NCBI GenBank assembly: GCA_025353105.1
Contig: JANXRG010000081.1
Location: 1 to 64,000 of the forward strand
Source of the DNA: Verrucomicrobiota bacterium
GTDB lineage: Bacteria > Verrucomicrobiota > Verrucomicrobiia > Chthoniobacterales > SZAS-18
DNA: 64,000 nucleotides
Direction of reading: 5' to 3'
The notes under the pieces were generated by a model. It worked only from the letters and a program-made list of their open reading frames with translations, was not told the origin of the DNA and made no database searches. Position numbers and translations under genes: made by a program. How positions within the stretch are numbered: position 1 is the first letter of the stretch; every line of letters starts with the position of its first letter. Of the stretch, positions 1 through 64,000 are shown piece by piece.

Positions 1-1
1 C

Positions 2-937
2 GCGCTGGTGCTCGCGCTGGTCTTGCACGCGGCGTTTCTGGCCGTCAGCCGGTACACGAAGATCGAGTCGATCAGCCCGTCTTATTTCAACCGTCTCGTC
101 CCGCGTACGTTCACGGTGAAGAAGGTGGAGATCGATCCGGCCACGCTGGAGCAACCGGAACCCGTGGCGATGCCACGTCCGGCCGCGAAACCGATCACGG
201 ACATCAGCGCGCTGCAGATTGGGACGAAGGAGAAGTCGTTCGAGGAGGTGCTGGCGAAGGCGGACCAGGTGATTGCTGCGCCCGATGTGCTCGACAAGGG
301 CATCGTGAAGGAGAAACCCGCGCTCACGCCGAGTGATTCACTCGCCAAGGCACTCGCCGAGCCGCCAAAGCCCGTGGCCCCAGCCGCCGGCGAGCCCGGC
401 TCGATGCTCGACCAACTGGCAGAGACCAAGCCCCCCGTTGCCGGACGTCCGCTTCTCGAGATGAAAGCGGGACCGCCGGGGCCCGGCAACGGCGCGAACG
501 ATGCGCCCGCCCCGGGTCAGGGAAATTTCAGCAGTCTCGACGGACTCCTCGCCCAGGGCGGGGGCGTCGGTGATCGGACCGCGCCCATTCTGCTGCCGAC
601 CGATTTGCTCTTTGATTACGACCGATCCGAATTGCGGTCCGAAGCGCTCGACAGCCTGCGCAAGCTGGGGCAACTCATCCTCAAGAATCCCAACGCGGAC
701 TTCACGATCGAGGGCCACACCGACAGTTTCGGGTCTGCCGGCTATAACCGGACGCTGAGCGAGCGACGGGCCGATTCCGTAAAGGACTGGCTCGTGGCGG
801 ACATGCAAATTGACCCGATTCGGATTCAGACGCGCGGATTCGGCAGTACGAAGCCGCTCGCTCCCACGGCGGGCACAGTGGAGGAGCAGCGGTTGAATCG
901 ACGTGTGGAAATCGTGATTAAGACACGCCGGCGGTAG
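2..937 (+). CDS. OmpA-family peptidoglycan-associated protein, 5' end cut
   Basis: The reading frame is open to the left edge, so the true start lies outside the window. The first visible residues are hydrophobic and could be the end of a signal anchor. A low-complexity region rich in Pro, Ala and Gly follows for about 190 residues. The last 115 residues form an OmpA-like peptidoglycan-binding domain: it has the FDYDRSEL segment, the EGHTDSFG motif and a LSERRADSVKDWL helix, where Asp and Arg normally bind diaminopimelate. Proteins of this kind tether the outer membrane or an envelope machine to the cell wall. The long Pro-rich linker resembles TonB-like spacers, so it could belong to an envelope-energising complex encoded upstream; that is inference. 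Domain call is firm, exact role open. Confidence 0.85.
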   Translation, partial: ALVLALVLHAAFLAVSRYTKIESISPSYFNRLVPRTFTVKKVEIDPATLEQPEPVAMPRPAAKPITDISALQIGTKEKSFEEVLAKADQVIAAPDVLDKGIVKEKPALTPSDSLAKALAEPPKPVAPAAGEPGSMLDQLAETKPPVAGRPLLEMKAGPPGPGNGANDAPAPGQGNFSSLDGLLAQGGGVGDRTAPILLPTDLLFDYDRSELRSEALDSLRKLGQLILKNPNADFTIEGHTDSFGSAGYNRTLSERRADSVKDWLVADMQIDPIRIQTRGFGSTKPLAPTAGTVEEQRLNRRVEIVIKTRRR

Positions 938-1007
938 GCGCCGCCGCGCCGTCCCCTTGCTTCCGCGGTCGATCGCCGCGACTTTCCCGGCCGGGCATTC
1001 CGGGAAA

Positions 1008-2798
1008 ATGAAGCACCTTCTGCGCGTCTTTGGTTACGTCCGCCACTACCCGGGGATGGCGGCGGGGATGCTGCTTTGCGCGGCTGGCAGCACGCTCATG
1101 GTCATCGTGTTCCCGGCGGTGACGCAGCGCATCATCGATGATGCCATCCGCGGTGGCCGGCCGGATCTGCTCCTGCCCCTGTGTCTCATTGGTCTCGGCA
1201 GCTTCGTCCTGCAGAACGGCCTCACGTCGCTCCGCATCCTCGTGAACAACATTTTCGAGCAGCGCGTGATCTTTGATTTGCGCAGCGATCTCTACGCGCA
1301 TCTCCAGCGCCTGCCGCTCAACTGGTTCGACAATCGCGCGACTGGTGACGTGATGACGCGCGTCATTGAGGACGTGAGCTCGATGGAGCGCGTGCTGATC
1401 GACGGCATCGAGACGGGGCTCATCGCGGTTCTGCAGATCGCGTCCGTCCTCTGGATGTTGTTTTACTACCGGGCGTCACTGGCGTGGGCCGCGCTCCTGC
1501 CGATTCCATTTCTCGCCGCGGGCGCGATGACCTACACGCTCACCGCGCATCGACGTTACAAGGCGCAGCGCAAGGCATCGTCGGCGATGAACTCGCTGCT
1601 GCATGACAACCTCGCGGGCATCCGCCAAATCAAGACGTACGTCCGCGAGGAGGCCGAGCACGCGCGCTTCAACGCGGTGAGCGACCAGCTCCGCCGCGCC
1701 ACCCTGTGGGTGATGAAGGTCTGGGCCGGCTACAGCCCAACCATGGATTTTTTCACGAACTGCGGCCTCGTGCTCGTCGTGTTCCTGGGCGGTCGCGCCG
1801 TGCTCGCGGGCCAGATGCAAATCGGCGAACTTGTCGCCTTCCTCGCGCTCGTAAAATTTTTGTACGACCCGATCGCAAAGCTGCACACGCTCAACCAGAT
1901 GCTCCAGGCGGGCCGGGCGGCGGCGGCGCGCGTGTTCGAGATCATGGACGAGGCGCCCGAGCCTGGGCTGGTCGAAAGTCGAGGGTCGAAAGTCGAAAGC
2001 CAGCGGCCGATCGGCGGCGACATCGAGTTCACGGATGTGAGCTTTTCGTACCAGGGCCGGACGAATGTGCTCCAGCATGTCTCGCTGCGGGCGCGGCCCG
2101 GCGAGACCATCGCGCTGGTTGGCACGACGGGCGCGGGAAAGTCCACGCTCGTCAATTTACTCACGCGTTTCTACGAGTTCGACCAGGGTGACATCACGAT
2201 CGATGGGGTATCTCTGCGCGACTTCCCGCAGGCGCGCCTGCGTGGCGCGATCGGTCTCGTGACGCAGGAAAGTTTCCTGTTCAACGGCACGGTTCGAGAA
2301 AACCTGCGCTTCGCGAAACCCGATGCGACGGACGAGGAATTGCTCGCGGCAGCGGGGTCAGCGGGCGCTCGCGCGTTCATCGAGCGACTGCCGGAAGGTC
2401 TGTCGACACTCGTCGGGGAACGCGGCGTGAAATTGAGCGTCGGCGAAAAGCAGCGCGTCTCGATCGCGCGCGTGCTGCTCAAGGATCCACCGATTCTGAT
2501 TCTCGACGAGGCCACCGCCAGCGTGGACAACGAGACCGAGCGTGTCATCCAGGCGGCGTTGGATCAGTTGATGTCGCACCGCACGTGCTTTGTCATCGCG
2601 CACCGCCTCTCGACGGTGCGCAACGCAGACCAGATTCTCGTGCTCGAGCGGGGCCGCATCGTGGAGCGCGGCCGGCACGCGGAACTGCTGCTGCGCGGCG
2701 GCAAGTACTCGCAGCTTTACGCGGCCAGCCAGCAGCGCGAGGAGGAGGAGCTGCGGACGGACGCAGCGGAGTCCGCCGAGGAAGCGGTCGCGGCCTGA
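1008..2798 (+). CDS. ABC exporter, fused membrane and ATPase domains (MsbA/lipid type)
   Basis: About 596 residues, the normal size of a half-transporter exporter. The N-terminal 310 residues hold six hydrophobic helices (type IV exporter fold). The C-terminal ATPase has Walker A GTTGAGKST (about 372-380), a signature written LSVGEKQR (about 476) instead of LSGGE, Walker B LILDEATASVD and the H-loop IAHRLSTV. Such proteins work as homodimers in the inner membrane and export lipids, lipid A precursors or drugs; the substrate cannot be read from sequence. I chose the ATG at 1008 because the preceding 17 codons are not family-like and MKHLLRVFGYVRHYPG fits the usual N-terminus. A repeat has been inserted in frame between the two domains (residues about 322-331). 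Confidence 0.9.
   Translation: MKHLLRVFGYVRHYPGMAAGMLLCAAGSTLMVIVFPAVTQRIIDDAIRGGRPDLLLPLCLIGLGSFVLQNGLTSLRILVNNIFEQRVIFDLRSDLYAHLQRLPLNWFDNRATGDVMTRVIEDVSSMERVLIDGIETGLIAVLQIASVLWMLFYYRASLAWAALLPIPFLAAGAMTYTLTAHRRYKAQRKASSAMNSLLHDNLAGIRQIKTYVREEAEHARFNAVSDQLRRATLWVMKVWAGYSPTMDFFTNCGLVLVVFLGGRAVLAGQMQIGELVAFLALVKFLYDPIAKLHTLNQMLQAGRAAAARVFEIMDEAPEPGLVESRGSKVESQRPIGGDIEFTDVSFSYQGRTNVLQHVSLRARPGETIALVGTTGAGKSTLVNLLTRFYEFDQGDITIDGVSLRDFPQARLRGAIGLVTQESFLFNGTVRENLRFAKPDATDEELLAAAGSAGARAFIERLPEGLSTLVGERGVKLSVGEKQRVSIARVLLKDPPILILDEATASVDNETERVIQAALDQLMSHRTCFVIAHRLSTVRNADQILVLERGRIVERGRHAELLLRGGKYSQLYAASQQREEEELRTDAAESAEEAVAA
1971..1999 (+). repeat. GTCGAAAG-type short repeat inside the ABC exporter gene
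   Basis: Four copies of a GTCGAAAG/GTCGAGGG-like octamer run through the codons joining the membrane and ATPase domains, encoding VESRGSKVES. The same TCGAA-rich family appears between genes at 19563-19740. Here it stays in frame and lies in a linker where extra residues are tolerated. Confidence 0.6.
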
Positions 2799-2840
2799 AG
2801 GCTTCCTTCCGTCGATCCACGCGGTTAGCCTTCGTCGCGC

Positions 2841-3896
2841 ATGTCCTCTGATCTCTCATCGCGGATTTTCTCACTCGCCGACTTTGATCCCGCGGCCCGC
2901 GAGCTGATGCCGCATGCCGTGTACGAATACGTCGCCAGCGCGGCGGGCGACGAATTGACACTGCGTGAGAACGAGGCGGCGTTCGACCGGATCAAGATTC
3001 GGCCGCGGGTGTTGCGGGACGTCGCGAGGCCTGACGCGAGCATCACCCTCTTTGGCGAAACGTTGGCGCACCCGATTTTGCTCGCGCCGATCGCCTATCA
3101 ACGAATGTTTCAACCGGAGGGCGAGATCGCAGCCTCGCGGGGCGCGGGGGAGGCGGGTGCCATTTTCATCCTGAGCACCGCAGGCACGGCGAGCGTCGAG
3201 GAATGTGTGGCGGCGAGCGCCGCCCCCGTCTGGTTCCTCCATTACTGGCAGAGTGATCGCGGCTTTAACGGCGATCTCGTCGCGCGCGTTAACGCGAGCG
3301 GGGCGAAAGCGCTTTGCGTGACCGTGGACACGCCCGTCCTGGGCGATCGTCGCCGGCAGTTTCGCGCCGGGTTCGGGATTCCGGAGGAGATGGCGACGCC
3401 GCATCTGTACGACCGCAATGCCGGATTGCGTGAGGTGGCCTCGCAGCAACGCGCCATCCTGACGTGGCCCGATGTCGCATGGCTGCGATCGCTCACGACG
3501 CTGCCTTTTGTCCTCAAGGGCATCCTGGACCCGGACGACGCGGCGAGGGCAATCGACGTCGGCGCCGATGCCATCATCGTTTCGAATCACGGCGCGCGAA
3601 ATCTCGACACGCTTCCGGCATCGATCGAGGCGCTGCCGACGATCGCAGAGCGGGTCGGTGGTCGGGTCCCGATTCTGATCGACGGCGGTCTTCGACGCGG
3701 CACCGACGTGCTCAAGGCGCTGGCGTTGGGCGCCACGGCGGTCCTGATTGGCCGACCGTACGTTTACGCGCTGGCGGTGGGCGGCGCGGAAGGTGTGGTG
3801 CATTGCGTAAATTTGCTGCGTCAGGAACTTGAACGGGCGATGGCGCTGACCGGCCGCGCGTCGATCGCAGAAATTGACCGCACGTTGATTTGGTGA
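2841..3896 (+). CDS. FMN-dependent alpha-hydroxy-acid oxidase/dehydrogenase
   Basis: A 351-residue TIM-barrel protein of the lactate dehydrogenase/glycolate oxidase family (LldD, LctO, GOX). It oxidises an L-2-hydroxy acid to a 2-oxo acid using FMN. The catalytic histidine is in SNHGARNLD (His about 250), followed by the flavin and phosphate-binding stretch DGGLRRGTDVLKALALGA. The N-terminal HAVYEYVASAAGDELTLREN matches the family's usual YxYxxxGxxdExTlxxN opening. A change from the common SNHGGRQLD to SNHGARNLD is noticeable. The substrate (lactate, glycolate or another acid) and whether O2 or the respiratory chain takes the electrons cannot be decided. It starts 42 bases after the ABC exporter stop, but no shared function is evident. 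Confidence 0.9.
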   Translation: MSSDLSSRIFSLADFDPAARELMPHAVYEYVASAAGDELTLRENEAAFDRIKIRPRVLRDVARPDASITLFGETLAHPILLAPIAYQRMFQPEGEIAASRGAGEAGAIFILSTAGTASVEECVAASAAPVWFLHYWQSDRGFNGDLVARVNASGAKALCVTVDTPVLGDRRRQFRAGFGIPEEMATPHLYDRNAGLREVASQQRAILTWPDVAWLRSLTTLPFVLKGILDPDDAARAIDVGADAIIVSNHGARNLDTLPASIEALPTIAERVGGRVPILIDGGLRRGTDVLKALALGATAVLIGRPYVYALAVGGAEGVVHCVNLLRQELERAMALTGRASIAEIDRTLIW

Positions 3897-3965
3897 CGCA
3901 TCGGGACTTGGCAAAGGGCCGGGGATCGGGCATTCGTCCTGCGGCGTTCCCCGACGCCTCCCTTC

Positions 3966-5576
3966 ATGGCTCCCGGCCAGCTTGCCCTCGTCCTCCACGC
4001 GCATCTGCCGTTCGTGCGGCATCCCGAGCACGACGATTTTCTCGAGGAATGCTGGCTGTTCGAGGCGGTGATCGAGACCTATCTGCCGCTGTTGGAAATT
4101 TTCGACCGCCTGGCGCGCGACGGCGTTCCGTTTGCGTTGACGATGACGCTCACGCCGACGCTTTGCGCGATGCTGCGCGATCCGCTGCTCCAAGCGCGCA
4201 CGGAGCGCTATCTCGACCGCGTCGTCGAGCTGGCTGAGCGCGAGATCGGCCGCACCGCGCTCCTCGAGGATGCGCGGCCGCATGAGACGGCTGGTTTTTA
4301 TCGCAATCGCCTTCGCGCGCTGCGCACGCAATATCACGACCGATGGCGCGGGGATTTGGTCGGGGCGTTTCGCTCTTTCCAGGACTCGGGCCAGATCGAG
4401 ATCATCACCTGCGCCGCCACGCACGGCTTCCTGCCGATGATGGCGGAGCAGGCGGGGGCAGTCCGCGCCCAGATTCGCGTGGCCTGCACGGACTACGCGC
4501 GGCTTTTCGGCAGTCCCCCACGGGGCATCTGGCTGCCGGAATGCGCATATTTCACCGGTCTCGATCGCGCGCTCGCGGCGGCCGAGTTGCGCTGGTTCGT
4601 ACTCGACACGCACGGCGTCCTGTTGGGGCGTCCGCGACCGCGTGCCGCGATGTACGCACCCGCCTTCACGCCGGCGGGCCCGGCGGTCTTCGCGCGCGAC
4701 CGCGAGGCGAGCCGCCAGGTTTGGAGCGCGGAAGTCGGCTATCCCGGTGATCCGCGGTATCGCGATTTCTATCGGGACATTGGCTTCGATCTACCGGCCG
4801 AGCGGCTCACCCCGTTGATTCCGGAAGGCGCGCCGCGGCGGTTCACCGGGCTGAAATATCACCGGGTGACGGACCGAAGCGTGCCGCTTCCGCAAAAGGA
4901 CTTTTATCGGCGGGCGGATGCGATGGACGCAGTACGGACGCATGCGGCGCATTTTCTGGAGTCACGCGTGCGACAGCTCGCGCCGCTCGGCGAGGCGCTG
5001 GGCCGTCCGCCGATCCTCGTCGTTCCATTCGACGCGGAGTTGTTCGGACACTGGTGGTACGAGGGACCGGAGTTTCTTGAGCATTTCTTCCGCGCGGCGG
5101 TGGCGCCGGAGAGCGGCCTGCGGCTGACAACCCCCTCGCGTTATCTCGACGAGAATCCGACCCAGCAATTGCTGGATCCATCGCCGTCGAGCTGGGGCCA
5201 GAACGGCTATTGGGAAGTTTGGTTGCACCCGCGCAATGCGTGGATATATCGGCACCTCCAAGCGGCGGCGCGGCGCATGACGGCCCTGGCGGGGGAGCAC
5301 CGAGACATGATCGGCGAAGCGCCATTGGTCGATCGCGCGCTGCGGCAGATGGCACGTGAGTTGTTGCTCGCGCAGTCGAGCGACTGGGCGTTCCTGATGA
5401 AAACTGGAACCGCTTCGGAATACGCCGAGCGCCGCACGCGCAGCCATCTTTCGCGTTTCAATCGTCTGTATGCCGCGGTCCGCCGCGGTCAGGTGGACGT
5501 CGTGGAACTGGAGCGCTGCGAGGCGCGCGACAATCTTTTCGCCGATCTCGACTGGCGCAGTTTTGCTGCGTCGTGA
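3966..5576 (+). CDS. GH57 / DUF1957 1,4-alpha-glucan branching enzyme-like protein
   Basis: 536 residues beginning LALVLHAHLPFVRHPE, the hallmark opening of GH57 proteins with a C-terminal DUF1957 domain. The likely nucleophile is Glu192 in GIWLPECAYF and the acid/base Asp356 in VVPFDAELFGHWW; both match the catalytic pair of characterised GH57 branching enzymes. A C-terminal helical region (WGQNGYWEVWLHPRNAWIYRHL and onward) fits the family's DUF1957 part. The expected role is cytoplasmic: introducing alpha-1,6 branches into glycogen, or a related alpha-glucan transferase activity. No other glycogen genes are next to it. Some family members lack branching activity, so the exact reaction stays open. 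Confidence 0.9.
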   Translation: MAPGQLALVLHAHLPFVRHPEHDDFLEECWLFEAVIETYLPLLEIFDRLARDGVPFALTMTLTPTLCAMLRDPLLQARTERYLDRVVELAEREIGRTALLEDARPHETAGFYRNRLRALRTQYHDRWRGDLVGAFRSFQDSGQIEIITCAATHGFLPMMAEQAGAVRAQIRVACTDYARLFGSPPRGIWLPECAYFTGLDRALAAAELRWFVLDTHGVLLGRPRPRAAMYAPAFTPAGPAVFARDREASRQVWSAEVGYPGDPRYRDFYRDIGFDLPAERLTPLIPEGAPRRFTGLKYHRVTDRSVPLPQKDFYRRADAMDAVRTHAAHFLESRVRQLAPLGEALGRPPILVVPFDAELFGHWWYEGPEFLEHFFRAAVAPESGLRLTTPSRYLDENPTQQLLDPSPSSWGQNGYWEVWLHPRNAWIYRHLQAAARRMTALAGEHRDMIGEAPLVDRALRQMARELLLAQSSDWAFLMKTGTASEYAERRTRSHLSRFNRLYAAVRRGQVDVVELERCEARDNLFADLDWRSFAAS

Positions 5577-5622
5577 GAGTTACGAGGTTTACGATCCCAC
5601 GATTTTGGAGCTAGGATTCACC

Positions 5623-6912
5623 ATGCCGCTTTTTCGCCGGGGAACGATTGCGTTGATCGTGGGGCTTGGATTTGCGGCGGGATTGCGCGCCGAGGACGAA
5701 GGGGTGGCAAAGGGTGGTCCGATTGACGAAATTACGTTTCAGTTTCTGCCGCCGCCAATCGACGAAGCGCGATATTCGATTGGCGTGTTCGACGCGAAGG
5801 GGAAGTTGGTGCGCCGACTGCATGAGGGCACGCTTGAATCAGCGTTTCCCGCCGCGCTGAACGGATTGATCGTCCACTGGAACGCGAAAGACGACGCGGG
5901 TCGCCGGCTGCCGAACGGACACTACAAGCTGGGCGGCTATGCCGTTGGTCCGATGAAGGTGACGGGCGTCGCCACCAAGGGCAACGACTGGCTGGCGGAT
6001 GATCCGACGCTGCGGGTGGCCACGGTGGAGGCGATTGTCGCACTGCCGACCAACGCGTTTGCCGCCGCCGTTCGCTGCACCGACGGGCGGGCCGGGCTGG
6101 TTTGCGTACGCGATGGACGCGTGGTTTGGCATGTACCCGTCGAGTCGGGGGCAGGTCGCGGCGAGGCGACGCTCGGCTTGGGCGGGGACGAGTTCATTGT
6201 CGTTTCGCGGGGTGGCAAGGTGACACAGCACCGAGTGGATTCAGGCGCGGTGACGGAGACAGGTGAATCTGCAGCGGTGAGATCGCTGGCCGCCGAAGGA
6301 TGGAAATTGGAGGGCGGCCGCCTTGTTCAACAAGCTCCGACCGGCGAGGTCGTGCGCGAATGGCAACCCGGCACGGGTGAACCGACGCCCGCAATCATGG
6401 CTCCGGATGGGCCAGACCGGATCTATCTTGTCGAGCGCGCTTCCTCACCGAATTGGGAGCGTCTCCGCGGGATCGAGGCGTCGCCGGGCAACGGAACCAA
6501 GGCCGGGTGGCGAACTTTTTTCGAGCGGACCATCCGCGTCCCGGAGAAATTCGATGCGCCGGACGCCGCCTTAACGCTGCGCGTGGATTTGGTGAAGAAT
6601 CCGCTGGGACCACGTCGCGGCGGGCAGCCGACTCTCACGTTGCAAGCCATGGCCGATGAAAGGGGCTCATACTTGGGAACGACGGACGGTCTCCGGCTTC
6701 GACAGGTCAGCACCGTAAAGGGGTTAAGGAGCGCCGCGCTCGCGAAGGGTGGAACCAAGGGGAGCCTGCGCTTTTTTCAGCGTGACGCGGCGGCGAGCGA
6801 GGAATTCCTGATCGAGGGCGTCGATCGCATCATGGCCTTCGACGTCGGCGGCTGCGAAATCAACGGGCGCGGCGAGGTGTTGCCGGAAGGCGAGGCGCCG
6901 GAACCGAAATGA
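5623..6912 (+). CDS. Secreted protein with FlgD-type Ig-like domain
   Basis: About 429 residues. The ATG at 5623 has a GGAG-type ribosome site and opens with a signal peptide (MPLFRRGTIALIVGLGFAAGLRA, cleavage near residue 23). The longer upstream frame runs through the end of the GH57 gene and is unlikely. Residues about 40-110 resemble a FlgD-type Ig-like fold: a 'GVFDAKGKLVRRLHEG' strand and a 'W..KDDAGRRLPNGHYKL' loop, seen in bacterial secreted proteins where they precede repeated or propeller domains. The rest contains beta-rich segments reminiscent of propeller blades (VWHVPV, DRIYLVER) but I cannot assign them. Probably periplasmic or surface exposed; function unknown. Confidence 0.75.
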   Translation: MPLFRRGTIALIVGLGFAAGLRAEDEGVAKGGPIDEITFQFLPPPIDEARYSIGVFDAKGKLVRRLHEGTLESAFPAALNGLIVHWNAKDDAGRRLPNGHYKLGGYAVGPMKVTGVATKGNDWLADDPTLRVATVEAIVALPTNAFAAAVRCTDGRAGLVCVRDGRVVWHVPVESGAGRGEATLGLGGDEFIVVSRGGKVTQHRVDSGAVTETGESAAVRSLAAEGWKLEGGRLVQQAPTGEVVREWQPGTGEPTPAIMAPDGPDRIYLVERASSPNWERLRGIEASPGNGTKAGWRTFFERTIRVPEKFDAPDAALTLRVDLVKNPLGPRRGGQPTLTLQAMADERGSYLGTTDGLRLRQVSTVKGLRSAALAKGGTKGSLRFFQRDAAASEEFLIEGVDRIMAFDVGGCEINGRGEVLPEGEAPEPK

Positions 6913-6943
6913 GGATCCTCACCCGCATCCCACCCGGCCGCGA

Positions 6944-8356
6944 TTAACCCCCGCCGCTGCCTTCGCCGCCGGGCTTGGTCATCTCCACGGGATCGAGTGC
7001 CTTCGCGAGTTCATCCGGCGGCAGCACCTTTTGGTCGATGCAAATCTCGCGCACGGTCCGCCCAGTCTTGGCGCTTTCCTTGGCGATTTCCGACGCGCGA
7101 TCATATCCGATGATCGGCGCCAGGCTCGTGACCATCGCCATGCTGTATTCGACGAGCTCATTACAGCGCGCCTTGTTGGCGGTGATGCCTGCGACGCACT
7201 TGTCCTGGAACGCCTGCACGGATGCGGCCAGGATACGCGTATTCTCAAGGAACGTGTGCGCCATCACCGGCATCGCGACATTTAGCTCAAACGTGCTGCC
7301 GTAGGCCGAGGCCCAGGCGATCGTCGCTTCGCCGCCGACCACGCTGGCGCACGCCATGAGAAGCGCTTCGGCCATGACGGGGTTCACCTTGCCGGGCATG
7401 ATGGAGCTGCCGGGCTGGGTGGACGGGAGATTGATCTCGCCGATGCCGCAGCGCGGCCCGCTGCCCAGCCAGCGAATATCCATCGCGATCTTGTGCAGTC
7501 CGAGCGCGATAGCCTTCAGCAATCCGCTCGCCTCGACGAATCCGTCTTTCGCGCTCTGCGCCTCGAAATGATCCCGGGCTTCGCGAAATGCGATGCCGGT
7601 GCGCTTGCTGATTTCCGCGATCGCGAGCGGCGGGAAGTCCGGATGGCAGTTGAGCCCGGTGCCGACCGCAGTTCCGCCCAACGGCAATTCCGCCAGCGCG
7701 GCCACGGCTTTGTCGACGCGTTCGATGGCGAGCTCGGTCTGGCGCGCGTAGCCCGCGAATTCCTGGCCGAGGCGCACCGGCGTGGCGTCCATGAGGTGCG
7801 TGCGGCCGATCTTGATGATGTCCCAAAATTCCTTCGCCTTGGCGTCGAGTCCGGCGTGGAGACGGACGAGCGCGGGGCGCAAGGAATTCTTGAGCACCTC
7901 CGCGGCGGAAATATGCATCGAGGTGGGGATGGTGTCGTTGGACGACTGCCCCATGTTCACGTGATCGTTGGGATGCACTGGCATCTTCGAGCCGATAGGC
8001 CGGCCGACGACCTGCGAGATACGGTTCGAAATGACTTCGTTCGCGTTCATGTTCGTCGAGGTGCCGCTACCGGTCTGGTAGATGTCGATCGGGAAATGCG
8101 CATCGAGCTTGCCCTCGATCATTTCCTCGGCGGCCCGGGCGATGTGCTGCGCGATATCCTTCGGCAACATGCCGAGCTTCTCGTTCGCGTGCGCGGAGGC
8201 CGCCTTCACGAGGCCGAGCGCGCGGATGAACGGACGCGTGAATCCCTGGTGGCTGATGGGGAAATTCAGGACGGCGCGCTGGGTGGACGCGCCGTAGAGG
8301 GCGTCGGCGGGGACGGGCATTTCGCCCATCGAATCTTTTTCGATGCGGGTGCTCAT
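6944..8356 (-). CDS. fumC: Class II fumarate hydratase
   Basis: 470 residues, the usual length. It interconverts fumarate and L-malate in the citric acid cycle without an iron-sulfur cluster. Diagnostic motifs are all present: the GSGTSTNMNANEVI substrate loop, SSNDTIPTSMHI, IKIGRTHLMDATPVRLGQE with the catalytic-site histidine, and the superfamily signature GSSIMPGKVNPVM with its mobile serine loop. Aspartase shares these motifs, but the overall sequence and the ending without a long aspartase-type tail favour fumarase. A Gly-rich tail (GGEGSGGG) ends the protein. It functions with the succinate dehydrogenase encoded at 49.8-53.3 kb, although it is not linked to it. The ATG at 8356 opens with MSTRIEKDSMGEMPVPADALYGAST, standard for the family. 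Confidence 0.95.
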   Translation of the reverse strand: MSTRIEKDSMGEMPVPADALYGASTQRAVLNFPISHQGFTRPFIRALGLVKAASAHANEKLGMLPKDIAQHIARAAEEMIEGKLDAHFPIDIYQTGSGTSTNMNANEVISNRISQVVGRPIGSKMPVHPNDHVNMGQSSNDTIPTSMHISAAEVLKNSLRPALVRLHAGLDAKAKEFWDIIKIGRTHLMDATPVRLGQEFAGYARQTELAIERVDKAVAALAELPLGGTAVGTGLNCHPDFPPLAIAEISKRTGIAFREARDHFEAQSAKDGFVEASGLLKAIALGLHKIAMDIRWLGSGPRCGIGEINLPSTQPGSSIMPGKVNPVMAEALLMACASVVGGEATIAWASAYGSTFELNVAMPVMAHTFLENTRILAASVQAFQDKCVAGITANKARCNELVEYSMAMVTSLAPIIGYDRASEIAKESAKTGRTVREICIDQKVLPPDELAKALDPVEMTKPGGEGSGGG

Positions 8357-8442
8357 GGGAAAGGAAGGAGAGGGACTTCAGCCTAAAATCTGCCGAGTCG
8401 CTATTCCCCGGCTAATCCAAACGCACCGACGGGGCGCGGGCG

Positions 8443-9066
8443 TCAGCAGTGATGGAGGCCGTGGCGGCCGTTCCTGCCGTTCGCGCCGGCAGCCGCAAAA
8501 TCTTTCTGCTCCTTGAAGAAGCTGATGATGAAATACGGCGGAAAATTCATCAGGCAGTATTCGCTCTCCGCCCGTTGAAACAAGGGCAGCGCATGCCGCC
8601 GCAATTCGTCGGTCACCTGGTAAATGAGAAAGATTCCGCCCGGCGCGAGCGCATCGTAGACGCCGCGCAGGAGGTGACGCTTCTTGTTGATCTCCAGCAA
8701 GCTGAACGGAATGCCGGAAAGCACGTAATCGCACTGGTCGATCCCGCGGCGCGTGAGCTCCTGCGTGAGCGTGGCGGCGTCGCCGTGGATGACATGCACG
8801 CGGTGGTCGGCGGCAAATTGTCGTTCGAGGAGCCGCGCGAGCTCGGGGTCGAGTTCGAAGAGCAAAAACTGCGAGTCGGCCGTGGCGCGGCGCAGTAGTT
8901 CGCGGGTGTGGCAGCCTTCACCCGGCCCAAATTCCACGAAGACCCGGGGCTTGGAGAAATCAAACCGATCCGCGACTTTTTTCGTGACCGCCTTTGAGCT
9001 GGGTATGACCGACGCGACCTGGGCCGGTCGGGCGATAAATCTCTTCAAAAATGCCAGCGCGCTCAT
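8443..9066 (-). CDS. Class I SAM-dependent methyltransferase, phospholipid N-methyltransferase-like
   Basis: About 207 residues when started at the ATG at 9066, which gives MSALAFLKRFIARPAQVASVIPSS. That opening, a basic amphipathic helix followed by 'VxPSSKAVTKKV', is typical of PmtA-like phospholipid methyltransferases. The SAM motif I is VEFGPGEGCHT; acidic motif II is LLFELDPEL; motif IV is YVLSGIPFSLL. PmtA methylates phosphatidylethanolamine towards phosphatidylcholine at the inner membrane surface. Members of this group also include uncharacterised rRNA-dimethylase-like enzymes, so the substrate is inferred only. The extreme C-terminus is an odd run rich in Gly, Arg, Asn and His (NGRNGRHGLHHC), perhaps metal binding or simply unconserved. 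Confidence 0.8.
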   Translation of the reverse strand: MSALAFLKRFIARPAQVASVIPSSKAVTKKVADRFDFSKPRVFVEFGPGEGCHTRELLRRATADSQFLLFELDPELARLLERQFAADHRVHVIHGDAATLTQELTRRGIDQCDYVLSGIPFSLLEINKKRHLLRGVYDALAPGGIFLIYQVTDELRRHALPLFQRAESEYCLMNFPPYFIISFFKEQKDFAAAGANGRNGRHGLHHC

Positions 9067-9163
9067 GAGGGGTTTTCGTAGCGCGGGAGTCTGGCAGAAC
9101 GACCCGCCTTGTCCAGCGCTCATCGTGTCGCGAGTCCCATCCCGCAAGGCCCTGTCGGCCGCT

Positions 9164-10702
9164 TCAGAACGCGCCTGAGCGGACTAAATCCTGAAACGCG
9201 CGCCCGAGGTTTGCCAACACGTCCGTGGGCAGCAGGGATGGCTCGGATTCTCGATCTTCGATCGCCTTCTCGGCCGCACGGCCGCAGAGCCACGCGCCGA
9301 GGCGCGCGGCGTCGTACGGCGCGAGCCCCTGGCCCAGCAGGGCGGCGCACACCCCGGTGAGGACGTCGCCCATCCCGCCCGTGGCCATGCCGGGCGTGCC
9401 GGTCGTGTTGTACGACAGCGGCAAGCCGCGTTGCGCCACAATCGTGCGGGCCCCTTTGAGCAACAAGGTGGTCCGGGGGTGGCTGGCGCTGAACTTTCGG
9501 GCCGTCTCCGCGCGCGAATGTTCCTGCGCAAACGGGAACAATCGCGCCATTTCACCCGGATGCGGCGTCAGCAGGCGCGCGCCGGCATCGTGGTCGAGCA
9601 GCGCCACGCGATCGCGGTGGGCGGCCACGAGGTTCAACGCGTCGGCATCCACGACCGCCGGACCCGGGAAGCGGGCGATCAGATCGCACACCTCGTCCGC
9701 GTCCGCCCGGCCCAACCCCGGGCCGAGCGCGAGTACGTCGAGCTTGGACGCGAGCACGTCGCGCGGCTGGTCGATGGGCATGACCATCGCCTCGGGCGGC
9801 GCGCTGGCGGCCACGATGGGATAAATCGCGCGCCGCACAAAAAGCGTCACGAGACCCGCGCCGCCGCGCAGCGCGCCGAGGGCGGCGAGCACGGCGGCCC
9901 CGGTGAAGCCCTCGCTTCCGGCCAGAATGCCGACGCGTCCGAAAAGTCCTTTGTGGGAATCGAAATCGCGCGGTGGCAGCAGCGACGCCAGCGCGAGCGG
10001 GTCGGCGGCCCGATCGTGATTGGTGTCCCGGATGGAAAGTTTGGCGGCGGCCCACGCGAATTCCGGTAGATGAATGACCGCGAGCCGGCCCACGAAGTTC
10101 GCGGCGACGTCGGCCACGAGTCCGCGTTTGGCGAAGCCGACGGTCAGCGTGAGATCGGCACGGACGGCATCGGGATCTGCTTCGCCGGTTTCGCAGTCCA
10201 ATCCGCTGGGCAGATCGAGCGCGACGACCCGCGTCGCGAGTCGGCCGCGTCGCAGGGCGTTGAGTTCGCGGCAGGCGGCGCGCTCGCGCGGGCGCAGCGG
10301 GCCCGTGGAGTTGAGTCCGAGCAGGCCGTCGATGACGAGATCGACCCGGGCGCGCAGGGCGGCCGGGACCGAATCTGGCTCTATCCATTCGCGGGTCACG
10401 TCGTCGGGCACGCGGGCGAGCATTCTTGCCGTGAGGGGAGCCAGCTTGCCGGCCGGGTGCACGAGCCGCAGAATAACTTGTGACCCGGCCTCGCGGAGTG
10501 CGCGCGCGAGCACCAAAGCATCGCCGCCGTTGTGGCCACGACCGACATAGACCAGCGCCGTGATTTCACGCGGGATCGGATCGTCGCGACGCAAAACATG
10601 CGCCATCGCGCGTCCGACGCCCTCCATCAGGCATTCGGCGTCCGGCCCGGAGGCGAAAATCGCCTCCTCCAGCGCCTGCATTTCCGCGCGCGAAACCAGC
10701 AT
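9164..10702 (-). CDS. nnr: Bifunctional NAD(P)HX epimerase/dehydratase
   Basis: About 512 residues from the ATG at 10702. The N-terminal YjeF_N (epimerase) half has VYVGRGHNGGDALVLAR, a nucleotide-binding glycine loop, and VVALDLPSGLDCETG. The C-terminal ribokinase-like YjeF_C (ADP-dependent dehydratase) half has ALGPGLGR, VVDADALN, TPHPGEMARLF and GTPGMATGGMGDVLTG, the last being the catalytic signature. Together the two domains repair hydrated NADH and NADPH: the epimerase interconverts R and S forms and the dehydratase removes water using ADP. Cytoplasmic. The earlier in-frame start at 10738 would add 12 residues not typical for the family. Fusion of both domains is the common bacterial arrangement. 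Confidence 0.93.
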   Translation of the reverse strand: MLVSRAEMQALEEAIFASGPDAECLMEGVGRAMAHVLRRDDPIPREITALVYVGRGHNGGDALVLARALREAGSQVILRLVHPAGKLAPLTARMLARVPDDVTREWIEPDSVPAALRARVDLVIDGLLGLNSTGPLRPRERAACRELNALRRGRLATRVVALDLPSGLDCETGEADPDAVRADLTLTVGFAKRGLVADVAANFVGRLAVIHLPEFAWAAAKLSIRDTNHDRAADPLALASLLPPRDFDSHKGLFGRVGILAGSEGFTGAAVLAALGALRGGAGLVTLFVRRAIYPIVAASAPPEAMVMPIDQPRDVLASKLDVLALGPGLGRADADEVCDLIARFPGPAVVDADALNLVAAHRDRVALLDHDAGARLLTPHPGEMARLFPFAQEHSRAETARKFSASHPRTTLLLKGARTIVAQRGLPLSYNTTGTPGMATGGMGDVLTGVCAALLGQGLAPYDAARLGAWLCGRAAEKAIEDRESEPSLLPTDVLANLGRAFQDLVRSGAF

Positions 10703-10774
10703 GACCCGGATCGTGCGTCGCGCCGCGGGGCCGCACAAGCCTGATGTTACGGAACATGCTGCCGCCGGTCGCCG

Positions 10775-12220
10775 TTAGGGGACCTCGTAGACCTCGACGA
10801 GTCCCACGCCGGTGGTCGAGCCCACGCCGGTCAGGATGCAGGTGTAGTTGCCTTCATCCAACGTGATTAGAATGGCGCTTTCGCGCGGGTCCGACGGCGC
10901 TCGGCCCGTGGCTTGGATCCTGCCGGTATTGGCGCCGCCAGCGTCCTGCCAGTCATTGCTGAAGGCGATTGAAGCGCCAGCGGCGTTGAACAATTGCAAA
11001 TTCGGATCCTGAAGCGCACCCGGAACACCGAGGGCAGTGAGACTCGGTCCGAGGCCGCGCAGCAACACCCTCTTGCTGGCGCCCCGGACGGCGAAGCCCG
11101 CGATCGTCACGTCGGAGCCGGTTTGGACCTTTGCGCGAGTGCTGATGTTGATGAGGGTCGCAGCGGAAGCCGTGTCGGCGTCGTAGACTTCGACCAGCGC
11201 GGCGCCGGAGCTGCCCCCCGCGCCAAGAACCTGGGCGGTATACGCGCCGGGCTGAAGCGTGATGAGAATCGCCGATTCACGCGGATCGCCGGGAGCGAGC
11301 CCGGTGGCCCGGATGGCGGCTGTATTCGCGGCGCTTCCGCTCTGCCAGTTGTCATTGCTGGCGATGGAGTTCGGGCCCTGGAAAAGATAAAGCACCGGAT
11401 CGGCCAGCACATTCGGTACGCCCGATGACGCGAGGCTCGGACCGATCGCACGCACCAACACTTTTTTTGGCGCGGTCCCGCCGATGACGAATCCGCCGAT
11501 CATGATGTTGGCGCCGGTCTCGACGCGCCCGCGCGTGCTCACGTTGATCAGTCTGGGGTCGGTCACGAGGTTGTATGAATAGGCGGAGTTCAATCCGCCG
11601 TTGGCCGCCCAAAAAATCGAAGTGTTATCGCGACAAAACACCGCCGAGGTCGAGGTCGGATCGCTGGTCGTATCCACCGTCTCAAATCCGGGCGTGCCGA
11701 GCCCGGGCTGATCGCCCGCCGAGTGGCTGACGTAGACCACCAGGCTGTCGCCAGGACGAAGGGTGTAATTCGCAACGTTGAAGCGAATTTCCAGCGACGA
11801 AATCGTGGGCTGGAACGCCAGGGCCGGGACCGTGAGGCTGCCGTTGTAGACGGTGACTGGATTAACCATGTTGTCCTGAAACGACACGCTTGGATCAAAG
11901 ACCCCGCCCGATGCGACGAGCGCGGAACTGGCCACGCCCAGCGTCACGATGTACGACCTGAATGTGACGGGTGTCGTCGGCCACGAGTTTGGCGACGTGT
12001 CGGGCAGGCGAACCTGAAGACCAGTGACCACAATGGTTTTGGTGAGGTCCACAAACTGGCCGGCGGCGAGGTACTGTTGGTACTGCCGCGCGCTGTCCGC
12101 GCGCAGGATGGTATTGAGATTTCCGAGCGGGGGAACGGTCGTCGGAACAATAAAGTCCGCGCGACCGACGGCCGCGCCGGTGAGCGCGATCAGCGTGACA
12201 ACAAGGGGAATGGGTCTCAT
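10775..12220 (-). CDS. Secreted protein with two tandem 'VRAIGPSL' repeats
   Basis: 481 residues with an N-terminal signal peptide (hydrophobic to about residue 21). Residues 25-220 are a unique beta-rich region. Two related repeats follow, at about 224-348 and 356-480. Each runs LINxSTRxxVxTG, GGF, KxVLVRxIGPSL, a GVPxxLxDPxLxLF segment, NDxW, RESAILITL, and ends LVEVYxx. This repeat type is very frequent in exported verrucomicrobial proteins, where it forms a presumed beta-sandwich. No enzymatic motif or sorting tail (such as PEP-CTERM) is visible. Possible roles are surface binding or envelope structure; this is a guess. The family assignment rests on pattern recall, not on a search. Confidence 0.85.
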   Translation of the reverse strand: MRPIPLVVTLIALTGAAVGRADFIVPTTVPPLGNLNTILRADSARQYQQYLAAGQFVDLTKTIVVTGLQVRLPDTSPNSWPTTPVTFRSYIVTLGVASSALVASGGVFDPSVSFQDNMVNPVTVYNGSLTVPALAFQPTISSLEIRFNVANYTLRPGDSLVVYVSHSAGDQPGLGTPGFETVDTTSDPTSTSAVFCRDNTSIFWAANGGLNSAYSYNLVTDPRLINVSTRGRVETGANIMIGGFVIGGTAPKKVLVRAIGPSLASSGVPNVLADPVLYLFQGPNSIASNDNWQSGSAANTAAIRATGLAPGDPRESAILITLQPGAYTAQVLGAGGSSGAALVEVYDADTASAATLINISTRAKVQTGSDVTIAGFAVRGASKRVLLRGLGPSLTALGVPGALQDPNLQLFNAAGASIAFSNDWQDAGGANTGRIQATGRAPSDPRESAILITLDEGNYTCILTGVGSTTGVGLVEVYEVP

Positions 12221-12307
12221 CAGGAGAGCCGCTGAACCGAATCAGGAATATCGGCTGGCGGCGGGGTGATGCAATGCGAATACGGCATGGCGCAGAGGTG
12301 GAGTCGC

Positions 12308-13096
12308 CTACCCGCCTTCGCGTCGCGTCTCGATGAGAGCCTTTGAAATCGCTTCGGCCACCTTCTGGCGATAGCCGCGTCCGAGCGCGGCATTCCCCTC
12401 GATCGAGTTCGTGAGGAAACCGCATTCGCACAGGACCGCCGGAATGCGCGAGTTGCGGATGACGTAGAAACCGCGGCGACGGATGCCGCGATCCTCGGTT
12501 GGAAGGGTGGTGAGTAAATTGCGATGGATCCGCGCCGCGAGCGGATACCCGGCTGCGTGGTAGTAGTAGGTCTCAAAGCCGTGCGCATCGAGATTGCGCG
12601 ACGAGTTGTAGTGCACGCTGACGAACACGGAATCGGTCGAGCCGTTGGCGGTGGCGACCCGCCCGGGCAGCGAGATGAAGTCGTCGGTGCTGCGCGTCAT
12701 CACGGTGCGGAAACCGGCGCGCCGGAGGAGTTGCTCGAGTCGGACGGCGGTGTCGAGCGCGATCTCTTTTTCCGCAATCGTCTGGCCGTCGATCCCACCA
12801 CGGTCGTGGCCGCCGTGGCCGGCGTCGATGATCACGGTTTGAAAGCCGCGGCGAATGTCGGGGACCGTGAACGTTGGTTCGGCGAATCCGCGCGAGCGCC
12901 GGCTGCCGCGACCCTTGCGGTTCTTCGCGGATTTCGAACCTTTCGTCTTCGAGGAGAGTTTCTTTCCGGGTTGCGAGTTTTTGCGCTTCTTCGTCGCGGC
13001 CTCCGCGTCGCTCGGCAGCGCCACCGAAAAAGCGAGCAGCATGCCCAGCAGGGCAACCCAGCGATGACGTCGGAGAAAAGAAAGGGGAAACAGCAT
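12308..13096 (-). CDS. N-acetylmuramoyl-L-alanine amidase (Amidase_3), exported
   Basis: 262 residues. After an uncleaved or cleaved signal sequence (to about residue 34) comes a strongly basic segment of about 35 residues rich in Lys, Arg and Ser (about 36-70), which may bind cell-wall or lipid phosphates. The catalytic domain follows with all zinc-site residues: His94 in IIDAGHGGHDRG, Glu111 in EKEIALDTA, His162 in VSVHYNSS, and the catalytic Glu224 in LCECGFLTN. It cleaves the amide between muramic acid and the stem peptide in the periplasm, in cell separation or wall turnover. It lacks an AMIN domain or LysM repeats, so the basic linker may do the targeting. The 13135-13404 gene lies 38 bases upstream on the same strand. 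Confidence 0.92.
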   Translation of the reverse strand: MLFPLSFLRRHRWVALLGMLLAFSVALPSDAEAATKKRKNSQPGKKLSSKTKGSKSAKNRKGRGSRRSRGFAEPTFTVPDIRRGFQTVIIDAGHGGHDRGGIDGQTIAEKEIALDTAVRLEQLLRRAGFRTVMTRSTDDFISLPGRVATANGSTDSVFVSVHYNSSRNLDAHGFETYYYHAAGYPLAARIHRNLLTTLPTEDRGIRRRGFYVIRNSRIPAVLCECGFLTNSIEGNAALGRGYRQKVAEAISKALIETRREGG

Positions 13097-13134
13097 GAAA
13101 ACAGCTCAAAACGGCGCGCGGGAATTCGCTGCGC

Positions 13135-13404
13135 TTAGCTTTCCGGCGGAGAACCAGCCGATCCATCATCCGCGCGCCGCGGCCGTTCCGCGTGGGCGGC
13201 GCGCTCCTTCTCGGCAAGCAACTTCGCCGCCGCGGGCCGCAACGGGATCGACGGCTTTTCCTTGCCGCGCGGACGCGCCATCGCGATGAGGCCGTCGCGG
13301 TGCTTGTAACCGTCCGGCTCGCGATTCCGCTGCATCGCCTGCGCGAGGAAGAAGATCACAAGCGCCGTGCCACCGATCGCCACGAATAGTTCGAATGCGG
13401 ACAT
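13135..13404 (-). CDS. Small single-pass membrane protein, unknown function
   Basis: About 89 residues from the ATG at 13404 (MSAFELFVAIGG). One transmembrane helix spans roughly residues 3-22. The remainder is a charged cytoplasmic tail (HRDGLIAMARPRGKEKP and an Ala/Glu/Arg-rich end). It is placed just ahead of the cell-wall amidase in the same direction and may be co-transcribed with it. I do not recognise a family. The small size and biased tail make the coding call moderately sure; the start could be at 13443 but that adds a basic stretch before the helix. Confidence 0.6.
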   Translation of the reverse strand: MSAFELFVAIGGTALVIFFLAQAMQRNREPDGYKHRDGLIAMARPRGKEKPSIPLRPAAAKLLAEKERAAHAERPRRADDGSAGSPPES

Positions 13405-13477
13405 CTTTCGCCGTGAATTACGCAAGGAACGCCCAAAACTCAACTCCGCCGTTTGCGCCCGCGCTAAATGGCTGGCG

Positions 13478-14659
13478 TCAGGGATGCAACGCTACGCTCG
13501 AACCGACCCAGGTCTTGTTCTTGTTGAAGTCGACGCCCATCATCTTCCCCTGACTCATCCGCACCAGGTTGTTCACGAGCCGCGGCTCGCCGTCCTCCGG
13601 CCACACGAACATCATGCGGATCTCGGCCTTGGAATGCGCACCATCCACGGTCGGGACAAAGGGTGCGTATTCGACCTTGCGTTGCAGGATCGACGCTCGC
13701 GGGAGCGCGAGGGCGCCAAGCTTTTCGCGCGTCGGCTCCATGTCGACGCCGAGCCCGGCGAACGAATAGAGCGGCTTGAGCACGTAGTCCTCGATCCGCT
13801 CGGTCGGGGGGAATTCATCCGCGAAATACGCGGGCGAGGCGTGCGCGCTGCGCAAAAACGGCAGCGAGTGTTTGCTGATCCGGAAGTACCAGTTCGGGTG
13901 ACCAATCCAAGTCACGTCAAGTTCGTCCGAAAAGCGGAACCCGAAATCGAGCGGCTTGCGCTGCAGCTCGTCGAAGATCACGCGGTTGTAAATCCGCTCG
14001 ATGCGCGTCTCGTGGCCGTCGCGTTCGTAAAACAGCTGGCGGCCTCGCTTTCGGATCCCGGTGAGACACACCGGCCGGATGCCGAGCGCCGCCTCGGTGC
14101 AGGCGAAGTCGATGCGGGTCTTTTGCTGTTCGGGCTGGATCTCGAGCAGCACGACATTTTCGGGCGCGGAATTACCGAGAATCGTGCGGCGCAAGAGATC
14201 AAAATATCCGCGTTCATCGAGCCCGCTGAAAAAGGGCGCGACTTCCGCCGGCAGGTCGTAATGCCCGCGCATGACGCTGGTGAGAAAAGCCTGGAAACCG
14301 TAGAGGCTCGGAAAGCCCTGCAGTTCGATCAATCGCGGCGTGAGATGTCCGTGACCGTCCTCGCAAATCGCGAAATCCACCTGGATGAAGTTCGGGTGCG
14401 GCGTTTCGGCTGGGACGGAAAGACCCGCTGGGATGGCGGATTGCGCGTGCCGGGCAAATTCCGGCGTGCGGAGTTGGGCGACGATGTCATTCGCGGCGGC
14501 GGCAATTTCCGCCGTAAACTCCGCCGAGAGAAAGATGGGTGATTCCGAAATTCGGAAATCGGTCGGCCAACGGTGGCGCGTGTTCGCGTCGTGCACCATC
14601 GCGGCGTACTTCGCGTCGGTGAACTGCGCATTGAAGCGGGCGCGAAGCTCGGGAATCAT
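13478..14659 (-). CDS. Conserved protein with ATP-grasp-like C-terminal region
   Basis: 393 residues. It strongly resembles a conserved protein widespread in Bacteroidota and Verrucomicrobiota that usually begins MIPxLRxRFNxxFT and has no assigned function. Conserved-looking blocks are FAICEDGHGHLTPRLIELQG (with FPSLYGFQ), ENVVLLEIQPEQQKTRIDF, RIYNRVIFDE, YVLKPLYSFAGLGV, ILQRKVEYAPF and RLVNNLVRMSQGKMMGVDFN. The KPLYSFAGLGV, ILQRK and NLVRMSQG pattern recalls the nucleotide- and Mg-binding strands of ATP-grasp carboxylate-amine ligases in a possibly permuted order. If so it would join a carboxylate to an amine or amino acid. Other ligase, peptidase and exporter genes follow to 21.4 kb. The enzymatic idea is inference. 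Confidence 0.8.
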   Translation of the reverse strand: MIPELRARFNAQFTDAKYAAMVHDANTRHRWPTDFRISESPIFLSAEFTAEIAAAANDIVAQLRTPEFARHAQSAIPAGLSVPAETPHPNFIQVDFAICEDGHGHLTPRLIELQGFPSLYGFQAFLTSVMRGHYDLPAEVAPFFSGLDERGYFDLLRRTILGNSAPENVVLLEIQPEQQKTRIDFACTEAALGIRPVCLTGIRKRGRQLFYERDGHETRIERIYNRVIFDELQRKPLDFGFRFSDELDVTWIGHPNWYFRISKHSLPFLRSAHASPAYFADEFPPTERIEDYVLKPLYSFAGLGVDMEPTREKLGALALPRASILQRKVEYAPFVPTVDGAHSKAEIRMMFVWPEDGEPRLVNNLVRMSQGKMMGVDFNKNKTWVGSSVALHP

Positions 14660-14726
14660 GCGTCGCCAGTCTGCGCGGTGGAATCGCCGCCTGGCGAATC
14701 AATATCGCGTCGGCAACAACGGGCCC

Positions 14727-14739
14727 CGAAGACACGAAG
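14727..14739. repeat. CGAAGACACGAAG-type intergenic repeat
   Basis: Between two minus-strand genes lies a short copy of the CACGAAG/GAAGACACGAAG purine-rich repeat often seen scattered between genes in related genomes. The flanking bases (GAGGAAAGCAGAAGAGG) keep the purine bias. No gene is visible in 14660-14898. Confidence 0.35.
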
Positions 14740-14898
14740 AGGAAAGCAGAAGAGGAATGATGGACCGCGAATGCTCAATGATCACGAAAGGGGGAGGCTG
14801 GAATGATCGGTGAAAAACCCCGTTTGAGCTTTCGCCCGGATTATTCGCATCGCTGCCTTTGCGCCGTCGTGGACAATTCTCCCTCCGCTCCGCCTCGT

Positions 14899-15918
14899 TC
14901 AGATGAGAAACTTGCCGCCTTCCATGACCTTCTCGTCGTCGAACCAGATGTCGAAATCGCGGCCGACGCAGTCGATATGCGTCTTTGAGATCCAGCTTTG
15001 ACCCGTGTGCTCGGCGTACGGATGTCCGAAGGCGATGTGGATGCCCGGGATCTTCTCGTCCTGCAGGATGTGGCCGATCACGTCTTGGCACGCGGTGTTC
15101 GTACCGACCGCGAATTCCCCCACGCGATTGCTGTTCTCGTCCGTGCTGGTGTAGGCCGCGAATTCGCGCAGCAACTCGTCGTTCTGGCAGTGCATTGCCT
15201 TGATGCGATTGTTCTCGATTTCAATGGTCAGAGGGGTGTCCTTCAGGTCGCCGTATTTTTCACAGAGGTAATCGCCGACCACGCCGTCGACGACGAAAGT
15301 GCCGTTGGTGTTGAAGGGAGAGGTGAAGATTTCGCCGCCCGGCAGGTTGCCCCATTTTTCCGTCGTGATGATGCCGCTGGTCTTGATCCAGCGCAGATCC
15401 GGAGAGAACTCCGCGGTAAGATCGGTGCCGTGGTCGGTTTTACAGGTGATGCGCCCGGCCTTGCGCGCCCTCTCGACCAGCCGCTGGCTGAGTTCGTCGA
15501 CCGCGTGGAAATCCGCACACATGCCTTCGCACATGATTTGTTTGTTGATGTTCACCATGTGGCCGTGGCGAATCTTCTGCCGGTTGACCACCGCGGTCAT
15601 CTCGATGCGGGAACCGAGCTCACCGGTCTGCGTCATCGCGCAAAAGACACTCACTTGGGATTTGGCGAGGTCGTCGAGGATGACCTGCGGCATGTGTTGC
15701 AACGGCCGGGTCGCATGTTGCTCGAGAACAAACACGGAATATTCCGCACCGACCGATTCAATCTCCCGCTGAAGGGCAGCGGCGATCTCGCGCGAGGTGT
15801 CGTCGGTGATGATGGTCATCCGCTCATTCGGCTGCAGGCGGAGGCAGATGTGAATCGCGTTGCGGGCGCCGGGCATCAGATCCGGATCGATCGGCTGCTG
15901 GAAAATTCGGTCGGGCAT
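14899..15918 (-). CDS. M29-family metallo-aminopeptidase
   Basis: About 339 residues from the ATG at 15918 (MPDRIFQQPIDPDLMPG). The fold and motifs fit the thermophilic aminopeptidase family M29 (AmpS, aminopeptidase T): GNLPGGEIFTSP with a metal-binding Glu, GEFAVGTN with another Glu, and the histidine motifs HIAFGHPYAEH and SKTHIDCV followed by the DxW region. These enzymes use two metal ions to remove N-terminal residues from peptides and act in the cytoplasm. It is slightly shorter than the roughly 400-residue norm. Its location beside peptide ligase genes suggests a role in handling small peptides, but general peptide turnover is equally possible. Confidence 0.85.
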   Translation of the reverse strand: MPDRIFQQPIDPDLMPGARNAIHICLRLQPNERMTIITDDTSREIAAALQREIESVGAEYSVFVLEQHATRPLQHMPQVILDDLAKSQVSVFCAMTQTGELGSRIEMTAVVNRQKIRHGHMVNINKQIMCEGMCADFHAVDELSQRLVERARKAGRITCKTDHGTDLTAEFSPDLRWIKTSGIITTEKWGNLPGGEIFTSPFNTNGTFVVDGVVGDYLCEKYGDLKDTPLTIEIENNRIKAMHCQNDELLREFAAYTSTDENSNRVGEFAVGTNTACQDVIGHILQDEKIPGIHIAFGHPYAEHTGQSWISKTHIDCVGRDFDIWFDDEKVMEGGKFLI

Positions 15919-16042
15919 TTTCGGGAAACGGCGATGGTGGCGCGGGCCGACAGGCGACGCAACCGTAACGCGCAGTTTTTCATGCATGCCACGCACGATT
16001 TTTTTCGCAGTCGGCCCGCGGCTGGCTTAAGTGCGGCCTCCC

Positions 16043-17407
16043 ATGGATGCGACCGCCATCACTGTGACCGGTCTGCGCACTGGGTGGCTCGCCGAGACGC
16101 AGGCGACTCTTCGACTGGCCGTGCCCATGATCACCGGCCAGCTCGCCCAAATGGGCATGCAGTTTTGCGACAGTCTCATGATCGGTCTGCTCGGCGTCGT
16201 GCCGTTGGCGGCGAGCTCGTTCGCGATCAGTCTTCAGTCGCCCGCTTTTGTCGCGAGCATGGGCCTGCTTTCGGCGGTCGGCGTGCGCTCAGCGCAGGCG
16301 CTTGGGGCGCGCCAGCGGGCGGATGCCGGAGAAGTGCTGCGGCACGGCATGATGCTCGCTCTGGGGGCTGGTCTCACCTTCGTCATCGGTATCTGGCTGG
16401 CCGAGCCGCTCTTTTCCCGCATGGGCCAGGAGCCCGCAGTGGTGGAGCAGGCGAAGCCCTTCCTGCGCTTTTTCGCCTGGTCGCTTGTGCCCACGCTGCT
16501 CTGGCAGGCGTTGAAGCAATATAGCGAGGCGCACAACCTCGCCCGGCCGCCGATGTGGACGGCGCTGGCGGGCGTCTCGCTGAATCTCCTTCTGAACTGG
16601 GTCTTCATCTTCGGGCACCTTGGCGCGCCGGCGCTTGGGCTGACCGGATCGGGTCTGGCAACGCTCATCGCCCGAACCGCGACCTTCGCGATGCTGGCCG
16701 CGTGGGCTTGGAATTCGCCGGCCTTGCGCGAAGAGGTGCGGGCCATCCACTGGCTCCGACGGCCCCGGTGGCTCCCCTTCCGCGGGCTGTTGACCCTGGG
16801 CATTCCGGGCTCAATCCAACTGCTGATGGAGGTCGCCGCGTTCTCGGGCGCCGCGGTCATGATGGGGATGCTCGGGGCCAGGGCCCTGGCCGCGCATCAA
16901 ATCGCGATCACTTACGCGGCGACGACGTTCATGGTTCCGCTGGGTCTCGCGTTTGCCGTGAGCTTGCGGCTCGGCCAGGCGCTGGGCGCCGGGGAGCGGC
17001 ATCGGCTGCGCGCGATCGGCTTTGGCGGACTCGCGATGGGTGCGATCGCGATGTCGGTCGGCGCGGTCCTGTTCTCGGTGGCGGGTCGCTGGTTCGCGGG
17101 CTGGTTCACGACGGATCCCGAAGTGCTCGTCATCGCCGCGGCATTGCTCGCGGTGGCCGGCGTGTTCCAAATCGTCGACGGCATCCAGGTGGTCGGCATG
17201 GCCGCGCTGCGCGGCTTGAGCGACGTGCGCGTGCCAACCTTGATCGCGTTCGCGTCGTATTGGGTCGTCGCGCTGCCGCTCTGCTACCTGCTGGGTTTCC
17301 GCGCGGGCTATGGTCCGACGGGCATTTGGTGGGGCCTGGCGGCGGGCTTGGGCTGCGCGGCCGTCCTGCTGATCTGGCGCCTCGCGAAAAAGACGCGGGA
17401 GCGGTAG
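16043..17407 (+). CDS. MATE-family multidrug/metabolite exporter
   Basis: About 454 residues with twelve hydrophobic helices. The opening LRLAVPMITGQLAQMGMQFCDSLMIGLLG contains the conserved N-terminal MATE pattern (PxxxxQLxQxxxxxxDxxMxG), and GVRSAQALGARQRADAG and SLRLGQALGAGE are the matching loops in the two halves. Such carriers expel cationic or aromatic compounds in exchange for sodium or protons across the inner membrane. It belongs to the NorM-like branch. I chose the ATG at 16043; a GTG lies at 16031 in frame. It faces the GCS2-type ligase convergently with only 7 bases between the stops and could export the product of that group, though this is speculative. Confidence 0.92.
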   Translation: MDATAITVTGLRTGWLAETQATLRLAVPMITGQLAQMGMQFCDSLMIGLLGVVPLAASSFAISLQSPAFVASMGLLSAVGVRSAQALGARQRADAGEVLRHGMMLALGAGLTFVIGIWLAEPLFSRMGQEPAVVEQAKPFLRFFAWSLVPTLLWQALKQYSEAHNLARPPMWTALAGVSLNLLLNWVFIFGHLGAPALGLTGSGLATLIARTATFAMLAAWAWNSPALREEVRAIHWLRRPRWLPFRGLLTLGIPGSIQLLMEVAAFSGAAVMMGMLGARALAAHQIAITYAATTFMVPLGLAFAVSLRLGQALGAGERHRLRAIGFGGLAMGAIAMSVGAVLFSVAGRWFAGWFTTDPEVLVIAAALLAVAGVFQIVDGIQVVGMAALRGLSDVRVPTLIAFASYWVVALPLCYLLGFRAGYGPTGIWWGLAAGLGCAAVLLIWRLAKKTRER

Positions 17408-17414
17408 TCGCGAC

Positions 17415-18527
17415 TCAAACCAAGTTCGCGTTCGTCTCGGCGACGATGAAATCGACCACGCACTTGAGGTCGTTGGTGCGCTGCCAGACTTCGAGCTGAC
17501 GATCCGCGCCGGTGCCGCTTTTCAGCATGCTTTCGATGTACGCGATCTCATTGGCCGTGCCGAATTCATCAACTTCCTTCCCGATGAACTCGATCAATTC
17601 GTGGATCAGGCTGCGCGTTTCGGTTTCGCACTGCTTGCCGAAATCGATCAGCTTTCCCTCGATGCCGTAGCGCGAGGCGCGCCAGCGATTCTCGTCGATC
17701 AGACGCCGGCGATAGACGCGAAAGGTCATGTTCTGCCGCATCAGCTTGTGCAACCGCGAGACCACCGCCTGGATGACCGCGGCGAGCGCGATGGTGTCGT
17801 CCACCCGCATCTGGGCGTCGCACATCCGGAATTCGAGCGTGTCGAAAAACGGATGCAGGCGGATGTCCCACCAAATCTTCTTGGCGTTGTCGATGCAGTT
17901 CGTTTTGACGAGCAACTTCAAATAATCCTCGTACTCGGAAAGACTTTCGAAAGCATCGGGAATGCCGGTGCGCGGGAAGCGCTCGAAGATTTTGACGCGG
18001 TAGCTCTTGAAGCCGGTGTTGAGGCCGAGCCAAAACGGTGAATTGGTCGAGAGCGCGAAAATGTGCGGCAGAAAATACCGCGCCATGTTCATCACCTGAA
18101 TGGCCATCTCACGGTCGGGAATGCCGACATGCACGTGGAGGCCAAAAATTAGATTGGCGCGCGCGATCTGTTGCATGTCCTGCACGAGGCCGGCGTACCG
18201 GGCGCCTTCCGTGATTTCCTGATCGAGCCAGTGGGAGAAGGGGTGCGTGCCCGCCGACGCGATGCACAGCCCGGACTTGTTCGCCAGGCCGGCGAGGTCG
18301 CGCCGGAGCTGCTTTACCGCCGTGCGCGCCTCCGCGGCGTTCGCGCAGATGTCGGTGCCGACCTCGACCACCGATTGGTGCATCTCTGGCTTGACGTGCT
18401 CCTTCAGGATGAACTTCCCGTCCTCGAGAATCTGCTGGATGTGCGAACGCAGCTCCCGCGACACCGGATCGATGATCTGAAATTCCTCCTCGATCCCGAG
18501 GGTGAAGAGATTGCCGGAGACGCTCAT
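17415..18527 (-). CDS. GCS2-type carboxylate-amine ligase (YbdK-like)
   Basis: About 370 residues from the ATG at 18527, opening MSVSGNLFTLGIEEEFQIID, the diagnostic start of the glutamate-cysteine ligase 2 family, in which the Glu residues bind magnesium-ATP. Further motifs: HQSVVEVGTDIC, ASAGTHPFSHW, GLHVHVGIPD and the C-terminal RASRYGIEG. Members make an amide between the gamma-carboxyl of glutamate (or another acid) and an amine; E. coli YbdK has weak gamma-glutamylcysteine activity, and many relatives work on unknown substrates. It starts 19 bases after the stop of an ATP-grasp ligase gene on the same strand, so both are almost surely co-transcribed. This pairing suggests two-step synthesis of a small amide or peptide. 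Confidence 0.92.
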   Translation of the reverse strand: MSVSGNLFTLGIEEEFQIIDPVSRELRSHIQQILEDGKFILKEHVKPEMHQSVVEVGTDICANAAEARTAVKQLRRDLAGLANKSGLCIASAGTHPFSHWLDQEITEGARYAGLVQDMQQIARANLIFGLHVHVGIPDREMAIQVMNMARYFLPHIFALSTNSPFWLGLNTGFKSYRVKIFERFPRTGIPDAFESLSEYEDYLKLLVKTNCIDNAKKIWWDIRLHPFFDTLEFRMCDAQMRVDDTIALAAVIQAVVSRLHKLMRQNMTFRVYRRRLIDENRWRASRYGIEGKLIDFGKQCETETRSLIHELIEFIGKEVDEFGTANEIAYIESMLKSGTGADRQLEVWQRTNDLKCVVDFIVAETNANLV

Positions 18528-18546
18528 GACAACAGCGGGCGGGTGG

Positions 18547-19509
18547 TCAGCGAAACGTGCTGACGTCGGCGTGGGCGCAGCCGGACTGAACGAACAGGCC
18601 CCACGTGAGGTTGTTGCGTCCGGGTTGGTGCGCCTTCGCTTTGCGAATCGCCATGGTGGCGGCGGCCTCCACCACCCATTCGAAATTCTCCGGGCCCACC
18701 GAAGTTGCCTCGGCGTCCGGCGCCGGGTTGCAGAAATCAATCGCAATCGGCACGCCATCGCGCACCGCGAACTCGACGGTGTTGAAATCGTAGCCGAGGT
18801 ACTGATTCAGCGTGAGGCAGTCGCGCTCGATGCGGGCGAGCAATTCAGCCGAGGGACTGAAGTTCGCCTGGTAGCGCAGGTGGTGCGGTTGGCGCGGCTC
18901 GTACGGCATGATGCGCACGTGTCGCCCGTCGATGCAGTAGCAGCGGTAGTATTGATCAAAGAGGACTTCCTCCTGCAGCATCATCACGAGTTGGCCGGTC
19001 TCGCCGTACGCCTGGTAAAACGCACCGGCGTCGGTGAGCTTGTAGACGTTCTTCCAGCCGCCGCCGGCGAACGGTTTGAAGTAGGCCGGGAAGCCGATGT
19101 AGTTGAAGATTGAGTCCCAATCGAGCGGATAGGCGAGATTGCGGAACGAGTTGGCGCCGGTGTCCGTGGGATGATCATGCGAGGGCAGCAAAACCGTGCG
19201 CGGAACGGCGACGCCGATTTTGGTGGCGAGCGCGTTATTGAAGAATTTCTCGTCGGCGCTCCACCAGAACGGGTTGTTGATCACAGCCGTGCCGCCGAGC
19301 GCCGTGTTCTTGAGAAAGCCGCGGTAGAAAGGCACGTCCTGTGAGATGCGGTCGATGATCACGTCGTACCCGGAGGCCTCGCCCTGTAGCACCTTGTCGA
19401 GATGGACGAACTCCGCCGTCACCTCGCCGCCGCCCTGGGCGTTGACGCGTTCCACGAAGGCGGGGGGAAAGGTATTCTCCTGACCAAACAGAATGCCGAT
19501 TTTTTTCAT
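18547..19509 (-). CDS. ATP-grasp ligase, RimK-like
   Basis: 320 residues beginning MKKIGILFGQENTFPPAFVERVN. The central and C-terminal parts show ATP-grasp features: FPAYFKPFAGGGWKNVYKL (Lys plus glycine-rich loop for phosphate), MMLQEEVLFDQYYRCYCIDG (adenine-side Glu and the flexible strand), and LGYDFNTVEFAVRDGVPIAIDFCNPAPD (metal-binding Glu, Asp and Asn). The family activates a carboxylate as acyl phosphate and joins it to an amine. It lies 19 bases upstream of the GCS2-type ligase and downstream of an esterase in the same direction. The likely product is a small peptide-like molecule or a modified amino acid; the substrates are not identifiable. Confidence 0.88.
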   Translation of the reverse strand: MKKIGILFGQENTFPPAFVERVNAQGGGEVTAEFVHLDKVLQGEASGYDVIIDRISQDVPFYRGFLKNTALGGTAVINNPFWWSADEKFFNNALATKIGVAVPRTVLLPSHDHPTDTGANSFRNLAYPLDWDSIFNYIGFPAYFKPFAGGGWKNVYKLTDAGAFYQAYGETGQLVMMLQEEVLFDQYYRCYCIDGRHVRIMPYEPRQPHHLRYQANFSPSAELLARIERDCLTLNQYLGYDFNTVEFAVRDGVPIAIDFCNPAPDAEATSVGPENFEWVVEAAATMAIRKAKAHQPGRNNLTWGLFVQSGCAHADVSTFR

Positions 19510-19562
19510 CGTTTTGGAAGTTTGGGTTTCGCTTGGACGAACCGTCGGGGGCTGTTGTCTTA

Positions 19563-19740
19563 AACTCGAAATTCGAAACCCGAAGTTCGAAGAAAGTTCA
19601 AAAGGTTGGAAGTGCGGAAAATGAGGAAAGGGAGCGGCCGCTCCAGCGGATGAAGGGTTTTCAAATTTGAGCTTTGAATTTTCGGTCGTTCCTTCGAGTT
19701 TCGATCTTCGAATTCCGAGTTTCCTTTGTTTCCTTTCGCT
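19563..19740. repeat. TTCGAA-rich inverted repeat region with central palindrome
   Basis: The 234-base gap between two minus-strand genes carries clustered CGAAATTCGAAAC-like units at 19563-19600 and their complement-type units (TTCGAGTTTCGATCTTCGAA and neighbours) at about 19667-19720. The two blocks face each other and could fold into a long imperfect hairpin. In the centre, 19631-19644 is a perfect 14-base palindrome GGAGCGGCCGCTCC. The blocks are more AT-rich than the genes. Function could be a transcription stop, an RNA structure or a mobile repeat. Confidence 0.65.
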
Positions 19741-19743
19741 GCT

Positions 19744-20454
19744 TCAGAGCAGCGAAAGGTAATACGGCAGCATTTCGCGCCAGTAGTTCCACTCGTGACC
19801 GCACCAGCGGCGATCGTCGAGGAAATGCTTCACCCCCTTCGCGTTCAGGATTCCCGAAAGGCGGTAATTCTCGTCCCGGCAACTGTCCCATTCACCTGTG
19901 CCCAGGATGAGGCCCATGTGCCCGTACCTCCACGGGTCGTTGCAACCCGCAAGGTAGTCGGGCGGATTGTGGAAGTAGCAGCTGTCATCGTAGTATCCGT
20001 CAAGGAACTGCTTGATGTCGAACGCGCCGCTCAGGCTGATCAGGTGGCTGACCCCCTCGGGATGTCGGAAGGCGATGTTCGCGGCGTGGTAGCCGCCGAA
20101 ACTGGCGCCGCTCACCGCCACGCGATGGCAGTTGCACTCGCGCCGGGCGAAATCAAAGACGTCGTGCAGGATTACATTCTCATACGCGTTGTGCGTGCGG
20201 ACGCGGTCGGCGGGATGAATGCCCTTGTTGTACCAGCTCTCGGCGTCGATGCCGTCGGGGCAATAAATCGTGATCCGACCCGTGTCGACATACCACGCCA
20301 CCGCGTCCGTGAGGCCGAAATCCTTGTTCTGTGAGTGCCGGCCGAACGAGGTGGGAAAGAGGATGAGTGGCAAGCCGCGGCCTTCCCCAAAAACCAGCAT
20401 CTCAAAGTCGCGGCTGAGGTGGGGCGTCCACCAGCGGATGTAACGTTCCTTCAT
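19744..20454 (-). CDS. Alpha/beta-hydrolase esterase (COG4947-like)
   Basis: About 236 residues from the ATG at 20454 (MKERYIRWWTPHLSRDFEML). The nucleophile elbow is SGASFGGYHAAN (Ser118). The acid may be in the DSCYFHNPPD region and the histidine in CGHEWNYWREMLPYYL near the end. The protein is of the esterase D-like type often annotated as a putative esterase. It precedes the ATP-grasp and GCS2-type ligase genes on the same strand, with the TTCGAA repeats in the 234-base gap. A divergent second esterase gene begins 106 bases away. Ester hydrolases beside amide ligases could trim or load a carboxyl substrate; that is inference. Confidence 0.85.
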   Translation of the reverse strand: MKERYIRWWTPHLSRDFEMLVFGEGRGLPLILFPTSFGRHSQNKDFGLTDAVAWYVDTGRITIYCPDGIDAESWYNKGIHPADRVRTHNAYENVILHDVFDFARRECNCHRVAVSGASFGGYHAANIAFRHPEGVSHLISLSGAFDIKQFLDGYYDDSCYFHNPPDYLAGCNDPWRYGHMGLILGTGEWDSCRDENYRLSGILNAKGVKHFLDDRRWCGHEWNYWREMLPYYLSLL

Positions 20455-20560
20455 GGATGGGCAGCCGCGGGGACCGGAGGGCGGATTATGCGGAAAAAAA
20501 CCACGCGCACAAGCACCGATGATTTGCAATCCGGGTTCGGCTGGCGAGTTATTGCGCGAC

Positions 20561-21358
20561 ATGAGCGACGAGCACACTCTGAGCGGCGATGTCCGAGTGC
20601 ATGCGAACTTCCCGTCGCGCTCGCTCGGGAACCGGCGCGATGTGCTCGTTTACCTGCCGCCCGGCTACCGGCGTTCTCGGGCGCGCTACCCGGTTTTCTA
20701 CATGCACGACGGGCAGAACATCTTCGATCGCGCCACGGCCTATGGCGGGGTGGAGTGGGGGGTCGATGAGACCGCCGAGCGATTGATTTTGGCGGGTGAA
20801 ATGCAGCCGGTGATCATCGTGGGCGTTGCGAATGGCGGCGCGGCGCGCATTGACGAATACGCGCCCACGGCTGGGCTGTATGAGGTGGGCGGTGGCGGCA
20901 AGCAGCGGAGCCAGGGGCTGGCGAAAAGTTACGGACGGTTCCTCACGCACGAATTGAAGCCGTTCATTGATTCACATTACCGCACGAAGCCGGAGCCCGA
21001 GTTCACCGGGACGGGCGGATCGTCGATGGGCGGACTCGTCTCGATCTGCCTTGGTCTCACGTTGCCCAAGGTTTTCACCCGGCTGGCGGTGATGTCGCCC
21101 TCGATTTGGTGGGACGACGCGGTGTTGTTTCGGTACATCGACGGGCTCAAGCGCGCGTTGCCGTTGAAGATCTGGCTCGACACGGGCACCGACGAGCCTG
21201 GCTGGAATCGCGCGCGAGTGGTACGCGACTGCCTGTTGGAAAAAGGCTGGCGGATGGGGGAGACTCTCAAGTACGTCGAGGTGCCGGGCGCGAAGCACAC
21301 GGAATCAGCGTGGGCAGCCCGGATTGACCAGGTGTTGAAGTTTCTTTTCCCGGTCTAG
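20561..21358 (+). CDS. Esterase D / enterochelin-esterase-like hydrolase
   Basis: About 265 residues from the ATG at 20561 (MSDEHTLSGDVRVHANFPSR). Family features: DVLVYLPPGYRRSRARYPVFYMHDGQNIFD, then the nucleophile motif GTGGSSMGGLVS with Ser155, and a C-terminal GAKHTESAWAARI holding the histidine. This matches the putative-esterase family that includes enterochelin esterase and acyl-ester hydrolases with an early MHDGQN strand. No signal peptide is visible, so it is probably cytoplasmic. It diverges from the other esterase across a 106-base gap that should hold both promoters. The substrate is unknown. Confidence 0.88.
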   Translation: MSDEHTLSGDVRVHANFPSRSLGNRRDVLVYLPPGYRRSRARYPVFYMHDGQNIFDRATAYGGVEWGVDETAERLILAGEMQPVIIVGVANGGAARIDEYAPTAGLYEVGGGGKQRSQGLAKSYGRFLTHELKPFIDSHYRTKPEPEFTGTGGSSMGGLVSICLGLTLPKVFTRLAVMSPSIWWDDAVLFRYIDGLKRALPLKIWLDTGTDEPGWNRARVVRDCLLEKGWRMGETLKYVEVPGAKHTESAWAARIDQVLKFLFPV

Positions 21359-21467
21359 CGATCGGTCGCGCCAGCAGCCTGCCGCGGAATCCGCTGCGAC
21401 GTGGATTGATTGCGCGTCGATCTGCGGCACGTTGCTGATGGAAGGCGCCGGCCGATCCATTTCGTTT

Positions 21468-21543
21468 GTCCCCGTAGCTTAACGGATAAAGCAACGGTCT
21501 TCTAAACCGTAGAGTGTTGGTTCGATTCCAACCGGGGACGCCA
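21468..21543 (+). tRNA. tRNA-Arg (anticodon TCT)
   Basis: Full cloverleaf: acceptor arms GTCCCCG at 21468-21474 and CGGGGAC at 21533-21539, anticodon stem ACGGT/ACCGT around the loop CTTCTAA giving anticodon TCT, T-arm GTTGG-TTCGATT-CCAAC, discriminator G and an encoded CCA at 21541-21543. Its 3' 44 bases recur at 42333-42376, which marks it as the attachment site of an inserted element. Confidence 0.95.
21499..21542 (+). repeat. Left attachment repeat (attL), inside tRNA-Arg
   Basis: 44 bases from CTTCTAAACCGTAGAGTG through the T-arm to CCGGGGACGCC. They match 42333-42376 at 42 positions. The two differences are at 21517 (T here, C there) and 21531 (A here, G there), which pair with each other in the T-stem. 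Confidence 0.8.
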
Positions 21544-21699
21544 CCCGGACGCACCGGGACTGCGCTACGGCTTCACTTCCGCCGGTGCCTGGCACGAGGC
21601 CGCAATGATCTACCATTCGCCGCCCGGCTCGCTGCGCTGCCAGACGTGCACAATCCCGGAAGCGGTGGTTGCCAGGGCTCCGTTTTCACAGACGAGCCG

Positions 21700-22310
21700 G
21701 CCGTGGCGCCGACGCCGGAGCCGGACATGGCGCGCCGATATCGAACGCAACCTGCCACGTCCCGTCGGGCTGCTGGCGTGCACGCGCTCGCCGCGCGCGG
21801 CGCGACCGCGCAGGCGGGTCAGAGGTTGGTCTTCGCGCCCGACTCGTCGAGGAAGACCAGTCTGGCGGGGTCGAAGCTTACTTACCGTAGCCGCCACGAG
21901 CGGCGCGCCCGCGCGATGTCCGAACGGTCTTGTTCGCTGGCGCGGAGTGTCTTTCTTTATATGTCAGCCCCATCTTTCTGGAGCGCGTAGTGGCTGGCGG
22001 GAAGGGAGCACTTCAGAGCCACCGCCTCTCGCGGTTCCCTGAGCGTCAGGTCAGGCTTCTGGCCGAGCAGCGCGAGCATCTTTCGACAATGGGCCACGAG
22101 GATGAGCGGCTTGCGCCCGGAGCGATGATAGCGTGCCCCGATGTCTCCGGTGTGCCGGCGCTGCGGCAAAAGCTTCTTCTCCATGCCCAAGGACACCCGA
22201 AAGCGCTGCGCCACCTCCTGCCGGCTGCCCTCTTGTTGGTCGTAAGAATCCAAGATCCGTTCGCGCAAGTCCAAGGAGAGCGTTCGCACGGCCAGCACTC
22301 TGCCACAACG
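21700..22310 (-). pseudogene. IS630-family transposase remnant
   Basis: Reading the minus strand from about 22298, SLDLRERILDSYDQQEGSRQ and 'VAQRFRVSLGMEKKLL', 'RHTGDIGARYHRSGRKP' are the N-terminal helix-turn-helix region of IS630 transposases. After a frame change come TLRASEQDRSDIARARRSWR (about 21895-21960) and then 'VFLDESGAKTN' and 'LRGRAARGERVHASSPTG', the start of the DDE region. Several frameshifts break the gene and the C-terminal catalytic part is missing. No clear terminal inverted repeats could be set. The boundaries are approximate. The sequence between the tRNA end (21544) and 21700 shows no gene. Confidence 0.8.
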
Positions 22311-22529
22311 CGCGCCTGTCGGCTACATTACTAATTAAAACGCTTTAGCGGCTATCGGGCGCTGTCTGCCAACGCGGCGGGCGGTCATCCACCCAAGCGT
22401 GCTCGACCATTTCAACGCGCCGATGGCGCGATAAACTCGTACCACTCATCGCTTACACACCGTTTTGCTAACTCAATAAACGAGTTTTTTGTTTTGACAA
22501 AATTTGGGCCATCCGCCAAACCCCCTTCG

Positions 22530-23399
22530 ATGAAAATCGCGTATGTTTCCCGCGGATTGGGCTCGCGGCTGCTTGGCCCCTTTCTCTTGCTGGGGTTAAT
22601 CGTAGGCGTTTTCGCTCGAGCGGCGGATGAGACCCCGCCCGACATGACTTTCGACCCCAGGAAAATGGGGAAGGCGGCCGATGAGCAGGTCATTGTGAGT
22701 CCTTACGACCGGTTCATTGCCCTAGATGCCCTGTTGGCGGGCAAGAAAATTGATTGGCGAGGATATTTTTTGAAAACGGGCGTGGATGCCCCCAATCCAC
22801 TCCCGTCCGATCAGGAAGTCCTCCTCCCACTCTTGATGGGCCTTCGCGTCACGGACGGCGTCATGGCGGTCAAGGCTCGGGACGCGGAGTTGCTCAATCG
22901 TGCGGCCGCCGATATCGAAAAGATCGCCAAAAAGCTCGGGGCGACCGACGACGATCTGAAAAGTGCGCGCGAGGCCCGGACGGCGGCGAACGCGGGCGAA
23001 TGGCCGAAAGTCTTTCTCAAGTTGGGTTACCTGCAGAAAGAGATCATGGGTTTGATCGACAAGAAAGATAACAAGTCCCGCGGCACTCTTATTCTGATCG
23101 GTGGGTGGCTGCAGGGAGCCCGCTATGTGACCAGTTTGATCAAGGACAACTACACTCCGCAGGCTTCAAACTACCTGCGCGAACCCGTTCTGGTGAGGGC
23201 GTTGATCGAGCAGCTCGATAACTTGCCGGAGCCCCAGCGCTCGTCACCCATTATCCCGAAGCTCAAGGCGTCCCTCAACGGCCTCTTGGGTATCATCGAC
23301 ATCACGCTCGACGGTAGTATCCCCGTCGATCAGATCGATAAGGCCAATGCGCTGGCGACTGACATCGTCAAGATTTGTGTGACCCCTGACAAACCATGA
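22530..23399 (+). CDS. Exported protein of unknown function
   Basis: About 289 residues from the ATG at 22530, opening with a basic segment and a hydrophobic stretch (LLGPFLLLGLIVGVFARA) that acts as signal peptide. The mature part is mainly helical with repeated Lys/Asp-rich helices (RAAADIEKIAKKLGATDDDL, LKLGYLQKEIMGLIDKKDNK) and the segment GTLILIGGWLQGARYVTSLI. I recognise no family or catalytic motif. It is the first intact gene of the island, and its stop overlaps the next start by four bases (ATGA), so they are translationally coupled. Probably periplasmic. It may be a sensor-side partner of the kinases, but only the neighbourhood suggests that. Confidence 0.75.
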   Translation: MKIAYVSRGLGSRLLGPFLLLGLIVGVFARAADETPPDMTFDPRKMGKAADEQVIVSPYDRFIALDALLAGKKIDWRGYFLKTGVDAPNPLPSDQEVLLPLLMGLRVTDGVMAVKARDAELLNRAAADIEKIAKKLGATDDDLKSAREARTAANAGEWPKVFLKLGYLQKEIMGLIDKKDNKSRGTLILIGGWLQGARYVTSLIKDNYTPQASNYLREPVLVRALIEQLDNLPEPQRSSPIIPKLKASLNGLLGIIDITLDGSIPVDQIDKANALATDIVKICVTPDKP

Positions 23400-23935
23400 A
23401 CAGCCAAAATTCCACCCTGACGGCCGCACGCCAGAATCGGCGCCGCGAAAAGGCCCTAATCGCTCTACTCATCGCGGCCATCGCGATGCTTCCGTTGCCG
23501 GTCAGAGCGGACATGGTGAAAGCCGAGGACATCGCTTACCGCATGGCCACATCCTACGTGGCAAAGAGCTTCAATCTCTCGCCGACGATGCAGAGCAGCA
23601 TCCTGAGCGGAGGCCAGTTCGTGCGTTATACCATCCCCGTGGCGCGGGGTGTTGACTACGTGATTTTGGTCGGAACCGACGACGCGGTCGTTAACACGGG
23701 AATCTATGTTTACGACGAGGTCGGCGGCCTGATTCTCGACGATATCCGGGGAAAGAGCCGAGCGGGCGTCCAATTCCGTTCGAGCTATACGGGCAGTGTC
23801 TACGCCTATGTTTATGCTGCGAGAGTCCGGGGTGCATTCGGTGCTCTCGCCGTGCTGGTCGGACGCCGGGGCTCGGAAAGGCAGGGAAGTATCTTCCCCG
23901 AAAATCCGAACCCGGGACCGAAGAGCGATCCGTGA
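23396..23935 (+). CDS. Exported beta-rich protein of unknown function
   Basis: 179 residues. A basic N-terminus (ARQNRRREKALIALLIAAIA) leads into a signal peptide ending near VRA (about residue 38). The mature part alternates beta strands (GGQFVRYTIPVARGVDYVIL, GIYVYDEVGGLIL, GVQFRSSYTGSVYAYVYAAR), a layout like small pre-peptidase C-terminal or jelly-roll domains, although I see no calcium-binding motif. Its start overlaps the stop of the previous gene. The following small lipoprotein gene also begins almost at once, so the four genes 22530-25097 look like one operon. Function unknown. Confidence 0.75.
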   Translation: MNSQNSTLTAARQNRRREKALIALLIAAIAMLPLPVRADMVKAEDIAYRMATSYVAKSFNLSPTMQSSILSGGQFVRYTIPVARGVDYVILVGTDDAVVNTGIYVYDEVGGLILDDIRGKSRAGVQFRSSYTGSVYAYVYAARVRGAFGALAVLVGRRGSERQGSIFPENPNPGPKSDP

Positions 23936-23982
23936 TGTTGGAAGCGCACGAGAAGTTTCTTAATCGACCGTTAAATTCCAAA

Positions 23983-24156
23983 ATGAACGCATCCCTACTA
24001 CGCCCTATTTGCCTTGCAATCGCGACCAGCTTACTTGCATCGTGCGCCGAGCCCCCACCCCCACCCCCACCCGTCAAGAGGGCCGTTGTTAAGAAACAAA
24101 CGCCCGAAGACTTCCGGGCGGTCGAAAAGCCATCGACCTACTCAGGTGGACGTTAG
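23983..24156 (+). CDS. Small proline-rich lipoprotein
   Basis: About 57 residues. The signal peptide ends in the lipobox LASC with Cys21. Immediately after comes a run of seven prolines, then a Lys/Arg-rich segment (VKRAVVKKQTPEDFRAVEKP). The ATG at 23983 was chosen over an earlier in-frame ATG at 23932, because it places the hydrophobic helix directly at the N-terminus. It resembles entericidin-like or tether lipoproteins only in size. The rest is too short for a family call. Confidence 0.6.
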   Translation: MNASLLRPICLAIATSLLASCAEPPPPPPPVKRAVVKKQTPEDFRAVEKPSTYSGGR

Positions 24157-24251
24157 CGTCGGGCCGGTCCGAAGCCTCGGCTGAAACGAGTCGGCGCACC
24201 GCGCCGGCAAACGGCGGGGCTGGCGTTAAGAGTTCGAATCTGGGTCGATTC

Positions 24252-25097
24252 ATGAATATGCCTGCGCACCACCGGCGTTGGGTTGTTGAACGTATTGTCG
24301 CGCCGTTTCTCGGCGTCTTGTTATTTCTCCCGGCCTGCTCCGGGCCGGACCCCGGCCTGCAGGAGCAATTGGCCCGAGTTCAGTCGGAGTTACAGCAGGC
24401 AAATGCGCGATTGCAGGAGAGGACGGCCGAGCTGGAACGCATCAACGGAAATATCGGTGCCGCGGCGTCAACTCCGCGAACCTCCGCGGAGGCCGCTGCC
24501 GGCGTTGGCGAGGTCCAAACTAAGGGTGAGGCCGCCGCGCGTGGACTGGCTGCGCAGTTCGCGGCGGCCCAACCCGAACTGACGGCCGTGGACATTTACT
24601 TGGGGCCCGTCCGGACTTCTTCCGCCCCGCTGATCTTTATTTCGGAGCTGGTGGTTTCGCTGCGCCGGTCCGATGGCACCTCCCTGCGCCAGACTCAATT
24701 GGTAGCGGCTGACGCGGCGGGAAACTGGGTCATGCCCACGGTGCCCGAGTTGGCTGCCCTGGCCCAGGCGACCCGCACCGACAGCACCGTTCGCCAACGC
24801 CCATCGAGCCCGCCCTCTTCCGCGGGAACGGAGCAGCGGCCAAATTCCACGGGCATGAAGGATCCGAGCAAGTCAGGCGTATTTGAATGGGGTCCCACGT
24901 CTCCGAGCAGCTCCAGTCAGGATCCGGCAGCCGCGGCCGGCCGGCGCGAACCAGTGCCGCCGACGAAAGCACCGGTCGGTCCCGGCGCGGGAGGCGGTCC
25001 GCCAGGGGCGGCAAAGTCGGGATCATTTAGTTGGTCGGGGGATGCTCCCGCCGCGCCCACGGGAACTCCGGCCGGTGGGGTCCGGCCGCGCGAATAG
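24252..25097 (+). CDS. Lipoprotein with coiled coil and disordered tail
   Basis: 281 residues. The signal peptide ends in LPAC (Cys29), a likely lipidation site. Residues about 33-65 form a coiled coil (QEQLARVQSELQQANARLQE and on). A compact domain follows at about 95-175, with AVDIYLGPVRTSSAPLIFIS and 'LVVSLRRSDGTSLRQTQLVAAD'. The last 100 residues are low-complexity Pro/Ser/Gly/Ala with two similar short motifs (KSGVFEWGPTSPS and KSGSFSWSGDAPA). The repeated KSGxFxW motif could be a docking peptide. No family recognised. It precedes the first kinase gene by 307 bases and may be its envelope partner. Confidence 0.75.
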   Translation: MNMPAHHRRWVVERIVAPFLGVLLFLPACSGPDPGLQEQLARVQSELQQANARLQERTAELERINGNIGAAASTPRTSAEAAAGVGEVQTKGEAAARGLAAQFAAAQPELTAVDIYLGPVRTSSAPLIFISELVVSLRRSDGTSLRQTQLVAADAAGNWVMPTVPELAALAQATRTDSTVRQRPSSPPSSAGTEQRPNSTGMKDPSKSGVFEWGPTSPSSSSQDPAAAAGRREPVPPTKAPVGPGAGGGPPGAAKSGSFSWSGDAPAAPTGTPAGGVRPRE

Positions 25098-25404
25098 ACT
25101 TCGCCGTCGGCGGTTCCCCGCGTTCCGGGTGGCGCGGGGATTTCCTCGCCGCAAGTTCGCCCGACGCCGATCCTGCCGCTCCGGTCCGGCGTGGCGGTTA
25201 GGGTCTTCCTCCCGCGAAGCAGCCGTTTGATCCCTTCATCCGCACGCTGGGATCCATTCAGCGAATGCGGAATCGTTCCGCCGGCGGCCAACCCCTCGAA
25301 GTCGATCGAGCATTGCCAGGCGCGGAAAAGACCTTCCCCCTTGATGTTTCCGCCGGCGTTTGCATTATCCGGGCGGGCGGCCCAAGTGCGGACGCTCCAC
25401 CCGT
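25098..25404. other. Intergenic region before the first kinase gene
   Basis: This 307-base gap has no convincing gene. At about 25114-25137 a 7-base-pair stem CCCCGCG/CGCGGGG with a 10-base loop is not followed by a T-run, so it is only a weak terminator candidate. A poor promoter-like pair TTGATG (25341-25346) and TTATCC (25365-25370), 18 bases apart, precedes the kinase start by about 35 bases. Confidence 0.3.
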
Positions 25405-28400
25405 ATGCCAAGCGATCGAGAGGAATTACGATTCGGCAACTACGAGCTTCGCACTCTCGCCGACGGACAACCTCACCTGCTGGGGAAGGGGACATTCGGT
25501 TCCACGTACAAGGGATGTCACATCTACTTGGGCGAGGAAGTCGCCATCAAAGTGATCAATGCGCGCTACATTTCGGACACCAATGCCAAGGAGCGATTCC
25601 TGCGTGAGGCACGCGTCCTTCACGCCATCCGGCACCCGAATATCGCCCGGGTGCTCGACTTCGGTGAGGTCAGCGCCGGCATGTATTTTGTGCTGGAATT
25701 TTGTGGCGGCGGCAGCCTGAAGGATTTGGCCGAGCGGGTGGGCCCGGTGCCTCCCTCGGATGTCTTCACGATTGCCCGGCAGTGCGCGTCCGCCCTCGGG
25801 ATGGCCCATCGATCCAACTTCATTCACCGCGATATCAAGCCGGCCAACATCATGCTCGCCCGGCCGGGGCCAGAGCTTGACATCAAGCTCATCGATTTTG
25901 GTCTCGTCAAGATCATGAATCCCGAGGGCGAAGGGGCGGCGCAGTTCCAGACGCTTCACACCCAGGGCTTGTTCACGCCCTACTACGCGAGTCCCGAGCA
26001 GATCCGCGAGGAGACGCTCGATGCCCGGACCGATCTTTTCTCGCTGGGCATGTCCCTGCTTTACCTGTTGGTCGGGGGTCTGCCCGAGCGGGGTGCGGGC
26101 GCCACCATCATCGCCAGCCGCCTTGGACCAAAATCCTACGATCACCTGATCCCGGACCAAGTTCCGCCGTCGGCCCGGCAGATCTTGTCCCGCCTGCTGG
26201 CGAAGGAGCGGGACGAACGCTTCGCGTCCGCCGACGAGCTGATGCAGGCGCTCGACAGTTTGGCGGGCGAGTTCGCGATTGAGCTCCCGACGATCATTTC
26301 GTCCGACTTGTCGCCCACCCAACCCCTGGTCGGCGCGCATGGCGGATCGGACTCGGGCGAGGGCGGGGTGGCCACCGAGTCGGCGTCGCCCCCGATTCCC
26401 ACCGTGGCGGAGATGTATGAGATTGGGACGCGCCGCATCGCGCATCCCCTGGGCAGTTTCTGCGATGCCAGGCGTTGCGGAAGCGGGGAGTCGTGCGCGC
26501 TGCTTTTTGTGGATGCGGATCACCTGCTCGACGCAGTCCGCTTGGGCGAAATCAATCACGCGGTCGCGCGGCTTGTGGAATGTGTCCACCCGGCCATCGC
26601 CGCCCCGCGGGCGCTGGAAACCCTGCGGGACGCCACGGTCATTCCGTTCGCGCCATTTTTCGGAATGGACCTTCTGTCGATCTTGAAATTACGGAAGTCG
26701 TTTCGTCTGGCGGACGTCGTCCCCATCGTGCGGCAAATCGCCGAGGCGATTGATCACGCGGAGGAGCACGAGCTGGGTCCGCTGCGGGTCACGCTCGGGG
26801 AAATCTTCATGCGCGGGAAATCGGGCGGCGAATTCGCCGGCACGAATGAAATTCTTGCCGTCATGCCGGTCGCGCGCTGGCCTGAGTTCCAAAGCACTCT
26901 GCTGCCCGGCCTGGTCCGCCTGGAGCTGAGTGAATTGATCGCAGATTCGGGTGCCACCATGCAGGCCAGCGCAGACGGCGAAGGTCGCGCCAACGTTGAA
27001 TTTGCGGCCTTGATTTATCAATTCGTCTCGGGTCGCACGCCCCCGTTTGCCGCGCGGGTGTCGCGTTCCGCCTACACCGCCGTCTCGAGCATTTCCGAGG
27101 CCTCGAATCGCCTGCTGGCCTCAACGATATGCGGCGAGATCGACCAGCCGTGTCAAACGCTCCTGGATCGGCTCGTCGCGGAGGAAGGCATCGGTCCTTC
27201 GCCCGCCCGGCCGACGCTGCCGGTCACGGCCACGCAACCGGGCGGGTTAAGCGCGACCGGGACTTCGCGTCCCGTGACGGGGACCGGCGCGTCCCGTCCG
27301 TTGACGGCGACCGGTTCCTCCTCAACTTCATTGCCCAAGCCGCCTGGCGTTCTTCCGACGGCGCCTCAGCCGGCGACCAGTTCCGGTCCGGTCCCGCCGG
27401 TTTCCCCGAGCGTTCGGCCCGCGACGCAACGAGCACCCGAAGTGCCGGCCCCGGAATCGTTACGCGGCTCGCCGAAGGATCCTGAGGCCGCGTCCGAAAC
27501 CATGGTTGCCGGTCTTGACGATTCGTTCCCGCCGCCTGCGCCGCCCGCTCCGAAAGCCGCCGCTCCGCCGCCGCCGCCGCCGGCCCCGCCGGTCAGGCCG
27601 CCGACCATCTCGGCGCCGCGCCGCGTGGACGTTCCTTCGATTCCATCGCGTGCAGTCCCGCCGCCTGCGGCTTCTCCGCCGGTCGCCCCGCGCGTTGACG
27701 TGCCCGCCGCCGCGCCTCGACCGGATGTCACACTTCCACCGGCGGCGACAGCGAGAGCGAAAGAAGCGCCGACGGCCGACGTTCCGGCCCGGGGCGGACG
27801 CGGATTGCTTGTCGGCGTGGGGGCGCTCGTCATCGTCGGCGCGATCGTCGGACTCGTGATTTTCAAACGCGGGCAGACCAAGCCCGCCGAAAATCCCCCG
27901 ACCATCGCAGCCGCCACGCCCGCTCCCGTCGCTCCGACCCTCTCGCCATCGATCGCACCCGCCACCGCGCCCGTCGTCGCCCGCGCCACGCCGATTCCGC
28001 CCCCCGCGGCGCCCCCGCCGGTCATGGTGGCCCGGGATTACTTTTTTTCTCAAGGGGTCCGGCCCGCGGGTGCGCGGTTCACGCTGAATGGCCGGCCGGT
28101 CGAAGCCCGGGTGAGCGGGAATGGAATGGTCGTGCCTCTCGAAAACGCAGAACCTCCGGTGCGCATTGGCGTTTCGGCCCCCGGTTTTGTCGCGGCCGAG
28201 GTCAAACCCACCTCCTTGGAATCCTTGCGGATGGACAACCGCCTTGACCTCGTGCGGGCCACCGGGACCGTCCACGTCGCAAAAAGCGCACCCGCCAGCG
28301 ATTATGATTCGTTGGTTCTCAAAATGGTTCAGCCACTCAGCGACGAAGCGCGTTTCGTCGTCCTCGATCCGACGGAAATCGACGTGCCAATTTCCGGCGA

Positions 28401-28974
28401 TGGCCGGGAGTTTGAGCGCCGGGTCCCGACCGGAATTTACAATGTGACCGTCCGGGCCAAGGCCAATCCAAAAATTGCTCCGCTGGCAATCGCAACCGCC
28501 GTTCCCATCGAGGTCAGGCGCGAGACAAAGTTGTCCGTCCCCCCAAGCTGGGCCGGCTCGTTCAAATACGAATATTCACCCGTTGGGGGGGTCACGATCA
28601 AACGTGAGATCGTCATTCAGCCTGGGTTGCGCCCGGCCGTCGTGCGAGATACTCCGGTCATCCAGGGCGTGCAAAAACCGACGGTGGAATATGCCTGTGA
28701 CATCGTTTCGCTCAGCGACGCGGGCGTTCTCTCCGGCGTCATCCGGGTGAGCCTGCAGGATGAAAGTATCCGGTACTGGGACGCGTGTTTTGAGTTGCGG
28801 CGGGACGAGCGCAATCAACTGCAGGTGGCCTGGGGCTGGGAGGCATCGCCTGAACGACCCGAAGAAGCGTCCCGGATCCGGGCGGCGTTGAAAAAGCGAT
28901 ATCCCAAGGGAATTCCCTCCCCCCAAACGGACCGGGCGCTGGCCAAGACGTCTCCGCTCGAGCGGATTCCGTAA
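25405..28974 (+). CDS. Receptor-type Ser/Thr kinase with second kinase-like domain
   Basis: About 1189 residues from the ATG at 25405. Residues 12-290 form a Hanks-type kinase: glycine loop LGKGTFGSTYKG, Lys49, Glu68, HRDIKPANIM (His141-Asp143), DFG at 164-166 and YYASPEQ; all catalytic residues are present. Residues about 340-592 look like a second, degenerate kinase fold with no HRD or DFG. A Pro/Ala-rich linker (600-795), a transmembrane helix (about 800-820) and a 365-residue extracytoplasmic beta-rich domain follow. The domain order and the activation-loop sequence REETLDARTDLFSLGMSLL are shared with the kinase at 34379. It should sense an envelope signal and phosphorylate cytoplasmic targets, possibly the FHA-ABC protein. 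No PP2C phosphatase gene is close by. Confidence 0.9.
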   Translation: MPSDREELRFGNYELRTLADGQPHLLGKGTFGSTYKGCHIYLGEEVAIKVINARYISDTNAKERFLREARVLHAIRHPNIARVLDFGEVSAGMYFVLEFCGGGSLKDLAERVGPVPPSDVFTIARQCASALGMAHRSNFIHRDIKPANIMLARPGPELDIKLIDFGLVKIMNPEGEGAAQFQTLHTQGLFTPYYASPEQIREETLDARTDLFSLGMSLLYLLVGGLPERGAGATIIASRLGPKSYDHLIPDQVPPSARQILSRLLAKERDERFASADELMQALDSLAGEFAIELPTIISSDLSPTQPLVGAHGGSDSGEGGVATESASPPIPTVAEMYEIGTRRIAHPLGSFCDARRCGSGESCALLFVDADHLLDAVRLGEINHAVARLVECVHPAIAAPRALETLRDATVIPFAPFFGMDLLSILKLRKSFRLADVVPIVRQIAEAIDHAEEHELGPLRVTLGEIFMRGKSGGEFAGTNEILAVMPVARWPEFQSTLLPGLVRLELSELIADSGATMQASADGEGRANVEFAALIYQFVSGRTPPFAARVSRSAYTAVSSISEASNRLLASTICGEIDQPCQTLLDRLVAEEGIGPSPARPTLPVTATQPGGLSATGTSRPVTGTGASRPLTATGSSSTSLPKPPGVLPTAPQPATSSGPVPPVSPSVRPATQRAPEVPAPESLRGSPKDPEAASETMVAGLDDSFPPPAPPAPKAAAPPPPPPAPPVRPPTISAPRRVDVPSIPSRAVPPPAASPPVAPRVDVPAAAPRPDVTLPPAATARAKEAPTADVPARGGRGLLVGVGALVIVGAIVGLVIFKRGQTKPAENPPTIAAATPAPVAPTLSPSIAPATAPVVARATPIPPPAAPPPVMVARDYFFSQGVRPAGARFTLNGRPVEARVSGNGMVVPLENAEPPVRIGVSAPGFVAAEVKPTSLESLRMDNRLDLVRATGTVHVAKSAPASDYDSLVLKMVQPLSDEARFVVLDPTEIDVPISGDGREFERRVPTGIYNVTVRAKANPKIAPLAIATAVPIEVRRETKLSVPPSWAGSFKYEYSPVGGVTIKREIVIQPGLRPAVVRDTPVIQGVQKPTVEYACDIVSLSDAGVLSGVIRVSLQDESIRYWDACFELRRDERNQLQVAWGWEASPERPEEASRIRAALKKRYPKGIPSPQTDRALAKTSPLERIP

Positions 28975-29000
28975 TCCATGAGAGGCACCAGAATTTCTGG

Positions 29001-29035
29001 TTGACAAGATTCGACCGTTGCCGTTCAAATTAAAT
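29001..29035 (+). promoter_or_regulatory. Sigma-70-like promoter for the outer-membrane protein gene
   Basis: A perfect TTGACA at 29001-29006 is followed, after 17-23 bases, by the AT-rich TTCAAATTAAAT at 29024-29035, which could hold the -10 element. The start codon of the beta-barrel gene is at 29052. The pair stands out from the GC-rich surroundings. The exact -10 is uncertain. Confidence 0.5.
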
Positions 29036-29051
29036 TCAACTTAGCCCTGCC

Positions 29052-30524
29052 ATGCCACTTATCCAAATGTCTCTCAAGGAAATCTCCTTCACCCGGTCAC
29101 GTCGAAGCGTCCTTCCGCTCTCGATTGCGTTGCTTTTTGCGGCCGCGATGCTCCTGCCCGTTGCCGAACTGTCGGCCCAAGATTACAGCTCGTCGGCTTA
29201 CACCATGCAACCGGTCCTCCCGCGCGCGACCGTCACGGCCGAGCCCGTCAACGCACCCCTTTTCGGCGGAGCCGCGAGAACCTACAGCGCCGAGACGCCC
29301 TCCGAGTCCCGCCCGGAGCGTAGGCGATCGGCCTCGACGACTACTTCAACGAGCGCCGCCGTTGCCGACGCCAAGAGCGTGCCTAAGGATGTGGTCAAGC
29401 TGGTCGCACCCAGCCGGCCAATTTTCACCCTCTCCGCGGGCTACCAGACCACCTATGTTTACCACGGTCTCGACGTGATCGGTGCCAACAGCAGCGTGGC
29501 GAACATCGAACGGACGATTGACCCGTTCTACGCCGACGCAACGTTTTTGCCTGCGGGCAGGGTGACAAGTGTAATAAATGGTCTGACCAGCGGCAAGCTG
29601 ACGTCCGACATTGCCTTTGTCACGGGTGGACTCGACTGGCAGGGTTTCCACCTTTCGCTGGGATTTACGCGGGCGCTGCAGAGCACCGTACCGTATCGAA
29701 CGACCCTGGCGTTTCTACAGAGCGGTCTGACGTTACAGAGTCCCTACAATAGCTTTTTTCGGGGCAGACAAACGCCGCCGCCCTTGAAGGAAGATAACTA
29801 CCAAGAGGTAACCATTGGCCTGAATTATACCTACGCGCTCACGCCGGCGCTCAGCGCCACGATCGGATTCAACAACTTCATCCTTCCTGTAAAGGCATTT
29901 CGCAATACGAATTATCTGGGCGAGGGGCTCATTCGCCTCACCTACGCGCCAGGATATTTTCCCTACATCAAGGCCACGCTGAGCTACTATCGATATTTCT
30001 CCGGCGCGAGGGTGCCGCAGTTGCAGTCCAACGTCCTGGACGTCTTCTTTGTCGACGGCCCGGGGACCCAAGCGGCTAATCAAAACCAATCGTTGGCGAA
30101 CGGCCCGCAATATCTGAACGGTGGTTACGCCGATCTGCGAATTGATGGCGACATTCCCATCGCGAAGTCAGGCCGTTTCAGCCTCCGCTTTCAGCCGTAT
30201 GTGCTGGTCTCCTACAACAACGGATTTTTTTCCCGCCTGACGACGGCATCCCCGATCGCGAGCGGACAGTTTAACCGAGCTATCGCTTTGGGCGGCGGCC
30301 TTGTGAACTATGTGTCAAACAATGGAATCCGGCGCGACACCTTCAATACGTTTGAAGTCGGCGCCCAGCTTCGCTTTGCCTACGGAAAGCTCTCGGTCAC
30401 GCCTTCCGTCAACTATGGCGTCGACATTTCGCAGAATGGCGACACGAACAGCTTCAGCAATAATGGGAATGCGGGTCAGCGAAAGAACGTCTGGGGCGGG
30501 GTAGTCGTGGGATACTCATTCTAA
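29052..30524 (+). CDS. Outer-membrane beta-barrel protein
   Basis: 490 residues. The signal peptide is RSVLPLSIALLFAAAMLLPV ending near residue 42 (ELSA-QDY). A Ser/Thr/Arg-rich stretch follows to about residue 110. After that come many alternating strands with aromatic girdles, for example FTLSAGYQTTYVYHGLDVIG, VTIGLNYTYALTPALSATIG and PYIKATLSYYRYFSG. The last residue is Phe in VVVGYSF, the classical barrel-insertion signal. It has no TonB box or plug. The family is not recognised. The gene is flanked by a promoter-like site and a strong terminator, so it is its own transcription unit within the island. It could be a channel or exit duct for something handled by the adjacent ABC transporter; that is inference. 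Confidence 0.85.
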   Translation: MPLIQMSLKEISFTRSRRSVLPLSIALLFAAAMLLPVAELSAQDYSSSAYTMQPVLPRATVTAEPVNAPLFGGAARTYSAETPSESRPERRRSASTTTSTSAAVADAKSVPKDVVKLVAPSRPIFTLSAGYQTTYVYHGLDVIGANSSVANIERTIDPFYADATFLPAGRVTSVINGLTSGKLTSDIAFVTGGLDWQGFHLSLGFTRALQSTVPYRTTLAFLQSGLTLQSPYNSFFRGRQTPPPLKEDNYQEVTIGLNYTYALTPALSATIGFNNFILPVKAFRNTNYLGEGLIRLTYAPGYFPYIKATLSYYRYFSGARVPQLQSNVLDVFFVDGPGTQAANQNQSLANGPQYLNGGYADLRIDGDIPIAKSGRFSLRFQPYVLVSYNNGFFSRLTTASPIASGQFNRAIALGGGLVNYVSNNGIRRDTFNTFEVGAQLRFAYGKLSVTPSVNYGVDISQNGDTNSFSNNGNAGQRKNVWGGVVVGYSF

Positions 30525-30558
30525 AACACCGTTCGCCGCGAAACCCATCCGTATCAAA

Positions 30559-30593
30559 GCGCGCTCGACGCCGAGTCGAGCGTGCTTCTTTTT
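30559..30593 (+). terminator. Rho-independent terminator after the beta-barrel gene
   Basis: An 11-base-pair stem (GCGCGCTCGAC at 30559-30569 with GTCGAGCGTGC at 30575-30585, one G-T pair), a 5-base loop, then TTCTTTTT at 30586-30593. It lies 35 bases after the stop codon. The rest of the gap to 30819 has no gene; a weak promoter-like pair TTTACG/TATTTG is at 30677-30705. Confidence 0.85.
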
Positions 30594-30819
30594 GTCCTGA
30601 CGGTGACGATGGCGCGAAACCTCGCGCCTGCGCCCGCGTCGCTCGGCGTCTGCGGTCGCGTGAAATCCGATTGTGCTTTACGCTGAATTATCGAGCGAGT
30701 ATTTGACGGGGATGCTTGATGGCTCGCCTTCGGTCTGGTCGACTCGTAACGGTGGCTGCGGCGTCCGGACCGGCCTCCGGGGGCACGGGGTTGCCAGGCT
30801 GGAATAAAGGCGCTTATCG

Positions 30820-33756
30820 GTGAGGGCGCATCTAACCATCAACGATTCCGGCGGGCCGCGGACCGTCGAACTGCCCAAGACGCAAGCCACCTTCGGCAGC
30901 GCCGATTCGTGCGAAGTCCGAGTCTTCAGTGAGGATCAACGGGTTTTGGCGACGCTCGCGTGGGACCCTCGCCAGACCACCTGGCTGATGCGTCCGACGA
31001 CGGCGGGAGTGGCCGCGGTCACGGTGAACGCTCGGGTTCTCGAACACGAGGGCCCCGTGCCGCTGAGCACGGGCGATGTGCTGGAGTTTCCCGGTGGGGT
31101 CGCGCGTTTCCAGCGGTTGCCCGCGGAGCCAGCATTCCGCGGCACCGCCACCTCGGAGGTCCCGCTGGCCGGTCTCGCCTCCGTGGTGCTTGGCCGGAAG
31201 GACGTCAATGCGACGACGGCCGACGACTCCCGCGTGGATCTGGACGCGGAGGACATCGGTCTCTCCAAGATTCACGCGACGGTCGAGCGGGTGGGGGAGG
31301 ACTACTTCCTGAGCGATCTGAGCAAGCTGGGCACGGAACTAAATGGCAAGGCGTTTACGAAGGAGAAGTTGGTCTACGGCGACCGCTTTCGAATTCGCGA
31401 TTACATTATTGAGTTCACCGGCACGTCGCTTCGCCGGGTTGATCGCGGAAATGTCGGGAGCGTCTCGGCGCGTTCCCTCACGGTGGAAGTGCCGACCAGG
31501 ACGGGACGCCTGCGCATTCTTTCCAATCTTTCGATCGAGATCGGGGCGGGAGAATTTATCGGCATCCTCGGGGGCTCGGGTCAAGGAAAGTCCACGCTCC
31601 TCGGTGCGTTGTGTGGCATCAGTCCCGCCAGTTCCGGCGAAGTTTTCGTCAGCGGCATTCCGCTCTCCGACCGCAAACGCATCCAGAGCGCCGGCCTCGG
31701 GTTCGTCCCGCAGGATGACATCGTCCATCGGGAATTGCGCGTCCGGGAAGCAATCACCTACAGCGCCCGGCTGCGCCTGGCATTGCCCCCGGCCCAGATC
31801 GACGCCCTCGTCGATCGAGTCATCGATCGCCTCTCGCTGACTGAACATCGCGACAAGGTGGTCGCCCAGCTTTCGGGCGGGCAGCGCAAGCGGGTCAGCA
31901 TCGCGATTGAGCTTCTCGCCCGCCCTTCCGTGCTGTTCCTCGACGAGCCCTCGTCGGGTCTCGACCCCGCGATCGAATCGGACTTGATGGCTCTATTGCA
32001 ATCGCTGCGGCTCACCAATCTCACGGTCGTTTGCACGACCCACATGCTGCAGAAGGCCTACCTCTTCGACCGGGTGGTGTTTATTCAAGGGGGCCGGTTG
32101 GTGTTCGTGGGCACGGCGGACGAAGCTCGTGAGCATTTCCTCATGCGCGGGACGGCCGGCACCCGGGGTCTGCTCGACAAGTCGCCGCTGGAGAAAATCT
32201 ACACGCTGCTCGCCGACACCACGCGCACCGGCGAAAAATCTGCGGAGGAATGGGAGAACGAGTTTCTCGAATCGCGTTTCGCCCGCCGCCAGCTGCTGAT
32301 TCCGGAGGAGCCGGCCACTGCGAAGCCGCCTCCACCCGGCGCGGCCGGGGCCGCCTCGAAGGCGCGTTCCGGTTACCTCAAGCCGCTTTGGCTTCTGCTT
32401 TCCCGGCAATGGCGCATTCTTCTCGCCGATCGACTCAACCTGCTCTTTCTCCTCGCGCAGGCGCTCGCGATCGGACTGATGATCGGCTGGGTGGCGGACA
32501 ATGCGGGCCTGCGGATGTTCCTTTGCGTGGTCGCCACGTTGTGGTTTGGCTGCAGCAATGGCGCGCAGCAAATTGTGGGTGAGTTGCCGATCTTCCGACG
32601 CGAACGGATCTGCGGCCTTGGGTTGAACACCTACGTGCAGAGCAAGTTGGTCTTTCTTTCCCTGCTCACGATGACGCAATCCATCCTGCTGTTCGGCACG
32701 GTCCTGGCGTCTTCGCATCTTTTGCATCCCCAGAAGTTCGACGCAAAGGTCTTTGGGAAATTGCTGGTGGAAAAATTGCAGCCGCCGGGCGAGGTCCGCA
32801 CGACCGATTCCGAGGAGGAATTTGTCGCGGCCACGGCGGATTCGAAGCCGGAAGCAAAGCTGGCCGCCGCCCGGGCGTCGTCGGCTCCGGCAAAACCGAA
32901 GCCGCCCGTCGTGTCGCCCCCGAGTGGCGCGTACATCGCGTTCGTCACGTTGGTGGCGCGCACTTTCTATTTGAAGGACAACATCATTGAGGCGTTTCCC
33001 CAGGCGAGAAAAGATTCCCAGCGCAATGAAATGATGGCCGCGGATGGACGACCCATTCGCGACGCGGGGCTGGGCCTTTGGCGGGTGATTCTGACCGCGC
33101 TTGGACTCAAGCTTTTCGCCTTGATGTCGGCCGCGGTTGTCGGGGTCGCCCTGGGCCTGGCCATTTCGGCGCTCGTGCGTTCGAGCACCCAGGCCGTCAT
33201 GTGGGTGCCGCTTATTCTCATCCCGCAGATTCTGTTCGGAGGGGTCGTGGTCAGTGTCCCCGAGATGTCCCGATCCGCTTACTTGTTTAGCAAGTGGGTG
33301 CCCAGTTTTTGCGCGCAACGGATCATGGATGTTTCAAACATTTACGGGCAACGAACGCCCCGCCTGAGCAATCGGACAAAAATTCCGCTCTTCTTCAGCG
33401 GCGAGGGCGAGGCGGAGGACTTCGAGTGGAAGGAGATTGATGCGAACGGCCGGACGATCAGTCCCAGTGCGCATTACGACAAGCTCACGCTTTTCAATTC
33501 GTCCTGGCAGAATCTGCTGGTTCGGCATGAACTCGTTGGCCAGCACCTCAAGGTCAGCAAGCGGATCGAAGGAAGCTTTACGGAGGAAGCTCCGGACACG
33601 ACCGAAAAGCGGCGGGATGTCGTGTATCTCACCGGCATCCAGTTTGCCTTTCTGGGACCGGCCCAATTTGCGGCGTTGATCCTGGCCGGCTGGCTGGCGC
33701 TGTGCTACGGCACCGCCGTGCTCAGTCTGGCCAACAAGCAAACCGGCAAGCCCTGA
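30820..33756 (+). CDS. FHA-domain ABC transporter, ABCG/ABC-2 type
   Basis: 978 residues with a GTG start. Residues 3-95 look like a degenerate FHA fold. Residues about 120-200 are a clearer FHA domain: LGRKDVN with Arg126, GLSKIHATVER (Ser149, His152) and SDLSKLGTELNG, the residues that bind phosphothreonine peptides. The ATPase at about 215-450 has Walker A GGSGQGKST (251-259), signature LSGGQRKRVSIA, Walker B VLFLDEP and the H-loop His408. The C-terminal half holds about six helices of the ABC-2/ABCG type plus two long soluble loops. It should respond to a phosphorylated partner, plausibly a neighbouring kinase, and export a lipid, peptide or polymer. A single gene covers half a dimer. It is followed closely by a small membrane protein gene. 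Confidence 0.92.
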   Translation: MRAHLTINDSGGPRTVELPKTQATFGSADSCEVRVFSEDQRVLATLAWDPRQTTWLMRPTTAGVAAVTVNARVLEHEGPVPLSTGDVLEFPGGVARFQRLPAEPAFRGTATSEVPLAGLASVVLGRKDVNATTADDSRVDLDAEDIGLSKIHATVERVGEDYFLSDLSKLGTELNGKAFTKEKLVYGDRFRIRDYIIEFTGTSLRRVDRGNVGSVSARSLTVEVPTRTGRLRILSNLSIEIGAGEFIGILGGSGQGKSTLLGALCGISPASSGEVFVSGIPLSDRKRIQSAGLGFVPQDDIVHRELRVREAITYSARLRLALPPAQIDALVDRVIDRLSLTEHRDKVVAQLSGGQRKRVSIAIELLARPSVLFLDEPSSGLDPAIESDLMALLQSLRLTNLTVVCTTHMLQKAYLFDRVVFIQGGRLVFVGTADEAREHFLMRGTAGTRGLLDKSPLEKIYTLLADTTRTGEKSAEEWENEFLESRFARRQLLIPEEPATAKPPPPGAAGAASKARSGYLKPLWLLLSRQWRILLADRLNLLFLLAQALAIGLMIGWVADNAGLRMFLCVVATLWFGCSNGAQQIVGELPIFRRERICGLGLNTYVQSKLVFLSLLTMTQSILLFGTVLASSHLLHPQKFDAKVFGKLLVEKLQPPGEVRTTDSEEEFVAATADSKPEAKLAAARASSAPAKPKPPVVSPPSGAYIAFVTLVARTFYLKDNIIEAFPQARKDSQRNEMMAADGRPIRDAGLGLWRVILTALGLKLFALMSAAVVGVALGLAISALVRSSTQAVMWVPLILIPQILFGGVVVSVPEMSRSAYLFSKWVPSFCAQRIMDVSNIYGQRTPRLSNRTKIPLFFSGEGEAEDFEWKEIDANGRTISPSAHYDKLTLFNSSWQNLLVRHELVGQHLKVSKRIEGSFTEEAPDTTEKRRDVVYLTGIQFAFLGPAQFAALILAGWLALCYGTAVLSLANKQTGKP

Positions 33757-33774
33757 CCGCGCTAACTTCGCCGC

Positions 33775-34215
33775 ATGTTGCCACGAATCCTTGCCGGTCT
33801 GGCGGCCGTGTTGTGCTTCGGCAGTACCGTTCTGCCTTGGGTTTCGATGCCGGGCCTTGGTGATTTTGGTTTTCGCGACCTCGGGGCGTCGCAACGGGCG
33901 CTGGCCGCCGCCTCGGCGGGTGTCGCGGCGATTTTTTATCTGCTGGGCTGGCGTCGGATGGGCTTTGCCAGTCTCTGCCTGTTTGCCCTCGTGGCCCTCG
34001 TCAGCTTGGCCCAAACCGTGATGATGCTGAGGGAAATGGCCCCGATGTTTCCGCCGGGTGCCACTGCCGGCGCAGAACCACTTTGGCGCAAGATTCTCCA
34101 CGCGTCGCAATTTCGCAGCGGGGCGATCCTGGCCCTCGCAGGATTGTCGATTTGGGTTTTCACATTTTTCTACGGACCCCGCGCCTCGCCCGCGATCGTC
34201 AAGCCGACCCACTAA
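33775..34215 (+). CDS. Small four-helix membrane protein
   Basis: 146 residues with four hydrophobic helices (about 2-20, 40-60, 62-85, 117-136). No family recognised. It begins 18 bases after the FHA-ABC stop, so it is probably co-translated and may be a subunit or regulator of that transporter. The loop between helices 3 and 4 (MAPMFPPGATAGAEPLWRK) is short and probably lies outside the membrane. Confidence 0.8.
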   Translation: MLPRILAGLAAVLCFGSTVLPWVSMPGLGDFGFRDLGASQRALAAASAGVAAIFYLLGWRRMGFASLCLFALVALVSLAQTVMMLREMAPMFPPGATAGAEPLWRKILHASQFRSGAILALAGLSIWVFTFFYGPRASPAIVKPTH

Positions 34216-34378
34216 GACGTTTACCTCTAACCGAGGACCAGTGCGTCGACGATGAACGCTGATGCTCGAACAGCTGCGACAAGTGACGTGTCACGTGCAT
34301 CCTGCCCGCTTTTTGTCGGCGTCCGGACGATGGGTCCGGCAGGATTGACGAATTTCGATTTTGCGGTTCCAATGAGAC

Positions 34379-37300
34379 ATGCCGGCTCTCCGATACGGCA
34401 ATTACGAAGTACTCGAAGGGCCTGACGGCAAGCCATGGACGCTTGGGACAGGCGGCTTCGGCTGTACTTATAAGGCCCGGCATCGGTATTTGGATAAGCC
34501 GGTGGCTTTGAAGGTGATTAGCGAGGCCCTTCTCGACGACGGGGACGCGACCGCTCGCTTCCTGCGGGAAGCGCAGGTGGTGCATAAGCTGGTGCACCCG
34601 AATATTGCCCACGTCGATGACTTCGGCGAACTGGACGGGACGCTCTACTATGCGATGGAATTTTGCGAGGGGGGCGATCTCGTCCAATGGCGCAAGAGCG
34701 CCGGCGCTTCGGTGCCGCTAGAGGACGTCGCGGCGTGCGCGAGGCAGACCGCGGCCGCCCTCCGCTGCGCTCATGACGCCGGCTGGGTGCACCGGGACGT
34801 GAAACCCGGGAACATCATGCTGGCGACTCGGGAGCCGCCCGTGATGTTCAAACTCGTCGATTTCGGCCTGGTGAAATCATCCGTGCCGCGCGACCCGAAA
34901 GCGGGTGGTGCGGTGACGATGGACGGCCGGCATTTTTTCACGGTCGCGTACGCCAGCCCGGAGCAACTGCGCGAGGAAACGCTCGACGGTCGGACGGACA
35001 TTTTTTCGCTGGGCATGACGCTGTGGTTTCTGCTCCTGGGCATCGACCCGGAAGATGGCGCGCTGGGGCGCGTGATTGCGCGGCGCCTGGGGCCGGAATC
35101 CTATGTTGATCAACTGCCAACGCACATTGGAGAGAGTTTCCGATCCCTCCTGGCCTGGATGCTCGAGAAGGAGCGCGACCAGCGCTGCGCGAGCGCCGCG
35201 GATCTGCTGGCGGCGCTCGATCATCTTAAATTGCCGGATCCGACGGAGTATCAAAGCGCCGTCCAGGGCTGGAGCCCTTCCGCCGCGCCGCCGACTGAAA
35301 GCATCTATACAAATTTTGAATTGCACGAAGCGGGCGCGACGACCACGGAATTGGGACCGCTGTTTGAAGGGGTGGATCGCCGGACGAACCAGCCGGTTGC
35401 GGTGACATTTCTGAATGAGGAATTTGTCGCCAATCAGGTTCGGATGGCGGAGGTGAGGAATACCACCAGCCTGCTTAGGTCCAACGTCCACCCGTCGCTC
35501 CTCGGGGTGCTGGCCTTTGAGCATTATTCGGAGGGTTGGGCGATTGTGCGCGAACGAGCCAACGGGGTGAAGCTGAGGCAAGTGCTGAAATCCAACGGAG
35601 TGGTTTCTTTCCGGGACGCGCTGCGGGTCCTGAGTCCGCTGGCGGAAACCTTGGATTTTGTGGATCGGCTCAAGGCGCCGGGTCTTGCGCTTTCCGCCGA
35701 TGACATCGTCGTGGAGCCCGCGCGAAGTCCCGTGACGGAGGTCGAGCTGGCCGCTCTGGCCCGAACGCCGGTTCGGTCGTGGCCTCCGATCAACTTGCGG
35801 GTGCAACCGTTGTTGTACGCCAAGTCGGAACCGGCTTCTCCCCGCGGCACTACGCAGTTGCCGCAGGCGGGTTCTGACTCCCGGGTGGAATTCTCCAGCC
35901 TACTCTACCGGCTCGTCTCGGGTCGCCCGGCCCCGGCCGCCGCCCGCCAGGCAAGTACGGCGTACTTGCCGATTGCCGGCCTTTCCGAGAACGGCAACCG
36001 GAGACTTGCGGCGGGACTCGCGAATCAAACCGACACGAATTCGTGCCTGGAACTCCTCCGGTCAATTTGCGCGACGGAGGGGGTGGACGAAGACGAAGCC
36101 GGCGCGCCGACGGCCCCAGCACCGGCATTGCCGTCGGTTCGGTCGGAGCGTCCCCCGACCGACGATGTCGAGGCCACGTTAAATCTGGATCGGGAAGCGA
36201 TCGCACCACGGACCGGCGCCGGTCGAGCTGCCGAAACGGTTCCCGCCGCGTCGCCGAAACGGTCAGAAGGCATTGTCCCAACCCTCTCTCGAAACGTGCC
36301 ACCGGAACCGGTGAAGGCGCGAACCGGACCAGCTCCGCTTCTGGTCCCGACAACGACGACCGCCCCACGAGTGGCGCCGCAGGCTTCGCCGAAGGTGGAA
36401 CCGCCCGCCCAAACGCCGAGTCCGCCCCCACCCGCGGCGAAGATCCCAAATCCGCCGGCCGGCGCCGCCCCGCCCCTCTCGCCAACTTCAGCGCCACAGG
36501 CCGCCGTAGTTCTTGGCCGGGAAACCATGACCCAAGAGGCGAATCCCCGACGGAACCAGCTGCTGCTTGCGGCGGCCGGGGTCGTCCTGCTTGCGGCTGG
36601 CGCGGGGATTTGGCACTGGACGAAAGGCAACGCAGCCGCCAAGAGCGACGCCCCATCGGAGCTGGCGCCCGCGGCGCCCCCGCCGATTGTAAGCCTCGCG
36701 CCGGCGCCGGCGCCGACCGCGCGCCCCCTGGCAATTCCAACTCCGCTTTCGATCCCGACCCCGCCTCCGGTTGCCGTCAATCTCTCCCTTCCCTACGCTA
36801 GGATTCCCAGTAACGCGACATTCGTTTTGGGCGATACGCCAGTCTTGCCAAGCAAAGCAAATGGCGCTCACCGACTCGAGATCCAACCCGCGGATTTCAA
36901 CAAAACACTTACGATTAGCGCCCCCGGCTACGGACCTTACATCGTAGATAAGTTGGCGACGCTGCGAGAGTCCGAAATCAAATCAATGACGCGTGAAACC
37001 GGAACGCTGCTCATCTCGTCGGCCGATGGACGAATATCCGATTATTCTCGACTTAAGATTGTGTGGAAGTCCGCGTTCCCCGCTGGCACCGAACGGCAAC
37101 CGTCTGAAGTCAACGAGCAGATTGAGGAGATCGCCCGTCTCGAAGGTACGTCCATCAAGGAAATTAAGTTGCCCACCGGCGAATATGAGTTGGTTGCAAT
37201 GGGGGGCGAAGGCGATGGAAAATCGATCAAACCGCGCATTCTGTCTCCCGGCACGGGACCAACGCAGATCCGCACGGGTCCATTAAAAATCTCAATTCCG

Positions 37301-37678
37301 CCGTCGTTCTCCGGGATATATGATCTTCGTCAGGAACTGCCGGGCGCAAAAGGATCCTATCGATTATTTGAGCTGAGTATCCCCAAGATCTCCACCGGCG
37401 GAACAATGCGTCAAACGGACTACCTCGCAGACGGGAGCAAGGTGCGGACGATCAGCTTCACGATTTTCAGCATGGAAATGGGTGCGGACGGCAAGCTGCA
37501 GGCGAAGGTAGAATCGACGAAGGCAGAGCCGGCGATTCGAAAGAAACTTGAATTTAGGGCCCAGTTTTCCATTGAAGAAGGCAAGCTGCGTTGCGAAAGC
37601 GTTCCGGGAGAGCTCGAAAAGAATAGGTTTAGATTCGACCTAAGCCGATCGGCCTCGGGAGACACGGGCAAAAAGTAG
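34379..37678 (+). CDS. Receptor-type Ser/Thr kinase with second kinase-like domain
   Basis: 1099 residues. Kinase domain at about 9-285: LGTGGFGCTYKA, Lys45, HRDVKPGNIM (138-147), DFG at 161-163, then AYASPEQ. A second kinase-like domain spans about 311-566: a P-loop-like LGPLFEGVDRRTNQPVAVTF with no catalytic Lys, HPSLLGVLAFEHYSEGWAIV at the hinge, a catalytic-loop position reading GLALSADDIVVEP instead of HRD, and LLYRLVSG as the F-helix. A Pro-rich linker, one transmembrane helix (about 725-748) and a C-terminal extracytoplasmic domain follow, distantly like that of the kinase at 25405. The next kinase gene begins 11 bases after its stop, so the two are co-expressed. Confidence 0.9.
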   Translation: MPALRYGNYEVLEGPDGKPWTLGTGGFGCTYKARHRYLDKPVALKVISEALLDDGDATARFLREAQVVHKLVHPNIAHVDDFGELDGTLYYAMEFCEGGDLVQWRKSAGASVPLEDVAACARQTAAALRCAHDAGWVHRDVKPGNIMLATREPPVMFKLVDFGLVKSSVPRDPKAGGAVTMDGRHFFTVAYASPEQLREETLDGRTDIFSLGMTLWFLLLGIDPEDGALGRVIARRLGPESYVDQLPTHIGESFRSLLAWMLEKERDQRCASAADLLAALDHLKLPDPTEYQSAVQGWSPSAAPPTESIYTNFELHEAGATTTELGPLFEGVDRRTNQPVAVTFLNEEFVANQVRMAEVRNTTSLLRSNVHPSLLGVLAFEHYSEGWAIVRERANGVKLRQVLKSNGVVSFRDALRVLSPLAETLDFVDRLKAPGLALSADDIVVEPARSPVTEVELAALARTPVRSWPPINLRVQPLLYAKSEPASPRGTTQLPQAGSDSRVEFSSLLYRLVSGRPAPAAARQASTAYLPIAGLSENGNRRLAAGLANQTDTNSCLELLRSICATEGVDEDEAGAPTAPAPALPSVRSERPPTDDVEATLNLDREAIAPRTGAGRAAETVPAASPKRSEGIVPTLSRNVPPEPVKARTGPAPLLVPTTTTAPRVAPQASPKVEPPAQTPSPPPPAAKIPNPPAGAAPPLSPTSAPQAAVVLGRETMTQEANPRRNQLLLAAAGVVLLAAGAGIWHWTKGNAAAKSDAPSELAPAAPPPIVSLAPAPAPTARPLAIPTPLSIPTPPPVAVNLSLPYARIPSNATFVLGDTPVLPSKANGAHRLEIQPADFNKTLTISAPGYGPYIVDKLATLRESEIKSMTRETGTLLISSADGRISDYSRLKIVWKSAFPAGTERQPSEVNEQIEEIARLEGTSIKEIKLPTGEYELVAMGGEGDGKSIKPRILSPGTGPTQIRTGPLKISIPPSFSGIYDLRQELPGAKGSYRLFELSIPKISTGGTMRQTDYLADGSKVRTISFTIFSMEMGADGKLQAKVESTKAEPAIRKKLEFRAQFSIEEGKLRCESVPGELEKNRFRFDLSRSASGDTGKK

Positions 37679-37689
37679 GTCTCCGCCCC

Positions 37690-40600
37690 ATGGAAACGCC
37701 CCTTTTCTTTGACCACTACGAGGTGCAGCGGAATGCGGATGGCTCGCTGCACGAGTTGGGGCGTGGCGCGATGGGCGTGACGTACAAGGCCACGGACACA
37801 AAGCTGCGGATCGACGTCGTCCTGAAGTTGATTCACCCCGAACTCCTGCGCCAGGAACGCGTCCTGAAGCTCTTCGTGCGCGAGGCGCGCGCGGCCGCCA
37901 AGCTGCGGCACCCGAACATTGCGGCGGTGATCAGCCTGCATGACGAGGAGCCCTTTTATTACACGATGGAGTTCGTGAATGGCAGCACACTTAGTGCGTT
38001 GCTTAAGCAGCGCGGGGGCACTCTGCCCATTCCGGAGGCGCTGGAATATTGCGATCAAGTGGCGGCCGCTCTCGGCGTGATGGCCCGGGAGCACATCGTC
38101 CACCGGGACTTGAAACCCGCCAATCTCATGCTCGTGCCCGAGGATGAGCACCCTTTCGGACATCGCGTAAAAGTGATCGACTTCGGGCTGGCCAAGGGAT
38201 TCCGGATCGAAGGCGAGAATCTCGATTCCTATCTCGATAGCAGCCGATCGCTGAGCGTCTTTACCGGCACACCCTATTATGCCAGCCCGGAGCAATGCGC
38301 GACATCTGGAGACCTGGATACGCGGTCCGATTTGTATTCGCTCGGAATTGTTCTGTGGGAAATGCTCTGCGGTCAACGGCCGTTTGTCGGACAGCTCGGC
38401 CAGGTCCTGGCCATGCATCAGTTTAAGGAGCTTCCGTGGGAACAACTGGTTAACGTTCCACAACCGGTGCTCGATTTGCTTGGCGCGATGTTGGCAAAGG
38501 AGCGCGCCCAGCGGATTCAGACTCCGCGCGAGCTCTCGGACGCCATCACCCGATGCTCAACCCAATTGGGAATTAGCTTCGACCGCAATCGGAAAGCGGA
38601 AAGTTCCGACAGCGGAACGCGGTCAACCGTCGTGACGGTCGAGGAGCCCGCCACCCAGACGATTCGGCTGGGCACGACGTTGGCGGAGCGTTTCCGACTG
38701 GGCGAACAAATGGGGGAGGGCGATGGCGGGCAACTCTTCATGGCGGCGGATAACGCCGACGAGGGCGCGTTGGTCGGTTTGAAACTGCTGCACCGGACGC
38801 GGCTGGCCGACGTGGATCTGATGGGTCGACTGACGCGCGAGGTCGAAGCTCTGCGCATCCTGAAGAGCGCGGTGATGTTGCGTCCGGTCCTCGGACTGAC
38901 GTACTCCGGAAACACGGCTTTTTTTGTGCGCGAATGGGCCGACGGATTCTCGTTGCTGGATCTTTTGAAACACCGGGGACAACTTCTGCAGGAGGAAGTC
39001 TTCGTTCTCCTCGCCGGGCTCCCGGAAGCAATCGACCAAGCGAAAGCGAAGCGGCTTACCCTCGCCGAGCCGCTGTTGCGCAAGCTCTTCGTCACGCCGC
39101 CCCTCCAGCCTTCGAGCGACGAATGGTTGCGACTGCGGGATCAGCCGGTGATGGACTGGCCGGAATATTCGCTGCGTTGGAACGCGACAAGCTTCAGTCC
39201 GGCGATTGACGAGGACGATACGTTGATGACGCGGGCGAGGGAGTACACGGTCGACGCCGCCGCCGATCCCGTGATGGCCCTGGCCTTGCTCGTCCGTGAA
39301 TTGTTGGGTGGTCGCCCGCGCGCTCTGACACCCCTGCCGGCGCTTTCCGATGAAGCGAACCACGTGCTGAAGAAAGCGCTGGAAGCAAGGAATGGCGCGT
39401 CGCCTTACCCAACAGCCGCGGCTTTTTGGGATGCTCTCCGGTCACGCGACCGCTCGTCGCGCGCCGCCCCGCCCGCCCGCCCGGAGCCTCGTCCCGTCCG
39501 CGCGCCCGACAGCACCTTGGTTTCGCTTCCGAGCGCGCCGCAAGGGTCGGCGCAACCGCCGCGGGTTGAAACGCCCGCGCCATCCGTCATGCTCCCGGCG
39601 GGAGAATCAGAACATTCCGAAAGTCCGGGCCGGCGGCGCTTGATGATGATTGCGGCCGCCGCGGTTGTGGTGCTGGCTTCGGCTTTTGCGGTCAGCGCGC
39701 TTTTCCGAAATTCCCGACCGAATCCCGACGATTCAGGATCGACGGAAATCCCGAAGGCGGTGGCCGGCGATTCCCCCGCTCCGGAACCGGCCGCGCCTAG
39801 ACCACCCAAATCGGCGGACGTTGAATCGCGCGACGCGGTCCCGATTTCATCGTCTCCGGCGGTGGATTCGCCGGCGCCGAGTCGCGCGGCATTGCCGGCC
39901 GGCCAAGGCGAATCGACGCTCGCGCGCGCCATGCGCGACCAGGGCGAGTACGTCAACTCGCTCGGCATGCGCCTGCGCTTTGTGCCGCAGACGGGAGTCC
40001 TGTTCGGTGTCTGGGTCACGCGGCAGCGCGATTTCGCGGAGTTTGCGCGCGCGGTTGGCTTTGCGCCGAAAGGCGGCATGCTGACGCTCCCGAAAAGCGA
40101 TGAAACGACATTGGCCGTTGCCGAAGTGAAACCCGAGCTCGATGTGAAAGCGAGCTGGAGCAATCCGGGCTTCCCAACCGGATCTGACGATCCCGTGGTG
40201 GGGGTCAGCTGGGACGACGCCAAGGCCTTCTGCCGATGGCTGACGACGCGCGAGCGGGAGGCCGGCCGGATTCGCGAGCGCGACGCCTATCGGCTTCCCA
40301 CCGACGAGGAATGGACGCAAGTTGCCGGCGATCGAAAATATCCGTGGGGGGACGTATGGCCGCCGCCGCCGACGGCGGGAAACTATTTGGATAAAGCATT
40401 CGTCGAGGCGTTGCCGCAGTTTCGAGTGCAACCCGTTCCAATGAACGACGGGCAGGTCTTTCTTTCGCCGGTGGGCCGGTACAAACCGAACGCGTTCGCG
40501 CTTTACGACCTTGGCGGCAACGTTTGGGAGTGGTGCGAGGACGAATATCGAGCCCGCATGAACACCGCGGACGTGTTCAGCAGCTACCCTGATTACGCGC

Positions 40601-40770
40601 GGGATACCGACAGCGAGGGGCGGCGATTTCGGGTCCTGCGCGGTGGTTCCTGGATTACCAACGATTACATCACGCTGCGAACGGCGTTTCGGGGCCGCAA
40701 ACTGCCGGGCGTTCGCGCGTGCCACATCGGGTTTCGGGTCGTCCTCGCGCCCGAACCCACCCGTCGCTGA
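37690..40770 (+). CDS. Receptor-type Ser/Thr kinase ending in an FGE-like domain
   Basis: 1026 residues. Kinase domain at about 10-290: LGRGAMGVTYKA, Lys46, HRDLKPANLM (138-147), DFG at 164-166, GTPYYASPEQ. Residues about 326-583 form another kinase-like domain that keeps a glycine loop (MGEGDGGQLF) and a Lys (GLKLL, Lys365) but lacks HRD and DFG. A transmembrane helix lies at about 651-672. The extracytoplasmic end (about 755-1022) is a formylglycine-generating-enzyme/sulfatase-modifying domain: VGVSWDDAKAFCRWLT, RLPTDEEWT, LGGNVWEWCEDEY, RVLRGGSW. The two copper-binding cysteines of true FGE are both Thr here (W-I-T-N-D-Y-I-T), so it is probably a ligand-binding module. Chlamydial Pkn1 also combines kinase and FGE-like parts. 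Confidence 0.92.
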   Translation: METPLFFDHYEVQRNADGSLHELGRGAMGVTYKATDTKLRIDVVLKLIHPELLRQERVLKLFVREARAAAKLRHPNIAAVISLHDEEPFYYTMEFVNGSTLSALLKQRGGTLPIPEALEYCDQVAAALGVMAREHIVHRDLKPANLMLVPEDEHPFGHRVKVIDFGLAKGFRIEGENLDSYLDSSRSLSVFTGTPYYASPEQCATSGDLDTRSDLYSLGIVLWEMLCGQRPFVGQLGQVLAMHQFKELPWEQLVNVPQPVLDLLGAMLAKERAQRIQTPRELSDAITRCSTQLGISFDRNRKAESSDSGTRSTVVTVEEPATQTIRLGTTLAERFRLGEQMGEGDGGQLFMAADNADEGALVGLKLLHRTRLADVDLMGRLTREVEALRILKSAVMLRPVLGLTYSGNTAFFVREWADGFSLLDLLKHRGQLLQEEVFVLLAGLPEAIDQAKAKRLTLAEPLLRKLFVTPPLQPSSDEWLRLRDQPVMDWPEYSLRWNATSFSPAIDEDDTLMTRAREYTVDAAADPVMALALLVRELLGGRPRALTPLPALSDEANHVLKKALEARNGASPYPTAAAFWDALRSRDRSSRAAPPARPEPRPVRAPDSTLVSLPSAPQGSAQPPRVETPAPSVMLPAGESEHSESPGRRRLMMIAAAAVVVLASAFAVSALFRNSRPNPDDSGSTEIPKAVAGDSPAPEPAAPRPPKSADVESRDAVPISSSPAVDSPAPSRAALPAGQGESTLARAMRDQGEYVNSLGMRLRFVPQTGVLFGVWVTRQRDFAEFARAVGFAPKGGMLTLPKSDETTLAVAEVKPELDVKASWSNPGFPTGSDDPVVGVSWDDAKAFCRWLTTREREAGRIRERDAYRLPTDEEWTQVAGDRKYPWGDVWPPPPTAGNYLDKAFVEALPQFRVQPVPMNDGQVFLSPVGRYKPNAFALYDLGGNVWEWCEDEYRARMNTADVFSSYPDYARDTDSEGRRFRVLRGGSWITNDYITLRTAFRGRKLPGVRACHIGFRVVLAPEPTRR

Positions 40771-40788
40771 AAAACGAACGCCGGAGGT

Positions 40789-41880
40789 TCATCGATCGAC
40801 CCCGCGGGCGCCCGCGAGTGCTTGCGGGGGCTGGATCGATCCGTCCGCCACGATTTGGGCCGATGGGGCGCACACGACGCGGAAGCCTCCCTGCGAACTC
40901 CGGTCCCCCGGCAAGGCGGCGGACCGGTAATAAGATCGTGTGCAGCCGCGCCCGACCGTGAACCACGATCCTCCGCGCACGGTGCGGTATTTTTCTCCGT
41001 CGCCATCATTATTGATAATGGACAGGAGCGTCTCGCGATAAAACTTCTTGTTGTCCTTGTCGAATTTTCCAGCGTCGATTTCCTTGGTGAACTCGGAATT
41101 CATTTCCTTGCGATACCAATCCAAACACCATTCGGTCGCGTTGCCGCCCAGATCACAAATGCCATATTGATTCGGCTTGAAGGATGCCACCGGGGCGGTC
41201 CGCGCGTAGCCGTCCCAATACCCACGAATGGTTCCGAAGTTGTCGGGAAAGTTGCCGTCCCTGGCCTCGTCGCCGGTGTAGTTTCCGGCTCCCGACGGGA
41301 TGTAATTGTCATTTTCCCACGGGTAGAGCGCACTTCCGACCGCCGCGGACCACTCCGCGTCCGTGGGCAGGCGATATTCCCAACCCGATGGCAACCTCTC
41401 ACCCGCGCGTTCGCGGTTGGTCAGCCAGCGGCAAAAGGCGGAGGCGTCGAGCCAGCTTACGCCGACGACACAATTTTCCTCAGACTGCGCGAATCCCGGC
41501 TTTGCCCACGTGCCGCCCGCCTGCTTCCACCCCTGCCGTGTGAGGGTAAACATGGGCCGTCCGAACTCCTCGCTGCCGTAATCATACGGTCGCCCGATTG
41601 CGGGGTCGACCCAACGTCGATCTCCTACAAATGCTCGAAAATCGCGCACGCGTGTTTCCCAACGGCAGAAAAATACTCGCAGGGCTGGGACTGGAACGAA
41701 TTCCTGGCCCAACCCATTGGCGAAAGGACGAAGAGGCCGCCGTTCGGCGGCGACGGGAGATGTCTTACCTGCCTCTAGTTTGGAAAACTCCGGGTCATCG
41801 TTTCCGCTTGCGAATGCTGGATAATAAACACAAACAACAACTAACACCGCGAGGCAGTTTCGAGTTAATAAGTGCGTCAT
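40789..41880 (-). CDS. Secreted FGE/sulfatase-modifying-factor-like protein
   Basis: About 363 residues from the ATG at 41880; the signal peptide is LLTRNCLAVLVVVCVYYPAF with cleavage near FASG. Typical FGE blocks follow: VVGVSWLDASAFCRWLTNRE, YRLPTDAEWSAAVG, GICDLGGNATEWCLDWYRKE, YRTVRGGSW and GGFRVVC. In the active-site segment after RGGSW the first cysteine is Thr and the second (position +7, GCTRSYY) is kept, so copper-dependent formylglycine formation is unlikely. It may bind the same ligand type as the FGE-like end of the convergent kinase, whose stop is only 18 bases away. Upstream (41881-42332) I see no gene or clear promoter. Confidence 0.9.
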   Translation of the reverse strand: MTHLLTRNCLAVLVVVCVYYPAFASGNDDPEFSKLEAGKTSPVAAERRPLRPFANGLGQEFVPVPALRVFFCRWETRVRDFRAFVGDRRWVDPAIGRPYDYGSEEFGRPMFTLTRQGWKQAGGTWAKPGFAQSEENCVVGVSWLDASAFCRWLTNRERAGERLPSGWEYRLPTDAEWSAAVGSALYPWENDNYIPSGAGNYTGDEARDGNFPDNFGTIRGYWDGYARTAPVASFKPNQYGICDLGGNATEWCLDWYRKEMNSEFTKEIDAGKFDKDNKKFYRETLLSIINNDGDGEKYRTVRGGSWFTVGRGCTRSYYRSAALPGDRSSQGGFRVVCAPSAQIVADGSIQPPQALAGARGVDR

Positions 41881-42332
41881 GCGGGAATTCCCATGTCGTA
41901 TGGAAGGCTGGACCACGCCATTTTCTGCTCGTTGTTCGTCCAAGCTTGGTTCTCGTAATCCCGTATGTTGGCCGGGAGGTCCCGCGGGCGGCAAGGACAA
42001 ATCTGAGGCGCGGTACTGGACAACCCGGACGTTGGAATTCCGAAGGCAAATCGCATATTGCAGCTTCGCCCGACGAGTTGTCGTTTGGATTTGGAGAATA
42101 AGGGCGATTCAAATGGGTCAGCGTTTGTATACCTGATTTCGGAAGTCCGCCGCGCCTTGGCACGCCGTTTGGCATTCGAACGAAATTACGCAAAAAAGAG
42201 CGGCCCAAACTTCATCGCTTTTGTCAACCGTCCCTGGATGGTCACCAGATGATTGCGACTCTGTAATTCACCTCCTTCTTCGGGGCGACCAGACGCACAT
42301 TGCGAGCGTCCAACGCCAGCTGGGTGACGAGC
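41881..42332. other. Intergenic region between FGE-like gene and attR
   Basis: No supported gene in about 450 bases. Short open frames exist on both strands but lack a ribosome site, domain or codon bias. No integrase fragment could be read here in any frame. Confidence 0.4.
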
Positions 42333-42376
42333 TTCTAAACCGTAGAGTGCTGGTTCGATTCCAGCCGGGGACGCCG
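42333..42376 (+). repeat. Right attachment repeat (attR), displaced tRNA-Arg 3' end
   Basis: 44 bases running from the anticodon loop to the last acceptor bases (CCGGGGACGCC) of tRNA-Arg(TCT), without the 5' half. It is in the same orientation as the intact gene. The T-stem reads GCTGG/CCAGC, whereas the intact gene reads GTTGG/CCAAC; both pair fully. This fits a former functional tRNA end pushed aside by insertion. Confidence 0.85.
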
Positions 42377-42439
42377 GCTTAATCACTCTGAGAAGCTGAT
42401 AGACACAGGAATTGCGGCGCATTCGTGGCAGAAAAATCA

Positions 42440-42553
42440 CCCGCACGTTCCCGCACAAAATAAGTCAATCTACGCTCAAAATCCGGTAACAAACGGAACG
42501 GGGGAGTTGCATTTCTGGAGCCAGTTATCCACTCAGGACAAACGCAGGACAAA
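42440..42553 (+). repeat. Short direct repeats just outside attR
   Basis: CCCGCAC occurs at 42440-42446 and 42450-42456, and CAGGACAAA at 42534-42542 and 42545-42553, the latter pair 11 bases (one helical turn) apart. The region is AT-richer than its surroundings. Spacing and position would suit recombinase arm or excisionase sites, but no protein evidence supports this. Confidence 0.3.
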
Positions 42554-42570
42554 AAATTCGGAGTGTTCGA

Positions 42571-42864
42571 CTACGGAGTGGTTGCCTTCGACCTATTCTC
42601 ATTTTCCTCGATTTCGGTGAGAAATTCCTGAGCCCAGATGCGATCGGAGGCATTCTTAGACCGAAGCCAGCGCCCCAAAATTCGTATTGTCGCCACTCGA
42701 TCGAGACTCAGGACCAAACATTCAATGTGGAAGAACCGCCCGTCGTCGCGATCCGCTCGGAAGGATGGAATGATTTCGTTAATGATCTCCGTCGTCGTCC
42801 TAGCGAACTTCTTCCCGTGTTCGCAAAGGGAATTAAAATCACCGGTCCTGGAGATTCCAACCAA
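42571..42864 (-). CDS. Possible small protein, unknown function
   Basis: A 97-codon frame with a TTG start; the open frame runs farther upstream without a good start. The translation has a plausible soluble composition, with helices EIINEIIPSFRADRDDGRFF and 'LGRWLRSKNASDRIWAQEFLTEIEEN'. No family recognised. It could be a genuine orphan gene or the remnant of a longer one. It lies just outside the right end of the island. Confidence 0.3.
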   Translation of the reverse strand: MVGISRTGDFNSLCEHGKKFARTTTEIINEIIPSFRADRDDGRFFHIECLVLSLDRVATIRILGRWLRSKNASDRIWAQEFLTEIEENENRSKATTP

Positions 42865-42941
42865 AAGCGCTTGAGGTCCGCCTTGGAACGCGAGCCCGCG
42901 AGCGCGGCTTGCGATAAGGTGAGCGAAACGAAAAAAGGAGT

Positions 42942-43223
42942 ATGGCTGGAACAGCGTTCAACGCGCCGTTGATTTTGTACGAGCTGAGCAACCTTGTGAG
43001 CGCTCAGGTAGACCGAGGGCCGTGGATCTCGGGCGGCTTTTTCGGGGCATTCGTCTATGGCTTTTTGAACTTCATCGTCATTCCGCTCTCGGCCTACCCG
43101 CTGGCCATCACCTTCGGACCCCGACGCATTATTGAGGGAGTAATCTCACCCGATGTTTTGGTCGGTCTTCCCATCGTCCTCGTCGTCCGTCGTTATACCG
43201 TCGGCCGAATGGAGGCAGATTGA
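42942..43223 (+). CDS. Possible small membrane protein
   Basis: 93 codons. Two hydrophobic stretches (GPWISGGFFGAFVYGFLNFI with the following IVIPLSAYPLAITFG, and DVLVGLPIVLVV) suggest a two-helix membrane protein. A strong AAAAAAGGAG lies directly before the ATG, but with only one base between, which is too close for efficient initiation. No family recognised. It is upstream of, and on the opposite strand to, the sigma/kinase operon's last gene. Confidence 0.35.
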   Translation: MAGTAFNAPLILYELSNLVSAQVDRGPWISGGFFGAFVYGFLNFIVIPLSAYPLAITFGPRRIIEGVISPDVLVGLPIVLVVRRYTVGRMEAD

Positions 43224-43387
43224 CGCTCGTTGCTCGACCGGGTTGTTGAACATCATCTTCGACCGTTATCCGCCGTCTGACGTAGCGGCGTACCACGTTT
43301 CCGGCAAAGCCCGACCGGCAGCCAGGCCTCGCAAGTGACCAAGCCGCCGGCGCTTTCGAGCTGATCGTCAATGCCGACTGGCGGTTT

Positions 43388-44227
43388 CTACTGCGCGGAG
43401 TTCGTCACGCCCGTCTGCATTGTCCTCTGCGTGAAGGGAACCGGCTGCTTGCGCGTGCTCTTCAGCGTTTTCAACACGTCCACGACGTAGGTGCCGTAAT
43501 CGATGCCGCCGTTTGAAGCCTTGTTCGTCGCCAGGATCACCTTATCCACGGCGGCATTGAAATTGGAACTGCGCGCACTTTCCAAGCCGGCAATCACGGT
43601 GCGATAATCGGGCCCGAGCTTGATTTGGACCCGCAGTTCCGCCACCATGCGTTTGTAGGTCACGACCGTGGCGCCCGTGGCCGCGTCGGCCGCGGCCCGC
43701 ACCTGCAGTGCCCTTGAGGAGAGCGTCCACTGCTTGAAGCCCTCGGCGTCACCGGTTTGCCGCGCAAGCAGGAATTCCGACAAGCCCGGCAAGTCGTGTT
43801 TCACGGCCTCAGCTTGGGCCGCCACAATCTTGAGCGCGTGGTCGAAATCGCCCTCGCCCGAAAGCGAGCTGAGCACCGCTTGTTCCGCCCGGCTCTGCGC
43901 TGCTGGGGAGGCGACCGTTTGAACGGCGGTCGCAGCCCTTGCGGCCACACTGGTCGAAACGGGCTTTGCGGCCACACTCGAGGCGACCTGCGGTGCCGCT
44001 GCGCTCGCGATCGCGGCACCCGCCACCGTGATGGGTAGGTCTACGTGGAGCATCAGGTACCCGACCTCCTGGCCCGTGGCGGTGTCGTGATCCACCATGG
44101 GGACGTAGTCCCAGCGATCACACGAAGCGCGGGAGATGGACGCCAAACCCAGCGCCGCAAACCCAACAATGGTTGCGACGAGTATGGAGCCTGGACGAAA
44201 AGAGTGAAGTAATGAGAAAGCGGGCAT
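43388..44227 (-). CDS. Exported helical protein of unknown function
   Basis: 279 residues. The N-terminus has a signal peptide (GSILVATIVGFAALGLASIS, end near residue 36). After about residue 65 the protein is Ala-rich and mostly helical, with a block around 110-260 (AEQAVLSSLSGEGDFDHALK and onward to GGIDYGTYVVDVLKTLK). No known domain seen. It starts 23 bases after the stop of the kinase-TPR gene on the same strand and so is the third gene of the sigma-kinase operon. It could be a periplasmic ligand or client of that kinase. Confidence 0.75.
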   Translation of the reverse strand: MPAFSLLHSFRPGSILVATIVGFAALGLASISRASCDRWDYVPMVDHDTATGQEVGYLMLHVDLPITVAGAAIASAAAPQVASSVAAKPVSTSVAARAATAVQTVASPAAQSRAEQAVLSSLSGEGDFDHALKIVAAQAEAVKHDLPGLSEFLLARQTGDAEGFKQWTLSSRALQVRAAADAATGATVVTYKRMVAELRVQIKLGPDYRTVIAGLESARSSNFNAAVDKVILATNKASNGGIDYGTYVVDVLKTLKSTRKQPVPFTQRTMQTGVTNSAQ

Positions 44228-44250
44228 ATACCCGTAATACGCCTTTCACG

Positions 44251-47214
44251 TCAGTCCCTTACAGGGATCCATGCAGGTGACAGTCGAAATAGCTCTTTTG
44301 AGTATTGGGATGGAATCGCAAGAAGACGATTCTGCAGCACTTTGGCCGCCTCCAAATTCCCCGTGCGAGTATGGACAAGAGCCAGACCACGCAGGTAAAA
44401 TGGTGCTTCAAGTGCATCCTTTTCGAGCGAAACGAGCTGCGTGGCTGCGGTCGCCTCTTCTACGGCCCGCTTTCCCTCGCCGATTCCGGTCAGTGCAAAG
44501 GCATAAGCCAGCCGGAGGCGCGCGTCGTCGGGACGAGTGGTCGCGGATTGCGCTAGGCGAGGAAGCGCCCGTTCCCAGACCTTTTTTGCTTCTTCGGTCC
44601 GATTAGCCTGCGTCAGAATTTCCGCCTGCAGCATGTCGCGCGTCATGTAGGTCGTCGCCCCGTCCACCAATGCGAAATTGCTCGCGCGGAGCACCCCCAA
44701 CGCATCATCGAATCGCCGCTCCAGGAGAAGCAATTCCACTTTGTAATACACGGCATAGTCGACCGACGGGACATCTGCCGGCCGGATCTCCACATCCCGA
44801 CGCATCGGGTCCAGATCGCCCTTCCAGACGACATAGAGCTCGCCTTTTAGCCTCCCGAGGGCCGGGTGGTCAGGCAGTTGCTTCAACCCAGATTCCAGAA
44901 TCCTGGCCGCTTTCTCGTATTGGCGCAGATAGAGGAAAGTGTTCGCGGCATTAAACTGCAATCTTGCATCCAACGGCGCCAGTTCCATCGCCTCGACATA
45001 CTTCTCCGCAGCTTGTTCCCAGCGACCCTGGCGGCTGTCCATCGACGCGATTGTGGCCAACGCGTCGACATTGCCAGGCATGGTGGCACTTGCCTTGTGG
45101 AAGTATGACAATGCCGCGTTGTAGTCCTTGAAGCCCCGGTAGAGATAATTACCCATGGCCAACTGCGACTCGGCCAAATCCGGCTGCAAACGGAGCGCGG
45201 TCTCCGCACTTTTGAGGGCCTGCTCCAAACGACGGTCGGTGTGGTCGCGACCCCAGTGGTAGTAAAGTGTGTGCAGCGACGAAAGTTGGGCATGCGCCAA
45301 CGCGTAGTTCGGATCCGCCTCGATCGCCGCTGAAAATGCCGCAGCCGCGTTGTCGAGATTTTTTTCCGTTTCCGCCGGGTCGCTAAGGAGAGCCTGGCCC
45401 TTCATATAAAGTTGATAGGCGGCAGCGCTTCCCGTCGGCGGACGCATCAACGCATTCTTCTCGGCGGCGTCGACACTCACGTTCAGGCGTTCCGCGACGC
45501 TAAGCGCGATCTGGCTTTGCACGGCGACAAGCGTGGCCGGATCGGCGTCGTAGTTCTCGACCCAGAGATTCTCGGCGGTGGATGTGTCGACAAGTTGGAC
45601 CGTGAGCTTTATCCCACCGCCCGATCGTCGGACGCTTCCTTCCAGCACCGTCTCCACGCCGAGGTCTTGCGCGAGCCTCTGCAACTCCGGGCGGTCGCCC
45701 GTCTTGAACTGTCCGGGTGCGATGCGAGAAATGACCTTCAGTCCGTGGATTCGTGTCAGTTGCGCCAGGACGTCGGCGCGTAGGCCGTCCGCCAAATAGG
45801 CATTTTCCTTACCGTCGCCGGTGGTGGTGAAGGGCATGACCGCGAGCGAGCGGCGTGCACCCGGGACCGGCGGGGGTCGGGACGCCTCGAGTCCGGCCCG
45901 GGGCGCGGCGACCGCCGCCGCCGGTGCTGGCAGCGGGGCCCGTTGCCGGGGAAAGAAATATCCACCGAGTCCCATCGCGGCCACCGCGGTCACCCCCGCC
46001 ACGATCCAGGGCAGCCTGAGCCGGCGCTCGTCCGCGGGTTCGGGCGGCGTGGGCAGACCGCGACTGGTTTTCGCGAGGTGGTTCATGACGCCCGCGATCG
46101 ATCGAATGGAAGAAACGGGCGCCCTTGTGTGACCGACGTCCGGCCCGGCAGCCTCGATCTGCTGTTGCGCGCGGTCGAGCGCGTCGATGGTGGATTGCGC
46201 GTCCTCGAATCGTTCCTCCGGACGCTTTGCGAGCAACCGCGCCACCACCTCCACCAGCGGGGCCGGTTGCTCGGCCAGAATGGCGAGTGGAGGCGGTTCG
46301 GAAACGTGCAGATTGAGAAACGCACGCCGCGAGCGCGCGGTAAACGGCGGATGGCCCGCGAGCATTTCAAACAGGATGCAGCCGAGGGAGTATAGGTCCG
46401 AGCGGCCATCCAGATCGAAGTGTTCCTCACATTGTTCGGGGCTGGCGTAGGCCACCGTCCCACGGAACCCGATCGTGCTGACCGCGTCGCTGTCGGTCGT
46501 GATTTCCCGCGCCACGCCGAAGTCGATAATCTTGACGCGCGGCGCGTTGCGAGTCGACGACGCGACGCCCGCGGCGGGCACCGCGCCGGGGAGAAGCAGG
46601 ACGTTTCCCGGCTTCAAGTCGCGATGGACGAGTCCCTCGGCATGGATGGCCGCCAGGCCCGACGCCAGCTGGCGCGCGATCGTGATGGCGGCGAGCGGTG
46701 AGATGTTTCCCTCGCGCTTGAGCCAGTTGCTCAACGGCTCGCCCGCGACGAACTCCATCGCGTAGAAAACATTTCCCGGCGTGTCGTTGAGGAAGAGCAC
46801 GCTCGCCACGTTGGAGTGCCGCACGCGGGCCGCGGCACGAGCTTCGCGCAGGAAGAGCGAATGCGCCCCCCGGTCGTTCATGAATGCCAGGTTGATGACC
46901 TTCAGGGCGACATCCAATTTCAGTCGCTCGTCGTAGGCCTTGTACGTCACGCCCATCGCGCCCGAACCCAACTCCCAAAGCGTGCCGTCGGGGCGGCAAG
47001 CGATGCGGTAATGGTGGAATTGTCCCTGCGCGCGCGCGGGGCTGGCCTCGAGCGGGTTGGCCGGGGCGGCGGACGCTTGTCCCGCTTCGCCGATATCGAG
47101 GGCCAGACTCAGGGCATAGCGGGTGCAAACCTCGCCGGGGGAATGGACGATTCCACAGGCCGGGCAAACGGCCCCCGGGACCAGTGGCCCGTTCTGTTGC
47201 TGTCGATCAGCCAC
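44251..47214 (-). CDS. Ser/Thr kinase with TolB-like and TPR domains
   Basis: 987 residues, GTG start. The N-terminus has a small cysteine knuckle (Cys17, Cys20, Cys30 in CPACGIVHSPGEVC) that may bind zinc. Kinase at about 68-345: LGSGAMGVTYKA, Lys105, HRDLKPGNVL (197 on), DFG at 231-233, AYASPEQ; catalytically complete. A transmembrane helix at about 401-420 is followed by a TolB-N/FlgO-like domain (455-575: SLAVMPFTTTGDGKENAYLA and so on) and then about ten TPR-like helical hairpins to the end. The order kinase, helix, TolB-like, TPR is common in Acidobacteria and Verrucomicrobiota and is often linked to an ECF sigma gene, as here. The periplasmic part probably senses or binds proteins. Confidence 0.92.
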   Translation of the reverse strand: MADRQQQNGPLVPGAVCPACGIVHSPGEVCTRYALSLALDIGEAGQASAAPANPLEASPARAQGQFHHYRIACRPDGTLWELGSGAMGVTYKAYDERLKLDVALKVINLAFMNDRGAHSLFLREARAAARVRHSNVASVLFLNDTPGNVFYAMEFVAGEPLSNWLKREGNISPLAAITIARQLASGLAAIHAEGLVHRDLKPGNVLLLPGAVPAAGVASSTRNAPRVKIIDFGVAREITTDSDAVSTIGFRGTVAYASPEQCEEHFDLDGRSDLYSLGCILFEMLAGHPPFTARSRRAFLNLHVSEPPPLAILAEQPAPLVEVVARLLAKRPEERFEDAQSTIDALDRAQQQIEAAGPDVGHTRAPVSSIRSIAGVMNHLAKTSRGLPTPPEPADERRLRLPWIVAGVTAVAAMGLGGYFFPRQRAPLPAPAAAVAAPRAGLEASRPPPVPGARRSLAVMPFTTTGDGKENAYLADGLRADVLAQLTRIHGLKVISRIAPGQFKTGDRPELQRLAQDLGVETVLEGSVRRSGGGIKLTVQLVDTSTAENLWVENYDADPATLVAVQSQIALSVAERLNVSVDAAEKNALMRPPTGSAAAYQLYMKGQALLSDPAETEKNLDNAAAAFSAAIEADPNYALAHAQLSSLHTLYYHWGRDHTDRRLEQALKSAETALRLQPDLAESQLAMGNYLYRGFKDYNAALSYFHKASATMPGNVDALATIASMDSRQGRWEQAAEKYVEAMELAPLDARLQFNAANTFLYLRQYEKAARILESGLKQLPDHPALGRLKGELYVVWKGDLDPMRRDVEIRPADVPSVDYAVYYKVELLLLERRFDDALGVLRASNFALVDGATTYMTRDMLQAEILTQANRTEEAKKVWERALPRLAQSATTRPDDARLRLAYAFALTGIGEGKRAVEEATAATQLVSLEKDALEAPFYLRGLALVHTRTGNLEAAKVLQNRLLAIPSQYSKELFRLSPAWIPVRD

Positions 47215-47247
47215 GCGGCGATAGGGTTGAAAATATTTGATGTCCCC

Positions 47248-48015
47248 TCACTGTTCGACCGAGCCTTCGGCGAGCATGGCAATGAGATGACGCATTTCCG
47301 GCTCCACCTCGTTGGGATCGAGGACCGTGGTCGCGACCTCTGCATACAACGCATCGCGGAAACGTCGCCTGAGGCGTGAAATCGTGGTGTGGAGCGCTCC
47401 CAAGTTACATTTCAACGCGAGCGCCAGAGCGGCGTTGTCGCCCTTGACTGGGTCGCCGGTGAGGCAGGGGCGCAGGATTTCGAATCTTTCCCCCTCGCCG
47501 CGCGCATCATACGTGGCCTTCAACCGCTCCTCCGCCCGCTGCACGATGAGCTGCGCCCAGCGGCGGTCGAAATTTTGTTCGGGATGATCTCCCTGATGCG
47601 AATACGCGATTCGGGCTTCCTCGGCGCTGACCTGGTCGTGCGAAATAAACTGCAGTTGTCCGCCGCGCTTCATGGACCGGGCCTTCTTGTCTTGATCCGC
47701 CACGTAATTCTTCAGCGACGTCAGCAGAAACGAGCGAAACCGACCGATTTCGGGCGCGAGCTGCGCGAACGCCTCGCGCCGCATCAGCACACAAAAAAAT
47801 TCCTGCGTAAGATCCTGCGCATCATGCGGTGGCCGCCCCGCCCGCCGCAAATACGCGTAAATTGGGCGCCAGTAAACCGTGCAAAGTTCCGCCAGGGCAT
47901 TCGCCGCCTCGGGCGCAGCCGGATCGCCCGCCGCCTGGACGACCGACCAGGACGTCGTGCGAAATTGTGCGCCCGCCGTCTCCAACGGATCAGACGTTTT
48001 CTGCATGGAGAACAT
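47248..48015 (-). CDS. ECF-type RNA polymerase sigma factor, kinase-associated
   Basis: About 255 residues with an ATG at 48015 (a second ATG is at 48006). Region 2: YWRPIYAYLRRAGRPPHDAQ then DLTQEFFCVLMRREAF; the following GRFRSFLLTSLKNYVADQ is a hallmark of the large ECF-like group found beside Ser/Thr kinases. Region 4: NAALALALKCNLGALHTTIS then RLRRRFRDAL is the helix-turn-helix for the -35 element. There is no anti-sigma gene; the kinase gene 33 bases downstream most likely controls it by phosphorylation, as shown for EcfP/PknT in Vibrio. Target genes unknown; autoregulation from the 48016-48262 region is possible. Confidence 0.88.
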   Translation of the reverse strand: MFSMQKTSDPLETAGAQFRTTSWSVVQAAGDPAAPEAANALAELCTVYWRPIYAYLRRAGRPPHDAQDLTQEFFCVLMRREAFAQLAPEIGRFRSFLLTSLKNYVADQDKKARSMKRGGQLQFISHDQVSAEEARIAYSHQGDHPEQNFDRRWAQLIVQRAEERLKATYDARGEGERFEILRPCLTGDPVKGDNAALALALKCNLGALHTTISRLRRRFRDALYAEVATTVLDPNEVEPEMRHLIAMLAEGSVEQ

Positions 48016-48262
48016 ATGCCGTAGAACCCGAGGCCAGCAGGTATCATTTGCCGTCGAGGCTACACTGTCCAGCGTAATGATGAACTTCCGTCCATCCCGG
48101 CGGGGTCGGTTGGCGGCGGCCCGCGGGTCAACCGAGCCCAAAATTCGAGCGGTTTTTTGAGTATTTTTGGGCGTCTTCCAGTGTGTTTTACCCCCGCCGA
48201 AAAATAGTCGGTAAGGTTGGGGAGTTTTTTGCGTAGTACGAGTGGACCAAACCACCCTTACA

Positions 48263-48484
48263 ATGTCGACGTCGTACCAAGTCAAATACGCCATGCTGCT
48301 GCTCTCGCAGAATGGTTATTCCACCGTTGGCCTGAACGCGGAGCACCTGGCCCTGGGCAAGGCGGCCGACGTGCGAGCGGAATGGCCCGGCAGCGTGGAA
48401 GTCTGGGTCGAGACCATGTCCGGGGACCAAGTCACCAAGTTGATCAGCTATCTCGAGCGTCTTCCCCAGCGGCAAACGGCCTGA
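48263..48484 (+). CDS. Small conserved-looking protein, unknown function
   Basis: 73 residues from the ATG at 48263 (MSTSYQVKYAMLLLSQNGYS). It has a compact alpha/beta composition with a C-terminal helix (GDQVTKLISYLERLP). No family recognised. It diverges from the sigma-factor gene across a 247-base gap and ends 63 bases before tRNA-Ser. The codon use agrees with the neighbours, so it is probably real. Confidence 0.55.
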   Translation: MSTSYQVKYAMLLLSQNGYSTVGLNAEHLALGKAADVRAEWPGSVEVWVETMSGDQVTKLISYLERLPQRQTA

Positions 48485-48547
48485 AAGTCGGGGGCGGCGA
48501 AATTTCCTTTGCGCGAAGGGGCGGGGGCGCGCATTAGTGCGAGTTCC

Positions 48548-48636
48548 GGAAGGATGGCTGAGTCTGGTTTAAGGCACTCGACTCGAAATCGAACGTAGGG
48601 TTAAACCTACCGTGGGTTCGAATCCCACTCCTTCCG
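48548..48636 (+). tRNA. tRNA-Ser (anticodon CGA)
   Basis: Acceptor GGAAGGA (48548-48554) pairs with TCCTTCC (48629-48635), discriminator G, CCA not encoded. The anticodon loop CTCGAAA gives CGA. A long variable arm with stem GTAGGG/ACCTAC (one mismatch) identifies the class II serine type. T-arm GTGGG-TTCGAAT-CCCAC is standard. The outer pair of the anticodon stem is a C-A mismatch. Confidence 0.92.
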
Positions 48637-48694
48637 CAGCCATTTTCGTGATCGGGATTTCACAACCGCTCTCGACCATCGTCAGTCATCTCTT

Positions 48695-48715
48695 CCCTTC
48701 CGTGCCTCCGTGTGA
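48695..48715. repeat. CACGGAGGCACGGAAGG-type intergenic repeat
   Basis: On the minus strand this stretch reads CACACGGAGGCACGGAAGG, a degenerate form of the CAC(G/A)GAGG unit often found between genes in related genomes. It lies between tRNA-Ser and the SRAP gene. Confidence 0.35.
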
Positions 48716-48721
48716 GGAAAA

Positions 48722-49396
48722 TCACGCGTCCACCAGCGACGGATCATCATTCCGCACGCTGTTTACGCGGGTCGAGATGGGTCGGGCCTCCAAAACACCA
48801 GTCGGAGCCGCTCGCAAGAGTTCCGCGGCGGGCGCCTCGTCCAAGGGCCCGGTTTGCAGCCATCGATCGCGGGTATCCGCGTCCGCCAGCAAAACCGGCA
48901 TACGATCATGGATCGACGCGAACTCCGCGCTGGCGGCACACGTCACGATCGCGGCCGAGATAATCGGTTCGCCTTCCGGTGGTCGCCAGATTTCCCACAA
49001 CCCCGCGAGGGCCAGCGGCTGGTCGTCGCGGGCGTGAAAATAAAATGGCTGCTTCGGTCCCGTCCCTCGCTTCTGCCATTCGTAATAGCCCGAGGCGGGA
49101 ATCAAACATCGTCGCGCCTGGAAGGCCGCGCGAAACGACGGCTTCGTGGCCACGGATTCCGATCGCGCGTTTATCATCGATGGCAGCGACGACGGCGCCT
49201 TGGCCCACGCCGGGATCAGGCCCCAGCGCATTTCCACCAGTTCACGCCCGCCGTCGGCGGCGCACCGCACGACGGGGATTTTGGTGGTCGGCGCGATGTT
49301 GTAGCGGGGACGCAACTGGCGAATCTCCGAACTCGAATAGGCAAACATCCGCTGCAACAAATCGAGGGGTTCCTTCAAGACGTAGCGCCCACACAT
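48722..49396 (-). CDS. SRAP-domain abasic-site DNA-protein crosslink protein (YedK/HMCES)
   Basis: 224 residues starting MCGRY, so that Cys2 becomes N-terminal after Met removal. Cys2 forms a thiazolidine link to abasic sites in single-stranded DNA. The other catalytic residues are in place: Asn33 in RYNIAPT, Glu106 in ASGYYEW and His163 in IHDRMPVLL. Length and motif order match E. coli YedK. It protects abasic lesions at replication forks. The gene is alone between tRNA-Ser and the succinate dehydrogenase operon, with no LexA-type site recognised nearby. Confidence 0.95.
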   Translation of the reverse strand: MCGRYVLKEPLDLLQRMFAYSSSEIRQLRPRYNIAPTTKIPVVRCAADGGRELVEMRWGLIPAWAKAPSSLPSMINARSESVATKPSFRAAFQARRCLIPASGYYEWQKRGTGPKQPFYFHARDDQPLALAGLWEIWRPPEGEPIISAAIVTCAASAEFASIHDRMPVLLADADTRDRWLQTGPLDEAPAAELLRAAPTGVLEARPISTRVNSVRNDDPSLVDA

Positions 49397-49836
49397 TCCT
49401 GCACACTACAACGCAAAAGACGGGTAGGATGCAACGACAACGCGCCCGACGAAGGTCGAAACTCCGAAGGGGACGAAGGAGGAGGGAAAAAGTTGAGTGC
49501 GCAGCGGTGGTGGCGGACGAGACAGCCGTATGATCGAATGGAGCGCGAGCGCCGATCTGGACCTTTCCGCAGGACTTTGATGTGGTCGATGGTTGGAGGG
49601 AAATCTGGGCGGAGGCCGCTTCCGCCGGATCGATTCGCCTGGCGATTTCGTCGTGAAATGCGGTCACGACCGGCTGGGCCAAGCCGTTGAAAATGGACGG
49701 TCGCGAAGCATCCGACGTCCTTCGTCATTCCGCTTGCGGGCGCAAGATGAGGTTGATATACCCGCTGGGTTGTTCTGGCTCCCAGCGACGTTCGGATGCG
49801 CCGTTCCGTTTGGGGTCGTGGATTGACGTAACATAC
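49397..49836. other. Intergenic region before the succinate dehydrogenase operon
   Basis: A 440-base gap. At about 49454-49490 it has a purine-rich run with repeated CGAAGG/CGAAACTCCGAAGG units, akin to the other TCGAA/CGAAG repeats of this window. No supported gene. Promoter and leader of the sdh operon should lie here, but no consensus site is clear. Confidence 0.4.
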
Positions 49837-50640
49837 ATGGCCAACGCGAACCCGACGATTGAGCAGCGGCCATTCGGCGCGACCATGCGGCCGGACGCAT
49901 GGTGGGCCCAGCCGCTGCTCGTTTTTGTCCTGCTGGGTGGATTCGTCGTCTACTCCACCTGGGCCGCGTGGCAGGGCAAGAACTACCACTGGGGGCCGTA
50001 TCTCTCACCGTTCTATTCGCCGGAAATATTTGGCAATTCGCCCCACAGTTTGTTCGGGCCGAAGCCGGGATGGTGGCCGGCATGGCTGCCGTTTTCGCCG
50101 GCCCTGCTGGTGCTTTGGGTGCCGGGACTGTTTCGCGTGACCTGCTATTATTATCGCGGCGCGTATTACAAGTCGTTTTGGGCTGACCCGCCCTCTTGTG
50201 CCGTCGGCGAACCGCGCAAGACCTATCTCGGTGAGAGCTCGTTTCCGCTCATCCTGCAAAACGTCCACCGGTACTTTCTTTACCTGGCGCTGATTTTCCT
50301 TGGTTTCCTAGCGCACGACGTCTGGAACGCACTCTGGTTCACGGATGCGGCGACGGGCCGGGCCACCTTTGGGATTGGGGTGGGGACGCTGATTCTCACC
50401 GCGAATGTGGTTTTGCTCGCGGGCTACACGTTTGGCTGCCATTCGCTGCGCCATCTCGTGGGCGGTTTTCTTGATGCCCCGTCCAAGGCACCGCTGTGCC
50501 AAAAGGCCTATCAATGCGCCGGCTGCTTCAATCGTCGCCACATGCTCTGGGCGTGGATGAGCCTTTTTTCGGTGATGTTTTCCGACATCTACGTCCGGCT
50601 CTGCGCCACCGGCGTCTGGACGGATTGGCGCATCATCTAG
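49837..50640 (+). CDS. sdhC: Succinate dehydrogenase membrane subunit, Rieske-type candidate
   Basis: 267 residues from the ATG at 49837; five or so transmembrane helices. It does not look like the usual two-heme or single-heme cytochrome b anchors. It resembles the single large anchor of mycobacterial Sdh1-type enzymes: GPYLSPFYSP, CYYYRGAYYKSFWADPPSCA, FPLILQNVHRYFLYLAL. That subunit in Mycobacterium smegmatis carries a membrane-embedded Rieske-type 2Fe-2S cluster in place of heme. Here candidate ligands are in GCHSLRH (Cys201, His202, His206) and CAGCFNRRH (Cys227, Cys230, His235). It passes electrons from SdhB to quinone. It heads a tight operon with sdhA and sdhB. Cluster assignment is inference. 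Confidence 0.85.
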   Translation: MANANPTIEQRPFGATMRPDAWWAQPLLVFVLLGGFVVYSTWAAWQGKNYHWGPYLSPFYSPEIFGNSPHSLFGPKPGWWPAWLPFSPALLVLWVPGLFRVTCYYYRGAYYKSFWADPPSCAVGEPRKTYLGESSFPLILQNVHRYFLYLALIFLGFLAHDVWNALWFTDAATGRATFGIGVGTLILTANVVLLAGYTFGCHSLRHLVGGFLDAPSKAPLCQKAYQCAGCFNRRHMLWAWMSLFSVMFSDIYVRLCATGVWTDWRII

Positions 50641-50680
50641 ATCCTACGCCACGGTTTCAGACTTTCACGCGAATCCCCCC

Positions 50681-52510
50681 ATGGCCGACTACCAGACCCA
50701 CGAACACGATGTCCTGATTATCGGCGCGGGCGGCGCGGGATTGCGCGCGGCGATCGAAGCTTCCCGCACCGGACTGAAGGTCGGTTTGGTTTGCAAATCG
50801 CTGCTCGGCAAAGCCCACACCGTGATGGCGGAGGGCGGCATCGCGGCGGCGCTCGCCAACGTGGACGACCGCGACAACTGGCGCGTGCATTTCGCCGACA
50901 CGATGCGAGGCGGTCAATACGTCAACAACTGGCGCATGGCTGAAATTCACGCCAAGGAAGCCCCGGATCGCGTGCGCGAACTCGAGAGTTGGGGCGCGGT
51001 GTTCGATCGCACACCGGATGGTCGAATCCTGCAACGGAATTTCGGCGGTCACCGTTACCCGCGGCTGGCGCACGTCGGCGATCGCACCGGGCTGGAGCTG
51101 ATTCGGACTTTGCAGGATCACGGCATTCACCAGGGAATCGACGTGCACATGGAACACACGGTCGTGACGCTGCTCAAGTCAGGCGATCGCGTTTCCGGCG
51201 TGCTGGCCTATGAACGCGAGCGCGGACGATTCAAGGTGTTCAAGGCGCGGTCGATCGTACTCGCCACCGGGGGCATCGGGCGCGCCTACAAGATCACCAG
51301 CAACTCATGGGAGTACACGGGCGACGGCCATGCGCTGGCCTATGACGCGGGCGCCGAACTTATCGACATGGAGTTCGTGCAGTTTCATCCCACCGGCATG
51401 ATCTGGCCGCCCAGCGTAATGGGAATTCTCGTTACTGAAGGCGTGCGCGGCGAAGGCGGCATCCTGACGAACAAGGACGGTACGCGTTTCATGTTTGGCC
51501 AGATTCCCGACAACTACAAAGCGCAGACGGCGGACAATCCGGAGGAGGGCTGGCGTTACTGCCAGGGCGACAAGGACGCGCGTCGTCCGCCGGAGTTGCT
51601 CACGCGCGATCACGTGGCCCGGTGCATCGTGAAGGAGATCAAGGAAGGCCGCGGCAGCCCGCACGGCGGGGTCTATCTCGACATCGCGTGGATCAAGGAA
51701 AAGCTCCCCAACGCCGCCGAACACATCAAGCGCAAGCTGCCGAGCATGTACCACCAGTTCAAACAACTGGCCGATATCGACATCACGACCGAGGCGATGG
51801 AAATCGGGCCCACGACGCATTACGTGATGGGTGGAATTCGCGTCGATGCCGACACCCAGATGACCACGACCGTGCCCGGACTCTTCGCGTGCGGCGAGTG
51901 CGCCTCGGGCATCAACGGGGCGAACCGGCTCGGTGGAAACTCGCTGTCGGACATTATCGTGTTCGGGAAGCGGGCGGGGGAGTACGCGGCGAAGTTCGCG
52001 CAGGAGCATGACGCGGGATCGGTGGACCAGGCCGAAGTCGAGGAAGCGGCGCGGCGCGCCTTGGAGCCATTCGAGCGTGGCGCCAAGGAAGGCAGCAGTG
52101 CCGAAGGTCCGTACAAAGTGCAGTACGATTTGCAGGAAATGATGCAGGACCTCGTGGGAATCGTCCGTCGCGAGGATGAGATGCAGCGGGCGCTGGAGGG
52201 GTTGGGCAAACTGTGGGAGCGGGCGAAGCGCGTCGCGGTCCATGGTCACCGCGAATACAATCCGGGCTGGCACACGGCGATTGATTTGAAAAATCTGCTC
52301 ACCGTTTCCGAGGCGGTCACGCGCTCCGCGTTGCAGCGCAAGGAAAGCCGCGGCGCGCATTTCCGCGACGATTTCGAAGCCAAGGATCCGGCGTTCGGCA
52401 GTGTGAACACCGTGCTGCGCCGGGGCGCCGACGGTGGAATGGACGTGCGCCTCGAGACGATTCCCGAGATGCCGGAGCACCTCAAAGAAGTGATCAAGGA
52501 GATGCAGTGA
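50681..52510 (+). CDS. sdhA: Succinate dehydrogenase/fumarate reductase flavoprotein subunit
   Basis: 609 residues. FAD-binding: VLIIGAGGAGLRAAIEA near the N-terminus; covalent FAD attachment at His46 in GKAHTVMAEGG. Further family blocks: DMEFVQFHPTG, EGVRGEGGIL, THYVMGGIRVD, and GLFACGECASGINGANRLGG with NSLSDIIVFG. The Arg of the active site falls in the C-terminal half of these blocks. It oxidises succinate to fumarate in the citric acid cycle. Its stop overlaps the sdhB start by one base (TGATG). The direction (dehydrogenase or reductase) is not fixed by sequence, but class II fumarase in the genome and the Sdh1-like anchor favour succinate oxidation. Confidence 0.95.
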   Translation: MADYQTHEHDVLIIGAGGAGLRAAIEASRTGLKVGLVCKSLLGKAHTVMAEGGIAAALANVDDRDNWRVHFADTMRGGQYVNNWRMAEIHAKEAPDRVRELESWGAVFDRTPDGRILQRNFGGHRYPRLAHVGDRTGLELIRTLQDHGIHQGIDVHMEHTVVTLLKSGDRVSGVLAYERERGRFKVFKARSIVLATGGIGRAYKITSNSWEYTGDGHALAYDAGAELIDMEFVQFHPTGMIWPPSVMGILVTEGVRGEGGILTNKDGTRFMFGQIPDNYKAQTADNPEEGWRYCQGDKDARRPPELLTRDHVARCIVKEIKEGRGSPHGGVYLDIAWIKEKLPNAAEHIKRKLPSMYHQFKQLADIDITTEAMEIGPTTHYVMGGIRVDADTQMTTTVPGLFACGECASGINGANRLGGNSLSDIIVFGKRAGEYAAKFAQEHDAGSVDQAEVEEAARRALEPFERGAKEGSSAEGPYKVQYDLQEMMQDLVGIVRREDEMQRALEGLGKLWERAKRVAVHGHREYNPGWHTAIDLKNLLTVSEAVTRSALQRKESRGAHFRDDFEAKDPAFGSVNTVLRRGADGGMDVRLETIPEMPEHLKEVIKEMQ

Positions 52511-53259
52511 TGAAACAGGCGACCTTCAGCATCTGGCGTGGCGACGCAGCGGGCGGAAAGTTTCAGGACTATGAAACCGACGTCGAGGAAGGCATGGTCG
52601 TGCTGGACGCCGTCCACCAGATTCAGGCCACGCAGGCGAATGACCTGGCGTGCCGCTGGAACTGCAAGGCAGGCAAGTGCGGTTCGTGTTCCGCGGAGAT
52701 CAACGGTATTCCGCGGCTGATGTGCATGACGCGGCTGAACGCCCTGCCGCTCGAGAAGCCGGTGACGATCGAGCCGATGAAGGCGTTTCCGCTGGTTCGC
52801 GATCTCGTCACGGATGTCTCGTGGAATTTTGCGGTAAAAAAGCGGATCAAGAAATTCAAGCCGCGGCCGCCGGATGCGCCGGACGGCAGCTGGCGGATGG
52901 CGCAGGACGACATCGATCGCGTGCAGGAATTCCGGAAGTGCATCGAGTGTTTTCTTTGCCAGGATGTTTGCCACGTCCTGCGCGATCATCACAAGCACGA
53001 GGAATTCATCGGCCCGCGTTTTCTCGTGTACGTGGCGGCGCTGGAAATGCATCCGCTCGACACCGAGGATCGCCTCGCGGAACTAAAGGAGGCCCATGGA
53101 GTCGGCTTCTGCAACATCACGAAATGTTGCACGACGGTGTGTCCGGAAAACATCACCATCACAGACAACGCGATCATCCCGCTGAAGGAGCGGGTCGTGG
53201 ATGAGTTTTACGATCCCTTGAAGAGTCTGTGGAAGTTTTTACGTCCAAAAAAATACTGA
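52510..53259 (+). CDS. sdhB: Succinate dehydrogenase iron-sulfur subunit
   Basis: About 249 residues. The N-terminal ferredoxin-like 2Fe-2S site is CRWNCKAGKCGSCSAEINGI and the Cys of PRLMC. The C-terminal 4Fe-4S and 3Fe-4S sites are in CIECFLCQDVCHV and CNITKCCTTVCPE. The order fits SdhB/FrdB. It links the flavin of SdhA to the membrane subunit. The ATG at 52510 overlaps the sdhA stop; a GTG three bases earlier is also possible, and both have an AAGGAG about 8 bases upstream. The next gene starts 13 bases after its stop. Confidence 0.95.
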   Translation: MKQATFSIWRGDAAGGKFQDYETDVEEGMVVLDAVHQIQATQANDLACRWNCKAGKCGSCSAEINGIPRLMCMTRLNALPLEKPVTIEPMKAFPLVRDLVTDVSWNFAVKKRIKKFKPRPPDAPDGSWRMAQDDIDRVQEFRKCIECFLCQDVCHVLRDHHKHEEFIGPRFLVYVAALEMHPLDTEDRLAELKEAHGVGFCNITKCCTTVCPENITITDNAIIPLKERVVDEFYDPLKSLWKFLRPKKY

Positions 53260-53272
53260 ACGGAGGAAAGAC

Positions 53273-53770
53273 ATGTTCGAACTGAAACCCCTTTCCGTGG
53301 GAGCGATCCCCGCGGCTTTGGAAAAAGCGATGCGGTACCGCCTGCTCAACGAACCGGGCGAAGCCGAGAGCATCTGCCGCGATGTGCTGCGCACCGATCC
53401 CGACAACCAGCAGGCCCTGGTCACGCTGCTGCTGGCGCTCACCGATCAGTTTGGCAAGAGCCACGGGGCGGGTCTGGGTCAAGCCAAGGAGCTCGTGCCG
53501 CGTCTGCACGACAAACACGATCAAGCCTATTATTCCGGGATCATTCTCGAACGCCGGGGCAAAGCGCTGCTGCAACAGGGCGGCCATGGTTCCGGCTTTG
53601 AAGTCTATGGCTGCCTGCGCGAGGCGATGACCTGGTTCGAGGAGGCGGAGGCGATGCGCCCGGCCGGAAACGATTCGGCCCTGCTGCGCTGGAATGCCTG
53701 CGCCCGAATCATCATGCGCCACAAGCTCGCCGCCCGGCCGGAGGAGAAGGTCGAAATGCAGTTGGAGTAG
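53273..53770 (+). CDS. TPR-like protein following sdhB, function unknown
   Basis: 165 residues. The first 60 residues resemble TPR helices (AMRYRLLNEPGEAESICRDV, then LRTDPDNQQALVTLLLALTD), followed by SGIILERRGKALLQQG and a helix AMTWFEEAEAMRPAGNDSALL. It starts 13 bases after sdhB with a GGAGG-type ribosome site (GGAGGAAAGACATG), so it is very likely in the sdh operon. It may assist assembly of the enzyme, but I know no characterised homologue. No cofactor motifs. Confidence 0.8.
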   Translation: MFELKPLSVGAIPAALEKAMRYRLLNEPGEAESICRDVLRTDPDNQQALVTLLLALTDQFGKSHGAGLGQAKELVPRLHDKHDQAYYSGIILERRGKALLQQGGHGSGFEVYGCLREAMTWFEEAEAMRPAGNDSALLRWNACARIIMRHKLAARPEEKVEMQLE

Positions 53771-53843
53771 CCCCGAACCATCGGCGCGGCAATTGATCGA
53801 AAACAGGATCGCGTTTGCGCGACGCGAAGCGACATAATTGGAG

Positions 53844-55214
53844 ATGGATGAAAATCAGTGCGAGGACGCGTCCGCGGCTGAGCCCGCGCCCGCGCGCCGC
53901 CTCGGGGCGTTCGACGCCATCATGATCGTGATGGGCGGAATTATCGGAGCGGGAATCTTCGTCAATCCCTCCATCGTCGCGCGCTTGGTCCCGACGCCGG
54001 CACTGGTTCTCGGGGCGTGGGCTTTAGGTGGAGTCGTCGCGCTGATCGGCGCGTTTGTTTATGCCGAACTCGCGGTGCTGAGGCCCCGCGTCGGTGGCCA
54101 ATATGCGTATTTGCGCGACGCGTTTCATCCGATCGTCGCGTTTCTGTACGGCTGGACGCTGCTCCTTGTCGTCCAGACCGGCGGCATGGCCGGCTGCGCG
54201 ATCATTTTCGGGCGATACTTTCGTGAGGTCACCGGTCTCGCCGTTCCCGAGCAGGTTCTGGCGGTGACAATTCTCGCGACGCTTACGATCATCAACTGCT
54301 TTGGCGTTCGGGCTGGCAGTAACGTGCAGAGTGTTTTGATGCTGCTCAAACTGGGCGCGATCGCGTTGTTGATCGGCGGGGGTTGGATTGCCATCGGTCC
54401 GGAGGCGGCGTCTCCGGTCGCGGCGCCGCGGGCGGGCGGCGGGTCGTGGGCGGGATTTGCCTCGGCGATGGTGCCGGTCTTGTTCGCCTATGGGGGCTGG
54501 CAAACGGCGAGTTTTGTCAGCGGCGAAATGCGAAATCCCCGGCGTGATCTGCCGCGAGGTCTGCTCGTGGGCGTTGTCCTGGTTGTCGCGCTTTATCTGG
54601 CGGTGACATTCGTTTGCCTGCGGGTGCTCGGTCTGGAGGGACTCGCCGCCACGACCACCCCCGCTTCGGAGGTCATGCGGCGGGCCCTCGGTGAGCCGGG
54701 CGCCCGGATCATCGCGTTGGGCATTGCCATATCTACGGCGGGATTTCTGAGTCAAGGAATTCTGACGGCGCCGCGCGTTTACTACGCGATGGCCCGGGAC
54801 GGCGTGTTTTTCCAGGCGGTCGGTCGACTCGATTCGCGCAGCCATGCGCCCGTGGTGGCCATCATGCTGCAGGGCGGGTGGGCCTGTGTCATTGCCCTTT
54901 CGGGGAAGTATGATCAAATCCTGAACTACGTTGTGGCGATCGATGTGTTGTTCTTCGGATTGACCGGTGCATCGCTGCTCATCTTCCGGGCGCGGGCGAA
55001 CGCGCCGAAAACCGATGGGAACGCCGCCTCGGAGAATTTTATCCGGGTGCCGCTGCATCCGGTGACGACGGTTCTGTTTGTTCTGATATGCTGGGCGGTG
55101 GCGCTGACAACCATCGTGAAATCTCTGCGCGATGCGGGCATCGGCGTCGGGATCCTAGCGGTTGGCGCGCTGGTGTACGCGGTCTGGCGTCGACCGCTGA
55201 GACCACCGATTTGA
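53844..55214 (+). CDS. APC-family amino acid permease
   Basis: About 456 residues with twelve helices. The first helix contains the substrate-binding GGIIGAGIFVNPS (the unwound GxGIF element), preceded by RRLGAFDAIMIVMG. Other family marks: YAELAVLRPRVGGQYAYLRD, TASFVSGEMRNPRRDLPRGL, and PRVYYAMARDGVFF. It belongs to the L-type amino-acid transporter-like branch that exchanges or imports neutral amino acids. ATG at 53844 chosen; a TTG lies at 53838. It ends 10 bases from the convergent GYF/PH gene. Substrate not assignable. Confidence 0.92.
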   Translation: MDENQCEDASAAEPAPARRLGAFDAIMIVMGGIIGAGIFVNPSIVARLVPTPALVLGAWALGGVVALIGAFVYAELAVLRPRVGGQYAYLRDAFHPIVAFLYGWTLLLVVQTGGMAGCAIIFGRYFREVTGLAVPEQVLAVTILATLTIINCFGVRAGSNVQSVLMLLKLGAIALLIGGGWIAIGPEAASPVAAPRAGGGSWAGFASAMVPVLFAYGGWQTASFVSGEMRNPRRDLPRGLLVGVVLVVALYLAVTFVCLRVLGLEGLAATTTPASEVMRRALGEPGARIIALGIAISTAGFLSQGILTAPRVYYAMARDGVFFQAVGRLDSRSHAPVVAIMLQGGWACVIALSGKYDQILNYVVAIDVLFFGLTGASLLIFRARANAPKTDGNAASENFIRVPLHPVTTVLFVLICWAVALTTIVKSLRDAGIGVGILAVGALVYAVWRRPLRPPI

Positions 55215-55224
55215 CAGACGACGT

Positions 55225-55995
55225 CTACATGACGTCCAATTCACGCACGCCGAAACGCTGTCGCAACGCGAGGACTTCGTGGCGAATGCTCTCACGCAAT
55301 TCGATGGCACGCGGGACCGCGGCCAGATGCAGGTTGGGATTGTTGGCGTCGCCGCTGACGATGTTGATATCGCCCACCCCAAGGAGACGGCGGAAGAAAG
55401 TCTGGGTTGCCGCCGTATCTTTCACGCGGAAGAGCTCGATTTCCTGCATGTCCTTCCCGAGGAGACCGCGGGTCACGCGCACGCGCTGCGTCGTGACCAA
55501 ATAATGCGTTGAACGCAAACTCAGCGCCGCCCAAATGCAGTGCAGGAGACCGACCAAGGCGAGCGCACCGAAGCCGAGCAGGGCCTGCGGACGCGTGACA
55601 CGTTCCGACCAGGCCGGCACATTTTCCGCGAAAAACAGGCCGGCTCCGACGGCGGAAAGAACGAGCAGCCAGGCGAGGAAAACCTTCAGATTGAGAATTT
55701 GCGACGGGCTGCCGCTCCAAAGCGTTTTCTCCTCGGACGGTAGCACGGGGGTCGCAGCCGGGACCGGCACCCCTCCCGTCGCAGGCGCCGGTCCGGCCGA
55801 TGGCAGCGGCGAGGGCACGCGCGATCCCGCCACAAACTCGGGAATTTGATTGAGCGGACGCCATTCGCCCGAATTGTCGGTTTCAGCCGCGCTGCCCGCG
55901 GGAATTTCCCCCGCGAGCACCATGCGTCGCGCCTCCTCGATGGAGTAGGGACCCAGCTGCTGGCCGTTGTGTTGGATGCGGATGCTTTTTGCCAT
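55225..55995 (-). CDS. Membrane protein with GYF-like and bacterial PH domains
   Basis: 256 residues. The N-terminal 50 residues (RIQHNGQQLGPYSIEEARRM, then 'GEIPAGSAAETDNSGEWRPL') are a GYF_2-type domain, a small peptide- or phospho-binding module. A Pro/Ala linker leads to two transmembrane helices (about 102-122 and 136-160). The C-terminal region, LRSTHYLVTTQRVRVTRGLL and 'EIELFRVKDTAATQTFFRRL', 'GDINIVSG', is a YdbS-like bPH_2 domain facing the cytoplasm. Function unknown; such proteins may organise membranes or respond to lipids. Stand-alone gene. Confidence 0.85.
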   Translation of the reverse strand: MAKSIRIQHNGQQLGPYSIEEARRMVLAGEIPAGSAAETDNSGEWRPLNQIPEFVAGSRVPSPLPSAGPAPATGGVPVPAATPVLPSEEKTLWSGSPSQILNLKVFLAWLLVLSAVGAGLFFAENVPAWSERVTRPQALLGFGALALVGLLHCIWAALSLRSTHYLVTTQRVRVTRGLLGKDMQEIELFRVKDTAATQTFFRRLLGVGDINIVSGDANNPNLHLAAVPRAIELRESIRHEVLALRQRFGVRELDVM

Positions 55996-56170
55996 AAGAT
56001 CAGTTCGCGCGCGCTGGCCTCCGCACGTGTACTTGAACGCTCAAACAGGCGTCTGCGATCCGTTTCGTCGCGGAACTCAATCGGCTACGACGGCAACGTT
56101 CGAGGTACCGCGCGGCCTTGCGCTCCGTCGACTATACGGCGACGCAAGCGTTGCGAATCAGCGAAAAATC

Positions 56171-57889
56171 CTAATCCCGTTCCGCCCCGACATAGCGCCC
56201 GTGCAACACCATGGGATCTTCCCACACGCGAAGAATTCGGAACCCTGGATCATGCTCGACCATTTCAGCAAGGGCGTCGCACGCGATCACGACCATGGGG
56301 CCCTTAATGCCGTCGAGCGACTCCACGAGGGTGACACGGTCGCGCTCGTACAACCACGCGGCGTCGCCGCCATGCTCGTCGACCATGCCGCGCGAGAGGA
56401 GGACAAGCGGCTTGGTTGAGCGCGCCTGCTGCCGTTCGACGATTTCGAGTGCGACCTGAAGGGGAAAGTCGTAGCTGTACGCGCGGACCAATGGATCCGT
56501 GATTGTGCGGCCAAAAAACGTGTGGAGATTCGCCGCCGCCAGACCAACCGCGACGACTCCGGTAATCCATGCGGCCAGCGCCCTGCGCGGTCGGTTCGCC
56601 CCGAGAAGATCATCGACCGGAACCGACAGGATCAGCAGCAGGAAGGGCAGCGTGCAAAGAACGCGGTAGCGCTGCGTGAGTGGGGTGAGCGCTCCCGCCA
56701 CGGCCACCGCCAGCACGGTCAGGACAATGGGCCACCAGCGGGCGACGCTGCGACCGGCTCGCACGCAGGCGTAGCAGAGGGCGGCGATGGCGAGCCAACT
56801 GGTCGCATGATCAAAAATTCCCTGCGAGGAGTTGGTGACCGTGGACTCGCCGCCGCCGAAGAAGAGCCGCTGCGCCTGGATCTTTGCGCCGGCGGCCCCG
56901 GCGCTCGCAAGATCGATCCAGGACCGGGCGTGAAGCTCGTCGCCTCGTCCCTGAAGATGCCGGTTTAATCCTTCGACCAATCCAATCGGGTCGCGGCGGG
57001 CGAGCTGCAGCCAGCACACGATGGCGACCGACGCGACGACCGCGAAGAAAAGCGTAATCTCCCCGCGCGCGCTCCAAAGGTGGCGCCATCGCCAATGCCG
57101 GCGATCCTCCAGGACGTGACCCAGCGGTGGACCTTGCGCCAGGAACGCGAGGAGGAAAGCGCAGTTCACAAGACCGACAAAGCGGAACGAAAAGTACTCG
57201 ATGAACAACAATCCGTTCGCGGCGCCCGCCAGCGCCATGAAGAATAACCCGCGTCGATTTCGGGCGAGGAGAGTCGCCGCGATCGCGAGACACAACGTGG
57301 TGATCGGGGCAAACGTTTCCATCGCCGTGCGGCCGCTGGCGATGACGTATGTGTTTGTCGCAAACAGGAGCGTGGCCGCCAGAAATGCGAGCGGCGTCCG
57401 GAGGTACAGGCGGGCAGCGAGGTAGAAAAAAAAGACCCCAACACACGACCAGATGACGAAGGGAATTCGCAGGCCCATCATCGTGCGGCCGAACAGGCGG
57501 AGGCCGCATTCCCCGAGTAGGTTGGTCAGCGGGAATTCCGGATCGAAATGCCCATACATGACGGTATTGAAAGCGAGGCGGCCCGTTTGCGTTTCCTCGA
57601 TCACGCTGCGATCCGCCGGCGGATACGATTCCAGATCGTAGAATCGCGCGACGACGCCGAGCGCGAGAATGGCGATAAGGCAAAGAATCTCGGTTCGGTT
57701 GGTCGGGCGATAAGTCGGACTTGGCGCCGGCGGGCGCGGTTGCAGAATCCAAAGCCAGAGCAGCCACGCGGCGACAATTCCCAAGCCCACGAGAAAGCAA
57801 CGATGGATATCGTCCTCACGCGTCCAAAGGTAGCGGGCGTTTGCGATCACGAGGACCGCGGGGAACCACCTCAGAACGTGGAGAACCAT
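56171..57889 (-). CDS. GT-C-fold membrane glycosyltransferase-like protein (GT39/ArnT type)
   Basis: 572 residues with about eleven helices. The first large loop after helix 2 contains DLESYPPADRSVIEETQTG, where an acidic residue normally contacts the polyprenyl-phosphate sugar donor. The following pattern (FGRTMMGLRIPFVIWSCVGV) matches the PMT/ArnT class. The C-terminal soluble part (about 470-572) is typical. It should add a sugar from a lipid carrier on the outer face of the inner membrane. It shares this class with the genes at 60276 and 62367. Acceptor unknown (protein, lipid A or polysaccharide). Confidence 0.82.
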   Translation of the reverse strand: MVLHVLRWFPAVLVIANARYLWTREDDIHRCFLVGLGIVAAWLLWLWILQPRPPAPSPTYRPTNRTEILCLIAILALGVVARFYDLESYPPADRSVIEETQTGRLAFNTVMYGHFDPEFPLTNLLGECGLRLFGRTMMGLRIPFVIWSCVGVFFFYLAARLYLRTPLAFLAATLLFATNTYVIASGRTAMETFAPITTLCLAIAATLLARNRRGLFFMALAGAANGLLFIEYFSFRFVGLVNCAFLLAFLAQGPPLGHVLEDRRHWRWRHLWSARGEITLFFAVVASVAIVCWLQLARRDPIGLVEGLNRHLQGRGDELHARSWIDLASAGAAGAKIQAQRLFFGGGESTVTNSSQGIFDHATSWLAIAALCYACVRAGRSVARWWPIVLTVLAVAVAGALTPLTQRYRVLCTLPFLLLILSVPVDDLLGANRPRRALAAWITGVVAVGLAAANLHTFFGRTITDPLVRAYSYDFPLQVALEIVERQQARSTKPLVLLSRGMVDEHGGDAAWLYERDRVTLVESLDGIKGPMVVIACDALAEMVEHDPGFRILRVWEDPMVLHGRYVGAERD

Positions 57890-57984
57890 GCAACGCCGAC
57901 GCTCGCGTGCGCGGGTGACGTGTCGATTCCGAAGGACGTGTTTCGACTCGTCTCCGCCCGGTCAACGTGGCAACTTGGAGGGAG

Positions 57985-59796
57985 ATGTCCGTTCCCCTGA
58001 CTGAGTCAAGCGACGCGACCCACGAGTACTTCCGAACGGAAAACCGGAAACTGACTTTTCGGGAATGCTGGTGGCTTGCCCGCGGCTGGCGCGTGATCTT
58101 TCTCTGGGTGCCGAAGGTGCTCGGGATTCCGATGGAGCTGGGGGCGGGACTTCCGCGCCCACGGCCGTTTACGGAACGCTGGGTGGATCCCGCGCAGATG
58201 CCGCGCGAGGTCCGCGAAAAACTCGAGGCGCGCTCACACGAGCTGATGAAACTGGGCTTCGACCTGGCCCATTACCACGTTCTGGTGGGTAATCTCATGA
58301 CGACCGAAGCGGGCGGCTGCTACCTGCTGCACGCGTCGGGCGAAACGGTGGTCACGATCCTCTACGCCCGCAGTTTCGCCGGTCCCGGCGACTTTCACGA
58401 GAGCGACGTCACCGCGTTTCTCACGCCGCTGGCCAACGGGAAAATGCTCGTCACCACCGACCAGGAACAGAAACTCGAATCCGCGCCCGGCGACGACATT
58501 GTGCGCCTGCCGCACACACGCCTGACGGATCTCTATTTGGCGCACGAGGCACGGCTGGGGGCCGCGCGCGCGGCGGGCGAGTTGGCGCGCGATCGGATCA
58601 CCGATACGGCGCAACTCGCGCAAGTCGTCGATGCGCACGAGCAGCGCTCATTCGATTTTCACGTGAAGCGCGGCGTGTGGGTGCCGATGCAGGCGCCGCA
58701 GGTTGAAGCGATGCGGCGAAGGAAGGCAGAGTTCGACGCGCGGCGCGCGGCGGCGCGCGAGGACACGGCGCCCGGGGCGGACATCGATTTTGATGCGGCG
58801 CTCGCGCCCGCGGGCGCGGGCACGGAACGCGCGCTCGCCGAAGAGGCGATGCAGACGCTGCTGGAACGCGAGCAGCCCGCCCGGGGATTCTGGGGGAATC
58901 GCATGGGACTGCTGTTGATCTCACTCGCCGCGTTTGCGGCGGTGGCGTTTTACCAGGAGTGGCGCTGGCAGACCGTGTTGATCATCATCGTGGTACTCTT
59001 CTTCCACGAGGCCGGCCATTTTCTGGCGATGCGTTGGTTCGGCTATCGCAACGTGAGGATGTTTTTCATTCCCGGCTTGGGGGCGGCGGTATCGGGTCAC
59101 ACGCAGTTCATGCCGGGCTACAAACGCGTCATCGTTGCGTTGATGGGCCCGGTGCCCGGCATCGTGGCGGGCGGGCTCTGCTGGTTCATCGGCGAGCGCT
59201 CTGGCGCGGCAGGGTGGACACTGGCGGCCGCCGTGTTGGTCCTCCTCAACGGTTTCAATCTCGCGCCGATTCTTCCCTTCGATGGCGGGCGGGTCGTGGA
59301 CGACACCATTTTCTGCCGCGATCCGTGGCTGCGCGCCAGCTTCGGTGTGATCGCCGGGGTCGTGCTGATTCTGCTTTCGTTCTGGGACGGCACGTTCCTT
59401 TTCCGCCTGCTTGGCATCGTGGTTCTGATCTCAGTGCCGCGGGCCTTCCGGCACGACTTCCTCGCACGCAAGTTGAAGCGCGATGGATTCCAGCCGGATG
59501 CCAAGGTCCCGATCCGCGTGGAGGGCATGGAGACAATCGTGCGCGAGATCGCGTCATCGCGGACGAAGCCGATGGACCCGCGCGCGCTGAAGGCGGAGGT
59601 GCTGGCCGTCTTTGATCGATGGAACGTCGAGCCCCCGTCGTTCGGTGCGTCGGTGAGCCTGCTCTCGATCTACGCATTGAGCATTCTGGCGGCCATGGCC
59701 GTGCTCTATCTCACGATGTTTGTTCGACCGCCGGGTGCGCCGCCGTTTTTTGAAAAGCCACCGGTCCAACCCGCCGAGCAGGGAAAATTGACGTGA
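57985..59796 (+). CDS. M50-type site-2-like membrane metalloprotease
   Basis: About 603 residues from the ATG at 57985 with a GGAGGG site close upstream; a GTG at 57967 is the alternative. The first 290 residues are soluble. The membrane part has the zinc site HEAGH (341-345) in a helix, and the second motif NLAPILPFDGGRVVDD with Asp433. These are the M50 hallmarks: intramembrane cleavage of signalling proteins or release of anti-sigma factors. The N-terminal region has no PDZ domain; it contains a DxxxHYHVLVGNLMTTEAGG block I do not recognise. Substrate unknown. Its stop overlaps the next start (GTGA). Confidence 0.88.
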   Translation: MSVPLTESSDATHEYFRTENRKLTFRECWWLARGWRVIFLWVPKVLGIPMELGAGLPRPRPFTERWVDPAQMPREVREKLEARSHELMKLGFDLAHYHVLVGNLMTTEAGGCYLLHASGETVVTILYARSFAGPGDFHESDVTAFLTPLANGKMLVTTDQEQKLESAPGDDIVRLPHTRLTDLYLAHEARLGAARAAGELARDRITDTAQLAQVVDAHEQRSFDFHVKRGVWVPMQAPQVEAMRRRKAEFDARRAAAREDTAPGADIDFDAALAPAGAGTERALAEEAMQTLLEREQPARGFWGNRMGLLLISLAAFAAVAFYQEWRWQTVLIIIVVLFFHEAGHFLAMRWFGYRNVRMFFIPGLGAAVSGHTQFMPGYKRVIVALMGPVPGIVAGGLCWFIGERSGAAGWTLAAAVLVLLNGFNLAPILPFDGGRVVDDTIFCRDPWLRASFGVIAGVVLILLSFWDGTFLFRLLGIVVLISVPRAFRHDFLARKLKRDGFQPDAKVPIRVEGMETIVREIASSRTKPMDPRALKAEVLAVFDRWNVEPPSFGASVSLLSIYALSILAAMAVLYLTMFVRPPGAPPFFEKPPVQPAEQGKLT

Positions 59797-60257
59797 TCGA
59801 TGCGCGCACCGAGGCAGTGGTGGCGCGCCTGCGCGTGCTCCCGGGCCCGGCGGAGCGCATCGCCGCGCTGGCCGATCGGGCAAGACGCTTGCCCGCTCTG
59901 CGCGTCGAGGAGCGCGTCGAGGCGAATCTTGTTCGGGGTTGCGTCTCGCGCGTGTGGCTCGTCGGCGGGAGCGTGGACGGACGGATGTGGTTTCGGGCCG
60001 ACGCGGATTCAGTCATGGTCGCGGGTCTCTTGACACTGGCTTGGGAAATGGTGGAGGGCCTGCCGTGGAAGGATGTCGCTGCGGCACCGGAAGAGCCTCC
60101 ATTTGTGATGTCACTGGGTTTGGTCGCGCAGATTTCCCCAACCCGTTTGCACGGTCTGGGCCAGCTATGGCGGCGGATGCGCGCGCTTGCGTCAAAGTCT
60201 GTCCGTTTCGGCTGCTGGCAACGGCGGTTAGCATTGGTGCGAAACCTGCGTCCGTAG
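59793..60257 (+). CDS. SufE-like sulfur acceptor protein
   Basis: 154 residues with a GTG start overlapping the stop of the protease gene. The active-site pattern VEANLVRGCVSRVWLVGG (Cys50) is the SufE signature, in which the Cys accepts persulfide from a cysteine desulfurase for iron-sulfur assembly. The helical C-terminal half (LGLVAQISPTRLHGLGQLWR) also fits. About 20 extra residues follow the expected end. No SufS or other Suf genes are in the window, so it may serve as a general SufE/CsdE-type adaptor. Translational coupling to the M50 gene is unusual. Confidence 0.87.
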   Translation: MIDARTEAVVARLRVLPGPAERIAALADRARRLPALRVEERVEANLVRGCVSRVWLVGGSVDGRMWFRADADSVMVAGLLTLAWEMVEGLPWKDVAAAPEEPPFVMSLGLVAQISPTRLHGLGQLWRRMRALASKSVRFGCWQRRLALVRNLRP

Positions 60258-60275
60258 TCGGTTTTCCATCCTCCC

Positions 60276-62327
60276 ATGACTGCCTTGACCAACTCCGAAA
60301 GACCGCGGCGCGCGAAGCCGGCATCAGTCACGGTCTGGACGTTATTTTTCCTTTCGATTGCGGTTTACGCCGCGACGCGCCTCATCGCGATCGAAGATTT
60401 TCCCATTTATTTCTTCTGCGATGAGGCGGTCCACTCGGTGGATTTTCGAGATTTGGTGGCCCATCATTTTCGGGGACTGGATGCGCCAAACGAATGGCTG
60501 CCGGCTTATTTTCGCAATGGTCGGATGCTAAACCTTTCGCTGAGTGTCTATCTCCAGGGCATCGCAAGCTACATCGGAGGCCAGAGCGTCTCTACGGTGC
60601 GCGCGACTTCGACCCTGGCGAGTCTTTCCGGCGCCATCGCGCTCGCCTTGCTGCTGCGAAATATCTTTCGCGCCCGGGAATGGTGGAGCGTTATTGCGTT
60701 CTTGACCGTGATGGCCGGTCTATTTCTTCATTCGCGCACGGGCTTTGAATGCACGTTGATGTTTTCGAGCTATTGCTGGTTCCTATATTTCTATCTGCGC
60801 TACCGGGAGGGAAATCTGCGCTCTATTTTTGCAGCCATGCTTTTCGGTGCGGCGACGTTCTATTCCTACTCGCCGGGGCAGGGCCTTATGTTGGTGACCG
60901 GCTTATTCGCCGCGGCCTTTGACTTCCGCTATCACTGGGCAAATCGGCGTTGGTCTGGGGCTGGTCTATGCTTTGCGCTCCTGCTGTTTGCGCCTTATGT
61001 CCGCTTTCGGATCCTGCATCCCCAGATGTTGAATGAGCATCTTGCGGAGATTCACAGCTACTGGGTGCAGCCCCTGCCTCTCGCCACGAAACTGATGGCC
61101 TTCTCGCGGGAGTACCTCAAGGGACTGAATCCGCGATATTGGTTCGCCGTCCCGAGCGTCGAGGGGCTACGCCACATTGTGCCGTTCAACGGCTTTATCC
61201 CCTGGCCGCTCGCTCCTTTTGCGTTTGGCGGTTTATTCATTTGCCTGCTCCAATGGCGCCACGCAGCGCATCGCATGATGATCGTCGCGCTGCTAGCCAG
61301 TGCCTTTAGCGGTGGCCTGGCGTCGGGTGGGATCACTCGCAATCTTGCCTTCCTCGTCTCCGCGGCGGTCTTTATCGCTTTGGCATTCGATTGGTTAATG
61401 GGCCAAATCCACACAATAGTCGCCCGGGAGTTGGTGCGGCTGTCCTCCTTTGGACTGCTTTCGGCCGCAGGTTTTTTCCTCTTGTTCGATGCTCTCACCT
61501 TTGGGCCGATTCAAGTTCCAGCCTATGACCTTTACGGACTGCAGTACGGCAGCCAGGCGGTTTTCCGCGACTTGATTCCGCGCTACCTGAAATCGAATCC
61601 AGAGGCGAATATCTTCATGTCGCATACCTGGTCGAACAGTCCGGAGGTTTTCCCAAAGTTCTTCGGGTGGAACGACCGCCGCCGGGCCTATTTCCTCTCG
61701 TTGGAGGATATCGAGTTGGGCTCGTTTCTTCCGCGCGACCGGGATTTCGTTCTCTTGACCGCCTACGAATATCAGATGCTCCCGAATTCAAAGTGCATCG
61801 AGCGATTTGATGTCGTCGAGCGTGTACCCTACCCGGATGGTAAGACCGGATTCTATTTCGGCCACCTTCACCTTCGGCCGGACTTCGTCGCGAGAATGCG
61901 CGCGGGGTCGTGGGATCGGCTAAACCCCAAGTTTGTCCGCCTGCTGGCGGATCGAATCCCCACGGCGGTCTTTATCAATCAGCTCGCCAGCGGAGATCTG
62001 AATGATCTATTCTCCCCGGCGCCGCACGCCCCGCTCCGAGGTGGGAAGGGTGCGCACGTGCAGATCGAAATTTATTTTGAAGAGCCGATCGCGCTGCGCC
62101 AGATCGAGATCGATCATCAAAAGGGGTTGGTCTACGATCAACTCGTTCGGGTCCTTGATGGCGCGGTCGTGCGGAAAGATCAGTCAGGCCGGATTGACGG
62201 GACGCTCGCCCGCACGGTCATTCCGCTTGGCGACGAGAAGGTCGACCATCTTCAGGTGGAGCTTCATCCGGACCAAACTGAAGCCGCGGGTTTGGAGCGC
62301 ATCCGCGTCGTACCCGCCGGGCCGTAA
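60276..62327 (+). CDS. GT-C-fold membrane glycosyltransferase-like protein
   Basis: 683 residues. After the first helix the loop IAIEDFPIYFFCDEAVHSVD carries the acidic residues expected for a donor site in GT39/PMT-type enzymes. About ten more helices run to about residue 410. The C-terminal 270 residues are soluble and presumably periplasmic: HTWSNSPEVFPKFFGWNDRR is the first part, and the last 120 residues are beta-rich (VQIEIYFEEPIALRQIEIDH and so on), like a carbohydrate-binding sandwich. Sugar and acceptor unknown. It is convergent with the next, similar gene. Confidence 0.8.
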   Translation: MTALTNSERPRRAKPASVTVWTLFFLSIAVYAATRLIAIEDFPIYFFCDEAVHSVDFRDLVAHHFRGLDAPNEWLPAYFRNGRMLNLSLSVYLQGIASYIGGQSVSTVRATSTLASLSGAIALALLLRNIFRAREWWSVIAFLTVMAGLFLHSRTGFECTLMFSSYCWFLYFYLRYREGNLRSIFAAMLFGAATFYSYSPGQGLMLVTGLFAAAFDFRYHWANRRWSGAGLCFALLLFAPYVRFRILHPQMLNEHLAEIHSYWVQPLPLATKLMAFSREYLKGLNPRYWFAVPSVEGLRHIVPFNGFIPWPLAPFAFGGLFICLLQWRHAAHRMMIVALLASAFSGGLASGGITRNLAFLVSAAVFIALAFDWLMGQIHTIVARELVRLSSFGLLSAAGFFLLFDALTFGPIQVPAYDLYGLQYGSQAVFRDLIPRYLKSNPEANIFMSHTWSNSPEVFPKFFGWNDRRRAYFLSLEDIELGSFLPRDRDFVLLTAYEYQMLPNSKCIERFDVVERVPYPDGKTGFYFGHLHLRPDFVARMRAGSWDRLNPKFVRLLADRIPTAVFINQLASGDLNDLFSPAPHAPLRGGKGAHVQIEIYFEEPIALRQIEIDHQKGLVYDQLVRVLDGAVVRKDQSGRIDGTLARTVIPLGDEKVDHLQVELHPDQTEAAGLERIRVVPAGP

Positions 62328-62366
62328 GGAAATGTCCTGTCTGTTTCGCAGCGACAATCGACCAGT

Positions 62367-64000
62367 TCACTTGAGTTCGGAGTACGGCTTTAGGCTACTA
62401 TCGTCGATGATATAAACGGGCCAGCCGGCATAATCCCTGAGTAATTTGGAATTGTCCTCGCGGGCTTCCGCGAAGACCAGCGGGGCGCGAAGGTCGGTGG
62501 GCAGCAGGCGGGCGGCTCGGATCCAATTCAGGTAAGTGGGTGGTCCGAGCAGGATCAGCCCGCGCTGGAGCGAGGCTTCGGCCAGCCGGCGTTCAATTCG
62601 ATTGTCCACGTCGTTGTAGTTGTGGTAACGCTCAAGGCGCCGGCGGAGATTCCAAGCGGTACTGCCCGTCAACGCTAGAAAGAGAAGGAGAGCTAGAAGA
62701 CGGGGTAGGGCGGAGCGTTCGATGGACCGACCCGATTGCGCGAGGATTTGAAAGCCGCGCGCGGTCAGAAGCATGAGCGCAAACAGATTGTCCACATAAT
62801 ATCGTGGTCCGAATGCATGCAATCCCGTCCCCGCATTGAATCCGAGGTAGGCAAGGGGAAGGGCGAAAAGCACGGCCAGCAGGAGCCAATCAAATCGCGT
62901 CGCGCGGCCTGAGAAAAATGGCACGAACGCAAACCCAAATGTCAGCGCGGCCACCGGCCAGCACGACGATAGCGTCGGCCACCCCCAACCGAATGCGAGG
63001 GCCGGCATGAGCGCGAGCATGCGGTCGGTCCAAAACAATCCCACCGCATAGGCCCGTGGCGTCCAGATTTCCGAGTAGCCAAGATTGTACGCAAACGTTA
63101 ACGGATTTCCCGTCACCATCCAGTTGTCTAACATCGCCGGGAGCGCACCGACCACGCCCCCGAGCACCAGGGCAGCGAGGGATTGCCAGGCGCGGGAGGA
63201 GAAGCGACGACGCGCCATTTCAAACACGACGAATCCTCCTGCCGCGACTCCGGTCGCGACGCCGGAAAGTGGCCGGGTGGAAAACGCGAAGCCCAAAGCG
63301 ATGCCCGCGAGCGCGAGACTGCGCCAGCCATTTTCCTGTTTCCAGCCGCGGGAAAATAGCCAGACAAAGATCGCCAGCCACATCGCGGTGCCGGCATGCG
63401 ACAGCATGCTTCCGGACAATATTAGATTAAGTGGCGAGAGCGTAAGCAGGACCGCGGCTGCGAGGCCCACCACGCCGCCGGCGATCGTCCGAGCGAGCAG
63501 CCAGCTAACCAAAGCCGTCACGAATCCGCAGAAGGGAGCGACGATCCAAGGGGCATGCAACCCTTCCCCAATGACCAGGAGCGCCGGCCAGCCGATCGGG
63601 TAGTGGCTCAACCAATGCCCATTCGCCACCATCGTAAACGGAATGGCAAAATGATCCGCGTTTTCGGGCGGCGGGTAATAGAGATGTCCGGCGAGGAGCC
63701 ATTTGGCCCGCAATAGATAGCCGAGGTCGTCTTGAAAATGAGGGCGTCCATCGAGGATGAAAGACGCGACCCAAAGTCCGAGGAGGGCATTCAAAATGAG
63801 GACGACCGCGAGGGCGGGCGGGCGCTGAAGCCACGGCAGCTCGACGCGTGCATAGCGCCACGAGACGAAGGCGGCAAGGTGAAACAGAACTGTACATAAA
63901 GCCGCCATAAAGGCGCCGCTCACGAGCCAGTGCAGGGCGTGCCGGCCGTCAATTCCCGCTTGGGGAAGGAGACCGCCGCCCTCGACCAGAGAGAGATCCT
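62367..64000 (-). CDS. GT-C-fold membrane glycosyltransferase-like protein, 5' end cut
   Basis: At least 544 codons. The frame stays open to the right edge and upstream residues (GIDGRHALHWLVSGAFMAAL) look like coding membrane sequence, so the GTG at 63923 is probably not the true start. Many hydrophobic helices; the loop DGRPHFQDDLGYLLRAKWLL with adjacent Asp residues, followed by YPPPENADHFAI, is the typical first periplasmic loop of PMT/ArnT-like enzymes. The protein ends with a short soluble segment. It would transfer a lipid-linked sugar outside the inner membrane. Exact role unknown. Confidence 0.8.
   Translation of the reverse strand, partial: DLSLVEGGGLLPQAGIDGRHALHWLVSGAFMAALCTVLFHLAAFVSWRYARVELPWLQRPPALAVVLILNALLGLWVASFILDGRPHFQDDLGYLLRAKWLLAGHLYYPPPENADHFAIPFTMVANGHWLSHYPIGWPALLVIGEGLHAPWIVAPFCGFVTALVSWLLARTIAGGVVGLAAAVLLTLSPLNLILSGSMLSHAGTAMWLAIFVWLFSRGWKQENGWRSLALAGIALGFAFSTRPLSGVATGVAAGGFVVFEMARRRFSSRAWQSLAALVLGGVVGALPAMLDNWMVTGNPLTFAYNLGYSEIWTPRAYAVGLFWTDRMLALMPALAFGWGWPTLSSCWPVAALTFGFAFVPFFSGRATRFDWLLLAVLFALPLAYLGFNAGTGLHAFGPRYYVDNLFALMLLTARGFQILAQSGRSIERSALPRLLALLLFLALTGSTAWNLRRRLERYHNYNDVDNRIERRLAEASLQRGLILLGPPTYLNWIRAARLLPTDLRAPLVFAEAREDNSKLLRDYAGWPVYIIDDSSLKPYSELK

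Follow-up and report, generated by a model that had tools for sequence, protein, structure and literature searches.

The locus examined here raises the question of whether a 20.8-kb interval, lying between an intact tRNA-Arg(TCT) gene and a second, partial copy of that gene, was inserted there as a genomic island, and how this could have happened to an interval that carries no integrase. The window, by which we mean the whole 64,000-nucleotide stretch analysed, comes from a bacterium of the order Chthoniobacterales; G000 denotes its own genome and C116 its contig. We consider it very probable that positions 21499-42375 are a genomic island which a tyrosine recombinase inserted at tRNA-Arg(TCT). 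This is a known kind of island, well bounded and fairly ordinary, and what is added is an orthologous case in another family (G138) with empty sites, together with the recurrence of the target.

Boundaries of the island

The left, attL-like boundary is an intact tRNA-Arg(TCT) gene with encoded CCA at 21468-21543 (+ strand), claimed in an earlier note on this DNA and also called by ARAGORN; it folds as a cloverleaf (z -2.75). At the right, attR-like boundary a genome search and a repeat finder agreed on a displaced 3' fragment at 42332-42375 (+), which corresponds to positions 32-75 of the tRNA at 95% in direct orientation and whose left counterpart is the 44-nt core at 21499-21542 (+). The earlier note had described the same fragment with the right identity (42/44) and orientation, one base too far to the right (42333-42376). 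The common block starts at base 1 of the anticodon loop (CTTCTAA) and stops at the 3' GCC. On both strands of the window the best other 44-nt match was 24/44, set against 44/44 for the tRNA itself and 41-42/44, by register, for the fragment, so that chance is excluded as the source of the match. Only two copies were found by genome search in the 3.72-Mb assembly, the third match being a different tRNA at 74%. No large ORF crosses the fragment, and the adjoining small ORFs had no meaningful Pfam matches. An exact-pattern search with the tRNA 3' end returned only G004 from the GTDB contig collection (JAFAXH010000052.1, a Verrucomicrobiota MAG) and nothing from viral contigs.

The two mismatches between the copies (T/C and A/G) fall on bases that pair with each other in the T-stem (gTTGGttcgattCCAAc vs gCTGGttcgattCCAGc), giving a T:A pair in the intact tRNA and a C:G pair in the fragment. 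Under simple decay, the chance that a second random change hits the partner base and re-forms the pair is approximately (1/43)x(1/3) = 0.8%, and it therefore appears, most simply, that both copies descend from working tRNA genes. The pair is C:G in the relatives G001 and G003 and T:A in G004; either form occurs in relatives, so that the pair does not single out a donor.

In every testable detail the insertion footprint that had been claimed holds: the ends fall at the anticodon loop and at the tRNA 3' terminus, the orientation is direct, and one fragment is displaced. The anticodon loop is a usual place of crossover (PMC8371274), and here too the crossover would have occurred in or near it. 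With the polarity that we infer, a replacement 3' half, probably supplied by the island, would have restored the tRNA at 21468-21543, while the host's original 3' half would have been pushed to 42332-42375. Segmental duplication or illegitimate recombination might instead have copied the tRNA end with no integrase involved, a reading with which the shortness of the repeat and the absence of an integrase are consistent. We regard such duplication as very unlikely, as the repeat begins exactly with the anticodon loop and stops exactly at the 3' end, with boundaries close to those of G035, G127, G013 and G140, and as a compensatory change of a base pair suggests two functional alleles and not a local copy.

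Absence of an integrase and class of element

The earlier observation that no integrase is left was confirmed: PF00589 (Phage_integrase) had no match on contig C116, and tblastn of positions 21401-43400 with ten tyrosine integrases gave a best E of 0.13, which is chance level, with no integrase relic. Islands that target tRNA genes are recognized, in the published work on Islander, by a restored tRNA together with a displaced fragment (PMC4383910). As in those islands, a regenerated tRNA and a direct-orientation fragment, both on one contig and the fragment outside any conserved protein domain, mark the ends of an element whose size is within 2-200 kb; unlike them, since they need an integrase gene on the island, the window's island is without one. 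It is like a CIME (PMC5704250) in that attL-like and attR-like ends are kept at the level of sequence and that Pfam and PHROGs scans of its ORFs found no integration or transfer genes. CIMEs derive from, and are mobilised by, an ICE or IME, and no integrative element is adjacent here. Because the integrase is absent and both att-like ends are retained, we read it as a putative decayed or trans-mobilised tRNA-targeted island in a CIME-like state. The integrase may have been lost or may always have been supplied in trans; with one IS630 element decayed inside it, the island would resemble a cis-mobilizable element made up of two att sites and cargo only, which could be excised through a circle. 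Its precise ends lend themselves to excision tests, and its bounded gene set to joint study.

Two other classes were considered and rejected. No phage structural or replication genes were found by a phage-family scan of the unannotated ORFs or among the Pfam matches of the rest, which argues against a prophage. An anti-phage defence island was set aside as no complete known system was present; the PADLOC matches were to generic kinase/ATPase families and were equally strong for a kinase outside the island.

Gene content

The cargo had been claimed to comprise kinases, an FHA-ABC transporter and envelope proteins, and this was borne out by three kinases of the Hanks type, a fused FHA-ABC protein and exported proteins. 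All but one of the main ORFs between the tRNA copies run in the tRNA direction, the exception being an FGE-like protein. Nearest the intact tRNA is an N-terminal remnant of an IS630-type transposase (21957-22298, -), with tblastn matches to plasmid-borne transposases, including the IS630 family (best E 4e-9 to 6e-7), and a weak HTH_38 match. It is followed on the + strand by env1 (22494-23399), an exported protein with a signal peptide recognized by eye, which matched no Pfam or NCBIfam family and of which 10 further genomes of the order have a close orthologue, and by env2 (23396-23935), an exported protein that accompanies env1 wherever the contig allows. A small lipoprotein-like ORF (23932-24156, +) has a homologue adjoining env2 in G002, and a further lipoprotein-like ORF (24252-25097, +) has a weak homologue in G006. 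Kinase A (25360-28974, +; a 1204-aa ORF, PF00069 5e-48) precedes a 490-aa protein with no assigned family (29052-30524, +), a homologue of which adjoins env1 in G006. The FHA-ABC exporter (30820-33756, +) joins three domains in one protein, namely FHA, ABC ATPase and ABC-2 membrane domain (PF00498, PF00005 and PF01061). Beyond it are a 146-aa protein with no assigned family (33775-34215, +), kinase B (34379-37678, +; PF00069 4e-44), kinase C with a C-terminal FGE-sulfatase-like domain (37690-40770, +; PF00069 2e-48, PF03781 4e-39) and the oppositely oriented FGE-sulfatase-like domain protein (40789-42000, -; PF03781 2e-32). Two more kinases related to kinase C (47%) are encoded elsewhere in the genome, at G000:C117:81263-84340 and G000:C85:3367-5835, and the former also matches the FGE-like domain of kinase C.

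Judging from these domains, the island kinases may phosphorylate threonines that are read by the FHA domain of the ABC-2 transporter, and such reading could couple a cytoplasmic signal to the export or envelope placement of a substrate. The secreted env1 and env2 proteins would then be candidate partners or substrates of the FHA-ABC exporter.

Relatives in the window's own family examined for an empty site

The earlier note had proposed comparison with relatives sharing the esterase gene upstream of the tRNA. In the window's own family this gave no empty site and no collinear flanks; an empty slot was found for orthologous cargo, in congeners of G138. In six family relatives no tRNA-Arg follows the esterase, and an empty site for the window was not found among them. 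Upstream gene order, up to and including the esterase, is collinear in G003, G004, G005 and G006. The tRNA-Arg of G001, G003, G004 and G005 is located elsewhere than beside the esterase, and none was found in G002 or G006. On the right flank no orthologous region was present in the family contigs examined; SdhB was tried as an anchor and rejected, its matches at 25-30% identity not being orthologous. Just to the right of the fragment is a sigma-factor/TPR-kinase operon (43388-48294), for which a paired homologue (38% and 28%) occurs in G186 about 3 kb from a 5' fragment of tRNA-Arg(TCT) (G186:C22:70003-71913).

Contig G005:C7 ends at 36394, inside tRNA-Arg(TCT) at position 46, as expected if the 3' half is repeated there too. 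The window's genome is represented by a single fragmented assembly, in which a mis-join is possible, and the break of a relative's contig in the same tRNA, like the esterase-tRNA adjacency not seen in relatives, would suit an artefact, namely a false joining of contigs through the 44-nt repeat of the tRNA end. Such an artefact is scarcely credible here: the copies have two base differences and unlike flanks, and the assembly contains no third. Moreover, a 44-nt repeat is shorter than an ordinary sequencing read.

An orthologous module at the same tRNA in another family

In G138, which belongs to another family, a 14.1-kb module encoding a cyclase/NB-ARC/TPR protein, FHA-ABC, env1, env2 and a kinase has an intact tRNA-Arg(TCT) on one side (C25:57577-57650) and, on the other, a second copy (C25:71669-71742), the first 62-65 nt of which match at 94-95% and the 3' end of which is broken. 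As in the window, an integrase is absent from the module. In the congeners G039, G137, G031 and G051 both sides are collinear and the slot holds only a short tRNA-bearing stretch, with one gene beside the slot missing or moved in G137 and G031; in G140 the collinear slot contains only a 1.9-kb remnant and a 3' fragment. Because the congeners are collinear across an empty slot, the G138 cargo is demonstrably an insertion relative to them. The isoacceptor of the tRNA involved is that of the window, and the empty site sought for the window thus exists for orthologous cargo. The displaced part is the 5' part of the tRNA in G138 and the 3' part in the window. This opposite polarity means that the two insertions arose by different kinds of integration.

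Distribution, composition and age of the module

Among 213 genomes of the order, distant env1 paralogues occur nearly everywhere, and a close orthologue is found in 11, the window's own genome included, at 36-52% identity and across five families. In most of the 10 other genomes env1, env2, FHA-ABC and a kinase are found together as far as the contigs reach, and the module is also present in three further genomes from other families or orders of the class. As this core recurs as a unit, it behaves as a module. In G164 it lies in a different context from that in G138, with kinase B at the opposite end; the kinase/FHA-ABC gene order is circularly permuted between the two genomes. Passage through a circle that was then opened elsewhere would be expected to give this placement of kinase B. 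No tRNA-like attP remnant was seen between the TPR and kinase genes of G164.

In both the FHA-ABC and the env1 trees sequences group by family. Transfer of the cargo between families was considered and is not supported, the gene trees following taxonomy, and this grouping speaks for an old module with frequent loss and local movement rather than for between-family transfer. Foreign origin was likewise not indicated by composition: in 4-mer composition and in GC the island does not depart from the range of its genome, for which approximately 120 kb from other contigs served as background. Any recent foreign origin implied by the earlier note is not supported by these results. The native-like composition and the taxonomy-like trees argue that the insertion is old or came from a near relative, and local mobility of an old module is likelier than recent foreign acquisition.

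Counting against insertion are the lack of an empty site for the window, the lack of an integrase or relic, the native composition, the trees that group by family and the opposite polarity in G138. Another possibility is that the tRNA fragment is the scar of an earlier integrase island that came and left or was largely replaced, the kinase and FHA-ABC genes being chromosomal and later rearranged into the site. The absent integrase, the native-like composition and the taxonomic trees are in keeping with this, and tRNA hot spots do gather remnants such as the 1.9-kb one in G140. However, the cargo leaves little of the interval unoccupied, and in G138, whose congeners have an empty slot, copies of tRNA-Arg(TCT) flank an orthologous module. 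We consider a scar unlikely and prefer integration of the cargo itself, an event which for the window's genome we infer.

tRNA-Arg(TCT) as an insertion hot spot

tRNA-Arg(TCT) is a recurrent insertion target in the order. In the family of G138, the same slot is occupied in G013 by a 27.8-kb island (G013:C23:97943-125830) that has a 378-aa tyrosine integrase next to the tRNA and ends, on the other side, in a 3' fragment; in G152 it is occupied by an 8.2-kb island with a 398-aa integrase (G152:C37:67972-76283). On G035:C35 a 436-aa tyrosine integrase abuts a tRNA-Arg(TCT) 3' fragment with boundaries nearly those of the window, the intact tRNA being on another contig. These three islands share the window's target and carry a tyrosine integrase, whereas the window's island does not; the displaced fragments of G013 and G035, like that of the window, extend from the anticodon stem-loop to the 3' end. 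Window-like cargo was not found in the G013 and G152 islands. This makes the tRNA a much-used insertion site in an order of bacteria that has been little studied; in two families a patchy signalling/export module of unassigned function is tied to it. We offer as a tentative and rather doubtful suggestion that the module, lacking its own integrase, may have moved repeatedly into tRNA-Arg(TCT) in Verrucomicrobiota by means of the integrases of unrelated resident islands sharing this target, with opposite polarities by lineage.

The G013 and G152 islands, with a 3' and a 5' fragment respectively, are integrase islands of opposite polarity in one slot in different genera of one family. According to a review, all but very few bacterial tRNA genes retain their original promoter on integration (PMC8371274), which makes a displaced 5' half unusual. 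In family f8, a tRNA-Arg(TCT) 5' half (positions 1 to ~40, ending in the anticodon loop), exact or nearly so, occurs in approximately 21 of 83 genomes, for example G193, G152, G186, G177, G187, G190, G184 and G185 (G185:C119:8115-8154). In the copies that were read, similar sequence follows the 5' half, mostly ending CTAGG. Where both lie on one contig in this family, the intact tRNA is 2.5-23.7 kb downstream of the 5' half, and in G152 the integrase adjoins the intact tRNA.

The window's own genome likely has a second tRNA island, at tRNA-Glu(CTC): on contig C61 an intact 456-aa tyrosine integrase ORF, a homologue of the G035 integrase, starts at the 3' end of this tRNA (G000:C61:42513-43946; locus coordinates 8513-8587 for the tRNA and 8579-9946 for the integrase).
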